Assembly: GCF_012972705.2 (NCBI RefSeq)
Contig: NZ_JABCSC020000003.1
Coordinates: forward strand, 744,001 to 808,000
From: Uliginosibacterium aquaticum
GTDB lineage: Bacteria; Pseudomonadota; Gammaproteobacteria; Burkholderiales; Rhodocyclaceae
DNA length: 64,000 nt
Direction: 5' to 3'
Each line of letters starts with the position of its first letter. Positions within the stretch are counted from its first letter, which is position 1. Below the pieces are notes generated by a model, which did no database searches, was not told where the DNA came from, and was given only the letters and a program-made list of their open reading frames with translations. Shown in pieces: positions 1 to 64,000 of this stretch. Made by a program: the position numbers and the translations under genes.

Positions 1-2
1 AT

Positions 3-218
3 ATGCGGCCCCGCCCCGGGATCTGGCCGGTGCACCCGGATCGGCTGGGCATCCGGCAGCAATGGGTGGCGGCTTACGAGCGGGCGGCGGCCTCGCATTC
101 AGCCTGTCATTTCGTCGAGTCACTGGGTTCCGGCAAGGTGGATCCGGAAATCAGCGCGGTGGTGGCATTGCATGACCGCGAGGCACGGGCGCACGAGTTT
201 GCGCTCGCCGTTGCCTGA
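3..218 (+). CDS. 3' end of an unidentified protein (partial)
   Basis: An open frame runs in from the left edge and stops at 218, giving about 71 visible residues. The visible ATG at position 3 need not be the real start. I recognise no family. The tail is rich in Ala, His and charged residues. Position and strand fit the last part of a gene lying mostly outside the window, but a chance open frame in GC-rich DNA is possible. The 156 bases that follow, up to the next gene, show nothing beyond a ribosome binding site. Confidence 0.3.
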   Translation: MRPRPGIWPVHPDRLGIRQQWVAAYERAAASHSACHFVESLGSGKVDPEISAVVALHDREARAHEFALAVA

Positions 219-374
219 GAAGCCCGAGCTCGGCGGCGGGGCTGCCGGCCCTCTCATATAGCAAACATCAGCCCGCTGCCATTGGCAGCGCCGGTTTGCT
301 GACGCACCATTACGGCCTGTCTGCCGGAGGCTCACTCCGGCGAGCGTGAGTGCTGAATTCATAGGAGTGTTGTT

Positions 375-1235
375 GTGGCAAGAATCGGTTTTCTGGGGCT
401 GGGCATCATGGGGCGGGCGATGGCCGCCAATCTGCTCAAGGCGGGTTTTGAAGTGACGGTGTGGAATCGCTCGGCAGCCAAGTGCGTGCCGCTGGTGGCG
501 CAGGGGGCGGCTCAAGCGGCTACGCCGCGCGAAGTGGTGGAAGCCTGTGATTTCACCATCGCCATCCTGGCCGACCCGGCCGCGGCACGCGAAACCGTGT
601 TCGCGGCCGATGGCGTGCTGGCAGGTATGTCTGCTGGCAAGGGCTACATCGACATGTCCACCGTTGATGACGCCACCGCCCGTGAGATTGCTGGCGCGAT
701 TGCCAGCAAGGGTGGGCGTTTTCTCGAAGCGCCGGTGTCCGGCACCAAGAAGCCGGCGGAAGACGGCACGCTGGTGATCCTTGCCGCGGGGGATCAGAGT
801 CTCTACGACGAAGCCGGGCCAGCTTTCGACAAGCTCGGCAAGAAGCGCGTGTTTCTCGGTGACGTGGGGCAGGGCGCGCGCATGAAGCTGGTGGTCAACA
901 TGATCATGGGCTCGATGATGGTGGCCTTGAGCGAAGGCCTGGCGCTGGGGCTCAAAGGGAATCTGGATGGCGCCAAGATCCTCGAGGTGATCGAGGCGGG
1001 CGCGATGGCCTGCCCGATGTTCAAGGGCAAGGGGCCGATGCTGCTGAACGATGACGCCAGCACCAGCTTCCCGCTCAAGCACATGCAGAAGGATCTGCGC
1101 CTCGCGCTGGCCCTCAGCGAGGAGCTGGGCCAGTCGCTGCAGGCGGCCTCTGCAGCCAACGAGGTGTTCAAGCGCGCCAACATCGCCGGCCATGGTGACG
1201 ACGACATTGCTGCGGTGTATCGCGTGGTGCGCTGA
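375..1235 (+). CDS. NAD(P)-dependent beta-hydroxyacid dehydrogenase (GLYR/GarR-like)
   Basis: A 286-residue cytoplasmic oxidoreductase of the 3-hydroxyisobutyrate/6-phosphogluconate dehydrogenase superfamily, whose members reduce or oxidise small hydroxyacids or semialdehydes with NAD(P)H. The N-terminal Rossmann motif GFLGLGIMG covers residues 5-13. The family substrate motif APVSGTKKPAEDGTL is near residue 120, and the probable catalytic lysine is in GARMKLVVNM near residue 170. The closest resemblance is to the glyoxylate/succinic semialdehyde reductase subgroup. The start is GTG, with AGGAG 8 bases upstream. It stands alone, with a hairpin terminator shared with bfr after it. The substrate cannot be read from sequence. 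Confidence 0.85.
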   Translation: MARIGFLGLGIMGRAMAANLLKAGFEVTVWNRSAAKCVPLVAQGAAQAATPREVVEACDFTIAILADPAAARETVFAADGVLAGMSAGKGYIDMSTVDDATAREIAGAIASKGGRFLEAPVSGTKKPAEDGTLVILAAGDQSLYDEAGPAFDKLGKKRVFLGDVGQGARMKLVVNMIMGSMMVALSEGLALGLKGNLDGAKILEVIEAGAMACPMFKGKGPMLLNDDASTSFPLKHMQKDLRLALALSEELGQSLQAASAANEVFKRANIAGHGDDDIAAVYRVVR

Positions 1236-1257
1236 GCCGCTTGTCGCAGGCTGCAAA

Positions 1258-1289
1258 AAGGCCCGGTCAGCCAGATGCTGCCGGGCCTT
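1258..1289. terminator. Hairpin terminator between two convergent genes
   Basis: A perfect 9-bp stem (AAGGCCCGG with CCGGGCCTT) encloses a 14-base loop. Five A residues precede it on the plus strand, so minus-strand transcripts from bfr leave the stem into a T-run. On the plus strand the tail is only TTGTTA, so it works best for bfr and perhaps weakly for the dehydrogenase gene. Confidence 0.7.
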
Positions 1290-1311
1290 GTTACATCAGA
1301 GATCAGGCGGA

Positions 1312-1791
1312 TCAGGAGCCTTCGGGTTCGAGCTGGCTTTGCAGGTAGTTCTGCAGCCCCACCTTTTCGATCACTTCGAGCTGGGTTTCGAGATAGTCGA
1401 TGTGTTCCTCGGTCGCTTCGAGGATCTCCATCACGATGTCGCGCGAAACGAAGTCGCGCACGGACTCACAGTAGGCGACGGCTTCCTTGAGGTCGGCGTG
1501 GGCCGTGACTTCGAGCTTGAGATCGCCGGCTAGGCATTCCGGCACATTCTCGCCGATCAGCAGCTTGTTGAGGTTCTGCAGGTTGGGCAGACCGTCGAGC
1601 ATCAGGATGCGCTCGATCAGCATGTCCGCGTGATGCATTTCCTCGATGGACTCCTTGTACTCGTGCTTGCCGAGTTTCTCGAAGCCCCAGTGCTTGTAGA
1701 TGCGGGCGTGAAGGAAATACTGGTTGATGGCGCTCAGTTCGTGGGTGAGCTGGCGGTTGAGCAGCTGAATGACTTTCTTGTCACCTTCCAT
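1312..1791 (-). CDS. bfr: Bacterioferritin
   Basis: A 159-residue ferritin-like four-helix protein, the usual bacterioferritin length. It oxidises and stores iron as a ferric mineral in a 24-mer cage with heme between subunits. Visible ferroxidase-centre features are the early [10 protein letters not shown] helix, the [10 protein letters not shown] motif with its ExxH pair, and the later [11 protein letters not shown] helix, also ExxH. The start was set at the ATG followed by EGDKK because a strong GAGAGGAG site lies just upstream; an in-frame extension to 1884 looks non-coding. The gene follows the ferredoxin gene bfd on the same strand, which fits iron storage and release. Confidence 0.95.
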
Positions 1792-1965
1792 GCTGGGACT
1801 CCTCTCAAGGGCTGGGGGCGTACCGCGTGGAGAGGGGCTTCTCCGCCGCAGGCATGAGTCCATTGTGCACAAGACAAACGCCATGCATCAAGGCCAATTT
1901 AATGAATGACCCTGATAGGCATGGCGCGGAAGGCGCGCGAGGAAGGTGCGTGGAGCACAAAGCCT

Positions 1966-2202
1966 TCAGGCGGTCGCGAACTCCCTCTGGCCGAGCCCAT
2001 CTCCGGCGACATGCAGCAAGGGGATTGTTCTGTGCGGTGCTGCACTCGCCTCCTTCAGGCAGGCGTGGGCACACTGGGCGCAGCGGCCGCAACTGCTGGC
2101 CACGCCGAGCGATTCGCGCAGGTCGCGCACCGTGCGTGCGCCATCGGCCGCAGCGCGTGCGATATCGCGATCAGTGACAGCATGGCAGACGCAAACATAC
2201 AT
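1966..2202 (-). CDS. bfd: Bacterioferritin-associated ferredoxin
   Basis: A 78-residue BFD-like [2Fe-2S] protein. In characterised systems Bfd docks on bacterioferritin and passes electrons that reduce and release stored iron. The four cluster cysteines are visible as CVC near the N-terminus and CGRC about 30 residues later, the Bfd spacing. The start is the ATG directly before YVCVC; upstream in-frame ATGs would add an unconserved tail. The gene lies 174 bp upstream of bfr on the same strand. The tail after the second cysteine pair, about 30 residues, is longer than in short Bfd proteins and carries no recognised motif. Confidence 0.85.
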   Translation of the reverse strand: MYVCVCHAVTDRDIARAAADGARTVRDLRESLGVASSCGRCAQCAHACLKEASAAPHRTIPLLHVAGDGLGQREFATA

Positions 2203-2241
2203 GGCGGTACCCGGGGTGCGTGGTGGGGTGATGGATTGAAA

Positions 2242-2263
2242 GATAATGCGATCCGTTCTCATT
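2242..2263. promoter_or_regulatory. Possible Fur-like site upstream of bfd
   Basis: About 40 bases upstream of the bfd start is GATAATG, seven bases, then TTCTCATT, which resembles two outward Fur half-sites spaced too far apart for the classical 19-bp box. Iron control of bfd is common in proteobacteria, but the match here is imperfect. Confidence 0.25.
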
Positions 2264-2460
2264 TGCAAGCCTATCTTTGCTGGAATGGCTGTCACCGCCG
2301 CCGCAGGGCGATGCCACTGTTCCGTGCCTCCCGCAGCAAAGCCCGGTGCAGCCTAGTCCAGCCAGGTGTTAGAGTCCTGCCGTGCCGCCAGGCGGAGGCG
2401 CTTATCGCTTGAATGCCGGCGTGCTAGGGTCGCGGGCATGTCCCGACTCCCGGTTTTCTC

Positions 2461-3600
2461 ATGAGCACATCCGATTCAAGCTGGCGCCAGATTGCCCTGT
2501 GTGCCTGGGGCAGCCAGTATCTCGCCGGCGGCAATGAGCTGGACGACTGGTTCCGCCACGGCGTGTTCTGGGAAGCGCCCCAGCTGTTCCGGTCCTTGCC
2601 TGGACGGACACTGATCGCCGCCGATTTCTGCGCCTGGCTGTTCTGGCTCAGATCACGTGGGGCCATGCGTCTTACCCTGCATGCGACGGAGTCCGGGCAG
2701 GTTCCCGCGGACGAGGATTTCTACTGGGGGGAGCGCCTGATCTGCGTGCATTTTGCGGAGGGCTGTGAGCGTTGGCTGACGGGGGAAGAAATACCGGGCT
2801 GTACGGACGCCAACGACGCCGCGCTCGAAGCCGCACGGGAGGCGAGTGGCGAGTGGAGCTGGGTGCCTGACCCAGGGGCGTATGCCGGCGACATCGAAAC
2901 CTGGTGGTGCCTCGGCATGGGCGAGGCGGTTTCGGTGCCGGAGACCGACTGGAGCGCCAGCGCCGCGCGTCTTAAAGCCGAACTCTTTCCGGAGGATGGC
3001 CTGCGCGGCCGGTGGCGTCTGCCAGACCAGACAGAGCTTCGAGCAGGCAACAAGGGGGATGCGGAGTGGTCCAGCTTGCCGACCTTGCCGCGCTCCCGAA
3101 GCCTGACCCTGCCGCATCGCCTGCTCGATTATCTGCATGGCGAGCAGGCGCGCTTTTCAAACGACACGCACCCCAAGAATGAAGGCAATCTTTATGTGTG
3201 CGCCAGTGCCGAGGAGGCCGCGAGGATTGATCGCTGGGGGGAGCGGCTCAATGCCTGGGTCGATACCTTGCAACGCGCCGCAGCCAACGAGCGTCGTTGG
3301 AATGAAGGTGGGAAAGGCGGCGCGGTGCTGATGCCTGTGCTGCCTGATGCCGCTGTATCGGCCGCGCAGCAGGACGCGGCCAGCGCCCCGGTTACCGAGA
3401 CGATTCCGCCCTCTGCGCCGCGCGTGATCGAGCAGCCTGCGGCCCAGGCGCGCGCCATCCCCCCGCTGTTGATCGATGGCATCGTACTGGCTGTGCTCTG
3501 TGTGCTCATTGTCGCCCTGGCAAAGGTGCTCAGCCGCTACGAATGGATCAGTCTGCTGATTGCCTTGCCCTGGATGCTTTACGTGCGGCGCCGTAAATAG
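2461..3600 (+). CDS. Hypothetical protein with C-terminal membrane anchor
   Basis: A 379-residue protein of no family I recognise. The first 280 residues are soluble, rich in Trp, Glu and Asp, with many aromatic pairs such as WFRHGVFW and FCAWLFWL. A Pro/Ala-rich linker (about 290-335) follows, then two closely spaced hydrophobic helices (about 340-357 and 362-374) ending in VRRRK. The short loop and basic tail suggest a hairpin anchor with the globular part in the cytoplasm and no signal peptide. The start ATG lies just after a GC-rich leader without a strong ribosome site. It stands alone between bfd and the uptake operon. Confidence 0.7.
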   Translation: MSTSDSSWRQIALCAWGSQYLAGGNELDDWFRHGVFWEAPQLFRSLPGRTLIAADFCAWLFWLRSRGAMRLTLHATESGQVPADEDFYWGERLICVHFAEGCERWLTGEEIPGCTDANDAALEAAREASGEWSWVPDPGAYAGDIETWWCLGMGEAVSVPETDWSASAARLKAELFPEDGLRGRWRLPDQTELRAGNKGDAEWSSLPTLPRSRSLTLPHRLLDYLHGEQARFSNDTHPKNEGNLYVCASAEEAARIDRWGERLNAWVDTLQRAAANERRWNEGGKGGAVLMPVLPDAAVSAAQQDAASAPVTETIPPSAPRVIEQPAAQARAIPPLLIDGIVLAVLCVLIVALAKVLSRYEWISLLIALPWMLYVRRRK

Positions 3601-3631
3601 ATGCTCCCCGGGCGAGGCGGCCTCCCCATGG

Positions 3632-5035
3632 TCAGTGCGCAGCAAACACCTGCTGGCGCTGGCCGAAGACCCGCGCAATGTCTTCGTCATGGGTGACCAG
3701 CATCAGCGCTGCGCCGCTTTCATCCATGGCATCACCCAGCAGCTCAAGTGCCTGGCGCTGGGTGAGCGGATCGAGGCGGGACGTGGGCTCGTCCGCAAAC
3801 AGCAGGGCGGGCCGTGCGCACAGCACGCGGGCCAGGGCGATCCGTTGCAACTCGCCGCCGGAGACCTGACTGGGTCGGCGCGTCAGCAGACTGGCGTCGA
3901 TCTTCAGGCGTTCCAGGCGGCCCTGCAGCGCAGACCAGGCCTCTCCGTGGAGCTGGCAGGCATCGCGCAGGCTGCTGCCCAGGGTTTGCCGCGGCGGGAA
4001 GGAGGCGACAGGATCTTGGTAGAGCTTCTGCAAGGCCGTGGTCGCGAGGCCGGGCGCCCGGATCACGCTGCCGGCATCGGGCCGCAGCAGGCCCAGCAAC
4101 ACGTTGCCCAGGGTGCTCTTGCCGGTGCCGCTGGGGCCTTGCACGACGAAGCGCTCGCCGGCGTGCAGATCGAGGTCCAGCGCTTGAAAGAGTGATTTGC
4201 CGTTGAAGGCCTTGCTGAGTCCGCGCCCCTGCACGATGAGCGGACCGCTGACAGGTGCCTGACGTACCGGCCAGTGCGCAGGATCGGCCGCAATCAGCTC
4301 ACGGGTGTAGGCATGGCTCGGCGCGCGCAGGATGTCGGCCATCTCGCCGGCCTCGATCAGTTCGCCGGCACGCAGCACCAGCAAGCGCCCGCCCAGGGCC
4401 TCGGCTACGCGCAGATCGTGGGTGATCAGCAGCACGGCACCGCCTGTTTCTGCGACCGTCCGTAGCATTCCGGTGACATGATCGCGCCAGTGCGCGTCAA
4501 GCCCCTTGGTGGGCTCATCGGCAATCAGTAGCGAAGCGCCGCCGGCCAGGGCCATGCTGGCGACAGCGCGCTGCGCCATGCCACCCGAGAGTTGCCAGGG
4601 GTATTGAGCGCCAGAGGCGCTGAGGCCGGCGGCTTGCAGTTGGGCGGCGCTCTGCTCGGCCGCTGCGTGAGCGGGCAGGCCACGCACCAGCTGCAGGACC
4701 TCTTCGAGCTGGCTGCCGACGCGCCGCACCGGATTCAGCGCCAGGCTGGGCTCCTGAGGCAAGAGACCGATCTTGCGGCCCCATAGCGGGCGGCGGGCTC
4801 GCGCATCGCGGGCAGCACTGCGCTGCCCCTGGATGCAGACTTCGCCGCCGGCGACCAGGCCTGCCGGCAGATTGCCCATCAGCGCGTCGGCCAGCAGGGA
4901 CTTGCCCGCGCCGCTTTCGCCCAGGATGGTCAGCACTTCGCCTGCCCGCAGCGTGAAGGAAAGCTCGCGCAACAGGCGTTGGCTGCCGGCGTGCACCGAG
5001 ATGCCGGAGGCTTCGAGGATGAGGTCCGCATTCAT
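3632..5035 (-). CDS. Dpp/Nik-type ABC transporter ATPase, two fused nucleotide-binding domains
   Basis: A 467-residue protein carrying both ATPase domains of a peptide/nickel-type importer. Domain 1 has Walker A GESGAGKS (near residue 38), signature LSGGMAQR and Walker B LLIADEPT. Domain 2 has Walker A GPSGTGKS (near 300), signature VSGGELQR and Walker B LLFADEPT. It combines what DppD and DppF, or NikD and NikE, do as separate chains and is compact for a fusion. It would power import of whatever the upstream binding protein captures. Its ATG overlaps the stop of the permease gene by 4 bp, so it is the last gene of the operon. Confidence 0.9.
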   Translation of the reverse strand: MNADLILEASGISVHAGSQRLLRELSFTLRAGEVLTILGESGAGKSLLADALMGNLPAGLVAGGEVCIQGQRSAARDARARRPLWGRKIGLLPQEPSLALNPVRRVGSQLEEVLQLVRGLPAHAAAEQSAAQLQAAGLSASGAQYPWQLSGGMAQRAVASMALAGGASLLIADEPTKGLDAHWRDHVTGMLRTVAETGGAVLLITHDLRVAEALGGRLLVLRAGELIEAGEMADILRAPSHAYTRELIAADPAHWPVRQAPVSGPLIVQGRGLSKAFNGKSLFQALDLDLHAGERFVVQGPSGTGKSTLGNVLLGLLRPDAGSVIRAPGLATTALQKLYQDPVASFPPRQTLGSSLRDACQLHGEAWSALQGRLERLKIDASLLTRRPSQVSGGELQRIALARVLCARPALLFADEPTSRLDPLTQRQALELLGDAMDESGAALMLVTHDEDIARVFGQRQQVFAAH

Positions 5036-5832
5036 GTCAGTTCCTTGTCACCTGCCAGCAGCATCATGCCCAGCACCAACAGGATTAGCAGCGTGACAGG
5101 TGCTGCGATCAGCCAGGGGGCTTCACTGTAGAAAGGGAAAAATTCGATCATCATGACGCCCAGCTCCGGCGTTGGCGGCTGCAGGCCGACCCCGATGAAG
5201 CCCAGCGCGGCCAATGCCAGCACGGCTTGCGCAGCACTCAGCGGTAACAAGGTGGCCAGCAAGGGCGTCAGCGCAGGCAGCACGTGTCGGCGCAGAACAT
5301 AGAGCTTGCCAAAGCCCAGCAGGCGCGAGGCCTGAACCGCATCACCGTGCAGGATCGGCCGGCTGGCGGCGCGCGTGACCCTGAAATATTCCACCCACAG
5401 CGACAGGGCCAGGCCGATGTACAGCGCCCAGTACTGCCCCGGCGCAATGGCGGCGAAGAGCAACACCAGCAGCAGGCCGGGCACAGCCATGCAGGCGTCG
5501 GCCAGCATCACCAGCCCGCGCTCGATGCGACCACCGCACCAGCTGGCGGTGACACCGGTCAGTACGCCGGGCAGCGCCGCACTCAGGGCCGCGAGCAGCG
5601 CCAGCCCGAGTGAAAGTTGGGCGGCGTGGGCAATGCGCGCCAGCACGCTGCGACCGTAGACATCGGTTCCCAGCCAGTGGCTGGCGCCCGGAGGTAGCAG
5701 GGAATCACCGAGGGATTGCGTCGCCGGATCGATTCCGATCAGTGCCGGGCCCAGCAGGGCGAAGCAGGCGATCAGGATCAGCAATCCCAGGCCGCAATGC
5801 CGGGCGAGGCGGGCGGAGAAAGTCTCAGGCAT
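5032..5832 (-). CDS. ABC transporter permease, DppC/NikC-like
   Basis: A 266-residue inner-membrane permease of the binding-protein-dependent (BPD_transp_1) class. It has an N-terminal hydrophobic helix, then the family motif GTDVYGRSVLARI, several membrane helices and an EAA-type loop around VTRAASRPILHGD that contacts the ATPase. It pairs with the DppB-like permease encoded just upstream; the two reading frames overlap by 8 bp. It overlaps the ATPase gene by 4 bp. This tight packing indicates one transcript and translational coupling. Confidence 0.88.
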   Translation of the reverse strand: MPETFSARLARHCGLGLLILIACFALLGPALIGIDPATQSLGDSLLPPGASHWLGTDVYGRSVLARIAHAAQLSLGLALLAALSAALPGVLTGVTASWCGGRIERGLVMLADACMAVPGLLLVLLFAAIAPGQYWALYIGLALSLWVEYFRVTRAASRPILHGDAVQASRLLGFGKLYVLRRHVLPALTPLLATLLPLSAAQAVLALAALGFIGVGLQPPTPELGVMMIEFFPFYSEAPWLIAAPVTLLILLVLGMMLLAGDKELT

Positions 5833-6799
5833 CGGAGGCTCCCGGCTTGCGCTGGCGAGGATCGATGGCGAGCATCAGGGCGTCCAGCAGCAGATTGAAG
5901 AGGATGAAGAGCAGACCCATGCTCAGTGCCGCCCCCTGGATGACGGGGACATCGCGGGCAAATACGGCATGCACCAGTGCGTGGCCCACACCGGGCCAGG
6001 CGAAAAGACTTTCGACGACCACCGTGCCTTCCACTAGCAGCACCAGATGCACGCCCAGATAGGCCAGCACAGGCAGGGCCGCCAGCGGCAGGGCGTGGCG
6101 CAGCAGCGCCTGGAAGTCCGACAAGCCCTTGCTGCGGGCGAACTCGCAGGCCGGCGAGGCCAGCGCTTCGCGCACTGCGCTGCGGCTGATCCGCGCCAGC
6201 CCGGCGGCCAGCCCGAGTGCCAGCGTCAGCGCCGGCAGCCACAGGGTGCCCCCTTGATCGTCGTGTGCGGCGGGCAACATGCCCCAGTGCACCGCGAGCA
6301 GCAGCATCAGCAGGATGCCCAACAGGAAGGCCGGCGTGGCGCGCAGCACAACCGCGAACAGCAGCGCGATCCGGTCTGCGACACCGCCCGGCCGCACTGC
6401 GGCCGCGACGCCCAGCGGCAGACCGATCAGCATTGCCAAAATCAGCGTGGTGACCGCTAGATCGAGGCTGGCGGCGAGATGGTGGGCCATCTCGTGCCAT
6501 ACGGCTTCGCCGCTGACCAGTGACTGCCCCAGATCCAGGCGCAGGAGCTGGCCCAGCCATTCCAGCCAGGCCTGCCACAGCGGGCGTTGCAGTTGCAGCT
6601 CTTGCGCCACGGCACTGGCGGCGGCGCTGCCGACGAAATCGTAGCCGTAGCGGCTGGCGGCAATGCGCATCGCCATGTCGCCGGGCAGGGCCCGCACCAT
6701 CAGGAAGCAGACGCTGCCGATGATCAGCAGGAGCGCCAGGACCTGGATCGCGCGCCGCAGCAGCAGCCCGCGCCAGGCGGAGGTTTGGGTCGAACTCAT
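5825..6799 (-). CDS. ABC transporter permease, DppB/NikB-like
   Basis: A 324-residue inner-membrane permease. It shows the N-terminal helix followed by a GDMAMRIA-type periplasmic segment, six predicted membrane helices and an EAA loop (about residues 215-240, SRSAVREALASPACEFARSKG) typical of DppB/OppB/NikB. The start was placed at ATG 6799, which overlaps the stop of the binding-protein gene by 4 bp; an open frame continues 34 codons further upstream but only inside that gene. With the DppC-like protein it forms the channel of the importer. Confidence 0.88.
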   Translation of the reverse strand: MSSTQTSAWRGLLLRRAIQVLALLLIIGSVCFLMVRALPGDMAMRIAASRYGYDFVGSAAASAVAQELQLQRPLWQAWLEWLGQLLRLDLGQSLVSGEAVWHEMAHHLAASLDLAVTTLILAMLIGLPLGVAAAVRPGGVADRIALLFAVVLRATPAFLLGILLMLLLAVHWGMLPAAHDDQGGTLWLPALTLALGLAAGLARISRSAVREALASPACEFARSKGLSDFQALLRHALPLAALPVLAYLGVHLVLLVEGTVVVESLFAWPGVGHALVHAVFARDVPVIQGAALSMGLLFILFNLLLDALMLAIDPRQRKPGASDA

Positions 6800-8361
6800 G
6801 CTTTCCACCTCATGCCAGTGAGGCGGAAGCTGCGTTCCAGCGGATCCAGGCTCACGCCTTCGAGGCGTTTGCTGACCGCGACGTTCTGGCGATACCAGCA
6901 CACCGGGATCAGCGGCAGCTCGTCATGCAGGGTCTGCAGCAAGCGTTTGCGCTGGGCGGCGAGCTGCGCCTTGTCGAGCCCGCCGCGCACCAGACGCTGC
7001 AGGGCGTCGACCGCGACCGGGCTGGACCAGTTTGTGGCGCCCCAGTCGCCGCCCTGGGGGCCGAAGTCCTGCGCCAGGGTCGCGGTCGGGTCCGGCACGA
7101 TGGCGTAGTTGCGGGCGGCCAGGGCCAGCTGCAAGCTGCCATCACGATGGGCCAGCGGAATATCGCCGGAGTTGCCGATGCTCACGCTCACGGCAAAGCC
7201 CGCTTCGCGCCATTGGGCCTGCAGCGCGCCTGCGATCACGGGCAGCTCGGGGCGATCCGGGAAGGTCTGCAGCTTGAGGCGCAGAAGCTGGCCTTGCGTA
7301 TCGCGCCAGCCTTCCGTGCCGAGCGTCCAGCCTCCCTCGCGCATCAGCTGCTTGAGGGCGACCGGGTCGCGTTGCAACGGCGGGAGCGAGGCATCATGCC
7401 AGCCCGCCAGCGTAGGAGGCATCAGCTGGCTGGCGGCCAGCTCCGGGTCGCGCAGCAGGGCACGCGCGATGCCGGGCCGATCGATGGCCAGACTCAGGGC
7501 CTGGCGCACGCGCAGATCCTTGAGCCCGGAGAACGCTGCATTCAGATTGATGACCACGGTGCGTGGAACGGTCACCGAGGCAATGTTGACCGAGCCCCGT
7601 TGACGCAAGCGGGTAATACTGGCGGGGTCCAGGTTGTAAGCCAGGTCGGCCTGACCCGATTCGGCCATCAGGCTGCGGGTTTCGGCGCGCCCGGCCGCCA
7701 TGTATCGCACCTCGGCAATGGCCGGGCGCGGGCCATCGTAATGTTCGGACACGCGGGTCTCGACCTGATGCGGGGCTTCCAGCTTGCTGATCCGGTAGGG
7801 GCCGCTGCCGACGATCTCGCGTACTGTGCCGCTGGCTTCGAAGCTGGCCGGCGCGAGGATCATCGTGCTGCTGTGGGCCAGCAGGCTGAGCAGCGGCATG
7901 TAGGGGCTGCTCAGACGGATCCGGAGCTGCTTTTCGCCTGTCGCTTCGATACTGCGGATCGGGGCCATGCTCAGCACCCCCGGCGGAGTGCGCGCCAGGT
8001 TCAGGCTGCGCGCCACGGCCTGTGCCGTGACCGGGCTAGCGTCATGGAAGCGTGCGCCGGGGCGTAGTTCGAAGTGCCATTCGAGGCCATCCGGCGAGAC
8101 CTTCCAGCTCGCAGCGAGTGCCGCCTTCGGCGTGCCGTCGTCCTGCGCGTCAAGCAGGGTTTCGGTGACTTGCAGGCGGGTGAAGATGTAGCCGCTGGCG
8201 GCGGGGGCGAGGCCACTGATTTCCCATGAGGAAACGATCAGCAAGGGCTTCACGGCAGGCTGCGCGCGCAGGGGCGGGCAGGCCAGTGCCAGGGCGCCGA
8301 GGCCGGCGCCCTGCAGAAGACGGCGGCGAAGGCCGTCGGGTTCAGGCTGGGTCATGGTCAT
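6796..8361 (-). CDS. Periplasmic family 5 substrate-binding protein with Tat leader
   Basis: A 521-residue extracellular solute-binding protein (SBP_bac_5; DppA/NikA/OppA type). Residues 11-34 read as a twin-arginine leader: RRRLLQGAGLGAL, a hydrophobic stretch, then an Ala-containing cleavage region. A Tat leader suggests folding or cofactor binding before export, which would fit a metal-chelate ligand. Body motifs such as RVRQALSLAIDR are typical of the family. The start is ATG 8361, or ATG 8355 two codons later with better ribosome-site spacing. The open frame continues far upstream, but that part is the wrong frame of the receptor gene. It lies 2 bp after the TonB receptor gene. Confidence 0.88.
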   Translation of the reverse strand: MTMTQPEPDGLRRRLLQGAGLGALALACPPLRAQPAVKPLLIVSSWEISGLAPAASGYIFTRLQVTETLLDAQDDGTPKAALAASWKVSPDGLEWHFELRPGARFHDASPVTAQAVARSLNLARTPPGVLSMAPIRSIEATGEKQLRIRLSSPYMPLLSLLAHSSTMILAPASFEASGTVREIVGSGPYRISKLEAPHQVETRVSEHYDGPRPAIAEVRYMAAGRAETRSLMAESGQADLAYNLDPASITRLRQRGSVNIASVTVPRTVVINLNAAFSGLKDLRVRQALSLAIDRPGIARALLRDPELAASQLMPPTLAGWHDASLPPLQRDPVALKQLMREGGWTLGTEGWRDTQGQLLRLKLQTFPDRPELPVIAGALQAQWREAGFAVSVSIGNSGDIPLAHRDGSLQLALAARNYAIVPDPTATLAQDFGPQGGDWGATNWSSPVAVDALQRLVRGGLDKAQLAAQRKRLLQTLHDELPLIPVCWYRQNVAVSKRLEGVSLDPLERSFRLTGMRWKA

Positions 8362-8363
8362 TC

Positions 8364-10499
8364 TCAGAAGCTGTACTGCGCGCCAAGGGTGAAGCTGCGG
8401 CCGCTGCCGGGCGACACCCACAGCGTGCTGTAGGAGCTGGTGTAGTACGTGGTGTCGAAGAGGTTGTCGATATCCAGCGTGAGGCGCAGCGACTTTGTCG
8501 GGCGCCAGTACGCATTCAGGCGTACCGTGGTGTAGGCCGGCAGATTGAAGGCGGGGCTGCCTGCGTTCGCTTCGGCCTGGGTGCGGGCCTGGCCAAGACG
8601 CTCGCCTACATAGGTCGCTCCGCCGCCTGCGCCATAGCGCTGACCATTGCTGAACGCGTTCTCGTACATTGCCATGGCACTGGCGACCACCGCAGGCACA
8701 TTGAGCAGGCTCTCGCCGATGGCCAGGGTGTTGTCGCGCAGCACTTCGACCTGGGTGTAGGACACGGCGCTGTTGACGCGCCAGCGCGGGGTGATCTGGC
8801 CGGAAAACTCCAGCTCGGCGCCACGGCTGCGCACTTCGCCGGCGGCGACCGAATAGCTGCTGTTCTGCGTATCCGCGGTCAGCACATTCTGTTTGCGGAT
8901 CTGGAACAGCGCGGCGTTGGCGGCCAGCTTCTTGTCCGTACTTTCCCACTTGCTGCCCAGCTCGAAAGAGCGCCCCTTCTCCGGCTCGAAAGCTTCGCTG
9001 TTGCGATCAGAGCCCGCGTTGGGGCGGAAGGACTGGCCGCTGTTGGCGAACAGCGTCCATTGCTTCGAGGGCAGCCAGCTCAGCCCCAGGCGTGGTGAGG
9101 TGGCTGACGGCGATTGCTCCGTGGTGCTGCTGGTGCGGCGGTTCTGCAGCGACTGGCTGTAGTTGTCCACACGCAGGCCGGCCATCAGGCGCCAGGCTTG
9201 CGCCAGACTGATCGAGTCTTGCAGGTAGAAGGCGTTGTTGCGCTGGGTTTCGTAGGTGTCGGTGTTGGCCCCCGGCGTGGGTTGAGCCTGGCCGTAGATC
9301 GGGTCATAGATGTTGATCGCATAGGGCGAGGCGGAACTGGGGTTGGCGCGCAACATCACCGTATCCATGGTGTAGCGATAGGTTTCGTAGCCGAACAGGA
9401 TTTCGTGCGGCGTGCTGGCGAGCTCAAGATTGCCTTGCAGCTCGGCCTGGAAGCCCAGGTCCTGCGAGTCGTAATCGCGGTAGCGGCGCTGGCGGCGCAG
9501 GCTGCCATCACTTTGCAGGGCGGACGCTTCGGTCGAGTAACCCTCGAGACTGGTCTCGCGCTCCGAGAGCACGAAGCGACTCAGCCAGGCATCGTTCCAG
9601 ATGTGGGTCAGGATGGCCTGTGAGTTGGCGTTGCGCAGGGTGACCTTGCCATCGGAGGGCTCGCCAAGAAAACGCTCGCGCGGAATCTGGCCGAGTTGGC
9701 CATTTACAGCGACCACACCGCGATCGAGCGGCGCGGCATGGCGCAGGTACTCGCCCACGAATTCAAGCTGGGTGTCGGCACCCATTTTCCAGGTGAAGGC
9801 GGGGGCCACAACCTGCCGATCGGAATCCGTGTAGTCGCGGAAACCGTCGCGGCTTTCGGCGGCTAGGTTCAGGCGATAGGCCAGGTTCTCGCTCAAGGGG
9901 CCGGTGCTGTCCAGCGCGGTACGCCAGTAGCCATGGCTGCCCGCGTAAGTCTCGATCGAGTTGGCGGCTTGCCACAACGGGCGCTTGGAGACGATGTTCA
10001 GCGTGCCCCCCGGTTCGCTGCTGCCATACAGCGCGGCGGCCGGGCCCTTGAGGAATTCGATGCGCTCCACGCTGGCCAGATCGCGCGGCGCGTTGAAGCC
10101 ACGGCTGGCCGTCATGCCGTTGAGCAGGGTGGCGATGCCGGTATTCTCGTTGCCGGGCAGTCCGCGCACGGCGACGTTGTCCCACAGACCACCAAAACTG
10201 TTCTGGCGCGAAATCCCGCCCACAAAGTCGAAGACATCATCCAGGCGCGTGGCGCCCAGATCGTCGATGGCCTGCTTGGTGAAGACCCGGATCGATTGCG
10301 GCACTTCGCGTACCGGCAGGCTGGTTTTGGCGGCAGTGGCTTCTTCCGAAAGATAGCTACTGCTGCTGCTGCGACCCACCACGGTGATGGCCTCCAGCTC
10401 GACAGGGGCCTGCTGGGACTGGGCCTTTGCGGCCAGCGGCGAAAGTGTGGTCAGGACGGCGAGGCTCAGGTGTTTGATATTCAGCTGGGGGGTATTCAT
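8364..10499 (-). CDS. TonB-dependent receptor, siderophore/metal-chelate type
   Basis: A 711-residue outer-membrane receptor of the FhuA/FoxA class. It has a signal peptide (about 1-27), a TonB box region around ELEAITVVG, a plug domain with the typical VPQSIRVFTKQ, GGISRQNSFGG and VERIEFLKGPAA segments, and a 22-strand barrel ending in a C-terminal Phe (LGAQYSF). It would move a chelate across the outer membrane using the proton-motive force. The start is ATG 10499 because GGAG lies six bases upstream; a TTG two codons earlier is in frame. Neighbours are a DUF2946-like gene upstream and the ABC importer downstream, so the substrate is probably shared. Confidence 0.92.
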   Translation of the reverse strand: MNTPQLNIKHLSLAVLTTLSPLAAKAQSQQAPVELEAITVVGRSSSSSYLSEEATAAKTSLPVREVPQSIRVFTKQAIDDLGATRLDDVFDFVGGISRQNSFGGLWDNVAVRGLPGNENTGIATLLNGMTASRGFNAPRDLASVERIEFLKGPAAALYGSSEPGGTLNIVSKRPLWQAANSIETYAGSHGYWRTALDSTGPLSENLAYRLNLAAESRDGFRDYTDSDRQVVAPAFTWKMGADTQLEFVGEYLRHAAPLDRGVVAVNGQLGQIPRERFLGEPSDGKVTLRNANSQAILTHIWNDAWLSRFVLSERETSLEGYSTEASALQSDGSLRRQRRYRDYDSQDLGFQAELQGNLELASTPHEILFGYETYRYTMDTVMLRANPSSASPYAINIYDPIYGQAQPTPGANTDTYETQRNNAFYLQDSISLAQAWRLMAGLRVDNYSQSLQNRRTSSTTEQSPSATSPRLGLSWLPSKQWTLFANSGQSFRPNAGSDRNSEAFEPEKGRSFELGSKWESTDKKLAANAALFQIRKQNVLTADTQNSSYSVAAGEVRSRGAELEFSGQITPRWRVNSAVSYTQVEVLRDNTLAIGESLLNVPAVVASAMAMYENAFSNGQRYGAGGGATYVGERLGQARTQAEANAGSPAFNLPAYTTVRLNAYWRPTKSLRLTLDIDNLFDTTYYTSSYSTLWVSPGSGRSFTLGAQYSF

Positions 10500-10586
10500 G
10501 GACAACTCCAGAAGGCAGACGTGTGCGTATCCCGGCCGGGCGCGTAGCGCTGGCCAGAGTGTGTGTGTGCTACGGGGAGCCTGGGT

Positions 10587-10925
10587 TCAGGCTGCGTCTG
10601 GAGGGTCGCGGGGGAAGTGCAGCCAGCTACGGGTGAGGGCTGGCGGAGCAGGCAGCTCACGCCTTGGCGCAAGGCTGAGGCTGAGCGGATGGTGTGCGTC
10701 TGGTGGCGCAAGCCTCGGCGCGATCAGGTGGGCAAATATCTGGCACTGGCTGCAGAGAGGGTGAGCCAGGCCTTCGTCGCTATCCGCTGGAGTGCTCTGC
10801 TCGAAGCTGGTCTGCGGGGCCTGCTCGAAGTGCTCTGCCCAATGCAGGCTGCAGATGAGCGAGGCGTTCAGCCAGAGGATCAGGAGCAATGCGCGCAGGA
10901 TCAGCAATTGTCCGCGTGAGCGCAT
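10587..10925 (-). CDS. Small secreted/membrane DUF2946-like protein
   Basis: A 112-residue protein with an N-terminal basic segment, a hydrophobic helix (residues 8-27) and a short region with LCSQC, giving a CxxC pair as in DUF2946 proteins that often lie beside TonB receptors for metals. The C-terminal third is rich in Pro, Leu and Arg. The start ATG 10925 puts the hydrophobic helix at the N-terminus; an earlier ATG at 11000 would place 25 residues before it. It is the first gene of the receptor-importer operon. The family call is tentative and a role in metal handling is inferred from context. Confidence 0.55.
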   Translation of the reverse strand: MRSRGQLLILRALLLILWLNASLICSLHWAEHFEQAPQTSFEQSTPADSDEGLAHPLCSQCQIFAHLIAPRLAPPDAHHPLSLSLAPRRELPAPPALTRSWLHFPRDPPDAA

Positions 10926-11066
10926 GCCTGCCCCCAGCGCATGTTTTTGGCGGGAGACGGGCCTGAGCTGCTTGAACGGAAAGAGGGTGGGGCTTCTCAT
11001 GCGTGGCGCGACAGCTTCAGGCGCCGTGTCAATGGGAGGTTGCGGATTCCAACACAAGTCATTCTT

Positions 11067-11087
11067 ATATGCAACCATGTTGCGTAT
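11067..11087. promoter_or_regulatory. Palindromic operator candidate for the receptor-importer operon
   Basis: Two 9-base arms, ATATGCAAC and GTTGCGTAT, flank CAT with a single mismatch. On the minus strand the arm merges into TTGCATATAAGAAT, which offers a TATAAG -10-like element. An inverted repeat of this size at the presumed promoter is what a dimeric metal-sensing repressor would bind. It is not the classical Fur box, and I do not assign a regulator. Confidence 0.45.
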
Positions 11088-11109
11088 GGTGGCATATCTG
11101 CCGCAGACA

Positions 11110-11133
11110 CCAAAGCCCATGCCAGGGCTTTGG
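11110..11133. repeat. Short inverted repeat (hairpin)
   Basis: CCAAAGCCC and GGGCTTTGG are separated by six bases. It lies 40 bp from the palindromic operator candidate, in the gap between add and the DUF2946-like gene. No T-run follows on either strand, so it is not a standard terminator. Confidence 0.5.
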
Positions 11134-11233
11134 TGCGCGCAGCGAGGAGGATGCAGGGCAGGCCACTGTTTCCGGAGTGGTCCAGGAGGCCGCTGGATTG
11201 TCAGCGAAGAGTTTCAGAACCACCGCAGAGCGC

Positions 11234-11273
11234 TTTGGGGTATCGCGGAGAGCGGGCTCCGCTATGCCCCAAA
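11234..11273. repeat. Long imperfect inverted repeat downstream of add
   Basis: Two 17-base arms (11234-11250 and 11257-11273) pair with two mismatches around a six-base loop. No T-run follows. It could be an mRNA-stabilising hairpin at the 3' end of the add transcript or a Rho-associated structure. Confidence 0.5.
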
Positions 11274-11303
11274 TTTGCGCCTGTTTCACCGCTTTGGTGC
11301 TGA

Positions 11304-11327
11304 GCAATCGTTTGCGCAAACGATTGC
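11304..11327. promoter_or_regulatory. 24-bp perfect palindrome made of two degenerate PurR-type half operators
   Basis: The palindrome is GCAATCGTTTGC joined directly to GCAAACGATTGC. Each 12-base half differs by one base from the operator core GCAAACGTTTGC found three times in this locus. It lies 17 bp beyond the add stop codon. With no loop and no T-run it is a poor terminator, so it may be an auxiliary operator or a Rho-independent-like pause hairpin. Confidence 0.4.
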
Positions 11328-11344
11328 CCGTGTTTTCAGACCTT

Positions 11345-12391
11345 TCAGGCGGTGGAGCGTACGAGCCATTGATCGAGTGCTTGCATGGCTTTCAGGCGCT
11401 GGGATTCGTCCAGGAACGAGGCCCTGATGGCGTGCCGGGTCAGGCGTACGGCTTCGGTGATGGAGAGCCCCAGGTGTTGCTCCAGGCTGGAAAACTCTTC
11501 ACTGAGCGTGACGCCTGACATCAGCCGGTTATCGGTGGAGCAGGATACCGACAAGCCTGCAGCCAGCATGCGGCGGATCGGGTGCTCGGAGAGCGATGCC
11601 ACCGTGCCGGTATGCACGTTGCTGCTGGGGCAGACTTCGAAGTGCAGGTTCAAGGCGCGTGCCTCGGCGAGCCAGGCCGCGCCGGTGGCGTCATCCGGGG
11701 GCGCCATGATGTTTACGCCATGGCCGATGCGGCGGGCACCGATCTGCGCGGCTTCCAGTACGCGGCTGCCAAGGTCCGCTTCGCCGGCGTGGCAGGTCAG
11801 GCCCAGCCCGGCTTCGCGGGCCACGCGGTAGGCCGCTTGGTGGCTGCCTGGCGGGTAATTGAGCTCGGCACCGGCCAGGTCAAAGCCGACGACGCCTTGA
11901 TCGCTGTAGCGCGCTGCCAGGCGGGCGGTGCGCAGCGAGGCTTCGGGCGTATCGGTGCGCATGGCACAGAGAATCAGGCCGCTGGCCAGGCGGCTCTCCT
12001 TCAGGCCGCTCAGCAAGGCTTCGACGACCGCTTCCGGTGCGATACCGAAAGGCTCCAGCAGCAAGGGTGCCATGCGGAACTCGGCCAGCACGCAGCCGTC
12101 GAGAAGCGCGTCCTCAGCCGCCTCGAAGGCAACGCGCTGGCATGCGGCTGCGCTGGCCATGGCTTCAACGGTGAGGGCAAAGCCTTGCAGATAGCGCACC
12201 AGGCTGCCCGAGTTGGCGTTGCTCTGCATCCATTGCGCCAGTTCTGCAGCGCTGCCGGCAGGCACGGCAATTCCGCGCTCAGCGCACAGGTCCAGCAGGG
12301 TCTGGGCCCGCAGGCCGCCGTCCAGATGTTCATGCAGCAAAGCCTTGGGCATGGACGGCCAATTCACGGTGCCGGGGGTGGGGTGAGTCAT
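11345..12391 (-). CDS. add: Adenosine deaminase
   Basis: A 348-residue cytoplasmic zinc amidohydrolase that converts adenosine and deoxyadenosine to inosine and deoxyinosine. Visible metal and catalytic motifs are HEHLDGGLR near residue 20, TCHAGEAD in the middle, and CPSSNVHTG followed by STDNRLMSG. The last of these places it with the shorter bacterial/actinobacterial-type enzymes rather than the E. coli type. The start is ATG 12391, with AAGGA eight bases before it. It is transcribed divergently from the nucleoside importer operon, with a PurR-type operator between them, and feeds inosine to the purine nucleoside phosphorylase of that operon. Confidence 0.92.
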   Translation of the reverse strand: MTHPTPGTVNWPSMPKALLHEHLDGGLRAQTLLDLCAERGIAVPAGSAAELAQWMQSNANSGSLVRYLQGFALTVEAMASAAACQRVAFEAAEDALLDGCVLAEFRMAPLLLEPFGIAPEAVVEALLSGLKESRLASGLILCAMRTDTPEASLRTARLAARYSDQGVVGFDLAGAELNYPPGSHQAAYRVAREAGLGLTCHAGEADLGSRVLEAAQIGARRIGHGVNIMAPPDDATGAAWLAEARALNLHFEVCPSSNVHTGTVASLSEHPIRRMLAAGLSVSCSTDNRLMSGVTLSEEFSSLEQHLGLSITEAVRLTRHAIRASFLDESQRLKAMQALDQWLVRSTA

Positions 12392-12525
12392 TGTTGTTGT
12401 CCTTCCTGGATTGATCTGATCTTGGAGCAAGAATTGCTCGTCCTGCAACAGCAGGTTTCAGGCCAGCACGAGCGTCACATTTCTATAACCAAAGTTGGCA
12501 TGGAGCCTGCTTATACTTTCTCAAT

Positions 12526-12539
12526 GCAAACGTTTGCAG
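12526..12539. promoter_or_regulatory. PurR-type operator between add and the nucleoside importer
   Basis: A perfect 14-bp palindrome, TGCAAACGTTTGCA, matches the E. coli PurR/LacI-family core. It sits 8 bp after a TATACT hexamer (12513-12518) that could be the -10 of the importer operon, so a bound repressor would block the start. The regulator is probably the LacI-family protein encoded second in that operon. Confidence 0.75.
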
Positions 12540-12578
12540 AGCGTGAATCAAATCCCTTTGATGACAGGAAGCCAACAG

Positions 12579-13556
12579 ATGAGTAACGCACTGAAATTTG
12601 TTCATCGCATCGGGCTGATGAGTTTAGTGCTGGGTTGTAGTGTCGCAGCGGCCGAGCCAGGCATCGTCTATGAACTGGGCGGCAAGTTCGACAAATCTTT
12701 CAACGAGGCGGCCTATCGCGGCGTCGAGCGTTGGAGCAAGGAGACCGGGCAGCGCGTGGCTGAATTCGAGGTCTTTGCCGAGACCCAGCGCGAGCAGGCA
12801 TTGCGCCGGATGGCTGAGCGCGGCACCAATCCGGTGATTGCGATCGGCTTTTCACAGCAGTCCGCCGTTGCCAAGGTTGCCAAGGATTTTCCCGGGAAGC
12901 GCTTCGTGATCATTGACGAAGTGGTGCCCTTGCCGAACGTCCAGTCGATCCTGTTCAAGGAGAACGAAGGCAGCTACCTCGTCGGCGCACTGGCGGCGCT
13001 CTCCAGCAAGAGCGGCAAGATCGGTTTCGTTGGCGGGATGGATGTGCCGCTGATCCGCAAGTTTCAGTGCGGTTACGAGCAGGGAGCGAAGTTCGTCAAT
13101 CCGGGGGTGGAGGTGATGGCCAGCATGACCGGCACCACTGGGGCGGCCTGGAACGATCCGGCACGAGGCGGTGAGCTGGCCCGGGCGCAGTTCGCGCGTG
13201 GTGTCGATGTTGTGTTTGCGGCGGCCGGCGGCACCGGGACCGGTGTTTATCAAGCGGCCAAGGATGCCCGCAAGCTGGCCATCGGCGTCGACAGCAATCA
13301 GAACTACATGCAGCCGGGCACCATGCTGACCTCGATGATCAAGCGGGTCGATGAAGCGGTGTATCAGGCGCTGGTGACTACACGCACGGGGCTCTCAGTG
13401 ATGGGCCTCAAGGAGGGCGGTGTGGATTACGCGCTCGACAAATACAACGCGGCACTGATCTCTTCAGAGATGACCAAGAAGGTCGAGACGATCAAGGCCG
13501 ACATCATCTCCGGTCGTGTGAAGGTTCCCGACTATGTCAATGGCGTTTGCAAGTAA
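12579..13556 (+). CDS. BMP-family nucleoside-binding protein (PnrA/NupN-like)
   Basis: A 325-residue periplasmic receptor of the basic membrane protein family. Characterised members such as PnrA bind purine nucleosides for ABC import. The N-terminus is a signal peptide; a Cys at residue 19 in LVLGCS could make it a lipoprotein, although the lipobox is imperfect. Family motifs visible are GGKFDKSFNEAAYRG near the mature N-terminus, GFVGGMDVPLIRKFQCGYEQG and FAAAGGTGTGVYQAAKD. The start is ATG 12579, with AGGAA upstream. It heads an operon running through the regulator, importer and salvage enzymes to 22835. Confidence 0.9.
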   Translation: MSNALKFVHRIGLMSLVLGCSVAAAEPGIVYELGGKFDKSFNEAAYRGVERWSKETGQRVAEFEVFAETQREQALRRMAERGTNPVIAIGFSQQSAVAKVAKDFPGKRFVIIDEVVPLPNVQSILFKENEGSYLVGALAALSSKSGKIGFVGGMDVPLIRKFQCGYEQGAKFVNPGVEVMASMTGTTGAAWNDPARGGELARAQFARGVDVVFAAAGGTGTGVYQAAKDARKLAIGVDSNQNYMQPGTMLTSMIKRVDEAVYQALVTTRTGLSVMGLKEGGVDYALDKYNAALISSEMTKKVETIKADIISGRVKVPDYVNGVCK

Positions 13557-13574
13557 GCCGACAGGACACAAGGC

Positions 13575-14578
13575 ATGAGTACGATCAAGGATGTCGCCGC
13601 GCGGGCCGGCGTGTCGTTCACCACGGTTTCCCATGTGCTCAACGGCACGCGGCGGGTGAGCGATGCAGCACGTGCCAGGGTGGAACAGGCAGTGGCCGAA
13701 ATGGGCTATGCGCCCAGCGCCGTGGCGAGGGCACTGAAAACCAGTGAAACCTTCGTGTTCGGTGTGCTGGTGCCCAACATCACCAACCCCTTCTTTGCCG
13801 AGCTGACGCGCGGAATCGAAGAGCGCTGCCGGCAGACGGACTACTCGGTGTTCCTGTGCAATACGGACGATGAGTCCGAGCTGCAGACGCACTATCTGCA
13901 AACTCTGCTCGAGCGGCGCGTGGATGGGCTGCTGCTGGCGGCGGCGGCTGGTGAGCCGGAGCCGCTGGTCAGGCGTCTGGGTTTTGCGCGCGTGCCGACG
14001 GTGGTGGTGGAGCGGCGTATTCCGGGTCTGGAAGCGGATCTGGTGCGGGTTGATCATGACGCAGGGGCGCGCCTGGCCGCGTCCCACCTGGCGGCGCTCG
14101 GACACCGGCGGATTGCCTGCCTGTCCGGCCCGTCGCGTTTCCTGGTTAGTCGCGAGCGCACGGCAGGCTGGGTCGCCGGCTTGCAGGAGGCGGGTATCGA
14201 AATCCGTGCCGACTGGATGCTGGAAGGGGATTTTTCTGCGGCGGCTGGCCATGCGCTGGCGCATGAGTTGCTCCGCCAGCGCGAGGTGACGGCCATCCTG
14301 GCCGGTAACGACATGATGGCCATCGGGGTGCTGCGTGCCGCGGCCGAACTGGGCGTGTCCGTACCCGGCGAGCTGTCCGTGATCGGCTTCGATGGCATCG
14401 ATATGGGCAGCTATATGTTCCCGGCATTGACTTCGGTCGGCCATCCGATCCGTGAGCTTGGCGAGATGGCGGCATCGGTGCTGCTCGAGCGTCTGGGCAA
14501 GCGCGTGTTGCCGGTCCGTGAGGTAGTGATGGCGCCGCACCTGATCGAGCGCGCTTCCACCGGACCGGCGCCGAAAGG

Positions 14579-14582
<4 letters not shown>
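13575..14582 (+). CDS. LacI-family regulator with PurR-like DNA-binding head
   Basis: A 335-residue repressor. Residues 1-45 form the helix-turn-helix STIKDVAARAGVSF, then TTVSHVLNG. The hinge helix is SAVARALK, almost the same as SAVARSLK of E. coli PurR, with the Leu that intercalates into the central CG of the operator. Residues about 60-330 are the periplasmic-binding-protein-like effector domain. The head predicts the operator GCAAACGTTTGC, which occurs in front of its own operon and twice in front of the TonB/nuclease operon. The effector is probably a nucleoside or purine base, inferred from context. The gene overlaps the ATPase gene by 4 bp. Confidence 0.92.
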
Positions 14583-16158
<1,576 letters not shown>

Positions 16159-16162
<4 letters not shown>

Positions 16163-17313
16163 TCAGCTTCTTCAAATCGGGCGCGACCCCACCGATGCCT
16201 CGCTGGGCAGAGCTGGTGCTGATGCCGCTGGTCAATCTCGCCATCGCGTTTGCGCTGGCGGGGGGCGTCGTGGCGCTGGTCGGGCAGGCGCCGGGGCTGG
16301 TGCTGGAAACCTTGCTGCAGGGCGCTTTTGGCAGTCTGCGCGGAGTTTCCTACACGCTGTATTACACGACCAGCTTCATCTTCACCGGACTGGCCGTGGC
16401 ACTGGCTTCGCATGGCGGGCTATTCAATATCGGTGCGGAGGGGCAGGCGAGCATCGGCGGCCTGGGCATTGGCCTGCTGGCGCTATGGCTCTCGAACAGC
16501 CTGCCCTGGTATCTGATGTGGCCCCTGCTGCTGATTGCCGGCATGGGCTTTGGGGCCCTGTGGGCCGCCGTGCCGGGCTATCTGCAGGCCTGGCGGGGCA
16601 GCCATGTGGTGATCACCACCATCATGTTCAACTTCATGGCCAGCGCCTTGCTGAGCTATCTGCTGGTGCATCAGCTCAAGGTCAATGACGGCATGGCCGT
16701 AGAGAGCGCCCCCTTCGGTGCATCGGCCCACCTCTCCGGGATTCATCAGGTGCTGGCGAGCCTGGGAGTGGAATGGCCGTCTTCCCCGCTGAATCTCAGC
16801 TTCGTGCTGGCGCTGGGGGCCGCCGTGGCGGTGTATCTGCTCTTGTGGCGCAGCCGTGCGGGCTTTCGCCTGCGCGCGTTCGGATCCAGCGCCAGCGCTG
16901 CCGAATATGCCGGTATCAATCCGCGTCATCAGACCCTGTTGGCGATGGCCTGCTCGGGAGCGCTGGCGGGGATGGTCGGGATGAACGAGATCGCTGGCGT
17001 GAATGACAAGCTGTTGCTGGATTTCGTGGGTGGCGCAGGCTTCACCGGCATCGCGGTGGCGGTGATCGGGCGCAATCATCCGTTCGGGATCGTGATGGCC
17101 AGCCTGTTGTTTGGTGCGCTGTTTCAGGGAGGCGCGGAAGTGGCTTTCGAAGTCCAGGGCTTCACCCGTGACATGGTGGTGATGCTGCAGGGCCTGATCG
17201 TGCTGGTCTCCGGCGCAATGTCGCATGTGGTGGCCGGGCCGGTGGCGCGCCTTGTGCACGCGTGTTCCCGCCGTGAGGCATCTTTTACCGAAAAGGAGAC
17301 GCAGCATGGATGA
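16159..17313 (+). CDS. Nucleoside ABC importer permease 1 (NupP-like)
   Basis: A 384-residue inner-membrane permease of the BPD_transp_2 class. It shows about nine hydrophobic helices, an IGAEGQASIGG segment (near residue 95) conserved in BMP-type permeases, and the cytoplasmic coupling stretch LRAFGSSASAAEYAGIN (near residue 240). It forms half of the membrane channel for nucleosides. The ATG overlaps the ATPase stop, and the gene overlaps permease 2 by 8 bp. The order binding protein, regulator, ATPase, permease, permease resembles known nupNOPQ-type loci with a regulator inserted. Confidence 0.92.
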
Positions 17314-18256
17314 GCTCATGCTGGGCACCCTGCTGGCCTCAACCCTGAGGGTGGCGACCCCGCTGATCCTGTGCGCGCTGGCGGGCGTGCTGGCGGAGCG
17401 TTCCGGGGTGATCGACATCGGTCTGGAAGGCAAGATGCTGTGTGCGGCCTTTGCTGCCGGTGCCGCCGGTGCCGTCTGGGGGAGCAGTTTTGTGGCTCTG
17501 GCGGCCGCCATTGGCGTGGCGTTCGCCCTGTCCATGCTGCATGGCTATGCCTGCGTGATCCATCGCGGGGATCAGGTGGTGTCGGGGATGGCGATCAACA
17601 TCCTTGCGGCGGGGCTGACCGTGGTGCTGGGCATTGCGTGTTTTCATCAGGGCGGGCAGACCCCTGCGCTGCCCGATGAAGTGCGCCTGCGTGCCTTGTG
17701 GCCGGAAGCGCCGGAGGTGCTGGGGGATCTGATCGGCAATGGTCTGGCCGGCTACAACGTGCTGGTCTATCTGGCGCTGGCACTGGTGCCCGGGGTCTGG
17801 CTGCTGTTGCAGCAGACCCGCTTCGGGCTGCGCTTGCGTGCCGTTGGCGAGAACCCTCACATGGTGGATGCCGCCGGCGTATCGGTGCATGGCCTGCGCT
17901 TCTCAGCACTGGCGCTCAACGGGTTGTTGTGCGGGCTGGCAGGCAGCTATCTGGTGCTGGCCCAGAACGCCGCTTTCGCCCCGCATATGACCGCAGGGCG
18001 GGGCTACATGGCGCTGGCGGCGATGATCTTCGGCAAGTGGCGTCCCTTGCCTGCCCTCGCCGCCTGCCTGCTGTTCGGTTTTCTCGATGCACTGGCCATC
18101 CGCCTGCAGGGTGCGGTGCTGCCGGTCATCGGCGAGGTGCCGGTGCAGTTCATCCAGGCACTGCCTTATCTGATGACCGTGATCCTGCTCGCCGGGTTCA
18201 TGGGCAGTTCCCAGGCCCCGGGGGCTTTGGGTCGTCCCTATCTCAAGGAGCGCTGA
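17306..18256 (+). CDS. Nucleoside ABC importer permease 2 (NupQ-like)
   Basis: A 316-residue inner-membrane permease, partner of permease 1. It has the conserved RSGVIDIGLEGKMLCAA segment near residue 30 and the coupling stretch LRAVGENPHMVDAAGV near residue 190, both typical of BMP-type importers. The start is ATG 17306, with AAGGAG eight bases before it. The longer open frame begins inside permease 1 in another frame and is not used. It is followed after two bases by cytidine deaminase, so import and salvage are one transcription unit. Confidence 0.92.
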   Translation: MDELMLGTLLASTLRVATPLILCALAGVLAERSGVIDIGLEGKMLCAAFAAGAAGAVWGSSFVALAAAIGVAFALSMLHGYACVIHRGDQVVSGMAINILAAGLTVVLGIACFHQGGQTPALPDEVRLRALWPEAPEVLGDLIGNGLAGYNVLVYLALALVPGVWLLLQQTRFGLRLRAVGENPHMVDAAGVSVHGLRFSALALNGLLCGLAGSYLVLAQNAAFAPHMTAGRGYMALAAMIFGKWRPLPALAACLLFGFLDALAIRLQGAVLPVIGEVPVQFIQALPYLMTVILLAGFMGSSQAPGALGRPYLKER

Positions 18257-18258
18257 GC

Positions 18259-18687
18259 ATGTCAGCCATTGTTTTACCCGAATCGATTCGCACGGCCCTG
18301 TGGAAGACCGCGCTGGATGCACAGCTGCGGGCTTACGCGCCGTATTCGCACTTTCTCGTTGGCGCTGCGGTGCTGGATGAGCATGGCTGCATCCATGCCG
18401 GCTGCAATGTCGAGAACGCGGCTTACCCCGAGGGGCTGTGTGCCGAAGCCGGGGCGCTCAGCACGATGGTGCTCGCAGGTAGCCGGGCGGTGAAAGCCGT
18501 GCTCGTCGTGGGTGAAGGCCCGGGGCTGGTGACGCCCTGTGGCGGCTGCCGCCAGAAGCTGCGTGAATTTGCCTTGCCCAACACCCCCATTCTCATTGCA
18601 GACAGGCAGATGGTGCGCGCCAGCTTCACGCTCGCCCAGCTGCTCCCAGAGAGCTTTGGTCCGGAACATCTTAAAAATGACAAATGA
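18259..18687 (+). CDS. cdd: Cytidine deaminase
   Basis: A 142-residue zinc enzyme of the homotetrameric type that converts cytidine and deoxycytidine to uridine and deoxyuridine. Zinc and catalytic motifs are CNVENAAYPEGLCAE, with the catalytic Glu of the CAE motif, and PCGGCRQ with the two further Cys ligands. The residue after CAE is Ala where many homologues have Arg (CAER), a small departure near a zinc ligand. The start is ATG 18259, after CAAGGAG. It passes deoxyuridine to DeoA and overlaps the next gene by about 11 bp. Confidence 0.92.
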   Translation: MSAIVLPESIRTALWKTALDAQLRAYAPYSHFLVGAAVLDEHGCIHAGCNVENAAYPEGLCAEAGALSTMVLAGSRAVKAVLVVGEGPGLVTPCGGCRQKLREFALPNTPILIADRQMVRASFTLAQLLPESFGPEHLKNDK

Positions 18688-19480
18688 AATGAACGCAGCA
18701 CAGAAACTGAAAGCGCTTTACCCCCAGCACAAGCCCCGCATTGCGGTCGTGCTGGGATCGGGCTGGGGAGGGCTCACCGGACATGTCGTCGATCCGGTGC
18801 GGGTGCCTTACGCCGAGCTGCCCGGTTTTCCCGAGGCAACCGTGCAGGGCCATGGCGGCGAGCTGTGGCTGGGGCGGATCGGCCAGACCGAGGTGGCTGT
18901 CATGAGTGGGCGCAAACATGCCTACGAGGATGGCGTGGTCGACGGCATGCGCCTGCCGCTGGAAACGCTCAGGGACATCGGCTGCGAAGCGATCGTGCTG
19001 ACCAACGCGGCGGGCAGCCTGAGGCCGGCCATGGAGCCTTGCAGCCTGATGTTGATCAATGACTACATCAATGCCACCCAGCGCTCGCCGCTGGTGGGGG
19101 AGATGGGCAGCGAGCGTTTCGTGGACATGAAGGATGCCTACGATCCCGCGCTGCGCCGGGTGGCGCATGAGGTGGCACGCGAGAGCGGCACCCGTCTGCA
19201 CGAAGGCGTTTATCTGTGGAGCTTCGGCCCCCAGTTCGAAACGCCTGCGGAAATCCGCATGTTCGAGCGCATGGGCGCCGATGCCGTAGGCATGAGCACG
19301 GTGCCGGAAACCATCCTGGCGCGGCGCATGGGCTTGCCGGTGCTGGCTTTCTCGCTGATCACCAATATGGCGGCAGGGCTCTCTGGCGAGAGTCTCAGCC
19401 ACTCTCACACCCTGTCCCAGGCCCGAGCTGCCGGCGACACCGCCAGCGGCCTGCTGGCACGCATCATTGCCAATCTCTGA
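18677..19480 (+). CDS. punA: Purine nucleoside phosphorylase, trimeric class
   Basis: A 267-residue enzyme that splits inosine, guanosine and their deoxy forms with phosphate into base and (deoxy)ribose-1-phosphate. It belongs to the trimeric PunA/XapA class rather than hexameric DeoD. Motifs visible are VVLGSGWGGL (phosphate loop), GRKHAYEDG, TNAAGSL, then GPQFETPAEIR with the purine-binding Glu, and LITNMAAG with the Asn that selects 6-oxopurines. Adenosine would therefore need Add first. The start is ATG 18677, overlapping cdd; ATG 18689 is an alternative. Neither has a strong ribosome site, so translation is probably coupled to cdd. Confidence 0.93.
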   Translation: MTNEMNAAQKLKALYPQHKPRIAVVLGSGWGGLTGHVVDPVRVPYAELPGFPEATVQGHGGELWLGRIGQTEVAVMSGRKHAYEDGVVDGMRLPLETLRDIGCEAIVLTNAAGSLRPAMEPCSLMLINDYINATQRSPLVGEMGSERFVDMKDAYDPALRRVAHEVARESGTRLHEGVYLWSFGPQFETPAEIRMFERMGADAVGMSTVPETILARRMGLPVLAFSLITNMAAGLSGESLSHSHTLSQARAAGDTASGLLARIIANL

Positions 19481-19497
19481 ACTGCGGAGTCTTACCG

Positions 19498-20277
19498 ATG
19501 AATACCGAACAACTGCAGCAAGCCGCGCGGATCGCCTTGGCCAGTCTGGATCTGACCACACTCAACAATCACGATACCGAAGCGGATGTCGAACGACTGT
19601 GCCGACGCGCTCAGGGCGCTTTTGGTCAGGTCGCGGCCGTGTGTGTGTGGCCGCGCCTTGCAGGCTATGCGCGCAATCGTTTGCCTGACAGCATCCGGGT
19701 GGCCGCCGTTGCCAATTTTCCGGATGGTTACGCGGATGTTGAACGCGCGGTGCGGGATACCCGCGAGATCGTGGCTGCCGGTGCACAGGAAGTGGATCTG
19801 GTGCTGCCCTGGCAGCATGTGCTGCGCGGCGATGATGCCGCTGCACTCAAGGTGATGCAGGCCACGCGTGAGGCCTGCCCGGATCTGACCCTGAAGGTGA
19901 TTCTGGAAACCGGCATGCTGCTGCAGCACGAAGCCATCGCCCGTGCCTCGCGCCTGGCGCTGAAGGCCGGTGCCGATTTCCTCAAGACCAGTACCGGCAA
20001 AACCACCATCAGCGCCACGCCCGAAGCTGCGCGCCTGATGCTCGAGGCGATCCGGCAGGATCCCGCGGCCGCAGGGCGTGTCGGCTTCAAGCCTTCCGGC
20101 GGAATCCGCACGGTGAGTGATGCGGCGACCTACATCGAATTGACCCGCAGCCTGCTGGGCGAGGCGGCACTTTCTGCAGAGCGTTTCCGGATCGGCGCCA
20201 GCAGCGTGCTGGACGACATCGAGCGGGTGCTCTCCGGTGAGGCCTCGCACAGCAGTGCCGCCCCTGGCGTCTACTGA
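19498..20277 (+). CDS. deoC: Deoxyribose-phosphate aldolase
   Basis: A 259-residue class I aldolase that cleaves 2-deoxyribose-5-phosphate into acetaldehyde and glyceraldehyde-3-phosphate. The Schiff-base lysine is in ADFLKTSTGKT, and the second active-site lysine is in GFKPSGGIR. The length and the LDLTTL segment near the N-terminus match the E. coli-type DeoC. The start is ATG 19498, preceded by GCGGAG. It is the exit from deoxynucleoside catabolism to central metabolism and sits between the phosphorylase genes, as in deo operons. Confidence 0.95.
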   Translation: MNTEQLQQAARIALASLDLTTLNNHDTEADVERLCRRAQGAFGQVAAVCVWPRLAGYARNRLPDSIRVAAVANFPDGYADVERAVRDTREIVAAGAQEVDLVLPWQHVLRGDDAAALKVMQATREACPDLTLKVILETGMLLQHEAIARASRLALKAGADFLKTSTGKTTISATPEAARLMLEAIRQDPAAAGRVGFKPSGGIRTVSDAATYIELTRSLLGEAALSAERFRIGASSVLDDIERVLSGEASHSSAAPGVY

Positions 20278-20287
20278 GGGGGCAGGC

Positions 20288-21613
20288 ATGCTTGCACAGG
20301 AAGTCATACGGCATAAACGTGACGGTCTGGAACTGCCTTCCGCAGAGATCGATCACTTCGTCGATGGTCTGACCCATGGCGGCTGGAGCGATGCCCAGGC
20401 AGCCTCGATGGCCATGGCCATTTTTCTCAATGGCATGAGCCAGACTGAAAAGGTGAGCCTGACCCGGGCGATGATGAACTCCGGGGATGTATTGAAGTGG
20501 GGCGAGGCCCATCTGCCGGGGCCGGTGCTCGACAAGCACTCCACCGGCGGCGTGGGTGACAAGGTGAGCCTGCCGCTGGCGCCGATCCTCGCCGCATGTG
20601 GTGCCTTCGTGCCGATGATTTCGGGGCGGGGCCTGGGCCATACCGGCGGGACGCTCGACAAGTTCGACAGCATTCCCGGCTATCAGACCGCACCATCGCT
20701 GGAGCGCCTGCGCGCCTGTCTGACGGAAGCGGGCTGCGCCATCATCGGCCAGACCGGTGAGCTCGCGCCGGCAGATCGTCGCCTCTACGGCATTCGCGAC
20801 GTAACCGCAACCGTCGAATCCATTCCCCTGATCACGGCCAGCATCCTGTCGAAGAAACTGGCGGCAGGCTTGCAGGGCCTGGTGATGGATGTGAAGACGG
20901 GCAACGGCGCTTTCGCTGCCAGTCTCGAGATGGCTCGCGCCCTGGCGCAATCGCTGGTGGAGGTGGCGGTGGGTGCGGGCTTGCCAACGCGGGCCTGGAT
21001 CACCGACATGAATCAGGTGCTGGGCGACTCCTGCGGCAATGCGCTGGAAATGCATGAAGCGCTGGCCTTGCTCAAGGGGGAACCGGTGGATGCGCGTCTG
21101 CTGGAGCTGACTCGCGTGTTGTGTGCCGAGTTGCTGTGCATCGGCGGCATCGCGGTGGATTTTGGTGCCGGGCTGGAGCGTGTCGACGCCGCCCTGCGTA
21201 GTGGCGCGGCGCTGGAGCGCTTCTCTCGCATGGTGTTTGCGCTGGGCGGGCCGGCAGACTTTGCTGAGCGTCCGAATCAGTATCTGGCTGCCGCCCCGGT
21301 GCGTGGTGACTTCGTTGCGCCATATGCAGGCTGGGTGTCTGGTGTGGCAACGCGGGATATTGGCTTGCTGCTGATCGAACTGGGCGGCGGGCGTCGCCAG
21401 ACGAGTGACCGCATCGATTATCGCGTGGGTCTCACCGGGGTGGCCGGCATCGGCCGGAAGGTGGCCGCCGGTGAGGTGCTGGCGCATATTCACGCGGCTG
21501 ACGCGGCAGGGCTGGCGCTGGCACAGGCACAACTGGCAAAGAGTTTCACGCTCAGCGAGGCACCGGTGCAAACAAGCCCGGTGCTGGTCGAAGCCTGCCG
21601 GGGAGGCGTTTAG
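20288..21613 (+). CDS. deoA: Thymidine phosphorylase
   Basis: A 441-residue pyrimidine nucleoside phosphorylase that splits thymidine and deoxyuridine into base and deoxyribose-1-phosphate. Conserved motifs are KHSTGGVGDKVSL (phosphate site, near residue 84), SGRGLGHTGGTLDK and VDGLTHGG at the N-terminus. The length is normal for DeoA. ATG 20288 follows GGGGGCAGGC, a weak Shine-Dalgarno sequence. It lies 10 bp after deoC and 1 bp before deoB, so the deo genes are co-transcribed. Confidence 0.95.
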   Translation: MLAQEVIRHKRDGLELPSAEIDHFVDGLTHGGWSDAQAASMAMAIFLNGMSQTEKVSLTRAMMNSGDVLKWGEAHLPGPVLDKHSTGGVGDKVSLPLAPILAACGAFVPMISGRGLGHTGGTLDKFDSIPGYQTAPSLERLRACLTEAGCAIIGQTGELAPADRRLYGIRDVTATVESIPLITASILSKKLAAGLQGLVMDVKTGNGAFAASLEMARALAQSLVEVAVGAGLPTRAWITDMNQVLGDSCGNALEMHEALALLKGEPVDARLLELTRVLCAELLCIGGIAVDFGAGLERVDAALRSGAALERFSRMVFALGGPADFAERPNQYLAAAPVRGDFVAPYAGWVSGVATRDIGLLLIELGGGRRQTSDRIDYRVGLTGVAGIGRKVAAGEVLAHIHAADAAGLALAQAQLAKSFTLSEAPVQTSPVLVEACRGGV

Positions 21614-21614
21614 C

Positions 21615-22835
21615 ATGGCGCGCGCCATTGTTGTGGTGCTGGACTCGCTTGGCATCGGTGCGACGCCGGATGCCGGGGCCTACGGGGATGCCGGTGCCAA
21701 CACGCTGGGGAACATCGCTGCCCGCTGTGCGGTGCAAGGCCAGCCCCTGAAACTGCCCAACCTTGCCCGCCTTGGTCTGCCGCAGGCTGCGCAGCTGGCA
21801 AGCGGGGTCTGGCCGCAAGCCATGCCGGTTGATTTCTCGCCCGAGGGAGCCTGGGCCGCTGCACGCGAACGCAGCCGCGGCAAGGATACGCCCAGCGGGC
21901 ACTGGGAACTCATGGGCTGCCCGGTCGAGTTTGACTGGGGCTACTTCCCGCGCGCCGAGTCACCGGCAGAAAACGTTTTTCCTGCTGCACAACTGCAGCG
22001 CTGGCTGACCGCCTGCGATCTGCCGGGCAGCCTTGGCAACACCCACGCCAGTGGCACTGAAATCATCGAGTGCTTCGGCGACGAGCATGTCCGTACCGGC
22101 TGGCCGATCTGCTACACCAGCAGCGACAGCGTGTTCCAGATCGCCGCGCACGAAGAGCATTTCGGTCTTGCGCGTCTGTATGACATTTGCGAGAAGGCGA
22201 AAGTCATTTTCGACGAACTGAACATTGCCCGGGTTATCGCACGTCCCTTCGTGGATGCCGCGCCCGGGCAGGCGCAGCGCTTTCGCCGTACCGGCAACCG
22301 GCACGACTACACCACGCCACCGGTTTCCCGCACTTTGCTGGACGCGCTCGTCGAAGCGGGCAGGGAAGTTCACGGTGTGGGCAAGATCCGCGACATTTTT
22401 GCAGCGCGTGGCATCACCCACCATCACGCCGCCGACGGCAATGCCGCACTCTGCGAAGCAACGCTGGCCGCGATGTCGGCCTGCGCGTCGGGTGGGATGG
22501 TGTTCGCCAATCTGGTCGATTTCGACATGTTGTATGGCCACCGCCGTGACATTCAGGGCTACGCCGACGCACTGCGCGAGTTCGATGCTTTCCTGCCACG
22601 CCTTCTGGCCGCGATGCAGGACGGTGATGTGCTGGTGCTCACGGCCGACCATGGTTGCGATCCCTCCTGGCCTGGCAGTGATCACACGCGCGAACACGTA
22701 CCGCTGCTGTTTGCCGGTGCCGGCGTACCTGCCGGGCGTTCCCTTGGTGTGCGCGAGAGTTTTGCCGATCTAGCCCAGACCTTGGCTGCACACCTCGGGC
22801 TGGCGCCTGTGGCGTGCGGTGAGAAAGCGTGGTGA
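21615..22835 (+). CDS. deoB: Phosphopentomutase
   Basis: A 406-residue manganese enzyme of the alkaline phosphatase superfamily that interconverts (deoxy)ribose-1-phosphate and -5-phosphate, linking the phosphorylases to DeoC. Motifs visible are VVVLDSLGIGATPDA with the first metal Asp, the KDTPSGHWE segment carrying the phosphothreonine, and VLTADHGCDP with D-H metal ligands near the C-terminus. It is the last gene of the import/salvage operon; no classical terminator follows, and 379 bp separate it from the TonB/nuclease operon. Confidence 0.95.
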   Translation: MARAIVVVLDSLGIGATPDAGAYGDAGANTLGNIAARCAVQGQPLKLPNLARLGLPQAAQLASGVWPQAMPVDFSPEGAWAAARERSRGKDTPSGHWELMGCPVEFDWGYFPRAESPAENVFPAAQLQRWLTACDLPGSLGNTHASGTEIIECFGDEHVRTGWPICYTSSDSVFQIAAHEEHFGLARLYDICEKAKVIFDELNIARVIARPFVDAAPGQAQRFRRTGNRHDYTTPPVSRTLLDALVEAGREVHGVGKIRDIFAARGITHHHAADGNAALCEATLAAMSACASGGMVFANLVDFDMLYGHRRDIQGYADALREFDAFLPRLLAAMQDGDVLVLTADHGCDPSWPGSDHTREHVPLLFAGAGVPAGRSLGVRESFADLAQTLAAHLGLAPVACGEKAW

Positions 22836-22995
22836 GCGGAATGCACCAAGAGGGAATTTCCTGCACCAAGCTGGATGCCGAAAGCGGGGAATTTCTCCGC
22901 CTCGGGGCGCATTTCATCTCCTTGTCACGCGGCGCGCAGAAAATCGCCGCTGTTATATCCAAAGACATACCTGATTGTTTATTTACGTCATTACA

Positions 22996-23011
22996 AGGCA
23001 AACGTTTGCCT
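22996..23011. promoter_or_regulatory. PurR-type operator O1 (upstream)
   Basis: A perfect 16-bp palindrome, AGGCAAACGTTTGCCT. It carries the same core as the operator at 12526 and the one at 23176. Its centre lies 178 bp from the centre of the downstream operator, close to 17 turns of B-DNA, a spacing that would place both on the same helix face and permit looping. Confidence 0.75.
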
Positions 23012-23110
23012 AGCGGTTTTAACCGTATGGAGGCGGGTTTTTATGGTCCGTTTGGCGGAAATTTCCTGAAAACTGCTGTTTTGATTTTTTTGAGTAATTT
23101 GAAGCAAAAA

Positions 23111-23139
23111 TTGGCATTCAAATTGCTAAAAGGTATCTG
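23111..23139 (+). promoter_or_regulatory. Candidate sigma-70 promoter for exbD operon
   Basis: TTGGCA (-35), a 17-base spacer, then TATCTG (-10). The downstream operator begins about 37 bases after the -10 hexamer, so a bound repressor would sit just past the start site. The -10 match is only moderate and other hexamer pairs exist in this AT-rich DNA. Confidence 0.35.
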
Positions 23140-23175
23140 CAAGCACTGTTTTTCCGTGTGTTGCCTGCAAAGAGC

Positions 23176-23187
23176 GCAAACGTTTGC
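23176..23187. promoter_or_regulatory. PurR-type operator O2 (promoter-proximal)
   Basis: A perfect 12-bp palindrome, GCAAACGTTTGC, 27 bp before the exbD start codon. With the site at 22996 it forms an operator pair around the candidate promoter. It links this operon to the LacI-family regulator of the nucleoside import operon. Confidence 0.75.
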
Positions 23188-23214
23188 TTAATCAGCCGAA
23201 GAGAGTCGTCAGCC

Positions 23215-23628
23215 ATGTTGCATTTTGAAGAGCCGCCCCCCCGCAAAGCCCGCATCGAGATCATCCCGATGATCGACGTGATGATGTTTCTGTTGATCTT
23301 CTTCGTGTTGATCAGCCTGAACGTGATTCCTGCCTTCGGCCTCAAGACGACGCTGCCCGACAGCAAGACCGCCTCACGGGCGACGGTCGATGAGGCGCCG
23401 ATCGTGGTGTCCTTGCAGGCGGATGGCTCCGTGGCGCTGGACGGGCAGTTGCTGGCGTCCGAGCAGTTGGGCGGTGCGGCGAAGGCCGCGCATCAAAAGG
23501 ATCCAAAAAAGCGCTTCATCGTCAGTGCGGATCAGACCGTGCAGTGGAAAGGCGTGGTGGCCGCGATGGATGCCTTGCGCGAGCAGGGGATTGAGTCGAT
23601 CACCTTTGCGACCAAGCGGGTGCAGTGA
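23215..23628 (+). CDS. exbD: ExbD-like energy-coupling protein
   Basis: A 137-residue protein of the ExbD/TolR family. It has a short cytoplasmic N-terminus, one membrane helix (about residues 20-42) that starts PMIDVMMFLLIFF with the conserved proton-path Asp, and a periplasmic domain. With ExbB it uses the proton-motive force to energise TonB. The start is ATG 23215, with GAAGAG upstream. First gene of the operon; its stop overlaps the tonB start (TGATG). ExbB is encoded after the receptor, an unusual separation. Confidence 0.92.
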   Translation: MLHFEEPPPRKARIEIIPMIDVMMFLLIFFVLISLNVIPAFGLKTTLPDSKTASRATVDEAPIVVSLQADGSVALDGQLLASEQLGGAAKAAHQKDPKKRFIVSADQTVQWKGVVAAMDALREQGIESITFATKRVQ

Positions 23629-24332
23629 TGATTCTGGAATCCATCTACGGTCATCGCGATCCGGCCGCAGTTGGCGGCATGCTGATCGTCATGACCGCCC
23701 TGTTCGGAGCCTGGCAGTTCATGCCGCCGCCTCCGCAACTGATCTCTTCGCGGGATGAAACCGTCATCACGATGGAGGATCTGCCGCTGCCTCCTCCTCC
23801 TGAAGCGCCACCGCCACCGCCGAAAGTGGAGCCGCCTCCGGAGGCCCCGCAGCCAGTGGTGAAGGCTGTTCAGCCAACTCCGGCTCCCACTCCGACGCCG
23901 ATGCCAACGCCGGCCCCGGCCGCTCCGTCGCTCACACCGGCGCCAGCGCCGACGCCGCAGCCGCCCACCCCGGCTCCGCCACCACCACCCCCGCCGCCAC
24001 AGCCTGTGCGTGCCGCATCGGCTTCGGCCGACCAGGCCTACGAGGCGAACCTGCGGGCCTATCTGGAAAGCATCAAGCGCTATCCGAACAGTCGTGAGGC
24101 AAGGCAGTTGCGCCCCACCGGCGTGGTCAAGATCTGGATCGAGATCGACCGTGAAGGCCGGTTGATCGATGCCGGCGTCGAGACTTCATCCGGAACCATG
24201 TTGCTGGACAAGGAGGCCCTGCGCACCGTGCGCAATGGTCGATACCAGGCTTTCCCCGGTGAAGCTTTTGCCGGTCAGGGCATGCGCCGCTTTGCGGTGC
24301 CCATCGAATACGTGCTGGAAGGAACTTCGTGA
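23628..24332 (+). CDS. tonB: TonB protein
   Basis: A 234-residue TonB. It has an N-terminal helix (about 12-29), a long proline-rich spacer (about 40-130, with runs of Pro, Ala, Thr and Lys/Glu) spanning the periplasm, and a C-terminal TonB domain (about 135-234) with the YPNSREARQL and GVVKIWIEID segments that grasp receptor TonB boxes. The start was put at ATG 23628; the preceding GTG 23625 is also possible. Being between exbD and a receptor gene, it is probably dedicated to that receptor. Confidence 0.92.
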   Translation: MILESIYGHRDPAAVGGMLIVMTALFGAWQFMPPPPQLISSRDETVITMEDLPLPPPPEAPPPPPKVEPPPEAPQPVVKAVQPTPAPTPTPMPTPAPAAPSLTPAPAPTPQPPTPAPPPPPPPPQPVRAASASADQAYEANLRAYLESIKRYPNSREARQLRPTGVVKIWIEIDREGRLIDAGVETSSGTMLLDKEALRTVRNGRYQAFPGEAFAGQGMRRFAVPIEYVLEGTS

Positions 24333-24412
24333 TGCGTCCCTCCTGCGCTTTTGCAAGTACTGCTTTGTTTCACCCCTCTTCCGCCCCCCGAACTTAAAGA
24401 AGGCAGCCCATC

Positions 24413-26776
24413 ATGCGTACATACACTTTGAAACCCCTCACGCTCGCAATCATTGCCATGCTGGCGTCCGGCCAGCTGCAGGCGCAGCAGACCTCTGAGC
24501 TCAGCAAGATCACCGTGACTGGCGAGGGCGACAAGCTCGGCACCGGCCTGCTGGTCGATGAAGACACCCCCAAGGCCAAGAGCACCGTGACCAAGGCACA
24601 GCTGGACAAGACCCGTTCCAGCTCCAATGCCTTCCAGGACCTGAATCTGCTGCCGGGTGTGAATGCTTCCAGCACGGATCCCACCGGCATGTCGGGCGGC
24701 AATCTCCGCGTGCGTGGTTTCAACAGTGACCAGATGGGCTTCACCGTTGATGGTGCTCCGGTGAATGACTCGGGCAACTTCGCGGTCTATCCGCAGGAGC
24801 TCACCGACAAGGAAAACATGTGTGACCTCTTCGTTACCCAGGGGGGCACCGATGCCGAAGCGCCGCACGTGGGCGCATCGGGCGGCAATATCGGCATGAA
24901 CAGCTGTGGGCCGACCAAAGAGATGCGTTTGCGTGTCGCGCAATCGTTTGGCCAGCTCGATTACCTGCGTAGCTATGTGCGCGTGGATACTGGTGAAATC
25001 GGCAAGTTCAAGGGCTATCTCTCCTACTCCAAGTCCAGCGTCGACAAGTGGAAAGGGGAGGGCGAGAACAACCGGCAGCACATCGACAGCAAGCTCGAGT
25101 ATGACCTTGGCAAAGGCTCGCGCCTGTCCATGGGCATGCTGGCCAACGAGCTGATGAACCACAACTATCGCAGCATGACGCTGGCCGAAATCCAAGCGGA
25201 AGGTTACAAGGCCGATTACAGCGGCGACATGCCCAAGCACGTGACGCCGGTGAATGGCACGGCGCAAACCGAGAGCGCAGGTACGGTCAACTACTACGAT
25301 TACGCCCGCAACCCCTTCAAGAACTACCTGCTCACGCCCAAAGCCAATCTGCAGGTGGGCGAGCGCACCCGTCTGGATATCGAGCCTTACTACTGGTACG
25401 GCTACGGCGGCTCTACCTACCCGACCACCATCACCGAATCGCGGAGCAGCAGCAATGTGCACGGTGGGGTGTCCGACATCAACGGCGATACCGATGTGCG
25501 CGACCGGGTGCTGGTGCTGACCGGCTCGATGACCGAAACCAACCGGCCCGGCATCAACGTCAAGGCCACCCACGATCTGGACAACCACAAGATCACCACC
25601 GGTCTCTGGTTTGAGCGCGCGCGTCACCGTCAGACCCGTCCCGCCACCTATGTGGACAACAGCGGCACGGTGCTGGACTGGTGGCTTGATGACAGCGACG
25701 CGCTGATCAAGTATCAGGATGGCAATCCGTATCAGGCGCGCGACTGGCTCACCATCTCGACGGGCAAGAGCGCCTTCCTGCAGGACACCATCGACCTGAT
25801 GGACAGCCGCCTGCAAATCACGCCTTCCGTGACCTACAAGGTGCTTCAGCGCGATTTCCGCAACTTCTCCAACAACGGCACCGCCTCCACCTCCGCGACC
25901 TCGGCTGCCGGTAATGGCTATCTGGATTACCGGGTGGTCGAAAAGTATCAGCAGGTGCAGCCGGGCCTGGGCACTTCGTTCAACATTACCGACAAGGTGC
26001 AGACCTTCTTCGGGGTGGCCAACAACTTCCGTGCGCCGAGCAACTCCGACTACGCCAACCTGATCAGGACTTACTCCGGCAACACCATCACCAGCATGTA
26101 TGACGTGCCGGTGAAGCAGGAAAAATCCACCAACTACGATCTCGGTACGCGCTTCAAGGGCGACTGGGGCAAGGCTTCCGTTACGGCCTTCTTTGTTGAT
26201 TTCCGTGACCGGATTGCCTCCAGCTACGACCCGACGCTGGGCTACAGCCACTCGTGGAACGTTGGGGATTCGACCACCCACGGCCTCGAACTGGAAGGTG
26301 GCTCCGCGCCCTATCATGGCTTCAGCATGTATGGCTCGTTCAGCTACACCCTCTCGAAGATGAAGGAGAACATGCCTTCCGGCAGCACGACTTACTACGC
26401 CACCGCCGGCAAGCAGTTTCCCGATACGCCGAAGTATCTGGCTTCGCTCTCCTTGCAATATGCCTACGGCCCGTACATGGCCAACCTGGCAGCCAAGTAC
26501 ACCGGTGAGCGTTACCTGACCCTTGTGAATGACGTGTCCATCCCGAGCTACACCCTGCTGGATCTGAACACGGCCTGGAGCATGCCCTTCAACGGCGTGT
26601 GGGGTTTCAAGAACCCGATCCTGCGTTTCAACATCAGCAACCTGACCAACAAGAAGTACTACGTTGCCAATGCCGGCAGCGGCTCCAACGTCACGATCTC
26701 CAACGACGTCGCCGCGCCGCGGGTCTATACCGGTGCCGGCCGCTTTGCCAGCATGACTTTCCAGGTCGATTACTGA
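24413..26776 (+). CDS. TonB-dependent receptor, proposed for nucleic-acid fragments
   Basis: A 787-residue outer-membrane receptor. The signal peptide is about 1-24 and the TonB box region is SKITVTGEG. The plug shows LLPGVNASS, LRVRGFNSDQ, VDGAPVNDSG and GASGGNIGMN. The barrel ends FQVDY, with Tyr in place of the common C-terminal Phe. Its specificity is not legible from sequence; nucleic-acid oligomers, nucleotides or nucleosides are inferred from its neighbours (dedicated TonB/ExbBD, two nucleases, shared operators with nucleoside import). It is preceded by an 80-bp gap with a purine-rich AAAGAAGG ribosome site. Confidence 0.9.
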   Translation: MRTYTLKPLTLAIIAMLASGQLQAQQTSELSKITVTGEGDKLGTGLLVDEDTPKAKSTVTKAQLDKTRSSSNAFQDLNLLPGVNASSTDPTGMSGGNLRVRGFNSDQMGFTVDGAPVNDSGNFAVYPQELTDKENMCDLFVTQGGTDAEAPHVGASGGNIGMNSCGPTKEMRLRVAQSFGQLDYLRSYVRVDTGEIGKFKGYLSYSKSSVDKWKGEGENNRQHIDSKLEYDLGKGSRLSMGMLANELMNHNYRSMTLAEIQAEGYKADYSGDMPKHVTPVNGTAQTESAGTVNYYDYARNPFKNYLLTPKANLQVGERTRLDIEPYYWYGYGGSTYPTTITESRSSSNVHGGVSDINGDTDVRDRVLVLTGSMTETNRPGINVKATHDLDNHKITTGLWFERARHRQTRPATYVDNSGTVLDWWLDDSDALIKYQDGNPYQARDWLTISTGKSAFLQDTIDLMDSRLQITPSVTYKVLQRDFRNFSNNGTASTSATSAAGNGYLDYRVVEKYQQVQPGLGTSFNITDKVQTFFGVANNFRAPSNSDYANLIRTYSGNTITSMYDVPVKQEKSTNYDLGTRFKGDWGKASVTAFFVDFRDRIASSYDPTLGYSHSWNVGDSTTHGLELEGGSAPYHGFSMYGSFSYTLSKMKENMPSGSTTYYATAGKQFPDTPKYLASLSLQYAYGPYMANLAAKYTGERYLTLVNDVSIPSYTLLDLNTAWSMPFNGVWGFKNPILRFNISNLTNKKYYVANAGSGSNVTISNDVAAPRVYTGAGRFASMTFQVDY

Positions 26777-26809
26777 TCGAACCGAACCGAAACATCAGGA
26801 AACCGAATC

Positions 26810-27457
26810 ATGAACTTCAATCTTCTGCATGAAATAGTCCTCGCCGCGATGGTGGTCCTGCTGGCGCTTGCCGTGGCGGTGATCATCGAGCGTTTCATCT
26901 ACTACAGCTTCGTCGAGCGTACCCGCAAGCGTCTGGGCAAGGCGCTGGCCAGTGGCGACTCGTCCGCCATCGAAGCGGCGGTGGGCGTAGCGCGCACGCC
27001 CCATGGCCGCATCATGGCCGGGGTGTTGGCCTTTGCCGGCGCATCCAAGGATCAGTTCGAAAACAAGGTCCAGGCGCTCTACCTGCAGCAACAGAGCAGC
27101 GTGAAACGGCTGCTGTGGGTGATCGACACCACGATCACGCTGTCTCCGCTGCTGGGTTTGCTGGGCACCATCCTGGGCATCATCGACACCTTCAACGCAC
27201 TGGCCACGCAAGGGGTGTCCGATCCGCAGGCGGTCAGCCAGGGGATCGGCACCGCCCTGTTTGCCACCGCGGCGGGGATCGGCATTGCGGTGTTCTGTCT
27301 GGTGTTCCACAACTATTTCAACGAGCGTGTGGAGCGCATCAACGAGCAGCTCAAGGTGATGGCGCTGGAGCAGGCCGGAGCCATGGGTGGTGAAGAAATG
27401 GAAGTCCGTGGCGGTCGCGAGCCCGCCCGGATTCAACCCAAGGCCGTTGCTGCCTGA
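26810..27457 (+). CDS. exbB: ExbB-like proton-channel protein
   Basis: A 215-residue MotA/TolQ/ExbB family protein with three membrane helices (about 8-30, 105-130 and 150-172). The last two include TITLSPLLGLLGTILGIIDTF and AVSQGIGTALFATAAGIGIAVF, the conserved pore segments. It forms the pentameric channel that, with ExbD, energises TonB. A hydrophilic C-terminal tail of about 35 residues follows. It lies between the receptor gene and the nuclease fusion gene and is the only exbB in the window. Confidence 0.92.
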   Translation: MNFNLLHEIVLAAMVVLLALAVAVIIERFIYYSFVERTRKRLGKALASGDSSAIEAAVGVARTPHGRIMAGVLAFAGASKDQFENKVQALYLQQQSSVKRLLWVIDTTITLSPLLGLLGTILGIIDTFNALATQGVSDPQAVSQGIGTALFATAAGIGIAVFCLVFHNYFNERVERINEQLKVMALEQAGAMGGEEMEVRGGREPARIQPKAVAA

Positions 27458-27471
27458 TTCTGGAGAGTGTG

Positions 27472-30246
27472 ATGAATGCGAGACTGCTGCGTCCCCTGTG
27501 TCTGTTGATCGCCACCCTGGTCTCCAGTGCGGCGCTGGCCTGGAATTCCGCTGGCCATCAGGCCGTGGGCGCCATTGCCGACCGCCTGCTGGAAGGGAGT
27601 TATGCCGGCCAGATGGTCCGCCAGACTCTGGGGGGCATGAGCCTGGAAACCGCCGCGGTGTGGGCCGATTGTGTGAAGGGCACGTCCTCGAAGGATGGCG
27701 TGAATTTCACCTATACCGCCAACCCGCAGCGCTTCACGGAGTGCATCCCCTTCAATACGCCTGAGCAGCAGGCTCGCATCATTGCCTTCGTCAAGGCCAA
27801 CTGGACCCAGTGCGGTACGGCACAGGGCAACGAGTGGTGCCACAACCAGTATCACTACACGGATGTCGCGCCGCAACGCGAGCGTTACGACCGCAAGTTC
27901 GCCGGCACCAGCGATCACGATGTCGTACACGCCATTCCGGCCATGCTGGCGGTGCTCAAGGGCCAGACGCCACCGGCGCCGTTCCAGATCGCGGACGCCC
28001 GCGAGGCGCTGATGCTCTTGAGCCACTACGTGGGCGATCTGCACCAGCCTTTGCATGTTGAGTCGATCTATCTGGGCGCGGATGGCAAGCCGGTCGATCC
28101 GGACGAACATGGCCTGGATCACGCCAGCGAAACCGCCGGCGGCAATTTGATTTTTGATGGCAGCAAACGTTTTCACGCGTTCTGGGACGACATCCCCCTG
28201 AACCTGGCCGTGCAGGGCGAGGGCTTTGCCGGAATGCTGGCACGGGCGCGCCAGGTGACAACCCCTGGGGGAGACGCCAGTGGCTGGGCACAGGCCTGGG
28301 CGACTGAGCTGGTGCAGACCGGCAAGGCGGTGTACGCGCCGCTGAGCTACACGCCGCGTCCGGCGCAAGCCAATAGCTCTTCCGCCGCCGGCTGGTCGGC
28401 CAGTGGGATGACAGATGCGTATCGCAAGCAGGCTGACCAGCTCAAGCAGGCGCAGCTGGCTCTGGCCGGTGCCCGGCTGGCGAAAATGCTTCAGGCCGTG
28501 TGGCCCGAGCCCAGCAGCATGGGGCCGCACAAGGCCGGCGTGAGTGTGCGCCTGATTGCATTCAACGATTTTCACGGCAATCTGGAGCCGGGTAGTCTGA
28601 GCCTGGCCTGGACCGATCCGCTGCAGCCCGAGACGCGCGCGCGCATTCCGGTCGGTGGTGCTGCTGCGCTGGCTGGAATGATCAAGGCCCTGCGCAGTGA
28701 AGTGCCTGCCAGCCTGGTGCTCGAAACCGGTGATCTGGTGGGCGGCTCGCCGCTGGTGTCGACCCTGTTCCGGCATGAAAACACCATCGCCCTGATGAAT
28801 GACATGGGGGTGGATGTCGGGGTGCTCGGTAATCACGAGTTCGATGCCGGCATCAAGGAACTCAAGCGTCTGGAGAAGGGGGGGTGTGCTGCCAGTGCGC
28901 CGGATTCGATGACCAGTTCCTGCGCCGAGGGCGCGTATGCCGGCATGAAGTTCAGCCTGCTCGGCGCTAATGTGCGCGATGCCCGCACTGGCAAGGCGCT
29001 GTTCGCGCCTTATACGATTCGCAAGGTGAAGGGCATTCCGGTGGCCTTCATTGGTGCGGTGACGCGCGAAACCCCCAGCGTGGTGGTGCGCTCCTCGATT
29101 GCAGGCCTGCGTTTCGACGACGAAGCCAACACCCTTAACCGCACCGCACGGCTGCTGCGCAAGAACGGCATCAAGGCCATCGTGGCCATGGTGCATGAGG
29201 GGGGCGAAATTGGCAGTGAAGAAAAACCGGCGGACTGGAATGACGCGAGCTGCCCGCAGGCCAAGGGGGCGATCTTCGAGATCGCCAAGCGCACCACGCA
29301 GGATATCGATGTGATCTTCTCGGCGCATACCCACCAGGGCTACCGCTGCGTAATCGATGGGCGTCCGGTGATGCAGGCGGTCAATTACGGCCGTGGGGTG
29401 TCGGTGGTCGATCTGGTGCTGGATCCGAAAACCCATGATGTGGATCGCCAGCGCACCGTGAGTGCCAACCTGCCCGTGGTGGGAGAGCGCACGACCTTGC
29501 TGCAGCGCCTGCAACTGGCGCGGGTGACCGCCCCGGCCTTCAGCGGCGCACTGCTCAACGCCGAGCCGGACCCGGCTATCGCTGCCCGGGTGGAGGCCTT
29601 CGTGCAGCAGGCTGCGCCGAGGGCGCAGCGGCCGGTGGCACGGGTGACGGCTTCCTTTGTGCGGGGTGAAACCCGCAGCGACAGCACGGCGGGCCGGCTG
29701 ATAGCCGATGCGCAACTGGCTGCCGCCCGCCCGGAAGACAAGGGCGCCGCGCAGATCGCCTTCCTCAACGAAGGCGGCATTCGTGCCGATCTGCTGTGCA
29801 AGGAGGCCAATGGCTGCACCGTGGGCTTTGGGCAGATCTTCGCCATGCAGCCCTTTGGTAACAATCTGGTGGTGATGACGCTGACTGGCGCACAGATCAA
29901 GACGGCACTGGAAATGCAGTGGCCCGCCGGTGCAAGCAAGCCGCGCTTCCTGCAACCCTCGGCTGGCTTCAGCTATGTCTGGCACGACGATGCACCGCTG
30001 GGTAGCCGGGTGAGCGACATCGTGCTTGAGGGGCTGCCGCTAGAAATGACTAGGGAATATCGGGTGGTGGTGAACAACTTCCTCTCGGAAGGGGGCGATG
30101 GCTTCCTGGTGTTCCGCGATGGGCGCAATCGGCAGGCCGGTGGTCAGGATATCGACGCCTTGCTCGACTACATGAAGCCCAGTCTCGCGGCAGACGGTAA
30201 GGCTTTTGCGCCAGACGCCCAGGTGCGCGGCAAACGCATGCCTTGA
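27472..30246 (+). CDS. S1/P1 nuclease - 5'-nucleotidase fusion
   Basis: A 924-residue periplasmic or secreted enzyme. The signal peptide (1-23) would leave Trp24 as the mature N-terminus, which in S1/P1 nucleases is itself a zinc ligand. The nuclease domain (about 24-340) keeps the other ligands: AGH29, WAD66, HYTD, SHYVGDLHQPLH and FHAFWDD. The second half (about 360-924) is UshA-like: FNDFHGN, ETGDLVGG, LGNHEFD, SAHTHQGYRC, then the nucleotide-binding C-terminal domain with NEGGIRADL and LSEGGDGFLVF. Together they would turn single-stranded nucleic acid into 5'-nucleotides, then nucleosides plus phosphate. The start is ATG 27472, six bases after GGAG. Confidence 0.92.
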   Translation: MNARLLRPLCLLIATLVSSAALAWNSAGHQAVGAIADRLLEGSYAGQMVRQTLGGMSLETAAVWADCVKGTSSKDGVNFTYTANPQRFTECIPFNTPEQQARIIAFVKANWTQCGTAQGNEWCHNQYHYTDVAPQRERYDRKFAGTSDHDVVHAIPAMLAVLKGQTPPAPFQIADAREALMLLSHYVGDLHQPLHVESIYLGADGKPVDPDEHGLDHASETAGGNLIFDGSKRFHAFWDDIPLNLAVQGEGFAGMLARARQVTTPGGDASGWAQAWATELVQTGKAVYAPLSYTPRPAQANSSSAAGWSASGMTDAYRKQADQLKQAQLALAGARLAKMLQAVWPEPSSMGPHKAGVSVRLIAFNDFHGNLEPGSLSLAWTDPLQPETRARIPVGGAAALAGMIKALRSEVPASLVLETGDLVGGSPLVSTLFRHENTIALMNDMGVDVGVLGNHEFDAGIKELKRLEKGGCAASAPDSMTSSCAEGAYAGMKFSLLGANVRDARTGKALFAPYTIRKVKGIPVAFIGAVTRETPSVVVRSSIAGLRFDDEANTLNRTARLLRKNGIKAIVAMVHEGGEIGSEEKPADWNDASCPQAKGAIFEIAKRTTQDIDVIFSAHTHQGYRCVIDGRPVMQAVNYGRGVSVVDLVLDPKTHDVDRQRTVSANLPVVGERTTLLQRLQLARVTAPAFSGALLNAEPDPAIAARVEAFVQQAAPRAQRPVARVTASFVRGETRSDSTAGRLIADAQLAAARPEDKGAAQIAFLNEGGIRADLLCKEANGCTVGFGQIFAMQPFGNNLVVMTLTGAQIKTALEMQWPAGASKPRFLQPSAGFSYVWHDDAPLGSRVSDIVLEGLPLEMTREYRVVVNNFLSEGGDGFLVFRDGRNRQAGGQDIDALLDYMKPSLAADGKAFAPDAQVRGKRMP

Positions 30247-30446
30247 TTTGAAAAGGGCCGGGTTCTCCGGCTCGCCAGAATGACCAGGCCGGTTTGTGTT
30301 CCTGCCCTTGCCGGGCGGGAAGGGCTTTCTGCGCCTGAAAATCGGATCAAAGGGGCCACAGAGCCTCGAGAACATGCGTCGGTTGACGGTCCGCGTGGCG
30401 GGCCGGGCCGGCAAAGAGCATTCACTCTCAACCCCGGGGAAGTCAG
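30247..30446 (+). other. 200-bp gap between the two nuclease genes
   Basis: Contains several GC-rich inverted words (GCCGG-GTTCT-CCGGC near 30256 and a CCTGCCC/GGGCGGG pair near 30301) but no T-run, no PurR-type core and no clear promoter hexamers. A ribosome site (GGGGAAG) precedes the nuclease start. Transcription may continue from the exbD promoter. Confidence 0.4.
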
Positions 30447-33131
30447 ATGGTCAAGTTAAAACAGCAGTATCCCGCGCTATCGGCGATGGTTGCCGGCGCG
30501 TTCGCTCTGGGCCTTGCGGCTTGTGGTGGTGGTGGCGCCAGCAGTTCGGAGAGTGCCGTCGCCAGTGGCAGCAGCGCAGGCAGCTCCGGTGCGAGCAGCA
30601 GTGCCGCAGCCTCGTCGGCCAGCAGCACCAGCGCTTCGAGCGCGTCCAGCGTCGCCTTGCCGGCCTGTGCCACGCCCACTAATCCTCTTCAGGCCATCAC
30701 CGCTGTGCAGGGCAGCACCGACACCAGCCCGCTGGCCGGGCAAGCCGTGGCGGTGCGTGGGGTGGTCACCGCCATCTTCCAGGCCGACACGCAACTGAAG
30801 GGCTTCTTCATCCAGCAGCCGGTGGCCGATGCGGATCCCTTGACCTCCGAAGGGCTCTTTATTTACGCCCCCAGTGCGGCCGCCGTGGCCGTGGGCGATT
30901 ACGTGCAGGTTGAAGGCAGCGTTGTGGAGTACAAGGCCAGCAGCGATACGCGCGCACTGACCGAGATCAGCGCGCCGACTGCCATCAGCGTGTGTGGCAA
31001 TGGACTCTCCATCTCGCCTGTTGCCCTGAGCCTGCCGCTGACCAGCGCTGATGCAATGGAAGCCTATGAAGGCATGCTGGTGAAGTTCGAGCAGACCCTG
31101 ACCGTGACCGACGTATCCGACCTCGGCCATTACGGTTCGGTACAGCTCTCCAGCGGCCGCCTGTGGGAGCCCTACAACCATCCGAGCCTGAGTGCCAGCG
31201 CGGCCACCAGCGCCAACGTCCTGAATCGCATGATTCTCGACGATGGCAGTACCAAGGCCTATCCGAATCCAATCCCCTATCTCAGCGCGAGAGACACCAG
31301 CGGTACGCGCCGCGTGGGGGATACGGTGGCGGGCGTCGCCGGTGCGCTCACCTGGAGCTCCAACGCCTGGCGTGTGCATCCCTCGGCCGCTCCAGCATTT
31401 GTTGCCAGCAATCCGCGCAGCACCGCACCGGCGAGTGTGGGTGGCACGCTGAAAGCCGCGCATTACAACCTGGAGAATTTCTTCACCACCTTGGGCTCGC
31501 GCGGGGCCGCTTCGTCGGGCGACTTCACCCGCCAGCGCGCCAAGCTGGTGGAGGCCATCGCCGGGATTGATGCCGATGTCCTGGCCCTGATCGAAACGCA
31601 GAACGACGCGGGCTATTCGCTGGATAATCTGGTCACCGCCCTGAATGCCAAGATGGGCGCAGGCACCTACCGCTATATCGATGCCGGCATCGCCGGGGAC
31701 GATGAAATCACCTCGGCCATGATCTACAAACCCGCCAAGGTCAGCCCGGTAGGCAATGCGCAGATCATCACTGACACCAACTTCGCGGTCTCCGGGGGGA
31801 TTCGCCCATCGATCGCGCAGCGCTTCGCGGCGCTGAGCAATGGCGGCATGTTCTGGATGGTGGCCAACCACCTCAAGAGCAAGGGTTCCTGCCCGAGCAG
31901 CAGCTCCAGCGTTGAAGCAGATTACGGTCAGGGCTGCTGGAATGCTTCGCGGGTGACTCAGGCCAAGGCCTTGCGTGACTGGGTGGCTTCGCTGGTGAGC
32001 AGCTCCGGCGAGAGCGATGTGCTGATGATGGGCGACTTCAATGCCTATCTGAATGAAGATCCGCTGGCGGTGCTGGAAAGTGCCGGCTACGAGGCCGTGC
32101 TGCGTCGTTTGCCTGCCGAGCAGCGTTACAGCTACCAGTTCGACGGCACCACCGGCGCACTGGATCACGCCTTTGCCAGCAGCAGCCTGAAGGCGCAGCT
32201 CAGCGGTATCAGCGTCTGGCACATCAACTCAGAAGAGCCGGAGATCATCGACTACACCACCGCGAGCAAGACGGATGACCGCTATGCGGTGAGCCCGTAT
32301 CGCGGCTCGGATCATGATCCGGTGGTGGTGGGGCTGACTCTCGGTGCCGATGCGGCGGTGGCTGCGACCACGCTGAGCGCCAGCGTGCCGAGTACCGGCA
32401 CGGCGGGCACGGCGGTCAGCATCACGAATCTCTCTGCCAGCAATGGCAGCAGCCTGAGCGTGAGCTGGGGGGATGGCACGACGGAAAGCCTGGCCACCAC
32501 GGCGACGGGCGCAAGCCATACCTATGCCGCAGCGGGCAGCTACTCGATCACCCTGACGCTCACCGGCAGCGGCTTGCCGGCCAAGCGCATCAGCACGATC
32601 AAGATCAGCGCAGCCAGCACGGGCGGCACGACGAGCGGACCGGACCTGTTCTTCAGCGAGTACATCGAGGGCACCAGCAACAACAAGGCGCTCGAGATCT
32701 ACAACCCGCTCTCGAGCAGCGTCGATCTGTCTGCCTATACCGTTCGCATGTATGCCAACGGCGGTACGACCGCGACCAACTCGCTGACGCTCAGCGGTAG
32801 CCTCGCCGCAGGCGGGACGCTGATCATCCGCCACCCGAGCTTCACAAGCACCTACACCTTCCCCGCCAGCGCGATCAGCAGCAGCGTGACCAACTTCAAT
32901 GGTGATGATGCGGTGACCCTGGAGAAGAGCGGGGCGGTGATCGACGGTATCGGCGTCTTGGGCGTGGATCCTGGCGTGTCGTGGACCAGCGGTAGCGTCG
33001 CGACCCAGGACAAGACCCTGCGCCGCAAGGCCAGCGTCACGCAGGGCAGCATTCCTGGCACGAGCTGGGATGTGGCCGCCGAATGGGATGTGTATGACGT
33101 CGACAGCTTTGGCGGTCTGGGGGCGCGCTGA
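30447..33131 (+). CDS. ExeM-like extracellular nuclease, lipoprotein
   Basis: An 894-residue exported protein. The lipobox GLAAC places a lipidated Cys at 26, followed by a Gly/Ser/Ala linker to about 70. Then come an OB-fold domain like that of YhcR/ExeM nucleases (about 75-320), an endonuclease/exonuclease/phosphatase domain (about 335-630; AAHYNLENFF, ALIETQND, MMGDFNAYL, GSDHDPVVV), a PKD-like domain (about 650-715; SWGDGTTES) and a C-terminal lamin-tail domain (about 730-890; FFSEYIEGTSNNKALEIYNP). It should degrade extracellular DNA at the cell surface. It follows the nuclease fusion gene by 200 bp and is probably the last gene of the operon. Confidence 0.9.
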   Translation: MVKLKQQYPALSAMVAGAFALGLAACGGGGASSSESAVASGSSAGSSGASSSAAASSASSTSASSASSVALPACATPTNPLQAITAVQGSTDTSPLAGQAVAVRGVVTAIFQADTQLKGFFIQQPVADADPLTSEGLFIYAPSAAAVAVGDYVQVEGSVVEYKASSDTRALTEISAPTAISVCGNGLSISPVALSLPLTSADAMEAYEGMLVKFEQTLTVTDVSDLGHYGSVQLSSGRLWEPYNHPSLSASAATSANVLNRMILDDGSTKAYPNPIPYLSARDTSGTRRVGDTVAGVAGALTWSSNAWRVHPSAAPAFVASNPRSTAPASVGGTLKAAHYNLENFFTTLGSRGAASSGDFTRQRAKLVEAIAGIDADVLALIETQNDAGYSLDNLVTALNAKMGAGTYRYIDAGIAGDDEITSAMIYKPAKVSPVGNAQIITDTNFAVSGGIRPSIAQRFAALSNGGMFWMVANHLKSKGSCPSSSSSVEADYGQGCWNASRVTQAKALRDWVASLVSSSGESDVLMMGDFNAYLNEDPLAVLESAGYEAVLRRLPAEQRYSYQFDGTTGALDHAFASSSLKAQLSGISVWHINSEEPEIIDYTTASKTDDRYAVSPYRGSDHDPVVVGLTLGADAAVAATTLSASVPSTGTAGTAVSITNLSASNGSSLSVSWGDGTTESLATTATGASHTYAAAGSYSITLTLTGSGLPAKRISTIKISAASTGGTTSGPDLFFSEYIEGTSNNKALEIYNPLSSSVDLSAYTVRMYANGGTTATNSLTLSGSLAAGGTLIIRHPSFTSTYTFPASAISSSVTNFNGDDAVTLEKSGAVIDGIGVLGVDPGVSWTSGSVATQDKTLRRKASVTQGSIPGTSWDVAAEWDVYDVDSFGGLGAR

Positions 33132-33142
33132 AGGGTGAGCCG

Positions 33143-33175
33143 GGCTGGATCGGGAAGCGAAGGCCCGATCCAGCC
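33143..33175 (+). repeat. Strong hairpin after the extracellular nuclease gene
   Basis: A perfect 12-bp stem (GGCTGGATCGGG with CCCGATCCAGCC) around a nine-base loop, 11 bp after the stop codon. No T-run follows. It may protect the 3' end of the transcript or act with the terminator 75 bp further on. Confidence 0.6.
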
Positions 33176-33249
33176 ACGGACGCTGTTCAGAAACTCTCCG
33201 GAAAGCCTGATTGGACGCTCGCTGAAACAGGGCAGAGAGCGCTTTTTAT

Positions 33250-33285
33250 CCGGTGCGGGCCGCAAGGCGCGCACCGGTTTTTTTT
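33250..33285 (+). terminator. Rho-independent terminator of the TonB/nuclease operon
   Basis: CCGGTGCG pairs with CGCACCGG and is followed at once by eight T residues. It ends the plus-strand operon before the convergent dacB gene. Confidence 0.85.
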
Positions 33286-33335
33286 AGTGCCGTCGCTGGC
33301 GCAGAGCGCGGCCCGCCTCGTCAGCTCCAGCGGGC

Positions 33336-34742
33336 TCAGTGTTCGTAGATCCAGCGCAGCGTGGCTTCCACCGTGTTCTCGGCGGCGGGGGCGCGGGGGT
33401 GATTCAGCAGAAGCGCAAACGTCTGCCAATTGCCGCTGGCATCCTGCACATAGCCAGCCGCGCTCTTCACGCCATCGAGGGTGCCGGTTTTCACATAACC
33501 ACGTCCGGCCAGCGGGCTGTCGACGAGGCGCGTGCGCATGGTGCCGTCCTTGCCAATCACCGGTTGGGCCATCAGGAATTCGGGCATGCGCGGGCTTTTC
33601 CACGCGGCGCGCAAGAGTGCGCCGAGCTGGGCGGCCGTTGTGCGCTCCACGCGCGAGAGGCCGCTGCCGTTCTCCAGCACCCATTGCGCTGGATCCAGCC
33701 CTTGCCCGGGCATCCAGGCCTGCAGACGGGCGATGCCCTTCTCGGGCGTGAGCGCGCCGCCACCGTCATTGCCAAGCGCCAGCAACATCTGGCGGGCCAT
33801 CACGTTGTTGGACCACTTGTTCATGTCGCGCAGCACTTCCGGCAGCGTGGGGGACTCCCAGCTGGAAAAGGCTGTGATGGCGGCCGGTACGCTGCCACGC
33901 TGAACTTCACCGAACCAGCTGCCGCCGAGCTCCTGCCACTGGGCGCGGATCACCAGGCTGGCCCAGCGCAGGCTGTCGTCCACCTTGAGGTTGAGCTGGC
34001 GTTCGCCGCAGCTCTGGGCGAGGCGGCCTTCGAGCGTTAGCACCAGCCCCTTGCCTTCCGGCGTGAAGGCGCCGCGCAGGCCGCTGCGCCAGTCGCCGCA
34101 GGCGCCCGGAATACTCTTCAGGTGATTCACGATGCGCAGCGGCGCGGCCGGGGTGAGCGGCGCGACCTCGACCGGCGTATTCGGAGTGCCGGCAGTCAGG
34201 CGCAGGCTCAGGGCGCCGAAATTCACCAGAAAGGCATCCGGCTGGGCGTTATAGGCGCGGTGCTGGGCTTCGTCGAAAGGCGCGCCGGGCGGGGTGGTGG
34301 CGAAGAGGCTGGTGTCGATCACGATGTTGCCGCGGATCTGGCGCAGGCCGCGGCTTCGCCAGTCGCGCAGCCACTGGCCGAGGCGATCCCAGGTGAGCGC
34401 AGGATCCCCACTGCCAGCGATCAGCACATCACCCTCGAGCACGCCTTCGCGCAGCACTCCGCGCAGGGCCGCCTGGGTTTTCCAGGTGTGGGCCGGGCCG
34501 AGCAGGTCCAGCGCAGCGTAGCTGGTCAGCAGCTTCATGACCGAGGCCGGGTTCATCAGCTGCTCGGCATTGTGCTGCACGCTGGCTGCGCCACCCGCGG
34601 CGGGAGCAATCCACAGGCTGACGGATTCAGGAGGCAGGCCGGCCTCGCGTGCGGCGCGGGCAAGGGGCTCGGGCAGGGCTGCCTGGCTGGCCAGCGAGAG
34701 GCCGGCCAGCAGGCTCAGGGCAACATGACGGATGCTTTTCAT
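33336..34742 (-). CDS. dacB: D-alanyl-D-alanine carboxypeptidase/endopeptidase (PBP4 type)
   Basis: A 468-residue periplasmic class C penicillin-binding protein that trims or cleaves cross-links in peptidoglycan. The signal peptide is about 1-22. The active-site SxxK is S67-V-M-K70, the SxN motif is KWSNN near residue 315, and the KTG motif is YVKTGTLDG near residue 418. The long insert between SxxK and SxN is typical of DacB. It is transcribed alone, convergent with the nuclease operon. The start ATG 34742 precedes a clear signal peptide. Confidence 0.93.
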   Translation of the reverse strand: MKSIRHVALSLLAGLSLASQAALPEPLARAAREAGLPPESVSLWIAPAAGGAASVQHNAEQLMNPASVMKLLTSYAALDLLGPAHTWKTQAALRGVLREGVLEGDVLIAGSGDPALTWDRLGQWLRDWRSRGLRQIRGNIVIDTSLFATTPPGAPFDEAQHRAYNAQPDAFLVNFGALSLRLTAGTPNTPVEVAPLTPAAPLRIVNHLKSIPGACGDWRSGLRGAFTPEGKGLVLTLEGRLAQSCGERQLNLKVDDSLRWASLVIRAQWQELGGSWFGEVQRGSVPAAITAFSSWESPTLPEVLRDMNKWSNNVMARQMLLALGNDGGGALTPEKGIARLQAWMPGQGLDPAQWVLENGSGLSRVERTTAAQLGALLRAAWKSPRMPEFLMAQPVIGKDGTMRTRLVDSPLAGRGYVKTGTLDGVKSAAGYVQDASGNWQTFALLLNHPRAPAAENTVEATLRWIYEH

Positions 34743-34839
34743 GGGGGCATTGTAAAGGCCCGCCCCGGCTGCCCACGCGCTTCAACTGCGCGCCCGGCGT
34801 TTTCTGATGCTTTGCGGAGGGTGTCCGCCAGTGCCCGGC

Positions 34840-35682
34840 TCAGCCCAGCGCGCGGGCGTGGAATTGCAGGTGCTCGTCGATGAAGCTGGCGATGAAGAAG
34901 TAGCTGTGATCGTAGCCGGCCTGCAGACGCAGGCTGAGCGGGTAGCCGGCGGCCCGGGCTGCCGCCTGCAGGGCTTCAGGCTTGAGCTGGGCTTCGAGGA
35001 AGTTGTCGCGATCCCCTTGGTCGACCAGCAGCGGCAAGCGCTCTTCGGCCTGGGCGATGAGCAGGCTGGCATCCCATTCGCGCCAGGTGCTGCGGTCCTC
35101 ACCCAGATAGCGGCTGAACGCCTTCTCACCCCAGGGGCAGGCGGTGGGTTGGCTGATCGGGGCAAAGGCCGAGATCGAGCGGTAGCGCCCGGGGTTGCGC
35201 AAGGCGCATACCAGCGCACCATGGCCGCCCATCGAGTGGCCGGAAATGCTGCGCGCATCGGAGGCCGGGAAGCTGGCTTCGATCAGTGCCGGCAGCTCAT
35301 GCACCACATAGTCGTGCATGCGGTAGTGGGTGTTCCACGGGGCCTGGCTGGCGTTCAGATAGAAGCCTGCGCCATGACCGAAATCCCAGGCGCCGTCCGG
35401 ATCGCCCGGTACATACATGCCGCGCGGGCTGGTGTCCGGCGCCACGATGATCAACCCCAGTTCGGCGGCCATGCGCATCGCGCCGGCCTTCTGCATGAAG
35501 TTTTCATCCGTGCAGGTGAGGCCGGAGAGCCAGTACAGCACGGGCAGCGGCTTGCCCAGTTCGGCCTGTGGCGGCAGGTAGATGGCGAACACCATGTCGC
35601 AGGCGAGGGTGCTCGAGCGATGGCGGTAGCGCTTGTGCCAGCCGCCAAAGCTCTTGTTGCAGGCGATGTTTTCGAGGCTCAT
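34840..35682 (-). CDS. fghA: S-formylglutathione hydrolase
   Basis: A 280-residue alpha/beta hydrolase (esterase D family) that releases formate and glutathione from S-formylglutathione. The nucleophile elbow is [11 protein letters not shown]; the acid and base are in the DQGDRDNFL and GYDHSYFF regions. The early [11 protein letters not shown] motif is characteristic. It lies 10 bp downstream of frmA on the same strand, so the two steps of glutathione-dependent formaldehyde detoxification are co-expressed. Confidence 0.95.
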
Positions 35683-35692
35683 GGTGTGGCGC

Positions 35693-37837
<2,145 letters not shown>

Positions 37838-37841
<4 letters not shown>

Positions 37842-37903
37842 GGCTGGCTTCAGCCGGCTGAGCCCGGATTCGCGTCGGTTTGTGCGGCTCAAGCCGCACC
37901 TAC
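37838..37903. repeat. Bipartite hairpin repeat, copy 3 (variant loops)
   Basis: Outer GTAGG and CCTAC enclose two hairpins: GCTGGC-TTCA-GCCGGC and GTGCGGCT-CA-AGCCGCAC. The architecture matches the copies at 40815 and 55282, but the loops are TTCA and CA. It overlaps the LysR stop codon. A half copy follows at 37937. Confidence 0.55.
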
Positions 37904-37936
37904 ACAGGGATCGCCGGCCAGCCTCGAATGGGGTGT

Positions 37937-37957
37937 GTAGGGCCGGCTTCAGCCGGC
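37937..37957. repeat. Half copy of the bipartite repeat
   Basis: GTAGGG followed by GCCGGC-TTCA-GCCGGC, matching the first hairpin of copy 3, without the second hairpin. The stop codon of the Cdd1-like gene lies inside its loop, on the minus strand. Confidence 0.5.
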
Positions 37958-38269
37958 GGGGCCCGGACTTGCGTGGGGCGCTCGTTCGGCCAGCGCAGCT
38001 TTCCGGATCGCCGTGAAAGCCCACCAGGGGCGAGCGGGCTCTCCGTTCATGAAACAGGTCACGGACATGAAGACGTCAATGACGCAAGGATCATGGCGCA
38101 GCCCGGTTTTCTCGCAAAGCCGGCGATACAACTCGAACGGGCACATTCCAGCAAGCTGCGATGCCTCGTTGATTCCAATCAGGCGCAAGTCCTCGGCAGA
38201 CGCCTTGCCAATATTGGGCAAGTCCGTGAGCCGGGCAATGCGGGTTCGATCAACTTTAAGAGGGTTCAT
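37949..38269 (-). CDS. Cdd1-like (pathogenicity locus family) helix-hairpin-helix protein
   Basis: A 106-residue protein resembling the Cdd1 family, named from a pathogenicity locus, of unknown biochemical role. The N-terminal LTDLPNIGKASAEDLRLIGI is a helix-hairpin-helix-like DNA-contact motif. The middle has MCPFELYRRLCEKTGLRHDPCVIDVFMS, and WWAFTAIRK closes the conserved part. The last residues come from a repeat element. It overlaps the AraC regulator gene by 4 bp and is co-transcribed with it. Confidence 0.75.
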   Translation of the reverse strand: MNPLKVDRTRIARLTDLPNIGKASAEDLRLIGINEASQLAGMCPFELYRRLCEKTGLRHDPCVIDVFMSVTCFMNGEPARPWWAFTAIRKAALAERAPHASPGPAG

Positions 38270-39084
38270 GGTGTCTCGTCAGTGGCGATCTGGCCGAAGA
38301 AATTCTGCGGTGAGCGACCGAAGTGTTGCCCGAACGCAGCTACGAAGGCGCTAGCGCTGCGATAGCCCAATGAGTGCGCGACAGTGGTACTGCTTTTGCC
38401 CTGTCGCAGGAGTTCGATTGCATTGAGCAAGCGCAGGCGGCTACGCCACTGGCGGAAGCTCATCCCCGTTTCAGCGACGAAGAGTCGCTCCAGCGTGCGC
38501 ACGCTGGCGCCGGCGATCCGGCTCAGCTCCGGCAGAAGGCGCTGCTCGTCCGGATGGCGCAGCAGGTGGCCGATCAGCCGGCGCAGGCGAGCGTCCTGTC
38601 CCGCCGGCAGGTTCTGTGGCGTAGCTTCAAGCTGCTCGATCTCATCGATGGCGACCAGCCCGAGCCGTTGGCGGCACGCGCCATCGTTCGCAGCGCTGGC
38701 CGAGGTCAGGCGCAGGATGATCTCGCGCATCAGCGGGGTCAGCAGCAGCATGCTGCAGCCGGGCGTTTGCTGGCGCACCGGAATGCTCGGGTCTATGTAC
38801 AGGTTGCGGGTGCGTGCGCTGGTTTCGGTCAGGAGTTGGTGTATGTGGCCTCCGGGGATCCACACGGCATGGCTGGCCGGCACGATCCAGACGTCCACCT
38901 CGGTGGTCACGCGCAGCACCCCCTCTGCGGCCCACAGCAGCTGACCGCGTGGGTGGCTGTGAGGGGCGATGCAGGCCTCGGCCTCAAGATCGCGACCGTG
39001 GCTCAGCACCGGTTGCTCGGGGTCGAGCACGAAGGCTGCGTGACTGGGGGTGTGGGTTGGCGTGTTAGCGACATTGTTTGGCAT
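38266..39084 (-). CDS. AraC-family regulator with cupin sensor
   Basis: A 272-residue regulator. The N-terminal cupin region (about 30-110; HSHPRGQLLWA and WIPGGHIHQ) senses a small ligand. The C-terminal AraC DNA-binding domain (about 175-265; GASVRTLERLFVAETG, then SLGYRSASAFVAAFGQHFG) carries two helix-turn-helix units. It is divergent from a DASS transporter gene, 63 bp away, which it probably controls. Its stop overlaps the Cdd1-like gene's start. Confidence 0.9.
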   Translation of the reverse strand: MPNNVANTPTHTPSHAAFVLDPEQPVLSHGRDLEAEACIAPHSHPRGQLLWAAEGVLRVTTEVDVWIVPASHAVWIPGGHIHQLLTETSARTRNLYIDPSIPVRQQTPGCSMLLLTPLMREIILRLTSASAANDGACRQRLGLVAIDEIEQLEATPQNLPAGQDARLRRLIGHLLRHPDEQRLLPELSRIAGASVRTLERLFVAETGMSFRQWRSRLRLLNAIELLRQGKSSTTVAHSLGYRSASAFVAAFGQHFGRSPQNFFGQIATDETP

Positions 39085-39147
39085 TTTTGTATTCTATGAC
39101 GACAGTTCGGTCGCGGTATGCTCGGCATGCCTAACCGGAGTCTTTCA

Positions 39148-40545
39148 ATGAGCAAGCTTTTTTCTGGCAAGAACCTGTTTGTGTGGGCCGCCGTCGTGCT
39201 CGCCCTGTGGCTGGCTTTGGGGCCGGCTTCCAGTGCCGATCCGCGCGCAGCGCACAGTGCTGCGGTGGTTTTGGTGACGCTGGTGCTGTGGAGCACCGGC
39301 GTACTGCCGCCCTTCCTGACCAGCCTGATCTTCTTCGGGCTGGTGCTGATCTTCCGGCTGGCGCGGCCGGATCTGATTTTCTCCGGTTTCGGTTCGGCAG
39401 CCGTGTGGTTGATCGTCTCCGGCTTCGTTATCGGCACGGCAATCAGTGTCTCCGGCCTGGGGAAGCGGCTGGCCGGGTTTCTGGCGCCGCATCTGGCCAG
39501 CAGTTATGCCCGCATGATCATCGGGCTGAGTATTGCAGCGAGCTTGCTGGGTTTCGTGATGCCGTCCTCGGTCGGGCGGGCCGTGGTGATGCTGCCCATC
39601 GGCATGGCATTGGCTGATCGTGTCGGTTTTCGCGCCGGCTCGAACGGGCGCATCGGCATCGCCGCCGCACTGGCGCTGGCCTGCAACCTGCCCAGCTTTG
39701 CGATCCTGCCTGCGAACATCCCGAACATGATCCTCGCCGGCGCGAGTGAAACCCTGCACGGCGTGAGCTTCGGCTATACGAGCTATCTCACGCTGCACTT
39801 CCCGCTGCTCGGCATCCTCAAGCTGGCCTTGGTGGACTGGCTGGTGCTGACCCTGTTTCCGGACCGCATTCACCCGCAGGATGGCCTCATCGCCGACACG
39901 GTCGAAGCCGACAAACCGGGCGAGGTGGCGATGCAGTGGCGCGTGGGCGCAATTCTGCTCGCAACGCTAGCGCTCTGGATGACCGATAGCCTGCACGGCA
40001 TCAATCCCGCCTGGGTAGGTTTGGCGGCCGCCGTGGTCCTGCTGCTGCCCGGCATCGGCGTGGTGGCGCCGAAGAGCTTCAACAGCGCCATCGACTTCGG
40101 GGTGGTGCTGTTCGTGGCGGCGGCGCTCGGGCTGGGCGCGCTGGTCAACGATTCCGGTCTCGGCAAGCTGGTCGGCGAGTTCCTGCAGCAGGTACTGCCC
40201 TTGCAGCTAGGGCGCGAAGCGCTGAACTTCTTCTCGCTAACGCTGATGTCCGTGTTGACCGGGCTGGTGACGACGATTCCCGGCGTGCCGACTGTGCTCA
40301 CCACGATGGCGCCCGAGCTCGCCAAAGCCTCCGGCTTCAGCCTGCCGGCGGTGCTGATGACCCAGGTGATCGGGTTCTCCACCGTGCTCTTTCCCTACCA
40401 GGTCGGCCCGCTGGTGGTGGCGATGCAGCTCTCCGGCGAGAAACTCGGCCACCTGCTGAGGATCACGCTGCCGCTCGCGTTGCTGACCCTCGTGCTGGTG
40501 ATGCCGCTGGACTATTTGTGGTGGCGTCTGCTGGGCTGGATCTGA
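39148..40545 (+). CDS. DASS/SLC13-family anion transporter
   Basis: A 465-residue inner-membrane transporter of the divalent anion:sodium symporter superfamily, which moves dicarboxylates, sulfate or similar anions. About 11 to 12 hydrophobic helices are seen. The family-like repeats include VIGTAISVSGLGKR and VMPSSVGRAVVMLPIG in the first half, with a matching segment GLVTTIPGVPTVLTTMAPELA in the second. The start is ATG 39148, with CGGAG eight bases upstream; ATG 39118 is also in frame. It is divergent from the AraC regulator. The substrate is not known. Confidence 0.82.
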   Translation: MSKLFSGKNLFVWAAVVLALWLALGPASSADPRAAHSAAVVLVTLVLWSTGVLPPFLTSLIFFGLVLIFRLARPDLIFSGFGSAAVWLIVSGFVIGTAISVSGLGKRLAGFLAPHLASSYARMIIGLSIAASLLGFVMPSSVGRAVVMLPIGMALADRVGFRAGSNGRIGIAAALALACNLPSFAILPANIPNMILAGASETLHGVSFGYTSYLTLHFPLLGILKLALVDWLVLTLFPDRIHPQDGLIADTVEADKPGEVAMQWRVGAILLATLALWMTDSLHGINPAWVGLAAAVVLLLPGIGVVAPKSFNSAIDFGVVLFVAAALGLGALVNDSGLGKLVGEFLQQVLPLQLGREALNFFSLTLMSVLTGLVTTIPGVPTVLTTMAPELAKASGFSLPAVLMTQVIGFSTVLFPYQVGPLVVAMQLSGEKLGHLLRITLPLALLTLVLVMPLDYLWWRLLGWI

Positions 40546-40814
40546 GCGCTAGCAGATAGAGCTTCCTGTAGAAGCGCCCGGCGGGCGTCTTCAGACAGTA
40601 CTCACGGAAAGCGCGGCGGCGCTTGGTTGAGTGGGCCGGCCGGTTGAAGAGGGCCGTCGGCCGTCCCTTTACCACCCCGACAGGGTATTCGGGTACGGGA
40701 TGATCTCGCGCCGTAGCCCTTCAACCTCGCAGGCTTAGGAGAGTTTTCATTCGTGACCAATGCCAGCAATCGCCCCTTTACGGTCGGTCAGGAAATCAGG
40801 GCGTGGACGTTCAG

Positions 40815-40907
40815 GCGTAGGGCGCAGTGGAAACTGCGCCACCCGGAACAACGCACGCGGTCACGTACGGGGGAAACATCCGGTGCGGTTGGCACCGCAC
40901 CCTACGC
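40815..40907 (+). repeat. Bipartite hairpin repeat, copy 1
   Basis: Outer GCGTAGGG and CCCTACGC enclose hairpin 1 (GGCGCAGT-GGAA-ACTGCGCC, 40821-40840) and hairpin 2 (GGTGCGGT-TGGC-ACCGCACC, 40882-40901). Each stem is eight perfect base pairs. The element lies where the second half of an attC site would be expected. Confidence 0.7.
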
Positions 40908-40954
40908 GTCGGGCATACCTCGACGACTCTGCCGTACGAGGTCTCAATGGAAGG

Positions 40955-40966
40955 GTTAGACCTCAC
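40955..40966 (-). repeat. attC remnant (R'' end) of the AIPR cassette
   Basis: On the minus strand GTGAGGTCTAAC lies 18 bp after the AIPR stop codon. It contains the R'' consensus (RYYYAAC, here GTCTAAC) and is a perfect 12-base complement of GTTAGACCTCAC at the 5' end of the same cassette (42779 to 42768). No matching L'/R' end is found downstream, so the site is truncated. Confidence 0.6.
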
Positions 40967-40984
40967 TGAGCGGACGGTCTCAAG

Positions 40985-42724
40985 TTACTTCTTTCCGAGC
41001 TGCTTCTTGGTTTCGGCAAGCAAGTCTTGTCCGAACCGCGCACGCTTCAACTCGTCATCCGTCGGTAGGCCGACGGCATCGACAATTCGTTGGCACTTCT
41101 CAAAAGTCTTGATGTAGCTCTTTGATTCGTCGTTCAGTGCGTCGATGAGCTTTCTGGCAAATGCCTCTGCCTTCTTGGAGTTTGGTGGTGGCGTGTCGGT
41201 TGTGCCGTGGCACAGCCACTTGAACACTTGAATGATGTGCCACCGTGCTTTCGTATATTCCGGCGCTCCAATCTTCTTGCCGTTGATTAGGGTTTGGTAC
41301 TTGTAGAGCGTCAGGCAGGCAGCGTAGTAGTAGGACTCGTGATCGTCTTCTTTGAACAGCAGGTCTGCACTCGCAGAGAAGATCTTTGCTACATATCGCG
41401 CTGAGTTGTGGGGAAGGTCAAGGAACATCGCGGCATAGCACCGAGCTACTTCGCGGACATCGAAGATGCGCGTGGACTGGTAGCCGGAATGTTTGTACTC
41501 AGACTGCCTGCGTTCGAAGTGAACCTGGTTCTCCAGATTCACCGCTCCGTTTTGAGCAATGAAATACTTTTGAACGAGTTTGGCTTTGCCACGGAGCCCG
41601 AAGAAGGCCTCCTTCGGAATGTCGGACTGGCTGTTCGTAGCGGCAATGATGTCGCTTGACGATTCGTTTTCGGGGGATTCGATGAACTTAACGACCACGT
41701 TCACAGAGTCGGTCAGAAGCAACTTGTTCGCCTGAAGCGTGGTGCTCGTTTGGCACCCGTTGATGATCTGATAGTTAGTAAGGTGGATCTCCTTCGTGTT
41801 TGGTGTCAGCGTAAGTTCTGGCGCTACTACTGTTATGCCGTTGTTGAGGACTGAAAACAGGCTTCGCTTATCCGGACTTTGGAGTGTCTGTTGTATTGCG
41901 CTATTGACGTCATTGTTGTTGCCGAGGAAGGACCTAACGTTTTCTTCAAAGATCGACTCACGAAGATTCTGATCCGCGTCTTCAAGAAGTGCGGTAACAA
42001 AGTCACTTGCCTTCACGATGGCTACGTACGACTGCGGAATGCCCGGCATCTTGGGCATTCCGAAGAATTCAAGCAGCGGCAACTTTGCTTCGTTCTTCTC
42101 TGAAAGATCGGCATAGAGCTTGATGATTTCGCTGCGGCCGAGCGGCCTAACTTGGACCGAATAGAAGAACTCCGTGTCAACTAGACTCTTGTGGATGACT
42201 TCGAATGCGGCTTGTATCTCACGCTGCGCTACGTATACGCCAGAGGTGCAGTAGTAGACGTGGCAGTTGGGTCTGCGGTTTCTCACCTTTTTGAGATTCG
42301 CCAAGACTACCTTGATGATTTGAATCGTTTCGGTGTTGAACTTCCCATTGGGTAGCTTCGGTGCAAGCGAAAGAAAGTCGTCGAGCCCGAGTTTGAAGTT
42401 GGCAATTTCTTCTTTGCGGAACTGTTCGCCCGACTTCACTTGGGTGAACACGATGTCTACTTGAAGATTTGTCTTGTGCGTGCTGAAGGCCTCTTTTGCA
42501 TCGTCGCGCGTCGTAATCAGATCGCCGTCAACAATCACCGCAATGCCATCAAGTGATGCGTCGTCTTCGTCTGTTGTGACAACGGCGGGGTTGAAGCGAC
42601 CGAAGTAGTGTTTGGAAACTACGCAGTAGTTGCAGAAATACTCGAACTTCTTTGCGAGTAGTGACGCTTCGCTTTCGAAGTCGACTGCAAGCTCTTCAAC
42701 GTGGCTCTTCAAAATGATGTGCAT
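40985..42724 (-). CDS. AIPR-family abortive-infection protein in an integron cassette
   Basis: A 579-residue protein resembling AIPR (abortive infection phage resistance) proteins. The family core is visible in the middle: FEENVRSFLGNNNDVNSAI, FSVLNNGITVVA and YQIINGCQTSTTL, followed by ATNSQSDIP. The N-terminal 200 residues include a VKSGEQFRKEEI stretch that could be a nuclease-like fold, unproven. The start is ATG 42724, with GAGAAG just upstream; an in-frame ATG 42787 lies inside attC. The gene is clearly less GC-rich than the chromosome, as expected for a cassette. An antiviral role is inferred from the family name. Confidence 0.85.
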   Translation of the reverse strand: MHIILKSHVEELAVDFESEASLLAKKFEYFCNYCVVSKHYFGRFNPAVVTTDEDDASLDGIAVIVDGDLITTRDDAKEAFSTHKTNLQVDIVFTQVKSGEQFRKEEIANFKLGLDDFLSLAPKLPNGKFNTETIQIIKVVLANLKKVRNRRPNCHVYYCTSGVYVAQREIQAAFEVIHKSLVDTEFFYSVQVRPLGRSEIIKLYADLSEKNEAKLPLLEFFGMPKMPGIPQSYVAIVKASDFVTALLEDADQNLRESIFEENVRSFLGNNNDVNSAIQQTLQSPDKRSLFSVLNNGITVVAPELTLTPNTKEIHLTNYQIINGCQTSTTLQANKLLLTDSVNVVVKFIESPENESSSDIIAATNSQSDIPKEAFFGLRGKAKLVQKYFIAQNGAVNLENQVHFERRQSEYKHSGYQSTRIFDVREVARCYAAMFLDLPHNSARYVAKIFSASADLLFKEDDHESYYYAACLTLYKYQTLINGKKIGAPEYTKARWHIIQVFKWLCHGTTDTPPPNSKKAEAFARKLIDALNDESKSYIKTFEKCQRIVDAVGLPTDDELKRARFGQDLLAETKKQLGKK

Positions 42725-42771
42725 TGATCTTCTCGGCTTGTATCGGATATGCGGACAAACAGAAGTGGTGA

Positions 42772-42885
42772 GGTCTAACGCCGCCATAAGTTGCGGCTTT
42801 GGAGTTGTTTGGTTTGTGGTAGCGTAGCTTTAAACCACAAACCAAACAACGGAAAAGACGTCAATCTTGATGGCCTTGTTATATG
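42772..42885 (-). repeat. Integron attC recombination site
   Basis: Reading the minus strand, R'' is CATATAAC (42885 to 42878), one base after the stop codon of the small gene. L'' GCCATCAAG pairs with L' CTTATGGC leaving one unpaired C, the extrahelical base typical of attC. R' is GTTAGACC (42779 to 42772; consensus GTTRRRY). Between them a 17-bp perfect inverted repeat, GTTGTTTGGTTTGTGGT and its complement (42804-42820, 42834-42850), forms the stem. The total length of 114 bp is within the normal attC range. Confidence 0.8.
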
Positions 42886-42886
42886 A

Positions 42887-43267
42887 CTAGTGCCATGGTG
42901 TTTTTAGCTTTTCAATGAAGCATTTAACCATCGTACACAATTCCACAGGAGGTTGAAGTACCTCACCATCTTTTGTTAGGACAAATTTCAATGCTTGTTG
43001 GCGTTCAAAGTCATCAAGGAAACTCGTTGCTGATAAGGAATTTGACCTTTCTGGAAGCCTGGCTTCTGTAACTTTAATTTCAAATCTAAGCAATTCCTTA
43101 GCCAATCTATCTAGCTCAGCATGGTATTTATTAAAGTATGTTGGATATTTAGGTTTATTGTTTACCCCAGTCGTACCCAAGGGAGTAGTTATTAGAGCGC
43201 TTTGGTGCACATAAAAATATTTCACCAAATATTTTATCTGTTCACTTTCTATATCTTCGAAATTCAT
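42887..43267 (-). CDS. Unknown 126-residue cassette protein
   Basis: An AT-rich gene of 126 residues, the sole gene of a 519-bp integron cassette (43297 to 42779). It has no signal peptide or membrane helix and is charged and likely helical, with a middle LDRLAKELLRFEIKV stretch and a C-terminal VELCTMVKCFIEKL. I recognise no family. The start is ATG 43267, about 30 bp inside the cassette boundary, with weak AAGAA upstream; an earlier ATG at 43318 would place the start outside the cassette. Codon use differs sharply from the chromosome. Confidence 0.7.
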   Translation of the reverse strand: MNFEDIESEQIKYLVKYFYVHQSALITTPLGTTGVNNKPKYPTYFNKYHAELDRLAKELLRFEIKVTEARLPERSNSLSATSFLDDFERQQALKFVLTKDGEVLQPPVELCTMVKCFIEKLKTPWH

Positions 43268-43288
43268 TTTTTCTTCGGATTTCCCTTT

Positions 43289-43298
43289 GTCATATAAC
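43289..43298 (-). repeat. Cassette boundary (attC/attI core) upstream of the small cassette gene
   Basis: On the minus strand GTTATATGAC marks the 5' end of the cassette. It is the exact 10-base complement of GTCATATAAC at the start of the cassette's own attC (42887 to 42878), as expected for an IntI-inserted cassette. Confidence 0.65.
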
Positions 43299-43304
43299 TT
43301 AGTA

Positions 43305-43330
43305 GTAGACGGACCCAAGGGTCCGTCTAC
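43305..43330. repeat. 26-bp inverted repeat at the edge of the cassette island
   Basis: GTAGACGGACCC and GGGTCCGTCTAC are separated by two bases. It abuts the cassette boundary and could be the stem of a preceding attC or a hairpin terminator-like structure; R''/L'' partners are not clear. Confidence 0.55.
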
Positions 43331-43661
43331 GGTTAATAGTGCGGACAGACATAAGACGAGCTAAACACTTGATTCATAAAGAGAGGCCGCCCGTCCGATC
43401 CGGATACGCTTATCAATATACGGACAGAAAGCTAGGCACGATAGCGCCTGAACGCCCGCTTCCAGCGCAAGTGTCTGACGGTCCGTTATTGGCCGTTTGC
43501 GGCCATTCTAGTCCTTTGGCATTAATAGCCGCAAAGGCGTAAGTTGCACGCTTGGCTTGGTCTGCCCAGTTTCAAGGTGAGTGCTCTTCTGCTGAATGCG
43601 CGGCTCTGCCGATAGCTGCCGGGCTTTCACGTCAGCCAGCGCACTGCGGGCGGATTTTCGC
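43331..43661. other. 331-bp gene-free flank of the cassette island
   Basis: Between the inverted repeat and the end of the sensor kinase gene. Short open frames are present but show no conserved features. The word GGCCGTTTGCGGCC near 43492 forms a small hairpin. No integrase gene, attI site or promoter is evident. Confidence 0.4.
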
Positions 43662-45011
43662 CTACGCCCGGGCGGGCGCTTGCAGCGGGAGAGTCAGTTC
43701 GAAGCAGCTACCGCCACCCTCGCGGGGGAGGTGCTGCACGCTGCCGCCGTGGAGGCCGGCGATGCGGCGAACCAGGGCGAGGCCGTAGCCGGTGCCTTCA
43801 CCGCGCTCGGCGCTGCCGGCGAGGCGGTAGAAGGGTTCGAAGATCTTTTCACGCTCGGCTTCGGGGATGCCGGGGCCGCGGTCGAGCACTTGTAGTTGCA
43901 CGCAGGCGTCGCTGCGGCGGAGGACTTCGATCTCGGGGGCGCTGCCTGGCGCGTAGCGGCGGGCGTTGTCGAGCAGATTGCGCAGCAGGTGGCGCAACAG
44001 GCGCAGGTCGCCCGGCACGCAGAGGGCTTCGCCACTGGCGCTGGCGCCGACCCGGCTGCCTTCTTCGGCGGCCAGGCCGAGCAGGTCCACCGGCTCGATC
44101 TGCAGCCGCGGGGCGTCGTCGGCGAGTCGGCTGGCGAGCAGCAGGTCGCCGATCAGGCCGTCGAGCTCGGCAATGTCGCGGGCGACCTGGGCGTGCAGAT
44201 CCGGGCGATCACCATCGAGCAGATCCAGGGCCACACGGATGCGTGCCAGCGGCGAGCGCAGTTCGTGCGAGGCGGCAGCGAGCATGGCGCGCTGGCTGCT
44301 GACCATGGCTTCGACGCGCTCGGCGGCCTGATTGAAGCGGATCGCCAGCTCGGCGATCTCGTCGCAGCCATCGACCTCCATGCGGGTGGACAGGCGGCCT
44401 TCGCCCCATACATCGGCCTGCTGCTGCAGACGCTCGATGCGCCGGGTGAGGCGGCGGGCGACCGGCCAGGTGGCGAGTGCGATCAGCAGTGAGCAGGCCA
44501 CCAGCCAGATGATGAAAAGGATATGGGCGCGCTGCCCCCACTCCATCATCACCAGGCGGCCATCGGGCAGGATGAGACTGGCTTCGCCCCGCTGTTCCGG
44601 TGCCAGGCGTGGCGGCATGTCTTCGCCGGCCCGGGCGATGGCTTCACCCTGCGGGCTGTAGAGTCCGACCGCGCCATGCATGATGCTGGCGATCTCGCCC
44701 AGGGTGGCGGTGAGCGTCTGCACCGAGGCTTCGGCGGGCAGTAGGCGGATGAGCAGGGCGCGAGTGTTTGCATCCATCGGCCTTGAGCCGCGATCTCCGG
44801 CCACCCAGCCGGCGGCGGCGGCAAGCAGGCCGACCAGCAGCACCACGGCCATGAAGCTCAGGTAGATCTGCCGGTACAGACGGATATGCACGTAATGGCG
44901 GCGTTGCCGATGCTGCTCATGCCATTCGCGGTGGCGCGTACGCCAGTCGCAACGGGGCTGGGCATCGTCCGCCTCGCAGCGAGTGCGGAGCCAGGGCCAG
45001 GCTTTCTTCAT
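43662..45011 (-). CDS. Two-component sensor histidine kinase
   Basis: A 449-residue membrane kinase. A Trp/His/Arg-rich cytoplasmic N-terminus (1-45) precedes helix 1 (about 50-71). A periplasmic sensor domain of about 95 residues follows, then helix 2 (about 165-185), a HAMP region, the H-box AASHELRSPLARIRVAL with the phosphorylated His near residue 250, the N-box RNLLDNARRY, the G1 box DRGPGIP and the G2 box GEGTGYGLAL. It phosphorylates the response regulator encoded upstream; the two genes overlap by 4 bp. The signal is unknown. Confidence 0.93.
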   Translation of the reverse strand: MKKAWPWLRTRCEADDAQPRCDWRTRHREWHEQHRQRRHYVHIRLYRQIYLSFMAVVLLVGLLAAAAGWVAGDRGSRPMDANTRALLIRLLPAEASVQTLTATLGEIASIMHGAVGLYSPQGEAIARAGEDMPPRLAPEQRGEASLILPDGRLVMMEWGQRAHILFIIWLVACSLLIALATWPVARRLTRRIERLQQQADVWGEGRLSTRMEVDGCDEIAELAIRFNQAAERVEAMVSSQRAMLAAASHELRSPLARIRVALDLLDGDRPDLHAQVARDIAELDGLIGDLLLASRLADDAPRLQIEPVDLLGLAAEEGSRVGASASGEALCVPGDLRLLRHLLRNLLDNARRYAPGSAPEIEVLRRSDACVQLQVLDRGPGIPEAEREKIFEPFYRLAGSAERGEGTGYGLALVRRIAGLHGGSVQHLPREGGGSCFELTLPLQAPARA

Positions 45012-45715
45012 GCGCTTTCATCCTGGCGTTGGGCAAACACATAGCCGGCGCCGCGCACGGTGACGATGCGGCGCGGCTCCTTGGGATCATCTTCGATGGC
45101 TGCGCGGATGCGCGAGATGTGCACGTCAATTGAACGGTCGAAGGCTTCCAGGGCGTCGCCGCGCGCGAGCTCCAGCAGCGCCTCGCGGGACAATACCCGC
45201 CCGGCATGGGTGGCCAGCGCCCACAGCAGCGCGAACTGGTGCGCGGTGAGCTCGCACAGGCGGCCATCGAGGCGGGCTTCGAGTGCGCCCTTGTCGAGTT
45301 CCAGCCGGCCAAAGCGCAACAGCGCCGGCGAGGGCGTGCGCTGCACCTGCTGATGAGCTCGGCGCAGCAGGGCATGCAGGCGGGCCAGTAATTCACGCGG
45401 GCTGAAGGGCTTGGGCAGGTAGTCATCCGCGCCGAGTTCGAGGCCCACGATGCGGTCCACTTCCTCGCCGCGCGCGGTGAGCATGATGATGGGCAGTGCG
45501 CTGTGTTCGCGCAGCCGACGACACAGCTCGAAGCCATCGCCATCGGGCAGCATGGCGTCGAGGATCAGGGCGTCGAATGCCTCGCTGCGCAGCAGGCACT
45601 CGCCCTCGGCGATGCTGTGCGCAGGGGTCACGGCGAGGCCGCGGGTGCCGAGATACTCACCCACCATGCGGGTGAGCGGGGCATCGTCATCGATCATCAA
45701 CAGGCGTTCAGCCAT
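45008..45715 (-). CDS. OmpR-family response regulator
   Basis: A 235-residue DNA-binding response regulator. The receiver domain (1-120) has the acidic pocket IDDD, the phosphorylated Asp in LILDAMLPDGDG (near residue 53), and LTARG and LPKPF for the switch Thr and Lys. The winged-helix domain (about 130-232) has LTAHQFALLWALATHAGRV and IDVHISRIRAAIEDD, ending VTVRGAGYVF. It is the partner of the kinase gene that it overlaps by 4 bp. Target genes are unknown. Confidence 0.95.
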   Translation of the reverse strand: MAERLLMIDDDAPLTRMVGEYLGTRGLAVTPAHSIAEGECLLRSEAFDALILDAMLPDGDGFELCRRLREHSALPIIMLTARGEEVDRIVGLELGADDYLPKPFSPRELLARLHALLRRAHQQVQRTPSPALLRFGRLELDKGALEARLDGRLCELTAHQFALLWALATHAGRVLSREALLELARGDALEAFDRSIDVHISRIRAAIEDDPKEPRRIVTVRGAGYVFAQRQDESA

Positions 45716-45734
45716 CGGGTTCCCTGTGCGGATT

Positions 45735-46013
45735 TCAGTGCGCCCGCGAATGCTCGGCCACCACGCGGCCGTCGGCGTAGGTCAGCACGGTGCTGTCATG
45801 CCCATGGCCCTTGCAGTCCGGGCACAAGGCCTGCATTTGCCGCAGGCCCGGCGGCCAGTCGCGCGTGTCCTGCAAGGTCTTGCTGCGGCCGCAGCTGGGG
45901 CAGCTCAGCTCTACCGGCGTGCGCGCCCACGATAGCGCATCCTTGCGCGCAGCGACATCCGGCAGGCCCGGCATGGCGGCCGGGAGTGAGGGGGGCGTGG
46001 CTTCTTTACGCAT
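45735..46013 (-). CDS. Small zinc-ribbon protein
   Basis: A 92-residue hypothetical protein with two CxxC pairs, CPSC and CPDC, 27 residues apart, the layout of a zinc ribbon. The N-terminal 30 residues are unstructured (Pro/Ala), and the end includes DGRVVAEHSRAH. The start is ATG 46013, with CCGGAG seven bases upstream. It lies upstream of the two-component genes on the same strand, 19 bp away, and may be co-transcribed. Confidence 0.65.
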   Translation of the reverse strand: MRKEATPPSLPAAMPGLPDVAARKDALSWARTPVELSCPSCGRSKTLQDTRDWPPGLRQMQALCPDCKGHGHDSTVLTYADGRVVAEHSRAH

Positions 46014-46073
46014 GTGAGTCTCCGGGTTAGGCGCGGTGCGGTGTCTGAACGGCGGCTGGCCGCACTGGCTGCA

Positions 46074-46304
46074 TCAGGGGCGCAGAACCGGAATCTTGTC
46101 GATTTCCTGGGCGGCCAGTTTCGCGCTCGCTGCGCTGCCAGCTTGCGAGAATCGTGTGCCGGCGCAGAAGGCAACGCCTGCGACCAGCGCGAGCACGATG
46201 ACGGTGCCGAGCAGCTTGCCCGCGCAGCACAGTTTGCTGCCCCGGTGAGCCTTGTCGGTGCCGCAACAGCGTTTTTTTGCCGGAGTGTCCTGATTGGTTT
46301 CCAT
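46074..46304 (-). CDS. Small Cys-containing single-helix membrane protein
   Basis: A 76-residue protein. Residues 1-30 are cytoplasmic with cysteines in RCCG and LCCAG, one hydrophobic helix runs from about 31 to 47 (LLGTVIVLALVAGVAF), and a short periplasmic tail follows. The start is ATG 46304, with AGGACA upstream. No family is recognised. Cys pairs beside a two-component system and a zinc-ribbon protein hint at metal or redox sensing, which is speculative. Confidence 0.55.
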   Translation of the reverse strand: METNQDTPAKKRCCGTDKAHRGSKLCCAGKLLGTVIVLALVAGVAFCAGTRFSQAGSAASAKLAAQEIDKIPVLRP

Positions 46305-46483
46305 GTTGTCTGTCCTGAGTCTCTGCCGGTGTTGGCAGGACGCAGTGTGGCCGCCATGGATTGCCCGCGTTTCTCCGCAATGTAAAGAAACATGAAGTGC
46401 TGCTTACGTGCCATGGCGCTGGAGCATGGCGGCCGTGCGTGGCAGGATGGCTCTTCCTGCTACTTACTGACGAGGCTCTCCGC

Positions 46484-47146
46484 ATGCTGACGCTTTTTCA
46501 TGCCCCCGGCACCTGCTCGCTGGCTTCGCTGATCACCCTCGAATATGCCGGCGCGGATTACGTGGTCCACAAGGTGGACTTCTCGGCCAACGAGCAGCGC
46601 AGCCCGGCCTTTCTGGCGCTCAATCCGAATGGCCGGGTGCCGGCCCTGCAGTGCGCGCGGGGCGTGCTGACCGAGACGCCAGCGATCCTGCTCTATCTCG
46701 CGCAGACCTATCCTGCTGCCGCCCTGGCGCCGCTGGAGGATCCGTTTGCACTGGCGCAAGTGCAGGCCTTCAACAGTTACCTGTGTTCGACCCTGCATGT
46801 GGCGCATGCTCACCGCGTGCGCGGCAGCCGCTGGGCCGACGATCCGGTGGCCATCGAAGCCATGCGGCGCAAGGTGCCCGAGAGCGTGGGCGCCTGTTTT
46901 GCGCTGGTGGAGGCCCACTTGCCTGCCGCCGGTTGGGTCAGCGGGGCGCAGGCTGGCATCAGCGATTTCTACCTGTTCACGGTGGCGCAATGGCTGGAAG
47001 GCGATGGCCTCGATCCTGCGGCCTATCCAAAAGTCATCGCGCATCGTGAGCGTGTCCGCGCGCTGCCTGCGGTGCAGAAGGCGCTGGCTGCCTGCGGTGC
47101 AGAAGGCGCTGGCGGTCTGAGTGTTATGCCGGGCGTCTCGCCTTAG
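46484..47146 (+). CDS. Glutathione S-transferase family protein
   Basis: A 220-residue cytosolic GST. The N-terminal thioredoxin-like domain (1-80) has PGTCSLASLITLEYAG, with the Cys/Ser active-site region of beta-type enzymes, PNGRVPAL (cis-Pro) and LTETPAILLYLAQTYP, which binds glutathione. The helical C-terminal domain (about 88-200) includes GISDFYLFTVAQW. A near-repeat, ALPAVQKALAACGAEGA, is at the end. The start is ATG 46484; the long upstream frame is not conserved. It converges on the small gene at 47143 with a 4-bp overlap. Confidence 0.88.
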   Translation: MLTLFHAPGTCSLASLITLEYAGADYVVHKVDFSANEQRSPAFLALNPNGRVPALQCARGVLTETPAILLYLAQTYPAAALAPLEDPFALAQVQAFNSYLCSTLHVAHAHRVRGSRWADDPVAIEAMRRKVPESVGACFALVEAHLPAAGWVSGAQAGISDFYLFTVAQWLEGDGLDPAAYPKVIAHRERVRALPAVQKALAACGAEGAGGLSVMPGVSP

Positions 47147-47388
47147 CCTTGTGCTGCCTGCAGCGTGGCTGCGAGTGCGTCCAGCTCCTCGCTGAGCGTG
47201 CCGCGGCTGCGGAAGTGGCGTCCAGCCTTGCCATACCAGTACTCGGCATCTTCAAGATCGCCTTCCTGCACATGCAGCAGCGCATGCAGCCAGGCTGCCG
47301 TGGGGGAGTCATCGAGCTGAACCAGGTTGTGAGCCTCGTTCCACTTGCCTTGGCGCATCAGGGCCAGGATCTCCGGCAAAGGGGTCAT
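47143..47388 (-). CDS. Small conserved hypothetical protein
   Basis: An 81-residue soluble protein with a TPR-like helical character: LPEILALMRQGKWNEAHNLVQ followed by WLHALLHVQEGDLEDAEYWYGKAGR, a motif pattern I have seen in uncharacterised proteobacterial proteins of similar size. The start is ATG 47388, with GAGGAG seven bases upstream. It is separated by 32 bp from the LysR gene on the same strand. Function unknown. Confidence 0.7.
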   Translation of the reverse strand: MTPLPEILALMRQGKWNEAHNLVQLDDSPTAAWLHALLHVQEGDLEDAEYWYGKAGRHFRSRGTLSEELDALAATLQAAQG

Positions 47389-47420
47389 CCGCTTCTCCTC
47401 TTGTTCAGGTGAGCCAGGCC

Positions 47421-48323
47421 TCAGCCTTGAAGCTCATTCAGCTTTTCTGTCACGAGTGCCATGAAGGCCGAGACGGCTGGTGGCAAATGGCGGCGGCTGG
47501 GGTAGAGCGCGTGCAGCCCGCTGCCGGGACGCTTGTAGTGAGGCAGCACCGGTACCAGCAAACCTGCCTCCAGGTCACGCCGGGTAATCGGGTGGGGCAG
47601 CAGCGTGATGCCCATTCCCGCCACGGCCGCCTTGCGCAGCGCCTGGGCGGTGTTACCGCTCAGGCAGGGCGTGACTTGTACTTCTTCACTGCCTCCCTCC
47701 GGGTCGAGCAGGCGCCATGTCGTCTGCTTGCCCGCTTGCGAATAGGTGATGCAGGCATGCCGGGCCAAGTCCTGCAAGCTGTCGGGCTGACCGTGCGCGG
47801 CGAGATAGGCCGGGCTGGCGACGAGTCTGTCGGCGGTCTCGCACAGCATCACCTGTCGGCCGATGTAGCTGGAGTCCTGCATCGGACCACCGCGCAGCGC
47901 CAGATCGATCTGATCGGCGATCAGGTCGGTCTTCGCATCGCTGAGCACGAAGTCCAGCCTCACTTTGGGATAGGTCGCCAGAAAAGCGGCCACCCATTCC
48001 ATCTGGAAGAAATCGAAGAAGTCTGCTGGCGCCGCCACGCGCACCAGACCGCTGGGTTCCTGGGTGCCGGTCAGCAGTTCTTGCGCCGCTTCGTTCAGGC
48101 CATCGACCGCGCCGGCGCAGCGTGCGTGAAAGGCCTCCCCGGCACTGGTCAGGGTGAGCTTGCGGGTGGAGCGCTGCAAGAGCCGCATGCCCAGCTGTTC
48201 CTCAAGCTGCTGCACACGCCGGCTCAGCGTATTCGGCGGCATGCCGAGGCGCCGCGCAGCCTCGGCAAAGCTGCCGTTGCGCACGACCTGCACAAACAAG
48301 GCGACGTCATTCAGATCCAGCAT
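47421..48323 (-). CDS. LysR-type regulator divergent from pirin gene
   Basis: A 300-residue LysR regulator with helix-turn-helix SFAEAARRLGMPPNTLSRRV (about 16-35) and a C-terminal effector-binding domain. It is of the CrgA/DmlR-like class by its RSTRKLTLTSAGEAF segment. It is divergent from the pirin gene. The same sequence motif occurs before pirin and before the next gene, suggesting both are its targets. Confidence 0.9.
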   Translation of the reverse strand: MLDLNDVALFVQVVRNGSFAEAARRLGMPPNTLSRRVQQLEEQLGMRLLQRSTRKLTLTSAGEAFHARCAGAVDGLNEAAQELLTGTQEPSGLVRVAAPADFFDFFQMEWVAAFLATYPKVRLDFVLSDAKTDLIADQIDLALRGGPMQDSSYIGRQVMLCETADRLVASPAYLAAHGQPDSLQDLARHACITYSQAGKQTTWRLLDPEGGSEEVQVTPCLSGNTAQALRKAAVAGMGITLLPHPITRRDLEAGLLVPVLPHYKRPGSGLHALYPSRRHLPPAVSAFMALVTEKLNELQG

Positions 48324-48334
48324 GCGGTGATTGC

Positions 48335-48376
48335 TCCATTAATTGGATGAGTTCAATCAAACCATACCATCTAATC
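48335..48376. promoter_or_regulatory. Conserved regulatory motif, site 1 (lysR-pirin gap)
   Basis: TCCATTAATTGGATGAGTTCAAT (in two parts, 48335-48345 and 48346-48357), with TCTAATC 35 bases downstream of its start. A near copy exists at 49330. Likely a LysR-type binding region. Confidence 0.5.
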
Positions 48377-48446
48377 AACCAATTGGTGTGGCGCTAATCT
48401 TTCGACATCGGGCACAGGCCCTGCCATCCATCACGAGGACAAGCAC

Positions 48447-49310
48447 ATGTCGACATCTACGCTACTCAGGCCAGCGCTGCGCCAGACCGCAGGCGCCCGC
48501 GCCATCGCGCTACGCACTCGCGGCAGCACCCATGGGCCGATTACCCGGCTGATGAGCCCCGGCGATCTGGGCGAATTTCTCAAGCCCTTTGTGTTCCTGG
48601 ATCTCGTCAACTTCAAGGCGAGGGCGGGGCAGAGGGGCTTTGGCATGCACCCGCATTCCGGCCTCGCGACGCTCACCTTCCTGCTCGAAGGCGATGTGGT
48701 CTATGAGGACAGCACCGGCAAATCCGGAACATTGCCCGCTGGCGGCGTGGAGTGGATGCGTGCGGGCAATGGCGTCTGGCACAGCGGCGGCCCGGCCACA
48801 GAGGGTTCGATCCAGGGCTTTCAGCTGTGGGTGGCGCTGCCTCCAAGCGAAGAGAACGCCCCTGCGCACAGCCTCTATCTGGCGCCCTCAGAGGTGCCGC
48901 AAGTGGGCCCGGTGAGCGTGATGCTCGGCCGCTACGGCAGCGCCCAGAGTCCGATTCCGGCGCCCTCCGACATGACGTACCTCGCGGTGCGCCTCAAGGC
49001 GGGCGAGCGCTGGTCTTACACACCACCTGCCGGGCACGACGTGGCCTGGCTGGCGGTGAATACCGGGCAGCTCGATGCGCATGAAAGCGTGAGCGCTGGC
49101 GAGCTGGTGATCTTCGAGGAGTCGAGCCAAAGCATCGACATCGTGGCCAAACAAGACAGCAGCTTCGTGCTCGGTTCGGCGGTGAAACACCCTTATCCGC
49201 TGATCACCGGCCATTACTCGGTGCACACCAACGCAGCCGCCCTTGCTCAAGGCGAGGCCGAGATCCGGCGGATCGGCAAGACGCTGCAGCGTGAAGGGCG
49301 TCTGGCTTGA
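48447..49310 (+). CDS. Pirin-family protein
   Basis: A 287-residue bicupin. The iron-binding motif of pirins is visible as MHPHSGLATLTFLLEGDVVYED (about residues 66-88), and WMRAGNGVWHSG and GFQLWVALP follow. Some bacterial pirins are quercetinases or redox-responsive regulators; the function here is not fixed. The start is ATG 48447, with GAGGA before it. It is divergent from a LysR gene and followed by a F420-type reductase gene that shares the same upstream motif. Confidence 0.9.
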   Translation: MSTSTLLRPALRQTAGARAIALRTRGSTHGPITRLMSPGDLGEFLKPFVFLDLVNFKARAGQRGFGMHPHSGLATLTFLLEGDVVYEDSTGKSGTLPAGGVEWMRAGNGVWHSGGPATEGSIQGFQLWVALPPSEENAPAHSLYLAPSEVPQVGPVSVMLGRYGSAQSPIPAPSDMTYLAVRLKAGERWSYTPPAGHDVAWLAVNTGQLDAHESVSAGELVIFEESSQSIDIVAKQDSSFVLGSAVKHPYPLITGHYSVHTNAAALAQGEAEIRRIGKTLQREGRLA

Positions 49311-49329
49311 TTTGACTCTGGGAATTGCA

Positions 49330-49370
49330 TCCATAAATGGACGAGTCCAATGCGATTTTACTGTCTAGTC
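49330..49370. promoter_or_regulatory. Conserved regulatory motif, site 2 (before the F420-type reductase)
   Basis: TCCATAAATGGACGAGTCCAAT (as 49330-49340 and 49341-49351), followed by TCTAGTC 34 bases from its start. It matches site 1 at 48335 with one indel and the same arrangement. Confidence 0.5.
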
Positions 49371-49489
49371 GCTTAATTCCTAGCTCTTTATTCTTCATTC
49401 ATTGGCAGTTCAGTCAGCGGAGACCACCAGCCTTCGGGGCGCTGGGGTCTCCAGAGTTTCAAGCCCCACCCACACAGAGGAAAAAAATC

Positions 49490-50134
49490 ATGAACATCGG
49501 CATCATTGGCGCAGGCGCACTTGGCTCCAACCTGGCTCGGGCATTGGCCCGCAAAGGCCTCTCGGCCACCATTTCAAACAGTCGCGGCCCGGCCTCCCTG
49601 GCGCCCCTGGTTGCAGAACTCGGCCCGACCATCAAGGCCGGCACCACAGCCGAAGCGGCCAGTGCAGACATCGTGGTGGTGGCCGTGCGCTGGAGCGACC
49701 TGGGCAAGGTGCTGGGCAGCCTGCCGGCCTGGAATGGCCGCATCGTGATCGACGGTACCAACCCGGTGGCATTTCTCGACCCCAACTCGCCGGACGCTAA
49801 AGACCCGAGCAATCCGCTCGCTGCCTATGGCATCAAGGCGGTTGATCTGGGCGGCAAGTATTCCAGCGAAGTGTTCCGCGAACTCGTTCCGGGTGCACGC
49901 GTCGTCAAGGCGTTCAACCATCTGGATGTGAACGTTCTGGCCGAGCCGGAAGTGTCCGGCGGGCAGCGCGTTCAGTTTTACTCGGGTGACGATGCTGCGG
50001 CCAAGGCCGAAGTGCGCAAGCTCCTCGAAGCCATTGGCCACTTCCCGGTAGATCTCGGCACGCTGGATGTGGGCGGTCGCCTGGCCCAGTTGCCCTTCGG
50101 TTCGCTGGCCGCGATCAACTTCATCAAGATCTGA
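49490..50134 (+). CDS. NADPH-dependent F420 reductase-like oxidoreductase
   Basis: A 214-residue Rossmann protein of the NADP oxidoreductase, coenzyme F420-dependent-like family, which in proteobacteria lacks F420 and probably acts on other substrates. Motifs visible are MNIGIIGAGALGSNLARAL at the N-terminus, SNSRGP with the NADP-phosphate-binding Ser-Arg pair, IVIDGTNPV and VVKAFNHL. The start is ATG 49490, with AGAGG and an A-run just upstream. It is downstream of pirin and shares its promoter motif. Confidence 0.88.
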   Translation: MNIGIIGAGALGSNLARALARKGLSATISNSRGPASLAPLVAELGPTIKAGTTAEAASADIVVVAVRWSDLGKVLGSLPAWNGRIVIDGTNPVAFLDPNSPDAKDPSNPLAAYGIKAVDLGGKYSSEVFRELVPGARVVKAFNHLDVNVLAEPEVSGGQRVQFYSGDDAAAKAEVRKLLEAIGHFPVDLGTLDVGGRLAQLPFGSLAAINFIKI

Positions 50135-50335
50135 GTCGCCCGAGTGGCTGCGCTTCGGGGCAGCCACTCGACCCGCGACTTTGAATGTTTGTGATGCCTG
50201 TTGCCGGACTATTGTTAAGCTCCGGCTTGGCATCCCTGCATGTTGTGCAAGCAGCACAGCACAGGGAGTGATGGTGCCGGTTTGAAGCGGCACGGGTCGT
50301 CAGCAGCCTCACGACATTCGTTGATTGGGTGGGTC

Positions 50336-51265
50336 ATGGAAATAGCACAGATCACCCGTGCGCTGCAGCAGGATGCGGTCACGGTTGTTTTTCTCAATGT
50401 TCTTCTGCAGCAGATCGGCCTGCCGGTGCCGGCGGTGCCGACGCTGTTGCTGGCGGGAAGCCTCGCCACGACGCCTTCCGCACTGGGCCAGGTGCTGGCG
50501 GCTGCGCTGGTGGCCTCGGTGATCGCTGACTGGCTGTGGTACTGGTCGGGTCAGCTCTTCGGCTACCGGGTGTTGGCCGGCCTGTGCAAGCTCTCGATCA
50601 ACCCTTCTTCCTGTGTCAGCGAAACGGAAGCGCGCTTCATCCGCTGGGGCCTGCCCTCGCTGGTGCTCGCCAAATTCATCCCCGGCTTTTCAACGGTGGC
50701 GCCGCCGATTGCCGGTGCCTTGCGCATGAATCAACTGAAGTTCTTGCTGGCTGCGGGCGCTGGCGCAGTGCTGTGGGCGGGCCTGGCACTGAGCGCGGGC
50801 TGGCTCTTGCAGGACACCGTCAGAGCTGCCATCGCCTTGCTCGAAGCGCACACCCGCACGGCACTCGTGCTGGTGCTGGTCTTGCTGGGCGGCTGGCTGG
50901 GCTGGAAGCTGTGGCAGAAATTTCGCTTCCGCAAACTCGCTGCACTTCCCCATATCACTGCCGACGAGTTGATCGCGGCCATGGCGGAGGACGATGCGCC
51001 GCTGGTGCTCGACTTGCGCGGAGCGGCGATAGCGGCCGAAACCACAGAGATTCCAGGGGCGAGGCGGACGACGCTTGCATTGCTGCTGATCGACGCCGGC
51101 GAGTGGCCGAAGGATCGCCCTGTTGTGACCCTGTGTGCGTGTCCGGAAGACGCTAGCGCGAAGCATGCGGCGCGCCAACTGCTGGATGCCGGCTATCTCT
51201 CCGCCCGGCCACTTAAAGGCGGGTATGAGGCATGGCTGGCCGCGCAAGCCTCACGCGCGATCTGA
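50336..51265 (+). CDS. DedA-type membrane protein fused to a rhodanese domain
   Basis: A 309-residue fusion. The N-terminal part (1-200) is a DedA/SNARE-associated family protein, with about five hydrophobic segments and the motif FIPGFSTVAPPIAG (FxPGxxTxxPxxAG). The C-terminal part (about 205-300) is a rhodanese-like domain with LDLRGAAIAAETTEIPGAR and a Cys in VTLCACPEDASAK, the position of the catalytic persulfide Cys. Sulfur transfer to a partner is possible. It starts at ATG 50336 with a weak GGTGGG site. Confidence 0.85.
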   Translation: MEIAQITRALQQDAVTVVFLNVLLQQIGLPVPAVPTLLLAGSLATTPSALGQVLAAALVASVIADWLWYWSGQLFGYRVLAGLCKLSINPSSCVSETEARFIRWGLPSLVLAKFIPGFSTVAPPIAGALRMNQLKFLLAAGAGAVLWAGLALSAGWLLQDTVRAAIALLEAHTRTALVLVLVLLGGWLGWKLWQKFRFRKLAALPHITADELIAAMAEDDAPLVLDLRGAAIAAETTEIPGARRTTLALLLIDAGEWPKDRPVVTLCACPEDASAKHAARQLLDAGYLSARPLKGGYEAWLAAQASRAI

Positions 51266-51287
51266 GGCGCGCCATGCCTGCCCGCGC

Positions 51288-52196
51288 TTAAAGGCTTTGA
51301 TCCCAGGGCGCCGGCTCGCCGGCAAAGCGCGCTGCCAGAAAATCCACCAGCAGGCGCAAGGCCAGCGGCTGGTGCTGGCGCGAGAGATAGATGGCATGGA
51401 TACCCAGCTCCTCCGGTTCATGATCCGGCAGCAGGTGCACCAGGCGGCCTGAGCGCAGCTCATCCCCCAGGTAGTAGGTGGGCAACATGCCGACGCCCGC
51501 GCCCGAAAGCACGGCCCGCCGCAGCACGGCGGTTTCATTGGTGTGGAAGCTCCAGTCCACCGGCACCGTGAGCGTCTCGCCGCCCTGCGTGAAGCGGTAT
51601 TGCTTGCCGATACCGAAAGCGTGCGCAATGCAGCGGTGCTGGCGCAAATCCTCTGCCACACGTGGCAGGCCGTGCTTTTTCAGGTAGTCCGGTGAGGCGC
51701 ACAGCATCGAGCGGCAGCGTGCCAGTGGCCGCGTAATCATCGCCGGATCCAGAGTGTTGGTGATGCGCACCGCCAGATCGACCCGCTCGCCCACCAGATC
51801 GGCCGCCTTGTCGCCCACCGACAGCACGATTTCCACTTGCTCATATTGCCGCTGGAAGTCGACCAGCGCCGCCGTGAGCTGGGCATCGGCAAAGGAGCCG
51901 GAGCTGGTAACGCGCAGCACGCCGGCGGGCTCGCGGCTGCGTTCCGCCGCGAGGTGCTGCGCCTCTTCCGCGAGCTCAAGCAGCTGCCGGCAGGTGGGCA
52001 GCGCGGCGAAGCCGGCATCGGTGAGGCTGACCTTGCGGGTGGTTCGGTGCAGCAGGCGGGCGTCGAACCAGTCTTCCACTGCGGCGAGATAGCGGCTGAC
52101 CATCGCGGCCGACATGTCCAGATGTTCAGCGGCCTGGGTGAGGCTGCCCCGGTCGGCCACTTCCACAAAGACGCGCACAGCTGTCAGGCGATCCAT
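51288..52196 (-). CDS. LysR-type regulator divergent from MBL-fold gene
   Basis: A 302-residue LysR regulator with helix-turn-helix SLTQAAEHLDMSAAMVSRYL (about 17-36) and an effector-binding domain of the AaeR/CrgA type (TTRKVSLTDAGFA). It is divergent from the MBL-fold gene. The shared gap holds two direct TCAACTGA words (52221 and 52240, 19 bp apart) that may be its binding sites. It probably controls the following MBL, FrnE-like and SnoaL-like genes. Confidence 0.9.
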   Translation of the reverse strand: MDRLTAVRVFVEVADRGSLTQAAEHLDMSAAMVSRYLAAVEDWFDARLLHRTTRKVSLTDAGFAALPTCRQLLELAEEAQHLAAERSREPAGVLRVTSSGSFADAQLTAALVDFQRQYEQVEIVLSVGDKAADLVGERVDLAVRITNTLDPAMITRPLARCRSMLCASPDYLKKHGLPRVAEDLRQHRCIAHAFGIGKQYRFTQGGETLTVPVDWSFHTNETAVLRRAVLSGAGVGMLPTYYLGDELRSGRLVHLLPDHEPEELGIHAIYLSRQHQPLALRLLVDFLAARFAGEPAPWDQSL

Positions 52197-52220
52197 TTCA
52201 TCGATCCGCGCAATAAATAT

Positions 52221-52247
52221 TCAACTGATACGGACTTTATCAACTGA
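52221..52247. promoter_or_regulatory. Direct repeat TCAACTGA, candidate LysR sites
   Basis: TCAACTGA occurs at 52221 and again at 52240, 19 bp apart (almost two helical turns), between the LysR start and the MBL-fold gene. Confidence 0.35.
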
Positions 52248-52299
52248 ATCGCAAAAACTAAAGTTCGTTCCACAGCAAACCCACCCAAGGAGATCCACC

Positions 52300-53190
52300 A
52301 TGTTCCAGCCCCGCAGCATCGCCCGCATTCTTTTTCCCGCCCTGACCCTCGGCGTTGTTGCCGCCACCGGCGCGAGCGCGCAGACGCCCGCACCGCTCAG
52401 CGTCAAGGTCTATAACGCCGACGGCAACAGCTTCCATGTCAATGCCGTGGTGGTGAGCGGCAAGACTGAAGCGATCGTGATCGACAGCGGCTTCACCCGC
52501 GCTGACGCCCTGCGCGTGGCGGCCAATGTGCTCGACAGTGGCAAGACGCTGAAGACCATCTTCATCAGCAACGCCGACCCGGATTTCTACTTCGGCGCCG
52601 AAGTGTTGAAGGCCTATTTTCCGAACGCTCAGGTGCTGACCACCCCGGCCGTGCGCGAGAAAATCGAGGCCAAGCTGGCCGGCAAAGTGGCGTTCTGGGC
52701 ACCGAAGATGGGCGCCAATGCACCGCAGAAGCCGATCGTGCCGGAACTACTGCAGGGCACCCGACTGAGCGTGGATGGCGAGACCATCGAAGTGCGCGGT
52801 ACCACGGGTGAGCTGGCCCATCGCCCCTATGTGTGGATTCCGTCGATCAAGACCATCGCTGGCAACATCGCGATTTTCGGCAATCTGCATGTGTGGACGG
52901 CGGATACCCAGAAGGCCAGCGAACGCAAAGCCTGGTTCGCCCAGCTCGACGAGATCGAAGCGCTCAAGCCGGCTACCGTCGTGCCGGGCCACATGGCTGC
53001 CGGCACCGCGCTGGACGTGAGCGCCATTCGCTACACCCGCGATTATCTGCAGCGATTTGATGTGGAAGCGGCCAAGGCCAAGAGCGGTGCCGAGCTGATC
53101 GAAGCCATGAGGAAGGCCTACCCGCAAGCCGGCCTGGGCATCGCGCTGGACATCGGCGCCAAGGTCAACAAGGGCGAAATGCAGTGGTAA
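52300..53190 (+). CDS. Exported MBL-fold protein lacking the canonical metal motif
   Basis: A 296-residue protein with a signal peptide (about 1-28, ending ASAQ). It has a metallo-beta-lactamase-like fold (NADGNSFHVNAVVVSGKTEAI split by strands, then GHM near residue 230). The usual HxHxDH metal site is replaced by ISNADPDFYFGAEVL: the first His pair is absent while a D-P-D remains. A redesigned site or loss of metal is possible. The start is ATG 52300, with AAGGAGA before it. It is first in a presumed unit with the FrnE- and SnoaL-like genes. Confidence 0.85.
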   Translation: MFQPRSIARILFPALTLGVVAATGASAQTPAPLSVKVYNADGNSFHVNAVVVSGKTEAIVIDSGFTRADALRVAANVLDSGKTLKTIFISNADPDFYFGAEVLKAYFPNAQVLTTPAVREKIEAKLAGKVAFWAPKMGANAPQKPIVPELLQGTRLSVDGETIEVRGTTGELAHRPYVWIPSIKTIAGNIAIFGNLHVWTADTQKASERKAWFAQLDEIEALKPATVVPGHMAAGTALDVSAIRYTRDYLQRFDVEAAKAKSGAELIEAMRKAYPQAGLGIALDIGAKVNKGEMQW

Positions 53191-53260
53191 TCCGCTGAAG
53201 ACTTCCCGCGCCGCTCTTCATGGCGGCGCGGGAACTTCGCACTTTCAAAGGACGCTCATC

Positions 53261-53956
53261 ATGTCTACAACGACCCTGCATTACATCTACGATCCTTTGT
53301 GCGGCTGGTGCTACGGCGCAGCTCCGCTGGTGAAGGCTGCCCGTGAAGTCCTCCACGTGATTGCACACGGCGGCGGCATGATGACCGGCGCCAGGCGCCA
53401 GCCTGTCACCGCGCAGCTAAGCGATTTCGTCAAACCGCATGACGCCCGGATTGCCCAGCTGAGCGGGCAGCCCTTCGGCGAAGGCTACCGCGATGGGTTG
53501 TTGCGTGACACGGCGGCGGTGTTCGACTCCGAGCCGCCAACGGCGGCCATGCTGGCGGCCGAAGAGATTGCCGGCCGCGGCTTGGACATGCTCGCCCAGC
53601 TGCAAATTGCCCACTATGTTGAAGGGCGGCGGATTGCAGATCGTGCGGTGCTGATCGAAGTGGCCGCCAGCCTTGGTCTGGACGCGGAAAGCTTCGCTGT
53701 GGCGCTGGATCGCCAGTCGGGTGAGGCCGTGCAGGCACATATCCAGCAGACCCGGGCCTTCATGGCGAAGGTCGGCGCTCAGGGCTTCCCCAGCTTCGTG
53801 CTCGAAACCGGGGGCGTCTTCACAAACCTGGAGGTTGCAAGCCATCTGGGGCGGCCGCAGGATTTTCTGGCCTGGCTGCGCAATCAGATTCACTCCGCTA
53901 CCGCGCCTGCCGCAGGCAAGGCCTTTGGCTGCGATGCCGATGGTTGCGCACTCTGA
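53261..53956 (+). CDS. DsbA/FrnE-like thioredoxin-fold protein
   Basis: A 231-residue protein of the DsbA family, FrnE-like. The active-site CGWC is at residues 14-17, in YDPLCGWCYGAAP. The helical insertion spans about 60-150, and QGFPSFVLE near residue 180 is the cis-Pro loop. No signal peptide is seen, so it is probably cytoplasmic and may act as an oxidoreductase. The start is ATG 53261, with AAAGGA upstream. A Cys in the C-terminal AFGCDADGCAL is extra. Confidence 0.88.
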   Translation: MSTTTLHYIYDPLCGWCYGAAPLVKAAREVLHVIAHGGGMMTGARRQPVTAQLSDFVKPHDARIAQLSGQPFGEGYRDGLLRDTAAVFDSEPPTAAMLAAEEIAGRGLDMLAQLQIAHYVEGRRIADRAVLIEVAASLGLDAESFAVALDRQSGEAVQAHIQQTRAFMAKVGAQGFPSFVLETGGVFTNLEVASHLGRPQDFLAWLRNQIHSATAPAAGKAFGCDADGCAL

Positions 53957-53970
53957 AACAGGAGACACAC

Positions 53971-54363
53971 ATGAAAACCAATCTGCAGATCGTCACCGAA
54001 CACTACGCTGCGTCAGCACGCCAGGATCTCGCCGCCATGATGGCGGATGTTTCCCCTGAAGTGGCCTGGACCGAGATGGCCGGCTTCCCCTGCGCTGGCA
54101 CCTGGATCGGCCCCGATCAGGTGATTGCCAATGTCTTTGCCGTGCTTGGCAGTGAATGGGAAGGCTACAGCTTCGCGCTGGAGCAGATCATCGATGGTGG
54201 TGAGCAACTGGTCGGCATCGGCACTTACTCCGGCACCTACCGCAAGACCGGCAAGCCGATGCAGGCGCGGGTGACGCATGTGTGGCGCCTTTCCGAAGGA
54301 AAGATCGTCCGCTTCGAGCAATTCACCGATACCTTGCTTGTCGCGCGGGCCATGCACACCTGA
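53971..54363 (+). CDS. SnoaL-like/NTF2-fold protein
   Basis: A 130-residue protein of the SnoaL/ketosteroid isomerase-like cone fold. It has VTEHYAASARQDLAAMMADVSPEVAWTEM at the start and the typical WRLSEGKIVRFEQFTDT near the end. Members include isomerases and hydrolases and many without known activity. ATG 53971 follows AGGAGACACAC. It is last in the presumed unit with the FrnE-like gene, 14 bp downstream of it. Confidence 0.82.
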   Translation: MKTNLQIVTEHYAASARQDLAAMMADVSPEVAWTEMAGFPCAGTWIGPDQVIANVFAVLGSEWEGYSFALEQIIDGGEQLVGIGTYSGTYRKTGKPMQARVTHVWRLSEGKIVRFEQFTDTLLVARAMHT

Positions 54364-54382
54364 TGGCTCGGAAGCCTGGACC

Positions 54383-55252
54383 TCAGCCGATCATGGCTTC
54401 AAAGGCCAGTGCGCCCTGACTCACCGGGCGGCGCGGCAGGCGCAGACGGAAGAGCTCGCGGCTGATTTCGCCTTCTACAAGTTCCACGACCTGCACGCGG
54501 CCCAGTGCAATCGCATCGGCCGCGGCCAGCTCCGGCACCAGCCCCAGGCCGAGCCCTGCCGCAGCCATCTGCACGATGATCTCGTTGCTGCCGGCTTCCA
54601 GCGTGCGCGCGGGCTGGATGCCGAGCCGTTCCATCTCGTGTTCGACGACCGAGCGGCTGCCCGAGCCGGGTTCGCGCAAAAGCCAGAGCTGGGACGAGAG
54701 ATCGGTTGCGCGCTGCTTGCGTCCGGCCGGGAAGGCCTTGGCGGCTGCCACGATCAACATGCGCTCGCGGCGCCAGGGGCGAATCTCGAGACGCTCGTCA
54801 TCGATATGGCCCTCCACCAGCGCCACATCCACATCGCAATCGAGCAGCCACTGGGCGACTTGCTTGGTGTTGCCGGAGAGCAGACGCAGGCTCACGCCGG
54901 GGTGCTGGCTGGAGAACCCGGCGATGTACTTCGGCAGCCAGTAAGCCGCGATGGTGGTGGAGGCGCCGATGGTGAGGCTGCCGCGCTCCAGCTCCGAATA
55001 GGCTTGCACGGCCTCTATGGCAGCACGCTCCATGGCGAAGATGCCACGCGCGTACTTGTAGAGCATCTGGCCAGCTTCCGACGGCCTGAACGAGCGTCCG
55101 CCGCGTTCCAGCAACACCACCTGCAACTGATCTTCCAGCTCACGGACGGCTTTCGATACGGCTGGCTGGCTCACGCCCTGCACTTCGGCAGCGCGCGAGA
55201 AGCTCTTCTGTTCGATGACGGCGGCGAAGATGCGCAGGAGGTGTAGGTTCAT
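54383..55252 (-). CDS. LysR-type regulator
   Basis: A 289-residue LysR regulator with helix-turn-helix SFSRAAEVQGVSQPAVSKAV (about 17-36) and a CysB/YeiE-like effector domain (LTIGASTTIAAYWLPKYIAGF). It converges on the SnoaL-like gene and is separated from the next gene upstream by a gap with a bipartite repeat. Its targets cannot be inferred from neighbours. Confidence 0.9.
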   Translation of the reverse strand: MNLHLLRIFAAVIEQKSFSRAAEVQGVSQPAVSKAVRELEDQLQVVLLERGGRSFRPSEAGQMLYKYARGIFAMERAAIEAVQAYSELERGSLTIGASTTIAAYWLPKYIAGFSSQHPGVSLRLLSGNTKQVAQWLLDCDVDVALVEGHIDDERLEIRPWRRERMLIVAAAKAFPAGRKQRATDLSSQLWLLREPGSGSRSVVEHEMERLGIQPARTLEAGSNEIIVQMAAAGLGLGLVPELAAADAIALGRVQVVELVEGEISRELFRLRLPRRPVSQGALAFEAMIG

Positions 55253-55281
55253 TTTATGGGGAGTGGATAGTCGGGAGGGCG

Positions 55282-55346
55282 GTAGGGCGGAGTGCCAACT
55301 CCGCCAGCCTGGTCAACGTATCTGGTGGAGTTTCACTCCACCCTAC
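55282..55346 (-). repeat. Bipartite hairpin repeat, copy 2
   Basis: Read on the minus strand, GTAGGG leads into GGTGGAGT-GAA-ACTCCACC and then GGCGGAGT-TGGC-ACTCCGCC before CCCTAC. It has the same loop order (GAA-type, then TGGC) as copy 1 at 40815, but the stem bases differ with pairing kept. It lies between lysR and the FAD hydroxylase gene. Confidence 0.7.
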
Positions 55347-55391
55347 AGCTGTGTCGTACGTGGCGACGCATTCAGCGTTCAGCCCTGAAGT

Positions 55392-56519
55392 TCAAGGCCA
55401 CGCCCGTGCCCCGTAAATCATGCGTTTGGCCACAAAGTGGCGCAGGGGAGGCAGGGCTTCGAGCGCGGTGAGGCCGGCGCCGCGCAGGCCAGCGATCAGC
55501 GGGTTGTGGGTAGAGAAACCGCGCACCAGTAGATCGGTGAAGCCGGCGGCGCCTTCGCGGTCGAGCTTGCGGCGGGCGGCATAGCGGGCGAGTAATTCGG
55601 GTGCGCCGGGGTCGGTGGCTCCGGTGAGGGTGTCGGCGAGTTCCCAGGCATCGCGCAGGGCGAGGTTGAAGCCCTGGCCGGCCACCGGGTGCAGGGTCTG
55701 GGCGGCGTTGCCGAGCCAGACGCAGCGCGCGGCAGTGATCTCGCGGCGCATGCGCAGGCCCAGCGGATGGTGGGCGCGCTCGCTGATCGAGTTGAGGGTG
55801 GCGAGGCCGCCCAGTGCACCGTTCAAGGCGCCGAGCCATTCCGCCTCGGGGGCAGTGAGCAGGCCCTCGGCTTCCTGTGCCGGCACGGTCCACACCACGG
55901 CGTAATCCTGTCCGAAGGGCAGCAGGGCGATCGGCCCGCGGGCGGTGAAGCGCTCGTGGGCCAGGTTCTGATGAGGGGCGGCTGGGGTGGCCCGGCACAG
56001 CAGGGCGTGTTGATCGTAGTCGCGGATGCGGGTGGCTTCCTGCTCCGGCACGAAACCTTCGCAGCGCAGCAGCAGGCGGGCCCGGCGGGTGGTGTGCTGC
56101 AGTTGCAGTTCGATGCAAGCGGCCTCGGGTTGGCTGCTGTCGAGGCGGGTTTCTTCATGCAGCGGGATGCCGGCGGCCTGCACCTGTCTGAGCAGGGCCG
56201 CGTGCAGGGTGCTGGCGCCGAGGACGTAGCCCAGCGCGGGCAGACGCTGTTCGGCGGCGCTGAGCTGGCTGCGCGCGAAGCCGCCTTGTTGCGAGATGGT
56301 GATGTGGGTGATCGGCGTAGCCAGGGCCGTCGGCCAGGCGCCGAGCAACTCGAGCAGCTCACGGCTGCTGTGCGAGAGAGCTAGCGTGCGATTGTCCTGC
56401 TGGGTGGCCGCGATGCTGCGGGCGTCGAAAATCTCCACCGCCTGCCCGCGTCGCGACAAGGCCAGCGCCGTGGCCAGCCCGAGCGGGCCGGCACCGATGA
56501 TGGCAATCGGTGGGGCCAT
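55392..56519 (-). CDS. UbiH/VisC-family FAD-dependent hydroxylase
   Basis: A 375-residue flavin monooxygenase of the UbiH/UbiF/VisC class, which hydroxylates the ubiquinone ring in this family. It has the FAD motif IIGAGPLGLATALAL at the N-terminus, a DG-like region around LLRCEGFVPEQEATRIRDYD, and the second FAD motif WLGNAAQTLHPVAGQGFNLALRDA (about residues 275-300). The start is ATG 56519, overlapping the pepP stop by 4 bp, so it is co-transcribed with pepP, an order often seen in betaproteobacterial ubi clusters. Confidence 0.88.
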   Translation of the reverse strand: MAPPIAIIGAGPLGLATALALSRRGQAVEIFDARSIAATQQDNRTLALSHSSRELLELLGAWPTALATPITHITISQQGGFARSQLSAAEQRLPALGYVLGASTLHAALLRQVQAAGIPLHEETRLDSSQPEAACIELQLQHTTRRARLLLRCEGFVPEQEATRIRDYDQHALLCRATPAAPHQNLAHERFTARGPIALLPFGQDYAVVWTVPAQEAEGLLTAPEAEWLGALNGALGGLATLNSISERAHHPLGLRMRREITAARCVWLGNAAQTLHPVAGQGFNLALRDAWELADTLTGATDPGAPELLARYAARRKLDREGAAGFTDLLVRGFSTHNPLIAGLRGAGLTALEALPPLRHFVAKRMIYGARAWP

Positions 56520-57844
56520 CAGGCGAGTGCCTCCGCCATGCAGGCTTCCACATCCTTGATGCATTTGGGCGCGGCGGAGGTTAATACGTCCGGATGATTG
56601 CCGGTGATCAGCACGTCATCTTCGATGCGTACGCCAATGTTCCAGAAGGCTTCGGGAACGTCGTCGGCGGGGCGGATGTAGCAGCCGGGTTCGATGGTCA
56701 GCACCATGCCGGGCTCGAGGTCGCGCCAGCGGCCGCGCTGCTTGTATTCGCCGCAGTCATGTACATCCATGCCCAGCCAGTGACTGGTGCGGTGCATGTA
56801 GAAACGGCGGTAGCTGCTGGTCTCGAGTACTTCGTCGAGGCTGCCGCTGAGCAGCTTCAGATCCAGCATGCCCTGAGCAAGGATGCGTACGGCCACGTCG
56901 TGCGGATCGTTGAAGTATTTGCCGGCCCGGCATTCGGCGATCGCCGCTTTCTGGGACGCGAGCACTAGCGCATAGACGTCGCGTTGCGGGCCTTCGAAGC
57001 GGCCGTTCACCGGGAAGGTGCGGGTGATGTCCGCGGCATAGCTGTCGAACTCGCAGCCGGCATCGATGAGCAGCAGTTCGCCATCGCGTAGCGGCTGGTT
57101 GTTGGCGTTGTAGTGCAGTACGCAGGCATTCGGGCCACCGGCGACGATGCTGGTGTAGGCCGGGAACTGGCTGCCGCTGCGGCGGAATTCGTGCAGGATT
57201 TCGGCCTCGATCTCGTATTCCATCATGCCCGGGTGGCAGGCCCGCATGGCGCGGCGGTGCGCGGCTGAGGTGATTTCGGCTGCGCGGCGCATCAGGCCGA
57301 TTTCGCTGGCATCCTTGAAGAGGCGCATTTCGTCGAGCTGCACGCGCAGGTCGCAGATCTCGGTCGGCACGCTGATGCCGTTGCGGGCGCCGGCACGCAC
57401 GCTGTTGAGGGCGTCGGTGATGCGGCGGTCCCATTCTTCATCGTGACCCAGCGAGTACCACAGCGCCGGCTGGTTGCCGATCAGCTCGGGCAGGAGTTTG
57501 GCCAGCTCGCTGACCGGGTGGGTGGCATCCATGCCGAAGCGCTCGCGCGCGGCTTCGGGGCCGAAGCGGAAGCCATCCCAGATCTCGCGCTCTTCGTTCT
57601 TCTCGCGGCAGAACAGCACGCTGCGGGTTTCCTCTGCGGTGGCGATCAGCACCAGCACGGCTTCGGGTTCGCCGAAGCCGCTGAGGTAGTGGAAGTAGCT
57701 GTCGTGCCGGTAGGGGTACTCGCTGTCGCGATTGCGGCAGCGCTCTGGTGCGGTGGGCACGATGGCAATGCCACCGCCGGAGGCGCGGATCTGGTCGGCG
57801 AGGCGGGCGCGGCGGGCGGCGAAGGGGGCGAAATCGAAGTTCAT
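56519..57844 (-). CDS. pepP: Xaa-Pro aminopeptidase (aminopeptidase P)
   Basis: A 441-residue M24-family metallopeptidase that removes N-terminal residues followed by proline. The creatinase-like N-terminal domain is about 1-170. Metal and catalytic sites are LLIDAGCEFDSYAADITRTF with two Asp, MHRTSHWLGMDVHD with the His, LTIEPGCYI with Glu and GVRIEDDVLIT with the last Glu. The start is ATG 57844; TTG 57850 is also in frame. It precedes the UbiH-like gene with which it overlaps. Confidence 0.94.
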   Translation of the reverse strand: MNFDFAPFAARRARLADQIRASGGGIAIVPTAPERCRNRDSEYPYRHDSYFHYLSGFGEPEAVLVLIATAEETRSVLFCREKNEEREIWDGFRFGPEAARERFGMDATHPVSELAKLLPELIGNQPALWYSLGHDEEWDRRITDALNSVRAGARNGISVPTEICDLRVQLDEMRLFKDASEIGLMRRAAEITSAAHRRAMRACHPGMMEYEIEAEILHEFRRSGSQFPAYTSIVAGGPNACVLHYNANNQPLRDGELLLIDAGCEFDSYAADITRTFPVNGRFEGPQRDVYALVLASQKAAIAECRAGKYFNDPHDVAVRILAQGMLDLKLLSGSLDEVLETSSYRRFYMHRTSHWLGMDVHDCGEYKQRGRWRDLEPGMVLTIEPGCYIRPADDVPEAFWNIGVRIEDDVLITGNHPDVLTSAAPKCIKDVEACMAEALA

Positions 57845-57886
57845 CGGCAATCTTCTTGTTGTGATGAGGCTTGGGGTGTTTTCAGA

Positions 57887-58582
57887 TCAGGCAGCGCTCC
57901 GGCGCTTGAGTTCCTCGTCCAGCGCGATCAGGCGTTGCGGGGTGCCGACGTCTTCCCAGCGGCCGTGGAAGTGTTCGCCGGAGAGGCGTCCGGCATCGAT
58001 GGCCTTGAACAGCAGCGGTGCCAGCTTGGCTTTGGTGCCGGGCTCGGTTGCGGCGAACAGCGAGCTGCGATAGAGGCCGATGCCGGAGAAGGTGAGGCGG
58101 GCGCCGCCTTCGCGCAGCACCTGGCCACTGGCGTCGAGCACGAAGTCACCGTCCGGATGCTGCGGTGGGTTGTCGACCAGGGCAAGGTGGGCGTGCTGGC
58201 CTTGGGTGATGCGGGTCAGTGCGCGGGCACAGAAGGTGGCGTAATCGAGTTCGCAATACACATCGCCATTCACGACCAGGAAGGGCACGTCGCCCAGCAG
58301 GGGCAGGGCGGTGGCAATTCCTCCGGCAGTTTCGAGCGCTTCGCCCTCGCGCGAGTAATCGATATTCACGCCCCATTCGCGGCCGCTGCCCAGCGTTTCT
58401 TCAATCAGATGACCGAGATGGGCGTGGTTGATCACGATGTCGTGAATGCCGGCGCGTGCGAGGCGCTCGATGTGCCACGCGATCAGGGATTTGCCTCCCA
58501 CCGAAAGGAGGGGTTTGGGGCAGCTGTCGGTGAGCGGACGCATGCGTTCGCCGCGTCCGGCAGCGAGGATCATGGCTTTCAT
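57887..58582 (-). CDS. murU: N-acetylmuramate-1-phosphate uridylyltransferase-like nucleotidyltransferase
   Basis: A 231-residue nucleotidyltransferase. The N-terminal loop MILAAGRGERMRPLTDSCPKPL is the NTP-binding signature. NGDVYC carries the metal Asp and HGRWEDVGTPQRL closes the fold. The MurU subgroup charges MurNAc-1-phosphate to UDP-MurNAc in peptidoglycan recycling and was found in pseudomonads; the similarity in length and motifs fits, though a sugar-phosphate other than MurNAc is possible. It starts at ATG 58582, overlapping the PhoH-family gene. Confidence 0.85.
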   Translation of the reverse strand: MKAMILAAGRGERMRPLTDSCPKPLLSVGGKSLIAWHIERLARAGIHDIVINHAHLGHLIEETLGSGREWGVNIDYSREGEALETAGGIATALPLLGDVPFLVVNGDVYCELDYATFCARALTRITQGQHAHLALVDNPPQHPDGDFVLDASGQVLREGGARLTFSGIGLYRSSLFAATEPGTKAKLAPLLFKAIDAGRLSGEHFHGRWEDVGTPQRLIALDEELKRRSAA

Positions 58583-59595
58583 GGCTGGGCCTGTGAGGTG
58601 GAATCCGGGCTGGCATCCCGTTTTTCGGCGGCGCGTTCGTAGGCATCCACGATGCGGGCTACCAATGGGTGACGCACCACGTCTTCCTTGGTGAAATGAG
58701 TGTAGGCAATGCCGCGCACTTCGCCGAGGGTCTTCACTGCGTCGAGAAGGCCGCTCTTGTGGCCGCGCGGCAGATCGATCTGGGTCAGATCTCCAGTGAC
58801 GACGGCGCGCGAGCCGATGCCGATGCGTGTAAGGAACATCTTCATCTGTTCCGGCGTGGTGTTCTGCGCCTCATCCAGAATGATGAAGGCATTGCTGAGG
58901 GTACGGCCGCGCATGAAGGCCAGCGGGGCGATCTCGATGCACTGGCGCTCGAACATCTTGGCTACGCGCTCGAAGCCCATCAGATCGTAGAGCGCGTCGT
59001 AGAGCGGGCGCAGATAGGGATCGACTTTCTGCGCGAGGTCGCCGGGCAGGAAGCCCAGACGCTCACCGGCTTCCACAGCCGGGCGGGTCAGGATGATGCG
59101 CTGCACCTGCTCGCGCTCGAAGGCGTCCACCGCGCAGGCCACGGCCAGGTAGGTCTTGCCGGTGCCGGCCGGGCCGAGGCCGAAGGTGATGTCGTGACTC
59201 TGGATGGCGCGCAGGTATTCGTTCTGGCGCGGGGTGCGGCCGTGCAGATCGCTGCGGCGGGTGAGCAGGGTGGGCGCGGCGGGGCTGGTGTCATCGCGCT
59301 TGGCGAATTCGATCAGGCCAAGCTGGATATCTTCCACCGTGAGGTGCTGGTCGGCACGCCGGTAGAAGGCTTGCAGAGCGTTGCGGGCGATATTGATCTG
59401 AGCGCTCTCGCCGTGCAGGGTCAGCAGCTCGCCACGACGCGCGATGGCCACATCGTAGGCCGCTTCGATCTGACGCAGGTTTTCGTCCAGCGCGCCGCAC
59501 AGGTTGGCGAGCCGGGCGTTGTCTGGCGGGGCCAGCTGGAGTTCGAGGCGGCGCGGCCGGGAGGCGGGAGCGGGCTTGCTGACGGGAGTGACCAC
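58579..59595 (-). CDS. PhoH-family ATPase
   Basis: A 338-residue PhoH/YbeZ-type protein. The N-terminal 110 residues form a KH-like region. The PhoH ATPase domain has the P-loop GPAGTGKTYLA (near residue 141), ILTRPAVEAGERLGFLPG and the Walker B region AFIILDEAQN, then TGDLTQIDLP. Family members are linked to rRNA processing and stress. In many genomes the YbeY endoribonuclease gene adjoins it, but here it overlaps murU. The start appears to be GTG 59595, with only a weak GGA upstream. Confidence 0.9.
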   Translation of the reverse strand: MVTPVSKPAPASRPRRLELQLAPPDNARLANLCGALDENLRQIEAAYDVAIARRGELLTLHGESAQINIARNALQAFYRRADQHLTVEDIQLGLIEFAKRDDTSPAAPTLLTRRSDLHGRTPRQNEYLRAIQSHDITFGLGPAGTGKTYLAVACAVDAFEREQVQRIILTRPAVEAGERLGFLPGDLAQKVDPYLRPLYDALYDLMGFERVAKMFERQCIEIAPLAFMRGRTLSNAFIILDEAQNTTPEQMKMFLTRIGIGSRAVVTGDLTQIDLPRGHKSGLLDAVKTLGEVRGIAYTHFTKEDVVRHPLVARIVDAYERAAEKRDASPDSTSQAQP

Positions 59596-59616
59596 GAAGC
59601 GATTCCGGATGCTGGA

Positions 59617-60384
59617 TCAGAGCATGTTATCGAGAAATGCGCGGCTGCGGGGATGCGCCGGGCTGGCGAAGAACTCGGCCGCCGGGCGTTCCTCGACGAT
59701 TTCGCCCTGGTCCATGAAGATCACCCGATTGGCGACTTCGCGCGCAAAGCCCATCTCGTGGGTCACCACCAGCATGGTCATGTGCTCCTCGGCGAGCTGG
59801 CGCATGGTGCGCAGCACTTCGCCGGTGAGCTCCGGGTCGAGTGCCGAGGTGGGTTCGTCGAAGAGCATGATGTCCGGCTCCATGGCGAGCGCCCGGGCAA
59901 TCGCCACGCGTTGCTTCTGACCGCCGGAGAGGCGCGCTGGGTAGGCGTCGCGCTTGGCTGAGAGGCCGACCTTGGCGAGCAGGGCTTCGGCTTTGGGAAT
60001 GATCGCGTCGCGACTCATGCCTTTCACGGTGATCGGCGCTTCGATGATGTTCTGCAGCACGGTCATGTGCGGGAACAGGTTGAAGTGCTGGAAGACCATG
60101 CCCATGCGCCGGCAGATGCGGCGCACTTCGGCTTCCGGTGCGTAGCGGGCCTGGCCGCCGGCGTCGGTGTCGGCCAGCACATCGCCTTCGATCTCGATGC
60201 GCCCGGCGTCGATGGTCTCCAGATGGTTCAGACAGCGCAGGAAGGTGCTCTTGCCGGAGCCCGACGGGCCGATCACGGCGATGACTTCGCCCTTGCTCAT
60301 TTCGAGCGAAACGCCCTTGAGCACTTCGTTGTGGCCGAAGCGTTTGTGCAGGCCGCTGGCCTTGATCATGGGCTTATTCGTCAT
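59617..60384 (-). CDS. Polar amino-acid ABC importer ATPase (GlnQ-like)
   Basis: A 255-residue ABC ATPase with Walker [10 protein letters not shown] (about residue 40), signature [15 protein letters not shown] and Walker [14 protein letters not shown]. The [11 protein letters not shown]-loop region is typical of GlnQ/HisP. It powers the downstream-encoded permease. Overlaps the permease gene by 11 bp. ATG 60384 or the second ATG at 60369 may be used. Confidence 0.93.
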
Positions 60385-61027
60385 GGGCTGCGTAGCGTTT
60401 CTCGAGGTACTGGAAGCCCCAGGTCAGGAGCAGGGTCATGAGCAGGTAGAAGGCGGCGGCGACCACGAAGGGCGAGGTGGTGAAATCGCGCTGCACGATG
60501 CCGCGCGCGGCGCGCAAGAGGTCGTTCATGGCCAGCACGTAGATCAGCGAGGTGTCCTTCACCAGGGTGATGGTTTCATTCGACACCGGCGGCAGGATGC
60601 GGCGGATCATCTGCGGCAGCACGATGCGGCGCATGGTCTGGGCATAGGTGAGGCCCAGCACCTTGGCGCCCTCGTACTGGCCGCGGTCGATGGACTGGAT
60701 GCCGGCGCGGAAGATCTCGGCGAAGTAGGCCGCGTAGTTGAGCACGAATGCCACGATGGCGGCCGGGAAGTCCGGCAGGCGGATGCCGATGCCCGGCACG
60801 AAGGGCAGGGCGAAGTAGATGAAGAGCATCTGCAGCATCAGCGGTGTGCCGCGCATGAGCCAGATGTAGCCATTCACGGCGACCGACACGGCGGGCCAGC
60901 GCGAGATGCGCCCCAGCGCGAGGGCGAGGCCCAGCGGCACTGCGAGGACGAGGGTGATCAGGAAAACCTGGATCGTGATGCCCGCGCCGTCGATGAGCTG
61001 GGGAAGAATCCTGAGTATGTAATCCAT
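60374..61027 (-). CDS. Polar amino-acid ABC importer permease
   Basis: A 217-residue inner-membrane permease of the HisMQ/GlnP type. It has about four to five membrane helices and the EAA-like cytoplasmic loop [22 protein letters not shown] (about 130-150), with the family segment [14 protein letters not shown] before it. With only one permease gene in the operon it may act as a homodimer. The ATG at 61027 is preceded by a purine-poor leader following a hairpin. Confidence 0.92.
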
Positions 61028-61043
61028 TGTTCAATCTTCAAAA

Positions 61044-61071
61044 CACAGCCGGCCCCGTGGGGCCGGCTGTG
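61044..61071 (-). terminator. Hairpin between the binding-protein gene and the permease gene
   Basis: A perfect 13-bp stem (CACAGCCGGCCCC and its complement) with a two-base loop, followed on the minus strand by TTTTGAAG. It resembles a partial terminator that would lower permease/ATPase expression relative to the binding protein. Confidence 0.6.
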
Positions 61072-61096
61072 CGGGTGGTGCGGGAGGCAGCAATGC

Positions 61097-61897
61097 TTAC
61101 TTGACGATGTTCTTGCCGAACCACTGCTCGGAGATCTTCGCCGCCGAGCCATCGGCCTTCATGTCAGCCATGGCCTTGTCCAGCTTGCCTAGCAGTTCGC
61201 TGTCGTCCTTGCGCACGCCCACGCCGTATTCCTCGGTGCCGAAGTTGTCGGCCAGCACCACATAGTCGGCAGGCTTCTTGGCGGCGTAGTAACGGCCCAC
61301 CACTTCGTCGACCACGATGGCGTCCAGTCGGCCAGCGGAGAGGTCCATCAGTGCGGTGACGTTGTCGCCGAACTGCTTGAGCTCCTTCAGCGTCTTGCCA
61401 GCCGGATCTTTGTTCACGGCATCCACTGCGGACGAGCCTTCCTGCACGCCGACGATCTTGCCGGCCAGTTCGGCCTTGGTCTTGATCGGCGAGTTGGCCG
61501 CCACGATCACGATCTGGTGGTTTTCGAGGTAGGGCGCGGTGAAGCCGATGTTGGCGCGGCGCTCTTCGGTGATGGTGAGGCCGTTCCACAGCACATCGAT
61601 ACGCTTGCCATTGAGTTCGGCTTCCTTGGCGCTCCAGTCGATGGGCTTGAATTCCACTTCCATGCCCAAGCGCTTGGCGGCTTCCTTGGCCATATCGATG
61701 TCGAAGCCGACGAGTTCGTTCTTCTCATCGCGGAAGCCCATCGGCGGGAAGTGATCATCGAGACCCACGACGATCTTGGTGGCAGCCACCGGCGCCGAGG
61801 CTTCGGCGGTGGCCTGGGTTTCTTCCTTCTTGCCACAGGCGCCGAGCAACAGGCTGGTGGTGAGGGCGGCAGCGACAAGCGTGGTCAGTTTCTTCAT
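61097..61897 (-). CDS. Polar amino-acid binding lipoprotein
   Basis: A 266-residue family 3 solute-binding protein. A lipobox LLGAC gives a lipidated Cys at about residue 21, and the linker is KKEETQATAEAS. The binding domain has GLDDHFPPMGFRD, GFDIDMAKEAAKRLG and IDVLWNGLTITEERR, typical of cystine/glutamine/arginine receptors. The exact amino acid is not known. It is first of the importer operon; a hairpin follows before the permease gene. Confidence 0.93.
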   Translation of the reverse strand: MKKLTTLVAAALTTSLLLGACGKKEETQATAEASAPVAATKIVVGLDDHFPPMGFRDEKNELVGFDIDMAKEAAKRLGMEVEFKPIDWSAKEAELNGKRIDVLWNGLTITEERRANIGFTAPYLENHQIVIVAANSPIKTKAELAGKIVGVQEGSSAVDAVNKDPAGKTLKELKQFGDNVTALMDLSAGRLDAIVVDEVVGRYYAAKKPADYVVLADNFGTEEYGVGVRKDDSELLGKLDKAMADMKADGSAAKISEQWFGKNIVK

Positions 61898-61987
61898 GTT
61901 CGGAAGACTCCGGAAAATTCAGTACGGGCCCGCACGGGGCGAAGCCGCGATTGTCTACCTGCGGCTCGCGCCGGGCAAGCCGTAGCG

Positions 61988-64000
61988 TTACGGCTGCGTG
62001 CGCAGCAGCGGTGCGCGCAAGGCCTCATCCAGCGTGGCGAGCGACTCCTGCAAATGTGCGCGTGCTTCCACGCTGCGCCCGCCCTGCGGCAGGGCCGTGC
62101 GTAAGGCCAGCTGCAGCGCGCTGGCTTCGTGGCGGGCCAGGGCGCGCACATCGGCGGGCGCGGTGCCTGTCGCACCACTGCTGGCACTGCTGCCGCGCAG
62201 GATCAGGTTGCTCAGCCGGCTCAGGTGAGCCCGCTGCAGGGCGCGGCGCTGCTGCGGGATGTCGGTGCCGGCTCTGAGTTCCTGCCAGATGTCCTGGCGC
62301 AGCGTGGCGTGCAGCTCTGCCAGGCTGAAGCGATCGCTGACCAGCAGCTCGGCTTCGAGCAGGCGCTGGCTGACGCGATCCGAGAACAGCAGGTCCAGTA
62401 CCGTGCTTTGCTGGCGCAGTACGCTGGCGCCGATGCCGGGTTGCGGCTCCGGGCTGAGCGGCTCGAAAAAGTCCGGCGCGAGGCGGCGCAGCAAGGTTGG
62501 CTCGATCTGGAAGCTGGCGGGCTGGAACAGCCCTTGAGAGAGGGCCGCAAGTGTTGCGCGCTGGACCGAGGCGGGCAGTGGCGTAAACACGTCACGCCGG
62601 GCCGGTGAAGTGTGGCGGCTGATGCTGACGCCGCCGATGTTGCGTGCCGCATTGCTGGCGGCCATGCCAAGCTGGCTGAGGCTGCTATTGACTGCCGCGC
62701 GTGTTTCCCGGGCGTCCTCTTCGCGACCGGAAGGGGGGCGTTTGGCCAATGCATCCCACAATTCGCGGGCGAGCTGCAGGCGCAGGCGGAACCAGGCAAC
62801 CGGATCATTGCCCAGGTCGTAGCGGGCGACTGCCGGATCGATGCCGGCGGAGAGCACGTTGCCGTCAAAACTGCCAGCGTCGAAATCGTCGCCGTAGCTC
62901 AGCAGCGGATCGTTTTCGGCGCGCCCGGCAATCTTGCGCAATTGGGCGCGTTCTTCCTCGCGTGGTAGTGGGGTGTAGCCGTACTCGATGGCCCACAGGT
63001 CGTAAGGGCCCAGCGTTTTCTGGGTCAGAGCGACCTTGCCTGCGCTGGCGGGGTACTGGTTGAGCGGGGTGTAGTCCATCACCGAGGCGGCCAGACCGTT
63101 CCGTTCCACGAAGGCCGGGTCGCGCAGCTGGGCCAGGGTGTAAGCCGAGGAGGCTCGGAAGTTGTGGGTGAGTCCCAGGGTGTGGCCGACTTCATGCATC
63201 ACCACCCAGCGCAGTACGTCCTTGGCGAGGGCTTCTGCTTCAGGGCCGTCCGGCTCTATTTCGCCGCGTGCGGCGGCCAGTTCGAGGGCCTGGGCGAGGT
63301 CGGCGAAGCTCGCTTCTGCAAAGTCGCAGGGTTCGTCGTGCTCGTGGGCGTGCGCTTTGCGCGGGAAGTCATAGAGCGCGGCCTGACGCGCACCGCGTGG
63401 GCGGAAGTCACTGATCACGATATCTGCATCGAGGATTTCGCCACTGCGCGGATCGACCAGCGATGGACCAACCGAGGCGCTGGCATCGGTGCCGAGCAGC
63501 CATTGCACGGTGGCGTGCTGGCGGGAGGCGCTGCGCCAGGGGGCGTCGTCAGCCTGCTGCTCGACGCGGATAGCATCCTTGAAGCCGGCACGCTCGAAAG
63601 CGGTGTTCCAGCTGAGGATGGCCTCGCGCACGGTGTCGCGGTATTGCTCGGGGATATTGCGATCCAGCCAGTAGGTGATTGGCTTGACGGGCTCGGACAA
63701 GGGGGCCGCCGGATCCTTCTTCTCTAGCCGCCAGCGTTTGATCAGGTATTCGCGTGGATGGGGAGCAAGGCTGCGATCGTAGTTGTAGCGCTGGCTGCGG
63801 AAGTAACCTACGCGTGCGTCGGCTGGGCGGCCTGCCATTTCGGTGGGCAGCGGTGAGAAGCTCACGGCAAAGCCGAGGAACATGCTGCGTGCATCGGGCA
63901 GGGTGCCCGGCGTGGAGGGCTGAACCGCCTGGCCGGGGGTCGGCACTGCCAGCGAGGCGGCGGCGTAGTGGCTCAGCAACTCGACCACAGTTTCCTCGCT
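61988..64000 (-). CDS. Zinc metalloprotease of the DUF5117/DUF4953 type (5' part outside the window)
   Basis: At least 670 residues are visible and the frame stays open to the right edge, so the start is outside; an ATG or GTG near 63988 is internal. The zinc motif HEVGHTLGLTHNFRAS (HExxHxxGxxH, a metzincin) follows VLRWVVM. A conserved SVMDYTPLNQYP segment after the zinc motif carries the Met-turn. Homologues with DUF5117/DUF4953 domains are large exported proteases; signal peptide and N-terminal domain would be upstream. It is separated from the amino-acid importer gene by 90 bp. Confidence 0.85.
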   Translation of the reverse strand, partial: SEETVVELLSHYAAASLAVPTPGQAVQPSTPGTLPDARSMFLGFAVSFSPLPTEMAGRPADARVGYFRSQRYNYDRSLAPHPREYLIKRWRLEKKDPAAPLSEPVKPITYWLDRNIPEQYRDTVREAILSWNTAFERAGFKDAIRVEQQADDAPWRSASRQHATVQWLLGTDASASVGPSLVDPRSGEILDADIVISDFRPRGARQAALYDFPRKAHAHEHDEPCDFAEASFADLAQALELAAARGEIEPDGPEAEALAKDVLRWVVMHEVGHTLGLTHNFRASSAYTLAQLRDPAFVERNGLAASVMDYTPLNQYPASAGKVALTQKTLGPYDLWAIEYGYTPLPREEERAQLRKIAGRAENDPLLSYGDDFDAGSFDGNVLSAGIDPAVARYDLGNDPVAWFRLRLQLARELWDALAKRPPSGREEDARETRAAVNSSLSQLGMAASNAARNIGGVSISRHTSPARRDVFTPLPASVQRATLAALSQGLFQPASFQIEPTLLRRLAPDFFEPLSPEPQPGIGASVLRQQSTVLDLLFSDRVSQRLLEAELLVSDRFSLAELHATLRQDIWQELRAGTDIPQQRRALQRAHLSRLSNLILRGSSASSGATGTAPADVRALARHEASALQLALRTALPQGGRSVEARAHLQESLATLDEALRAPLLRTQP

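What the first reader, a model, noticed from the sequence alone, without database searches (positions are those of the whole stretch)
11345..33131. A complete nucleic-acid scavenging regulon, from surface nuclease to central metabolism
One locus of about 22 kb appears to encode every step from extracellular DNA/RNA to carbon, base and phosphate: an ExeM-like surface nuclease, a TonB-dependent receptor with its own TonB/ExbB/ExbD, an S1/P1-5'-nucleotidase fusion, a BMP-type nucleoside ABC importer, and Add, Cdd, PNP, DeoA, DeoB and DeoC. Identical PurR-type operators in front of both operons suggest one LacI-family regulator. Each part is known; I know of no described system that combines a dedicated TonB system with the rest. 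Outer-membrane uptake of DNA or oligonucleotides as food by a TonB-dependent receptor would be new.
Basis: partly seen in the sequence, partly recalled or inferred. Interest (0 to 1): 0.9.

Follow-up and report, generated by a model that had tools for sequence, protein, structure and literature searches.

The report
Nucleic-acid scavenging locus with TonB receptor
This stretch of what looks like a betaproteobacterial genome appears to let the cell eat DNA and RNA fragments, pulling them through its outer membrane with a powered receptor whose relatives are repeatedly found beside nucleotide-cutting enzymes; the receptor's cargo is inferred and remains to be tested.

Summary
The gene content at 11345-33131 is confirmed: Add, Cdd, PNP, DeoC, DeoA, DeoB, a BMP-type ABC importer, a LacI-family regulator, ExbD-TonB-receptor-ExbB, an S1/P1+5'-nucleotidase fusion and an ExeM-family nuclease.

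The regulon claim holds beyond chance. GCAAACGTTTGC occurs exactly three times in 4.09 Mb: once before the importer operon, twice before exbD. In Rhizobacter sp. Root404 it occurs twice in 5.3 Mb: before the orthologous operon and directly before the orthologous receptor. The regulator resembles RbsR slightly more than PurR.

The receptor belongs to a sparse family in which exbD-tonB-receptor-exbB is usual (37 of 49 loci with enough flank) and secreted phosphoesterases sit alongside (39 of 49), mostly 5'-nucleotidases and PLD-type enzymes. Three lineages place this family with nucleoside catabolism, in different gene orders. The best common cargo is nucleotides or oligonucleotides, not shown experimentally.

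ExeM and the S1/P1 fusion were seen at the locus only here; ExeM's place in the regulon is not shown. DNA scavenging (Vibrio) and receptor-phosphatase loci (Flavobacterium) are known. This combination, and a proteobacterial nucleotide receptor with its own TonB motor, did not turn up in ten searches of open-access papers.

The parts
11345..12391 (-). add, adenosine deaminase, divergent from the importer operon (ATG start; the longer TTG ORF runs to 12448)
   Evidence: PF00962 272 bits; TIGR01430 over cut-off
12526..12537 (.). operator 1, GCAAACGTTTGC, between add and the importer operon
   Evidence: one of 3 exact sites in the genome; same place in Rhizobacter (L116:5455) and in L149, L150
12579..13556 (+). 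bmp, periplasmic binding protein of a BMP/PnrA-type ABC importer
   Evidence: PF02608 203 bits; PDB relatives incl. TmpC 2fqw
13575..14582 (+). LacI-family regulator, RbsR/PurR-like
   Evidence: PF00356 + Peripla_BP; RbsR 288 bits, PurR 270 bits, both under cut-off; PDB RbsR 244 bits
14579..16162 (+). ABC importer ATPase (two ABC domains)
   Evidence: PF00005, 2 stretches
16159..17313 (+). ABC importer permease 1
   Evidence: PF02653
17306..18256 (+). ABC importer permease 2
   Evidence: PF02653 (on the longer ORF from 17225)
18259..18687 (+). cdd, cytidine deaminase
   Evidence: TIGR01354 over cut-off; PF00383
18689..19480 (+). pnp, purine-nucleoside phosphorylase
   Evidence: TIGR01698 over cut-off
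19498..20277 (+). deoC, deoxyribose-phosphate aldolase
   Evidence: TIGR00126 over cut-off
20288..21613 (+). deoA, thymidine phosphorylase
   Evidence: TIGR02643 over cut-off
21615..22835 (+). deoB, phosphopentomutase
   Evidence: TIGR01696 over cut-off
22998..23009 (.). operator 2, GCAAACGTTTGC
23176..23187 (.). operator 3, GCAAACGTTTGC, 178 bp from operator 2 (about 17 helical turns)
   Evidence: spacing
23215..23628 (+). exbD
   Evidence: PF02472 99.5 bits (on the longer ORF from 23158); one of 4 ExbD/TolR-family genes in the genome
23628..24332 (+). tonB
   Evidence: PF03544; TIGR01352 over cut-off
24413..26776 (+). TonB-dependent receptor, 787 aa, phosphoesterase-linked family
   Evidence: PF00593 + PF07715; model pLDDT 84.3 with TonB-dependent transporter fold
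26810..27457 (+). exbB
   Evidence: PF01618 97 bits
27472..30246 (+). secreted S1/P1 nuclease fused to a 5'-nucleotidase
   Evidence: PF02265, PF00149, PF02872; the only PF02872 match in the genome; only match covering both halves among 399 genomes searched
30447..33131 (+). ExeM/NucH-family extracellular nuclease with PKD and LTD domains and a lipobox-like LAAC
   Evidence: NF033681 560 bits vs cut-off 300; lipobox read from the sequence

Best explanation
A nucleic-acid scavenging regulon. Outside the cell the ExeM-family nuclease cuts DNA or RNA. The TonB-dependent receptor, driven by its own TonB-ExbB-ExbD motor, carries the nucleotides and short oligonucleotides across the outer membrane. 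In the periplasm the S1/P1 domain cuts oligonucleotides to 5'-mononucleotides and the 5'-nucleotidase domain releases phosphate. The BMP-type ABC importer takes in the nucleosides. Add, Cdd, PNP, DeoA, DeoB and DeoC turn them into free bases and central metabolites. The RbsR/PurR-like LacI regulator represses both operons through GCAAACGTTTGC until a nucleoside or (deoxy)ribose-type breakdown product appears. Shown here by sequence and comparison: the gene content, the operator pattern, and the recurrent linkage of this receptor family to nucleotidases and nucleoside catabolism. Inferred: the cargo, the subcellular sites, the effector, and ExeM's participation.
For: Operator: exact in only three places in the genome, all here; only twice in Rhizobacter, before bmp and before the receptor. 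Receptor family: of 49 loci with at least 4 kb on both sides, 37 have exbD+tonB+exbB and 39 have at least one of six phosphoesterase families within 5 kb, with partners swapped on the tree (5'-nucleotidase presence changes 15 times). Nucleoside catabolism adjoins the receptor in three lineages: window plus Rhizobacter; L115 receptor-add-pnp-deoB-deoC-...-deoA; L020 receptor, xanthine/uracil-family permease, PfkB kinase, nucleoside hydrolase. In L176 (and by gene calls L175) the orthologous operon runs on through PhoD, a 5'-nucleotidase and uracil genes to an outer-membrane protein resembling another class of TonB receptor. In 22 carrier genomes searched for PF02872, the nine matches above 100 bits are the ones beside this receptor (against positions). 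The motor is a second TonB-ExbB-ExbD set. The genome has no Tsx channel by PF03502, with E. coli positive as control.
Against: No experiment. The receptor's fold matches siderophore receptors and PqqU/YncD alike and does not tell cargo. Many relatives pair it with PhoD, PLD or alkaline phosphatase, which need not act on nucleotides. Ten of 49 loci have none of the six phosphoesterase families, and that list was drawn up after seeing the neighbours. ExeM and S1/P1 gave no match in the other 90 loci, many of them short. No consensus promoter or terminator was found at the operators. Nine of ten other genomes searched lack the exact operator. The Rhizobacter receptor has no TonB/ExbBD match in the stretch read around it.
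Confidence: 0.58

Rival explanations
1. The receptor family serves organic phosphorus in general: it imports phosphoesters (lipid headgroups, sugar phosphates, nucleotides among others) and the phosphoesterases free the phosphate. In the window it happens to be wired to nucleosides.
For: Partners include PhoD, PLD, NPP-type phosphodiesterase, alkaline phosphatase and PF04185 phosphoesterase. Pho-box-like sites within 3 mismatches lie upstream of 9 of 75 cassettes against 1.8 expected and 1 of 75 in a coding control. Flavobacterium has phosphate-starvation-induced SusCD-like loci with phosphoesterases (PMC8115612, passages and section 16 read).
Against: Three lineages put the receptor with nucleoside catabolism, and 5'-nucleotidase is the commonest partner (17 of 49, PLD 16). 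The window and Rhizobacter cassettes carry the nucleoside-operon operator. The Pho-box signal is small and several of the nine are close relatives on the tree.
Confidence: 0.2
2. The receptor imports only nucleosides or bases. All cutting and dephosphorylation happens outside or at the surface, and the receptor is a powered substitute for Tsx.
For: No Tsx homologue by PF03502 in the genome. Some partner 5'-nucleotidases look like lipoproteins from their N-termini (read). L020 has a nucleoside hydrolase and a base-type permease but none of the six phosphoesterases.
Against: The window's S1/P1+5'-nucleotidase has an ordinary signal peptide without a lipobox, with cleavage expected just before the Trp that S1/P1 enzymes need at the N-terminus (read; the Trp rule is recalled). 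That fits the periplasm. Nucleosides are small enough for porins, so a TonB motor would buy little (inference).
Confidence: 0.12
3. The receptor carries something unrelated (for example a metal chelate or cofactor for the metallophosphatases) and the linkage is for enzyme maturation.
For: The fold is that of siderophore, PQQ and metal receptors, and the neighbouring enzymes are largely metal-dependent (general knowledge).
Against: PLD-type enzymes need no metal (recalled) and are partners in 16 of 49 loci. It does not explain the nucleoside genes in three lineages.
Confidence: 0.06

Closest known systems
Vibrio cholerae extracellular-DNA utilisation (Xds, Dns, OmpK, UshA/CpdB/PhoX, NupC), as told in PMC4723616
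   Same: Same sequence of steps: outside nucleases, outer-membrane passage of nucleotides, periplasmic nucleotidases, nucleoside importers (passages read).
   Different: There nucleotides pass through the Tsx-like pore OmpK and nucleosides enter by NupC. Here a TonB-dependent receptor with its own motor and a BMP ABC importer lie in one LacI-family regulon, and no Tsx was found.
Flavobacterium phosphate utilisation systems (PusCD loci, PMC8115612)
   Same: A TonB-linked outer-membrane transporter beside secreted phosphomonoesterases and phosphodiesterases; the authors name lipid headgroups and nucleic acids as likely phosphodiester targets.
   Different: SusCD pairs in Bacteroidetes induced by phosphate depletion, with no nucleoside operon mentioned in what I read. 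Here no SusD was met, the receptor comes with exbD-tonB-exbB, and the operator is that of a RbsR/PurR-like repressor.
Pseudomonas aeruginosa vreAIR region with exbB2-exbD2-tonB4 (PMC7035377)
   Same: An uncharacterised putative TonB motor in a cluster studied in phosphate starvation (passages read).
   Different: VreA lacks the barrel; I did not test homology with the receptor here.
Shewanella ExeM and DNA-as-food pathway (recalled; NCBIfam ExeM models)
   Same: ExeM-family nuclease.
   Different: The window protein scores 309 bits against NF033680 (cut-off 1300), has a lipobox-like start and an LTD domain near its C-terminus.

Membership tests
TonB-dependent transporter | Plug plus TonB-dependent barrel domains | tested here: met
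   PF07715 and PF00593 over cut-off; AlphaFold model pLDDT 84.3 matching FecA, FhuA, PqqU
Siderophore/heme receptor subfamilies | Score over the NCBIfam subfamily cut-offs | tested here: not met
   TIGR01783 94 bits vs 223.5; TIGR01786 79 vs 324; TIGR01785 55 vs 317
TonB system motor (ExbB/ExbD) | ExbB or ExbD equivalogue model over cut-off | tested here: not met
   ExbD 62 vs 153, TolR 74 vs 127; ExbB2 53 vs 135, TolQ 63 vs 221. The Pfam families are met and TonB is met (TIGR01352)
ExeM/NucH extracellular nuclease family | NF033681 over cut-off | tested here: met
   560 bits vs 300
ExeM exonuclease (NF033680) | NF033680 over cut-off | tested here: not met
   309 bits vs 1300
RbsR or PurR regulator | Equivalogue model over cut-off | tested here: not met
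   RbsR 288 vs 382 and 281 vs 531; PurR 270 vs 501: RbsR/PurR-like, not an assigned orthologue
RbsR/PurR-like regulator | Operator GCAAACGTTTGC near the target genes | tested here: met
   the same exact operator lies in 12 of the 15 regulator-relative regions read (15 of the 19 others found). Binding itself not tested
PnrA/BMP nucleoside importer | Binding of nucleosides | not testable with these tools
   Family membership met (PF02608); ligand inferred from operon
Deo-type nucleoside catabolic operon | deoC, deoA, deoB and a nucleoside phosphorylase together | tested here: met
Bacteroidetes Pus/SusCD system | SusD partner | tested here: inconclusive
   No SusD-like protein among the genes scanned in the locus; no dedicated SusD search was run

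The most novel reading that the evidence does not exclude
A family of proteobacterial TonB-dependent transporters, usually with its own exbD-tonB-receptor-exbB cassette, imports nucleotides and oligonucleotides as food. In this bacterium the whole route from extracellular nucleic acid to central metabolism is one repressor-controlled regulon, the nucleic-acid counterpart of a polysaccharide utilisation locus.
Probability: 0.5. Interest if true: 0.85.

Novelty: new variant of a known kind. Interest (0 to 1): 0.72.

Why it matters
Extracellular DNA is an abundant source of carbon, nitrogen and phosphorus. How its charged fragments cross the outer membrane of bacteria without a Tsx-like pore is, as far as I know, not settled. 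The receptor family occurs in culturable genera: Collimonas and Herbaspirillum (with motor and a phosphoesterase), Rhizobacter (with nucleotidase and nucleoside operon) and Derxia (with motor). That offers a specific, testable answer and would add nucleotides or oligonucleotides to the list of TonB substrates.

Tried and rejected
Horizontal acquisition of the cassette: the region looks lower in G+C, but receptor GC3 (0.81) lies within the range of the other genes (0.70-0.83; the deoB row of that script was out of frame and is ignored), so the dip is amino-acid composition. Dropped.

A fourth operator at 11304-11327: two one-mismatch halves form a perfect 24-bp palindrome. I could not tell which gene, if any, starts there; left as an observation.

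Other one-mismatch operator matches inside this block (15562, 19673, 28163) lie within genes and were not counted; 6939 and 33415 lie outside it.

Consensus sigma-70 promoter and terminator scans at the operators gave nothing; the terminator-like site at the end of the fusion gene (30223) is no better than shuffles.

Pho regulation: a weak excess only.

ExeM as a constant part: found in 4 of 13 relatives' genomes, one of them weakly, and with no match in the 90 receptor loci; rejected as a defining part.

A second S1/P1 fusion: G462's match ran past the S1/P1 half; the protein is S1/P1 plus a sub-threshold PAP2 match, not a 5'-nucleotidase.

The comparison of 49 loci leaves out 41 of 90 with short flanks. 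The regulator survey read 15 of the 19 others. The structure library 'pdb_via' was not available. Ten paper searches showed no title or abstract opening that describes a TonB-dependent receptor for nucleotides or DNA as food, or this cassette. Only open-access papers are held, and searches listed 15 of 1,523 and 15 of 306 papers.


Full report
WHAT IS THERE. The 22-kb block reads add (minus strand) | bmp-lacI-ABC ATPase-permease-permease-cdd-pnp-deoC-deoA-deoB | exbD-tonB-receptor-exbB-(S1/P1+5'-nucleotidase) | exeM. Assignments rest on Pfam or NCBIfam. The six catabolic enzymes and the ExeM/NucH nuclease pass NCBIfam cut-offs. The importer's binding protein is of the BMP/PnrA family but its ligand is inferred. 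The genome is 4.09 Mb, 99.8% complete. It is betaproteobacterial by inference: a genome of the same order (G375) has a receptor nearly identical to that of Collimonas sp. OK412. It has four ExbD/TolR-family genes: one beside TolQ and TolA, one beside an ExbB/TolQ-type gene and LpxK, one beside ExbB- and TonB-type genes, and this one. So this is a second TonB-ExbB-ExbD set, though its ExbB and ExbD pass no equivalogue cut-off. The genome has no Tsx channel by PF03502; the E. coli control rings. The nucleotidase here is the genome's only PF02872 match.

REGULON. GCAAACGTTTGC is found at 12526, 22998 and 23176 and nowhere else in the genome; the reversed control has none. Base composition predicts 0.15. 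One site lies between add and bmp, two lie in the long gap before exbD, 178 bp apart. In Rhizobacter sp. Root404 the exact site occurs twice in 5.3 Mb, against one hit of the reversed control. One begins 79 bp before the called bmp start, beside a divergent add (L116:5455). The other (L024:9940) is just before the receptor, behind deoB. So the receptor is tied to the nucleoside operon by the same operator in two genera whose receptors are 56% identical. The other nine genomes have no exact site; whether they have the regulator was not tested.

The regulator's relatives (20 of 399 genomes of the order including its own at E 1e-85) fall in two groups among the 15 regions I read of the 19 others. 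Two have the nucleoside operon (L149, L150). Eleven of the other 13 have an ABC ATPase near the regulator at 34-37% identity to the window's, as in ribose operons (my reading). The exact operator lies in 12 of the 15 regions. The protein scores RbsR a little above PurR, both under cut-off. ExeM (30447-33131) has no exact operator and a 200-bp gap before it, so its place in the regulon is unproven.

RECEPTOR FAMILY. Relatives are sparse: 7 of 150 genomes of the order at E 1e-40, 8 of 199 of the family at E 1e-60, three of them at 30-31% identity, and 1 of 369 (its own) at class level at E 1e-60. All three counts include the own genome. A genome-collection scan gave 328 relatives, of which the best 80 were kept. 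With 7 loci and 3 plasmid loci I mapped 90, the window not counted. For the 49 with at least 4 kb on both sides: exbD 39, tonB 44, exbB 38, all three 37; at least one of six phosphoesterase families within 5 kb in 39 (5'-nucleotidase 17, PLD 16, PhoD 7, NPP 5, alkaline phosphatase 4, metallophosphatase 4); none of these families lay beyond 5 kb, but only about 7 kb was looked at. The six families were chosen after seeing the neighbours.

As an independent census, 22 genomes hand-picked as carriers were searched for PF02872: 23 matches in 16 of 22 genomes. The nine above 100 bits are those within about 4 kb of this receptor (against positions; contigs matched by coordinates). The other 14 are all below 65 bits; I did not place them one by one. 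At about one match per 4.9 Mb, a 12-kb neighbourhood would hold one in about 0.3% of genomes. On the tree of 95 receptors the presence of 5'-nucleotidase changes 15 times and PLD 4 times, so partners are swapped while the theme stays. The window's receptor is sister to Rhizobacter's (SH-aLRT 90). That is a quick tree without bootstrap, with warnings about long branches.

NUCLEOSIDE LINKS. Receptor and nucleoside catabolism meet in three lineages. (a) Window and Rhizobacter, the latter with bmp-lacI-ABC-permeases-cdd-pnp-deoC-deoA-deoB-receptor-5'-nucleotidase. (b) L115, receptor-add-pnp-deoB-deoC-...-deoA in another order, with add only 25% identical, and a divergent 5'-nucleotidase. (c) L020, receptor with a xanthine/uracil-family permease, a PfkB kinase and an inosine-uridine-type nucleoside hydrolase. 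In L149 (continued by L176) and L150 (continued by L175) there is no receptor of this family in the stretches read, but the orthologous operon runs on. In L176 it runs to a PhoD protein, a 5'-nucleotidase, a GTP-cyclohydrolase-like protein, DUF1688, uracil phosphoribosyltransferase and then a 1146-aa outer-membrane protein (PF25183 barrel with CarboxypepD_reg). Its plug match is sub-threshold in L176 and absent in L175, and NCBIfam names nothing. I read it as a TonB receptor of another class, hence a second, independent recruitment; in L175 only that protein was Pfam-scanned. Distant plasmid relatives fit a nucleotide theme: Methylosinus with an annotated 2',3'-cyclic-nucleotide phosphodiesterase/3'-nucleotidase, Sphingomonas with PnuC and nicotinamidase, Chimaeribacter with a PLD-like protein. 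The cargo that explains both phosphoesterases and nucleoside catabolism is a nucleotide or short nucleic acid. That is inference.

STRUCTURE. The model of the receptor (45 sequences, pLDDT 84.3) is an ordinary TonB-dependent transporter. The PDB matches shown include FecA, FhuA, FoxA, PqqU and YncD at 14-17% identity. It does not identify cargo. Of the invariant columns beyond residue 170 in the 45-row alignment, 11 are basic and 6 acidic (my count), compatible with anionic cargo but weak.

WHAT IS UNIQUE HERE. Among 399 genomes of the order, 59 (own included) match the fusion protein at E 1e-60 but only the window's match covers both halves; only two candidates per genome were scored. One, G462, runs past the S1/P1 half; it is S1/P1 with a sub-threshold PAP2 match. 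Neither S1/P1 nor ExeM gave a match in the other 90 loci, many of which are short; ExeM is somewhere in 4 of 13 relatives' genomes. The complete chain therefore looks like this genome's own assembly on a recurrent core: receptor + motor + phosphoesterase, joined to a nucleoside operon.

KNOWN PARALLELS. V. cholerae passes nucleotides through the pore OmpK and imports nucleosides by NupC (PMC4723616, passages read). Flavobacterium has phosphate-induced SusCD-like loci with phosphoesterases and proposes phosphodiester targets including nucleic acids (PMC8115612, abstract opening, passages and section 16). P. aeruginosa has an uncharacterised exbB2-exbD2-tonB4 set in a cluster studied in phosphate starvation (PMC7035377, passages). 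Ten searches of the open-access library (listed in Tried and rejected) showed no description of a TonB receptor for nucleotides or DNA as food, nor of this cassette. I saw the remaining papers only as search listings.

VERDICT. What crosses the receptor is the open, directly testable question.

Noticed in passing
window 11304-11327: A perfect 24-bp palindrome built of two one-mismatch operator halves, at the far end of add. Ribose-type loci L153 and L154 carry adjacent 12-mers of the same kind.
   Followed up: partly
window 8364-10505 (-) and 6796-8949 (-): A second, different TonB-dependent receptor and a family-5 solute-binding protein, just upstream of the block on the minus strand.
   Followed up: no
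L175:12365-15841 and L176:5576-9016: A carboxypeptidase-regulatory-domain outer-membrane protein; in L176 it lies past PhoD, 5'-nucleotidase, GTP-cyclohydrolase-like, DUF1688 and uracil phosphoribosyltransferase genes: an apparent nucleotide-to-uracil catabolic island.
   Followed up: partly
L158:9399-11888: An ExeM-type nuclease (56% identical in the tblastn match) about 3 kb from a ribose-type regulator with the same exact operator in the region.
   Followed up: no
L180:1316-3163: Another S1/P1 nuclease joined to a different domain, a sub-threshold PAP2 phosphatase match.
   Followed up: partly
L117 and L118: A 30%-identity receptor branch with gene order receptor-exbB-exbD-tonB, and in L117 two amidohydrolases nearby: possibly a different nitrogen-compound cargo.
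   Followed up: no
L016:12839-18199: A 1786-aa hybrid sensor kinase with a C-terminal GGDEF domain directly behind the exbD-tonB-receptor-exbB cassette, in place of a phosphoesterase.
   Followed up: no
window 40985-42787 (-): AIPR-family protein in a stretch of low G+C (0.51-0.58), possibly a defence-related or mobile insert.
   Followed up: no
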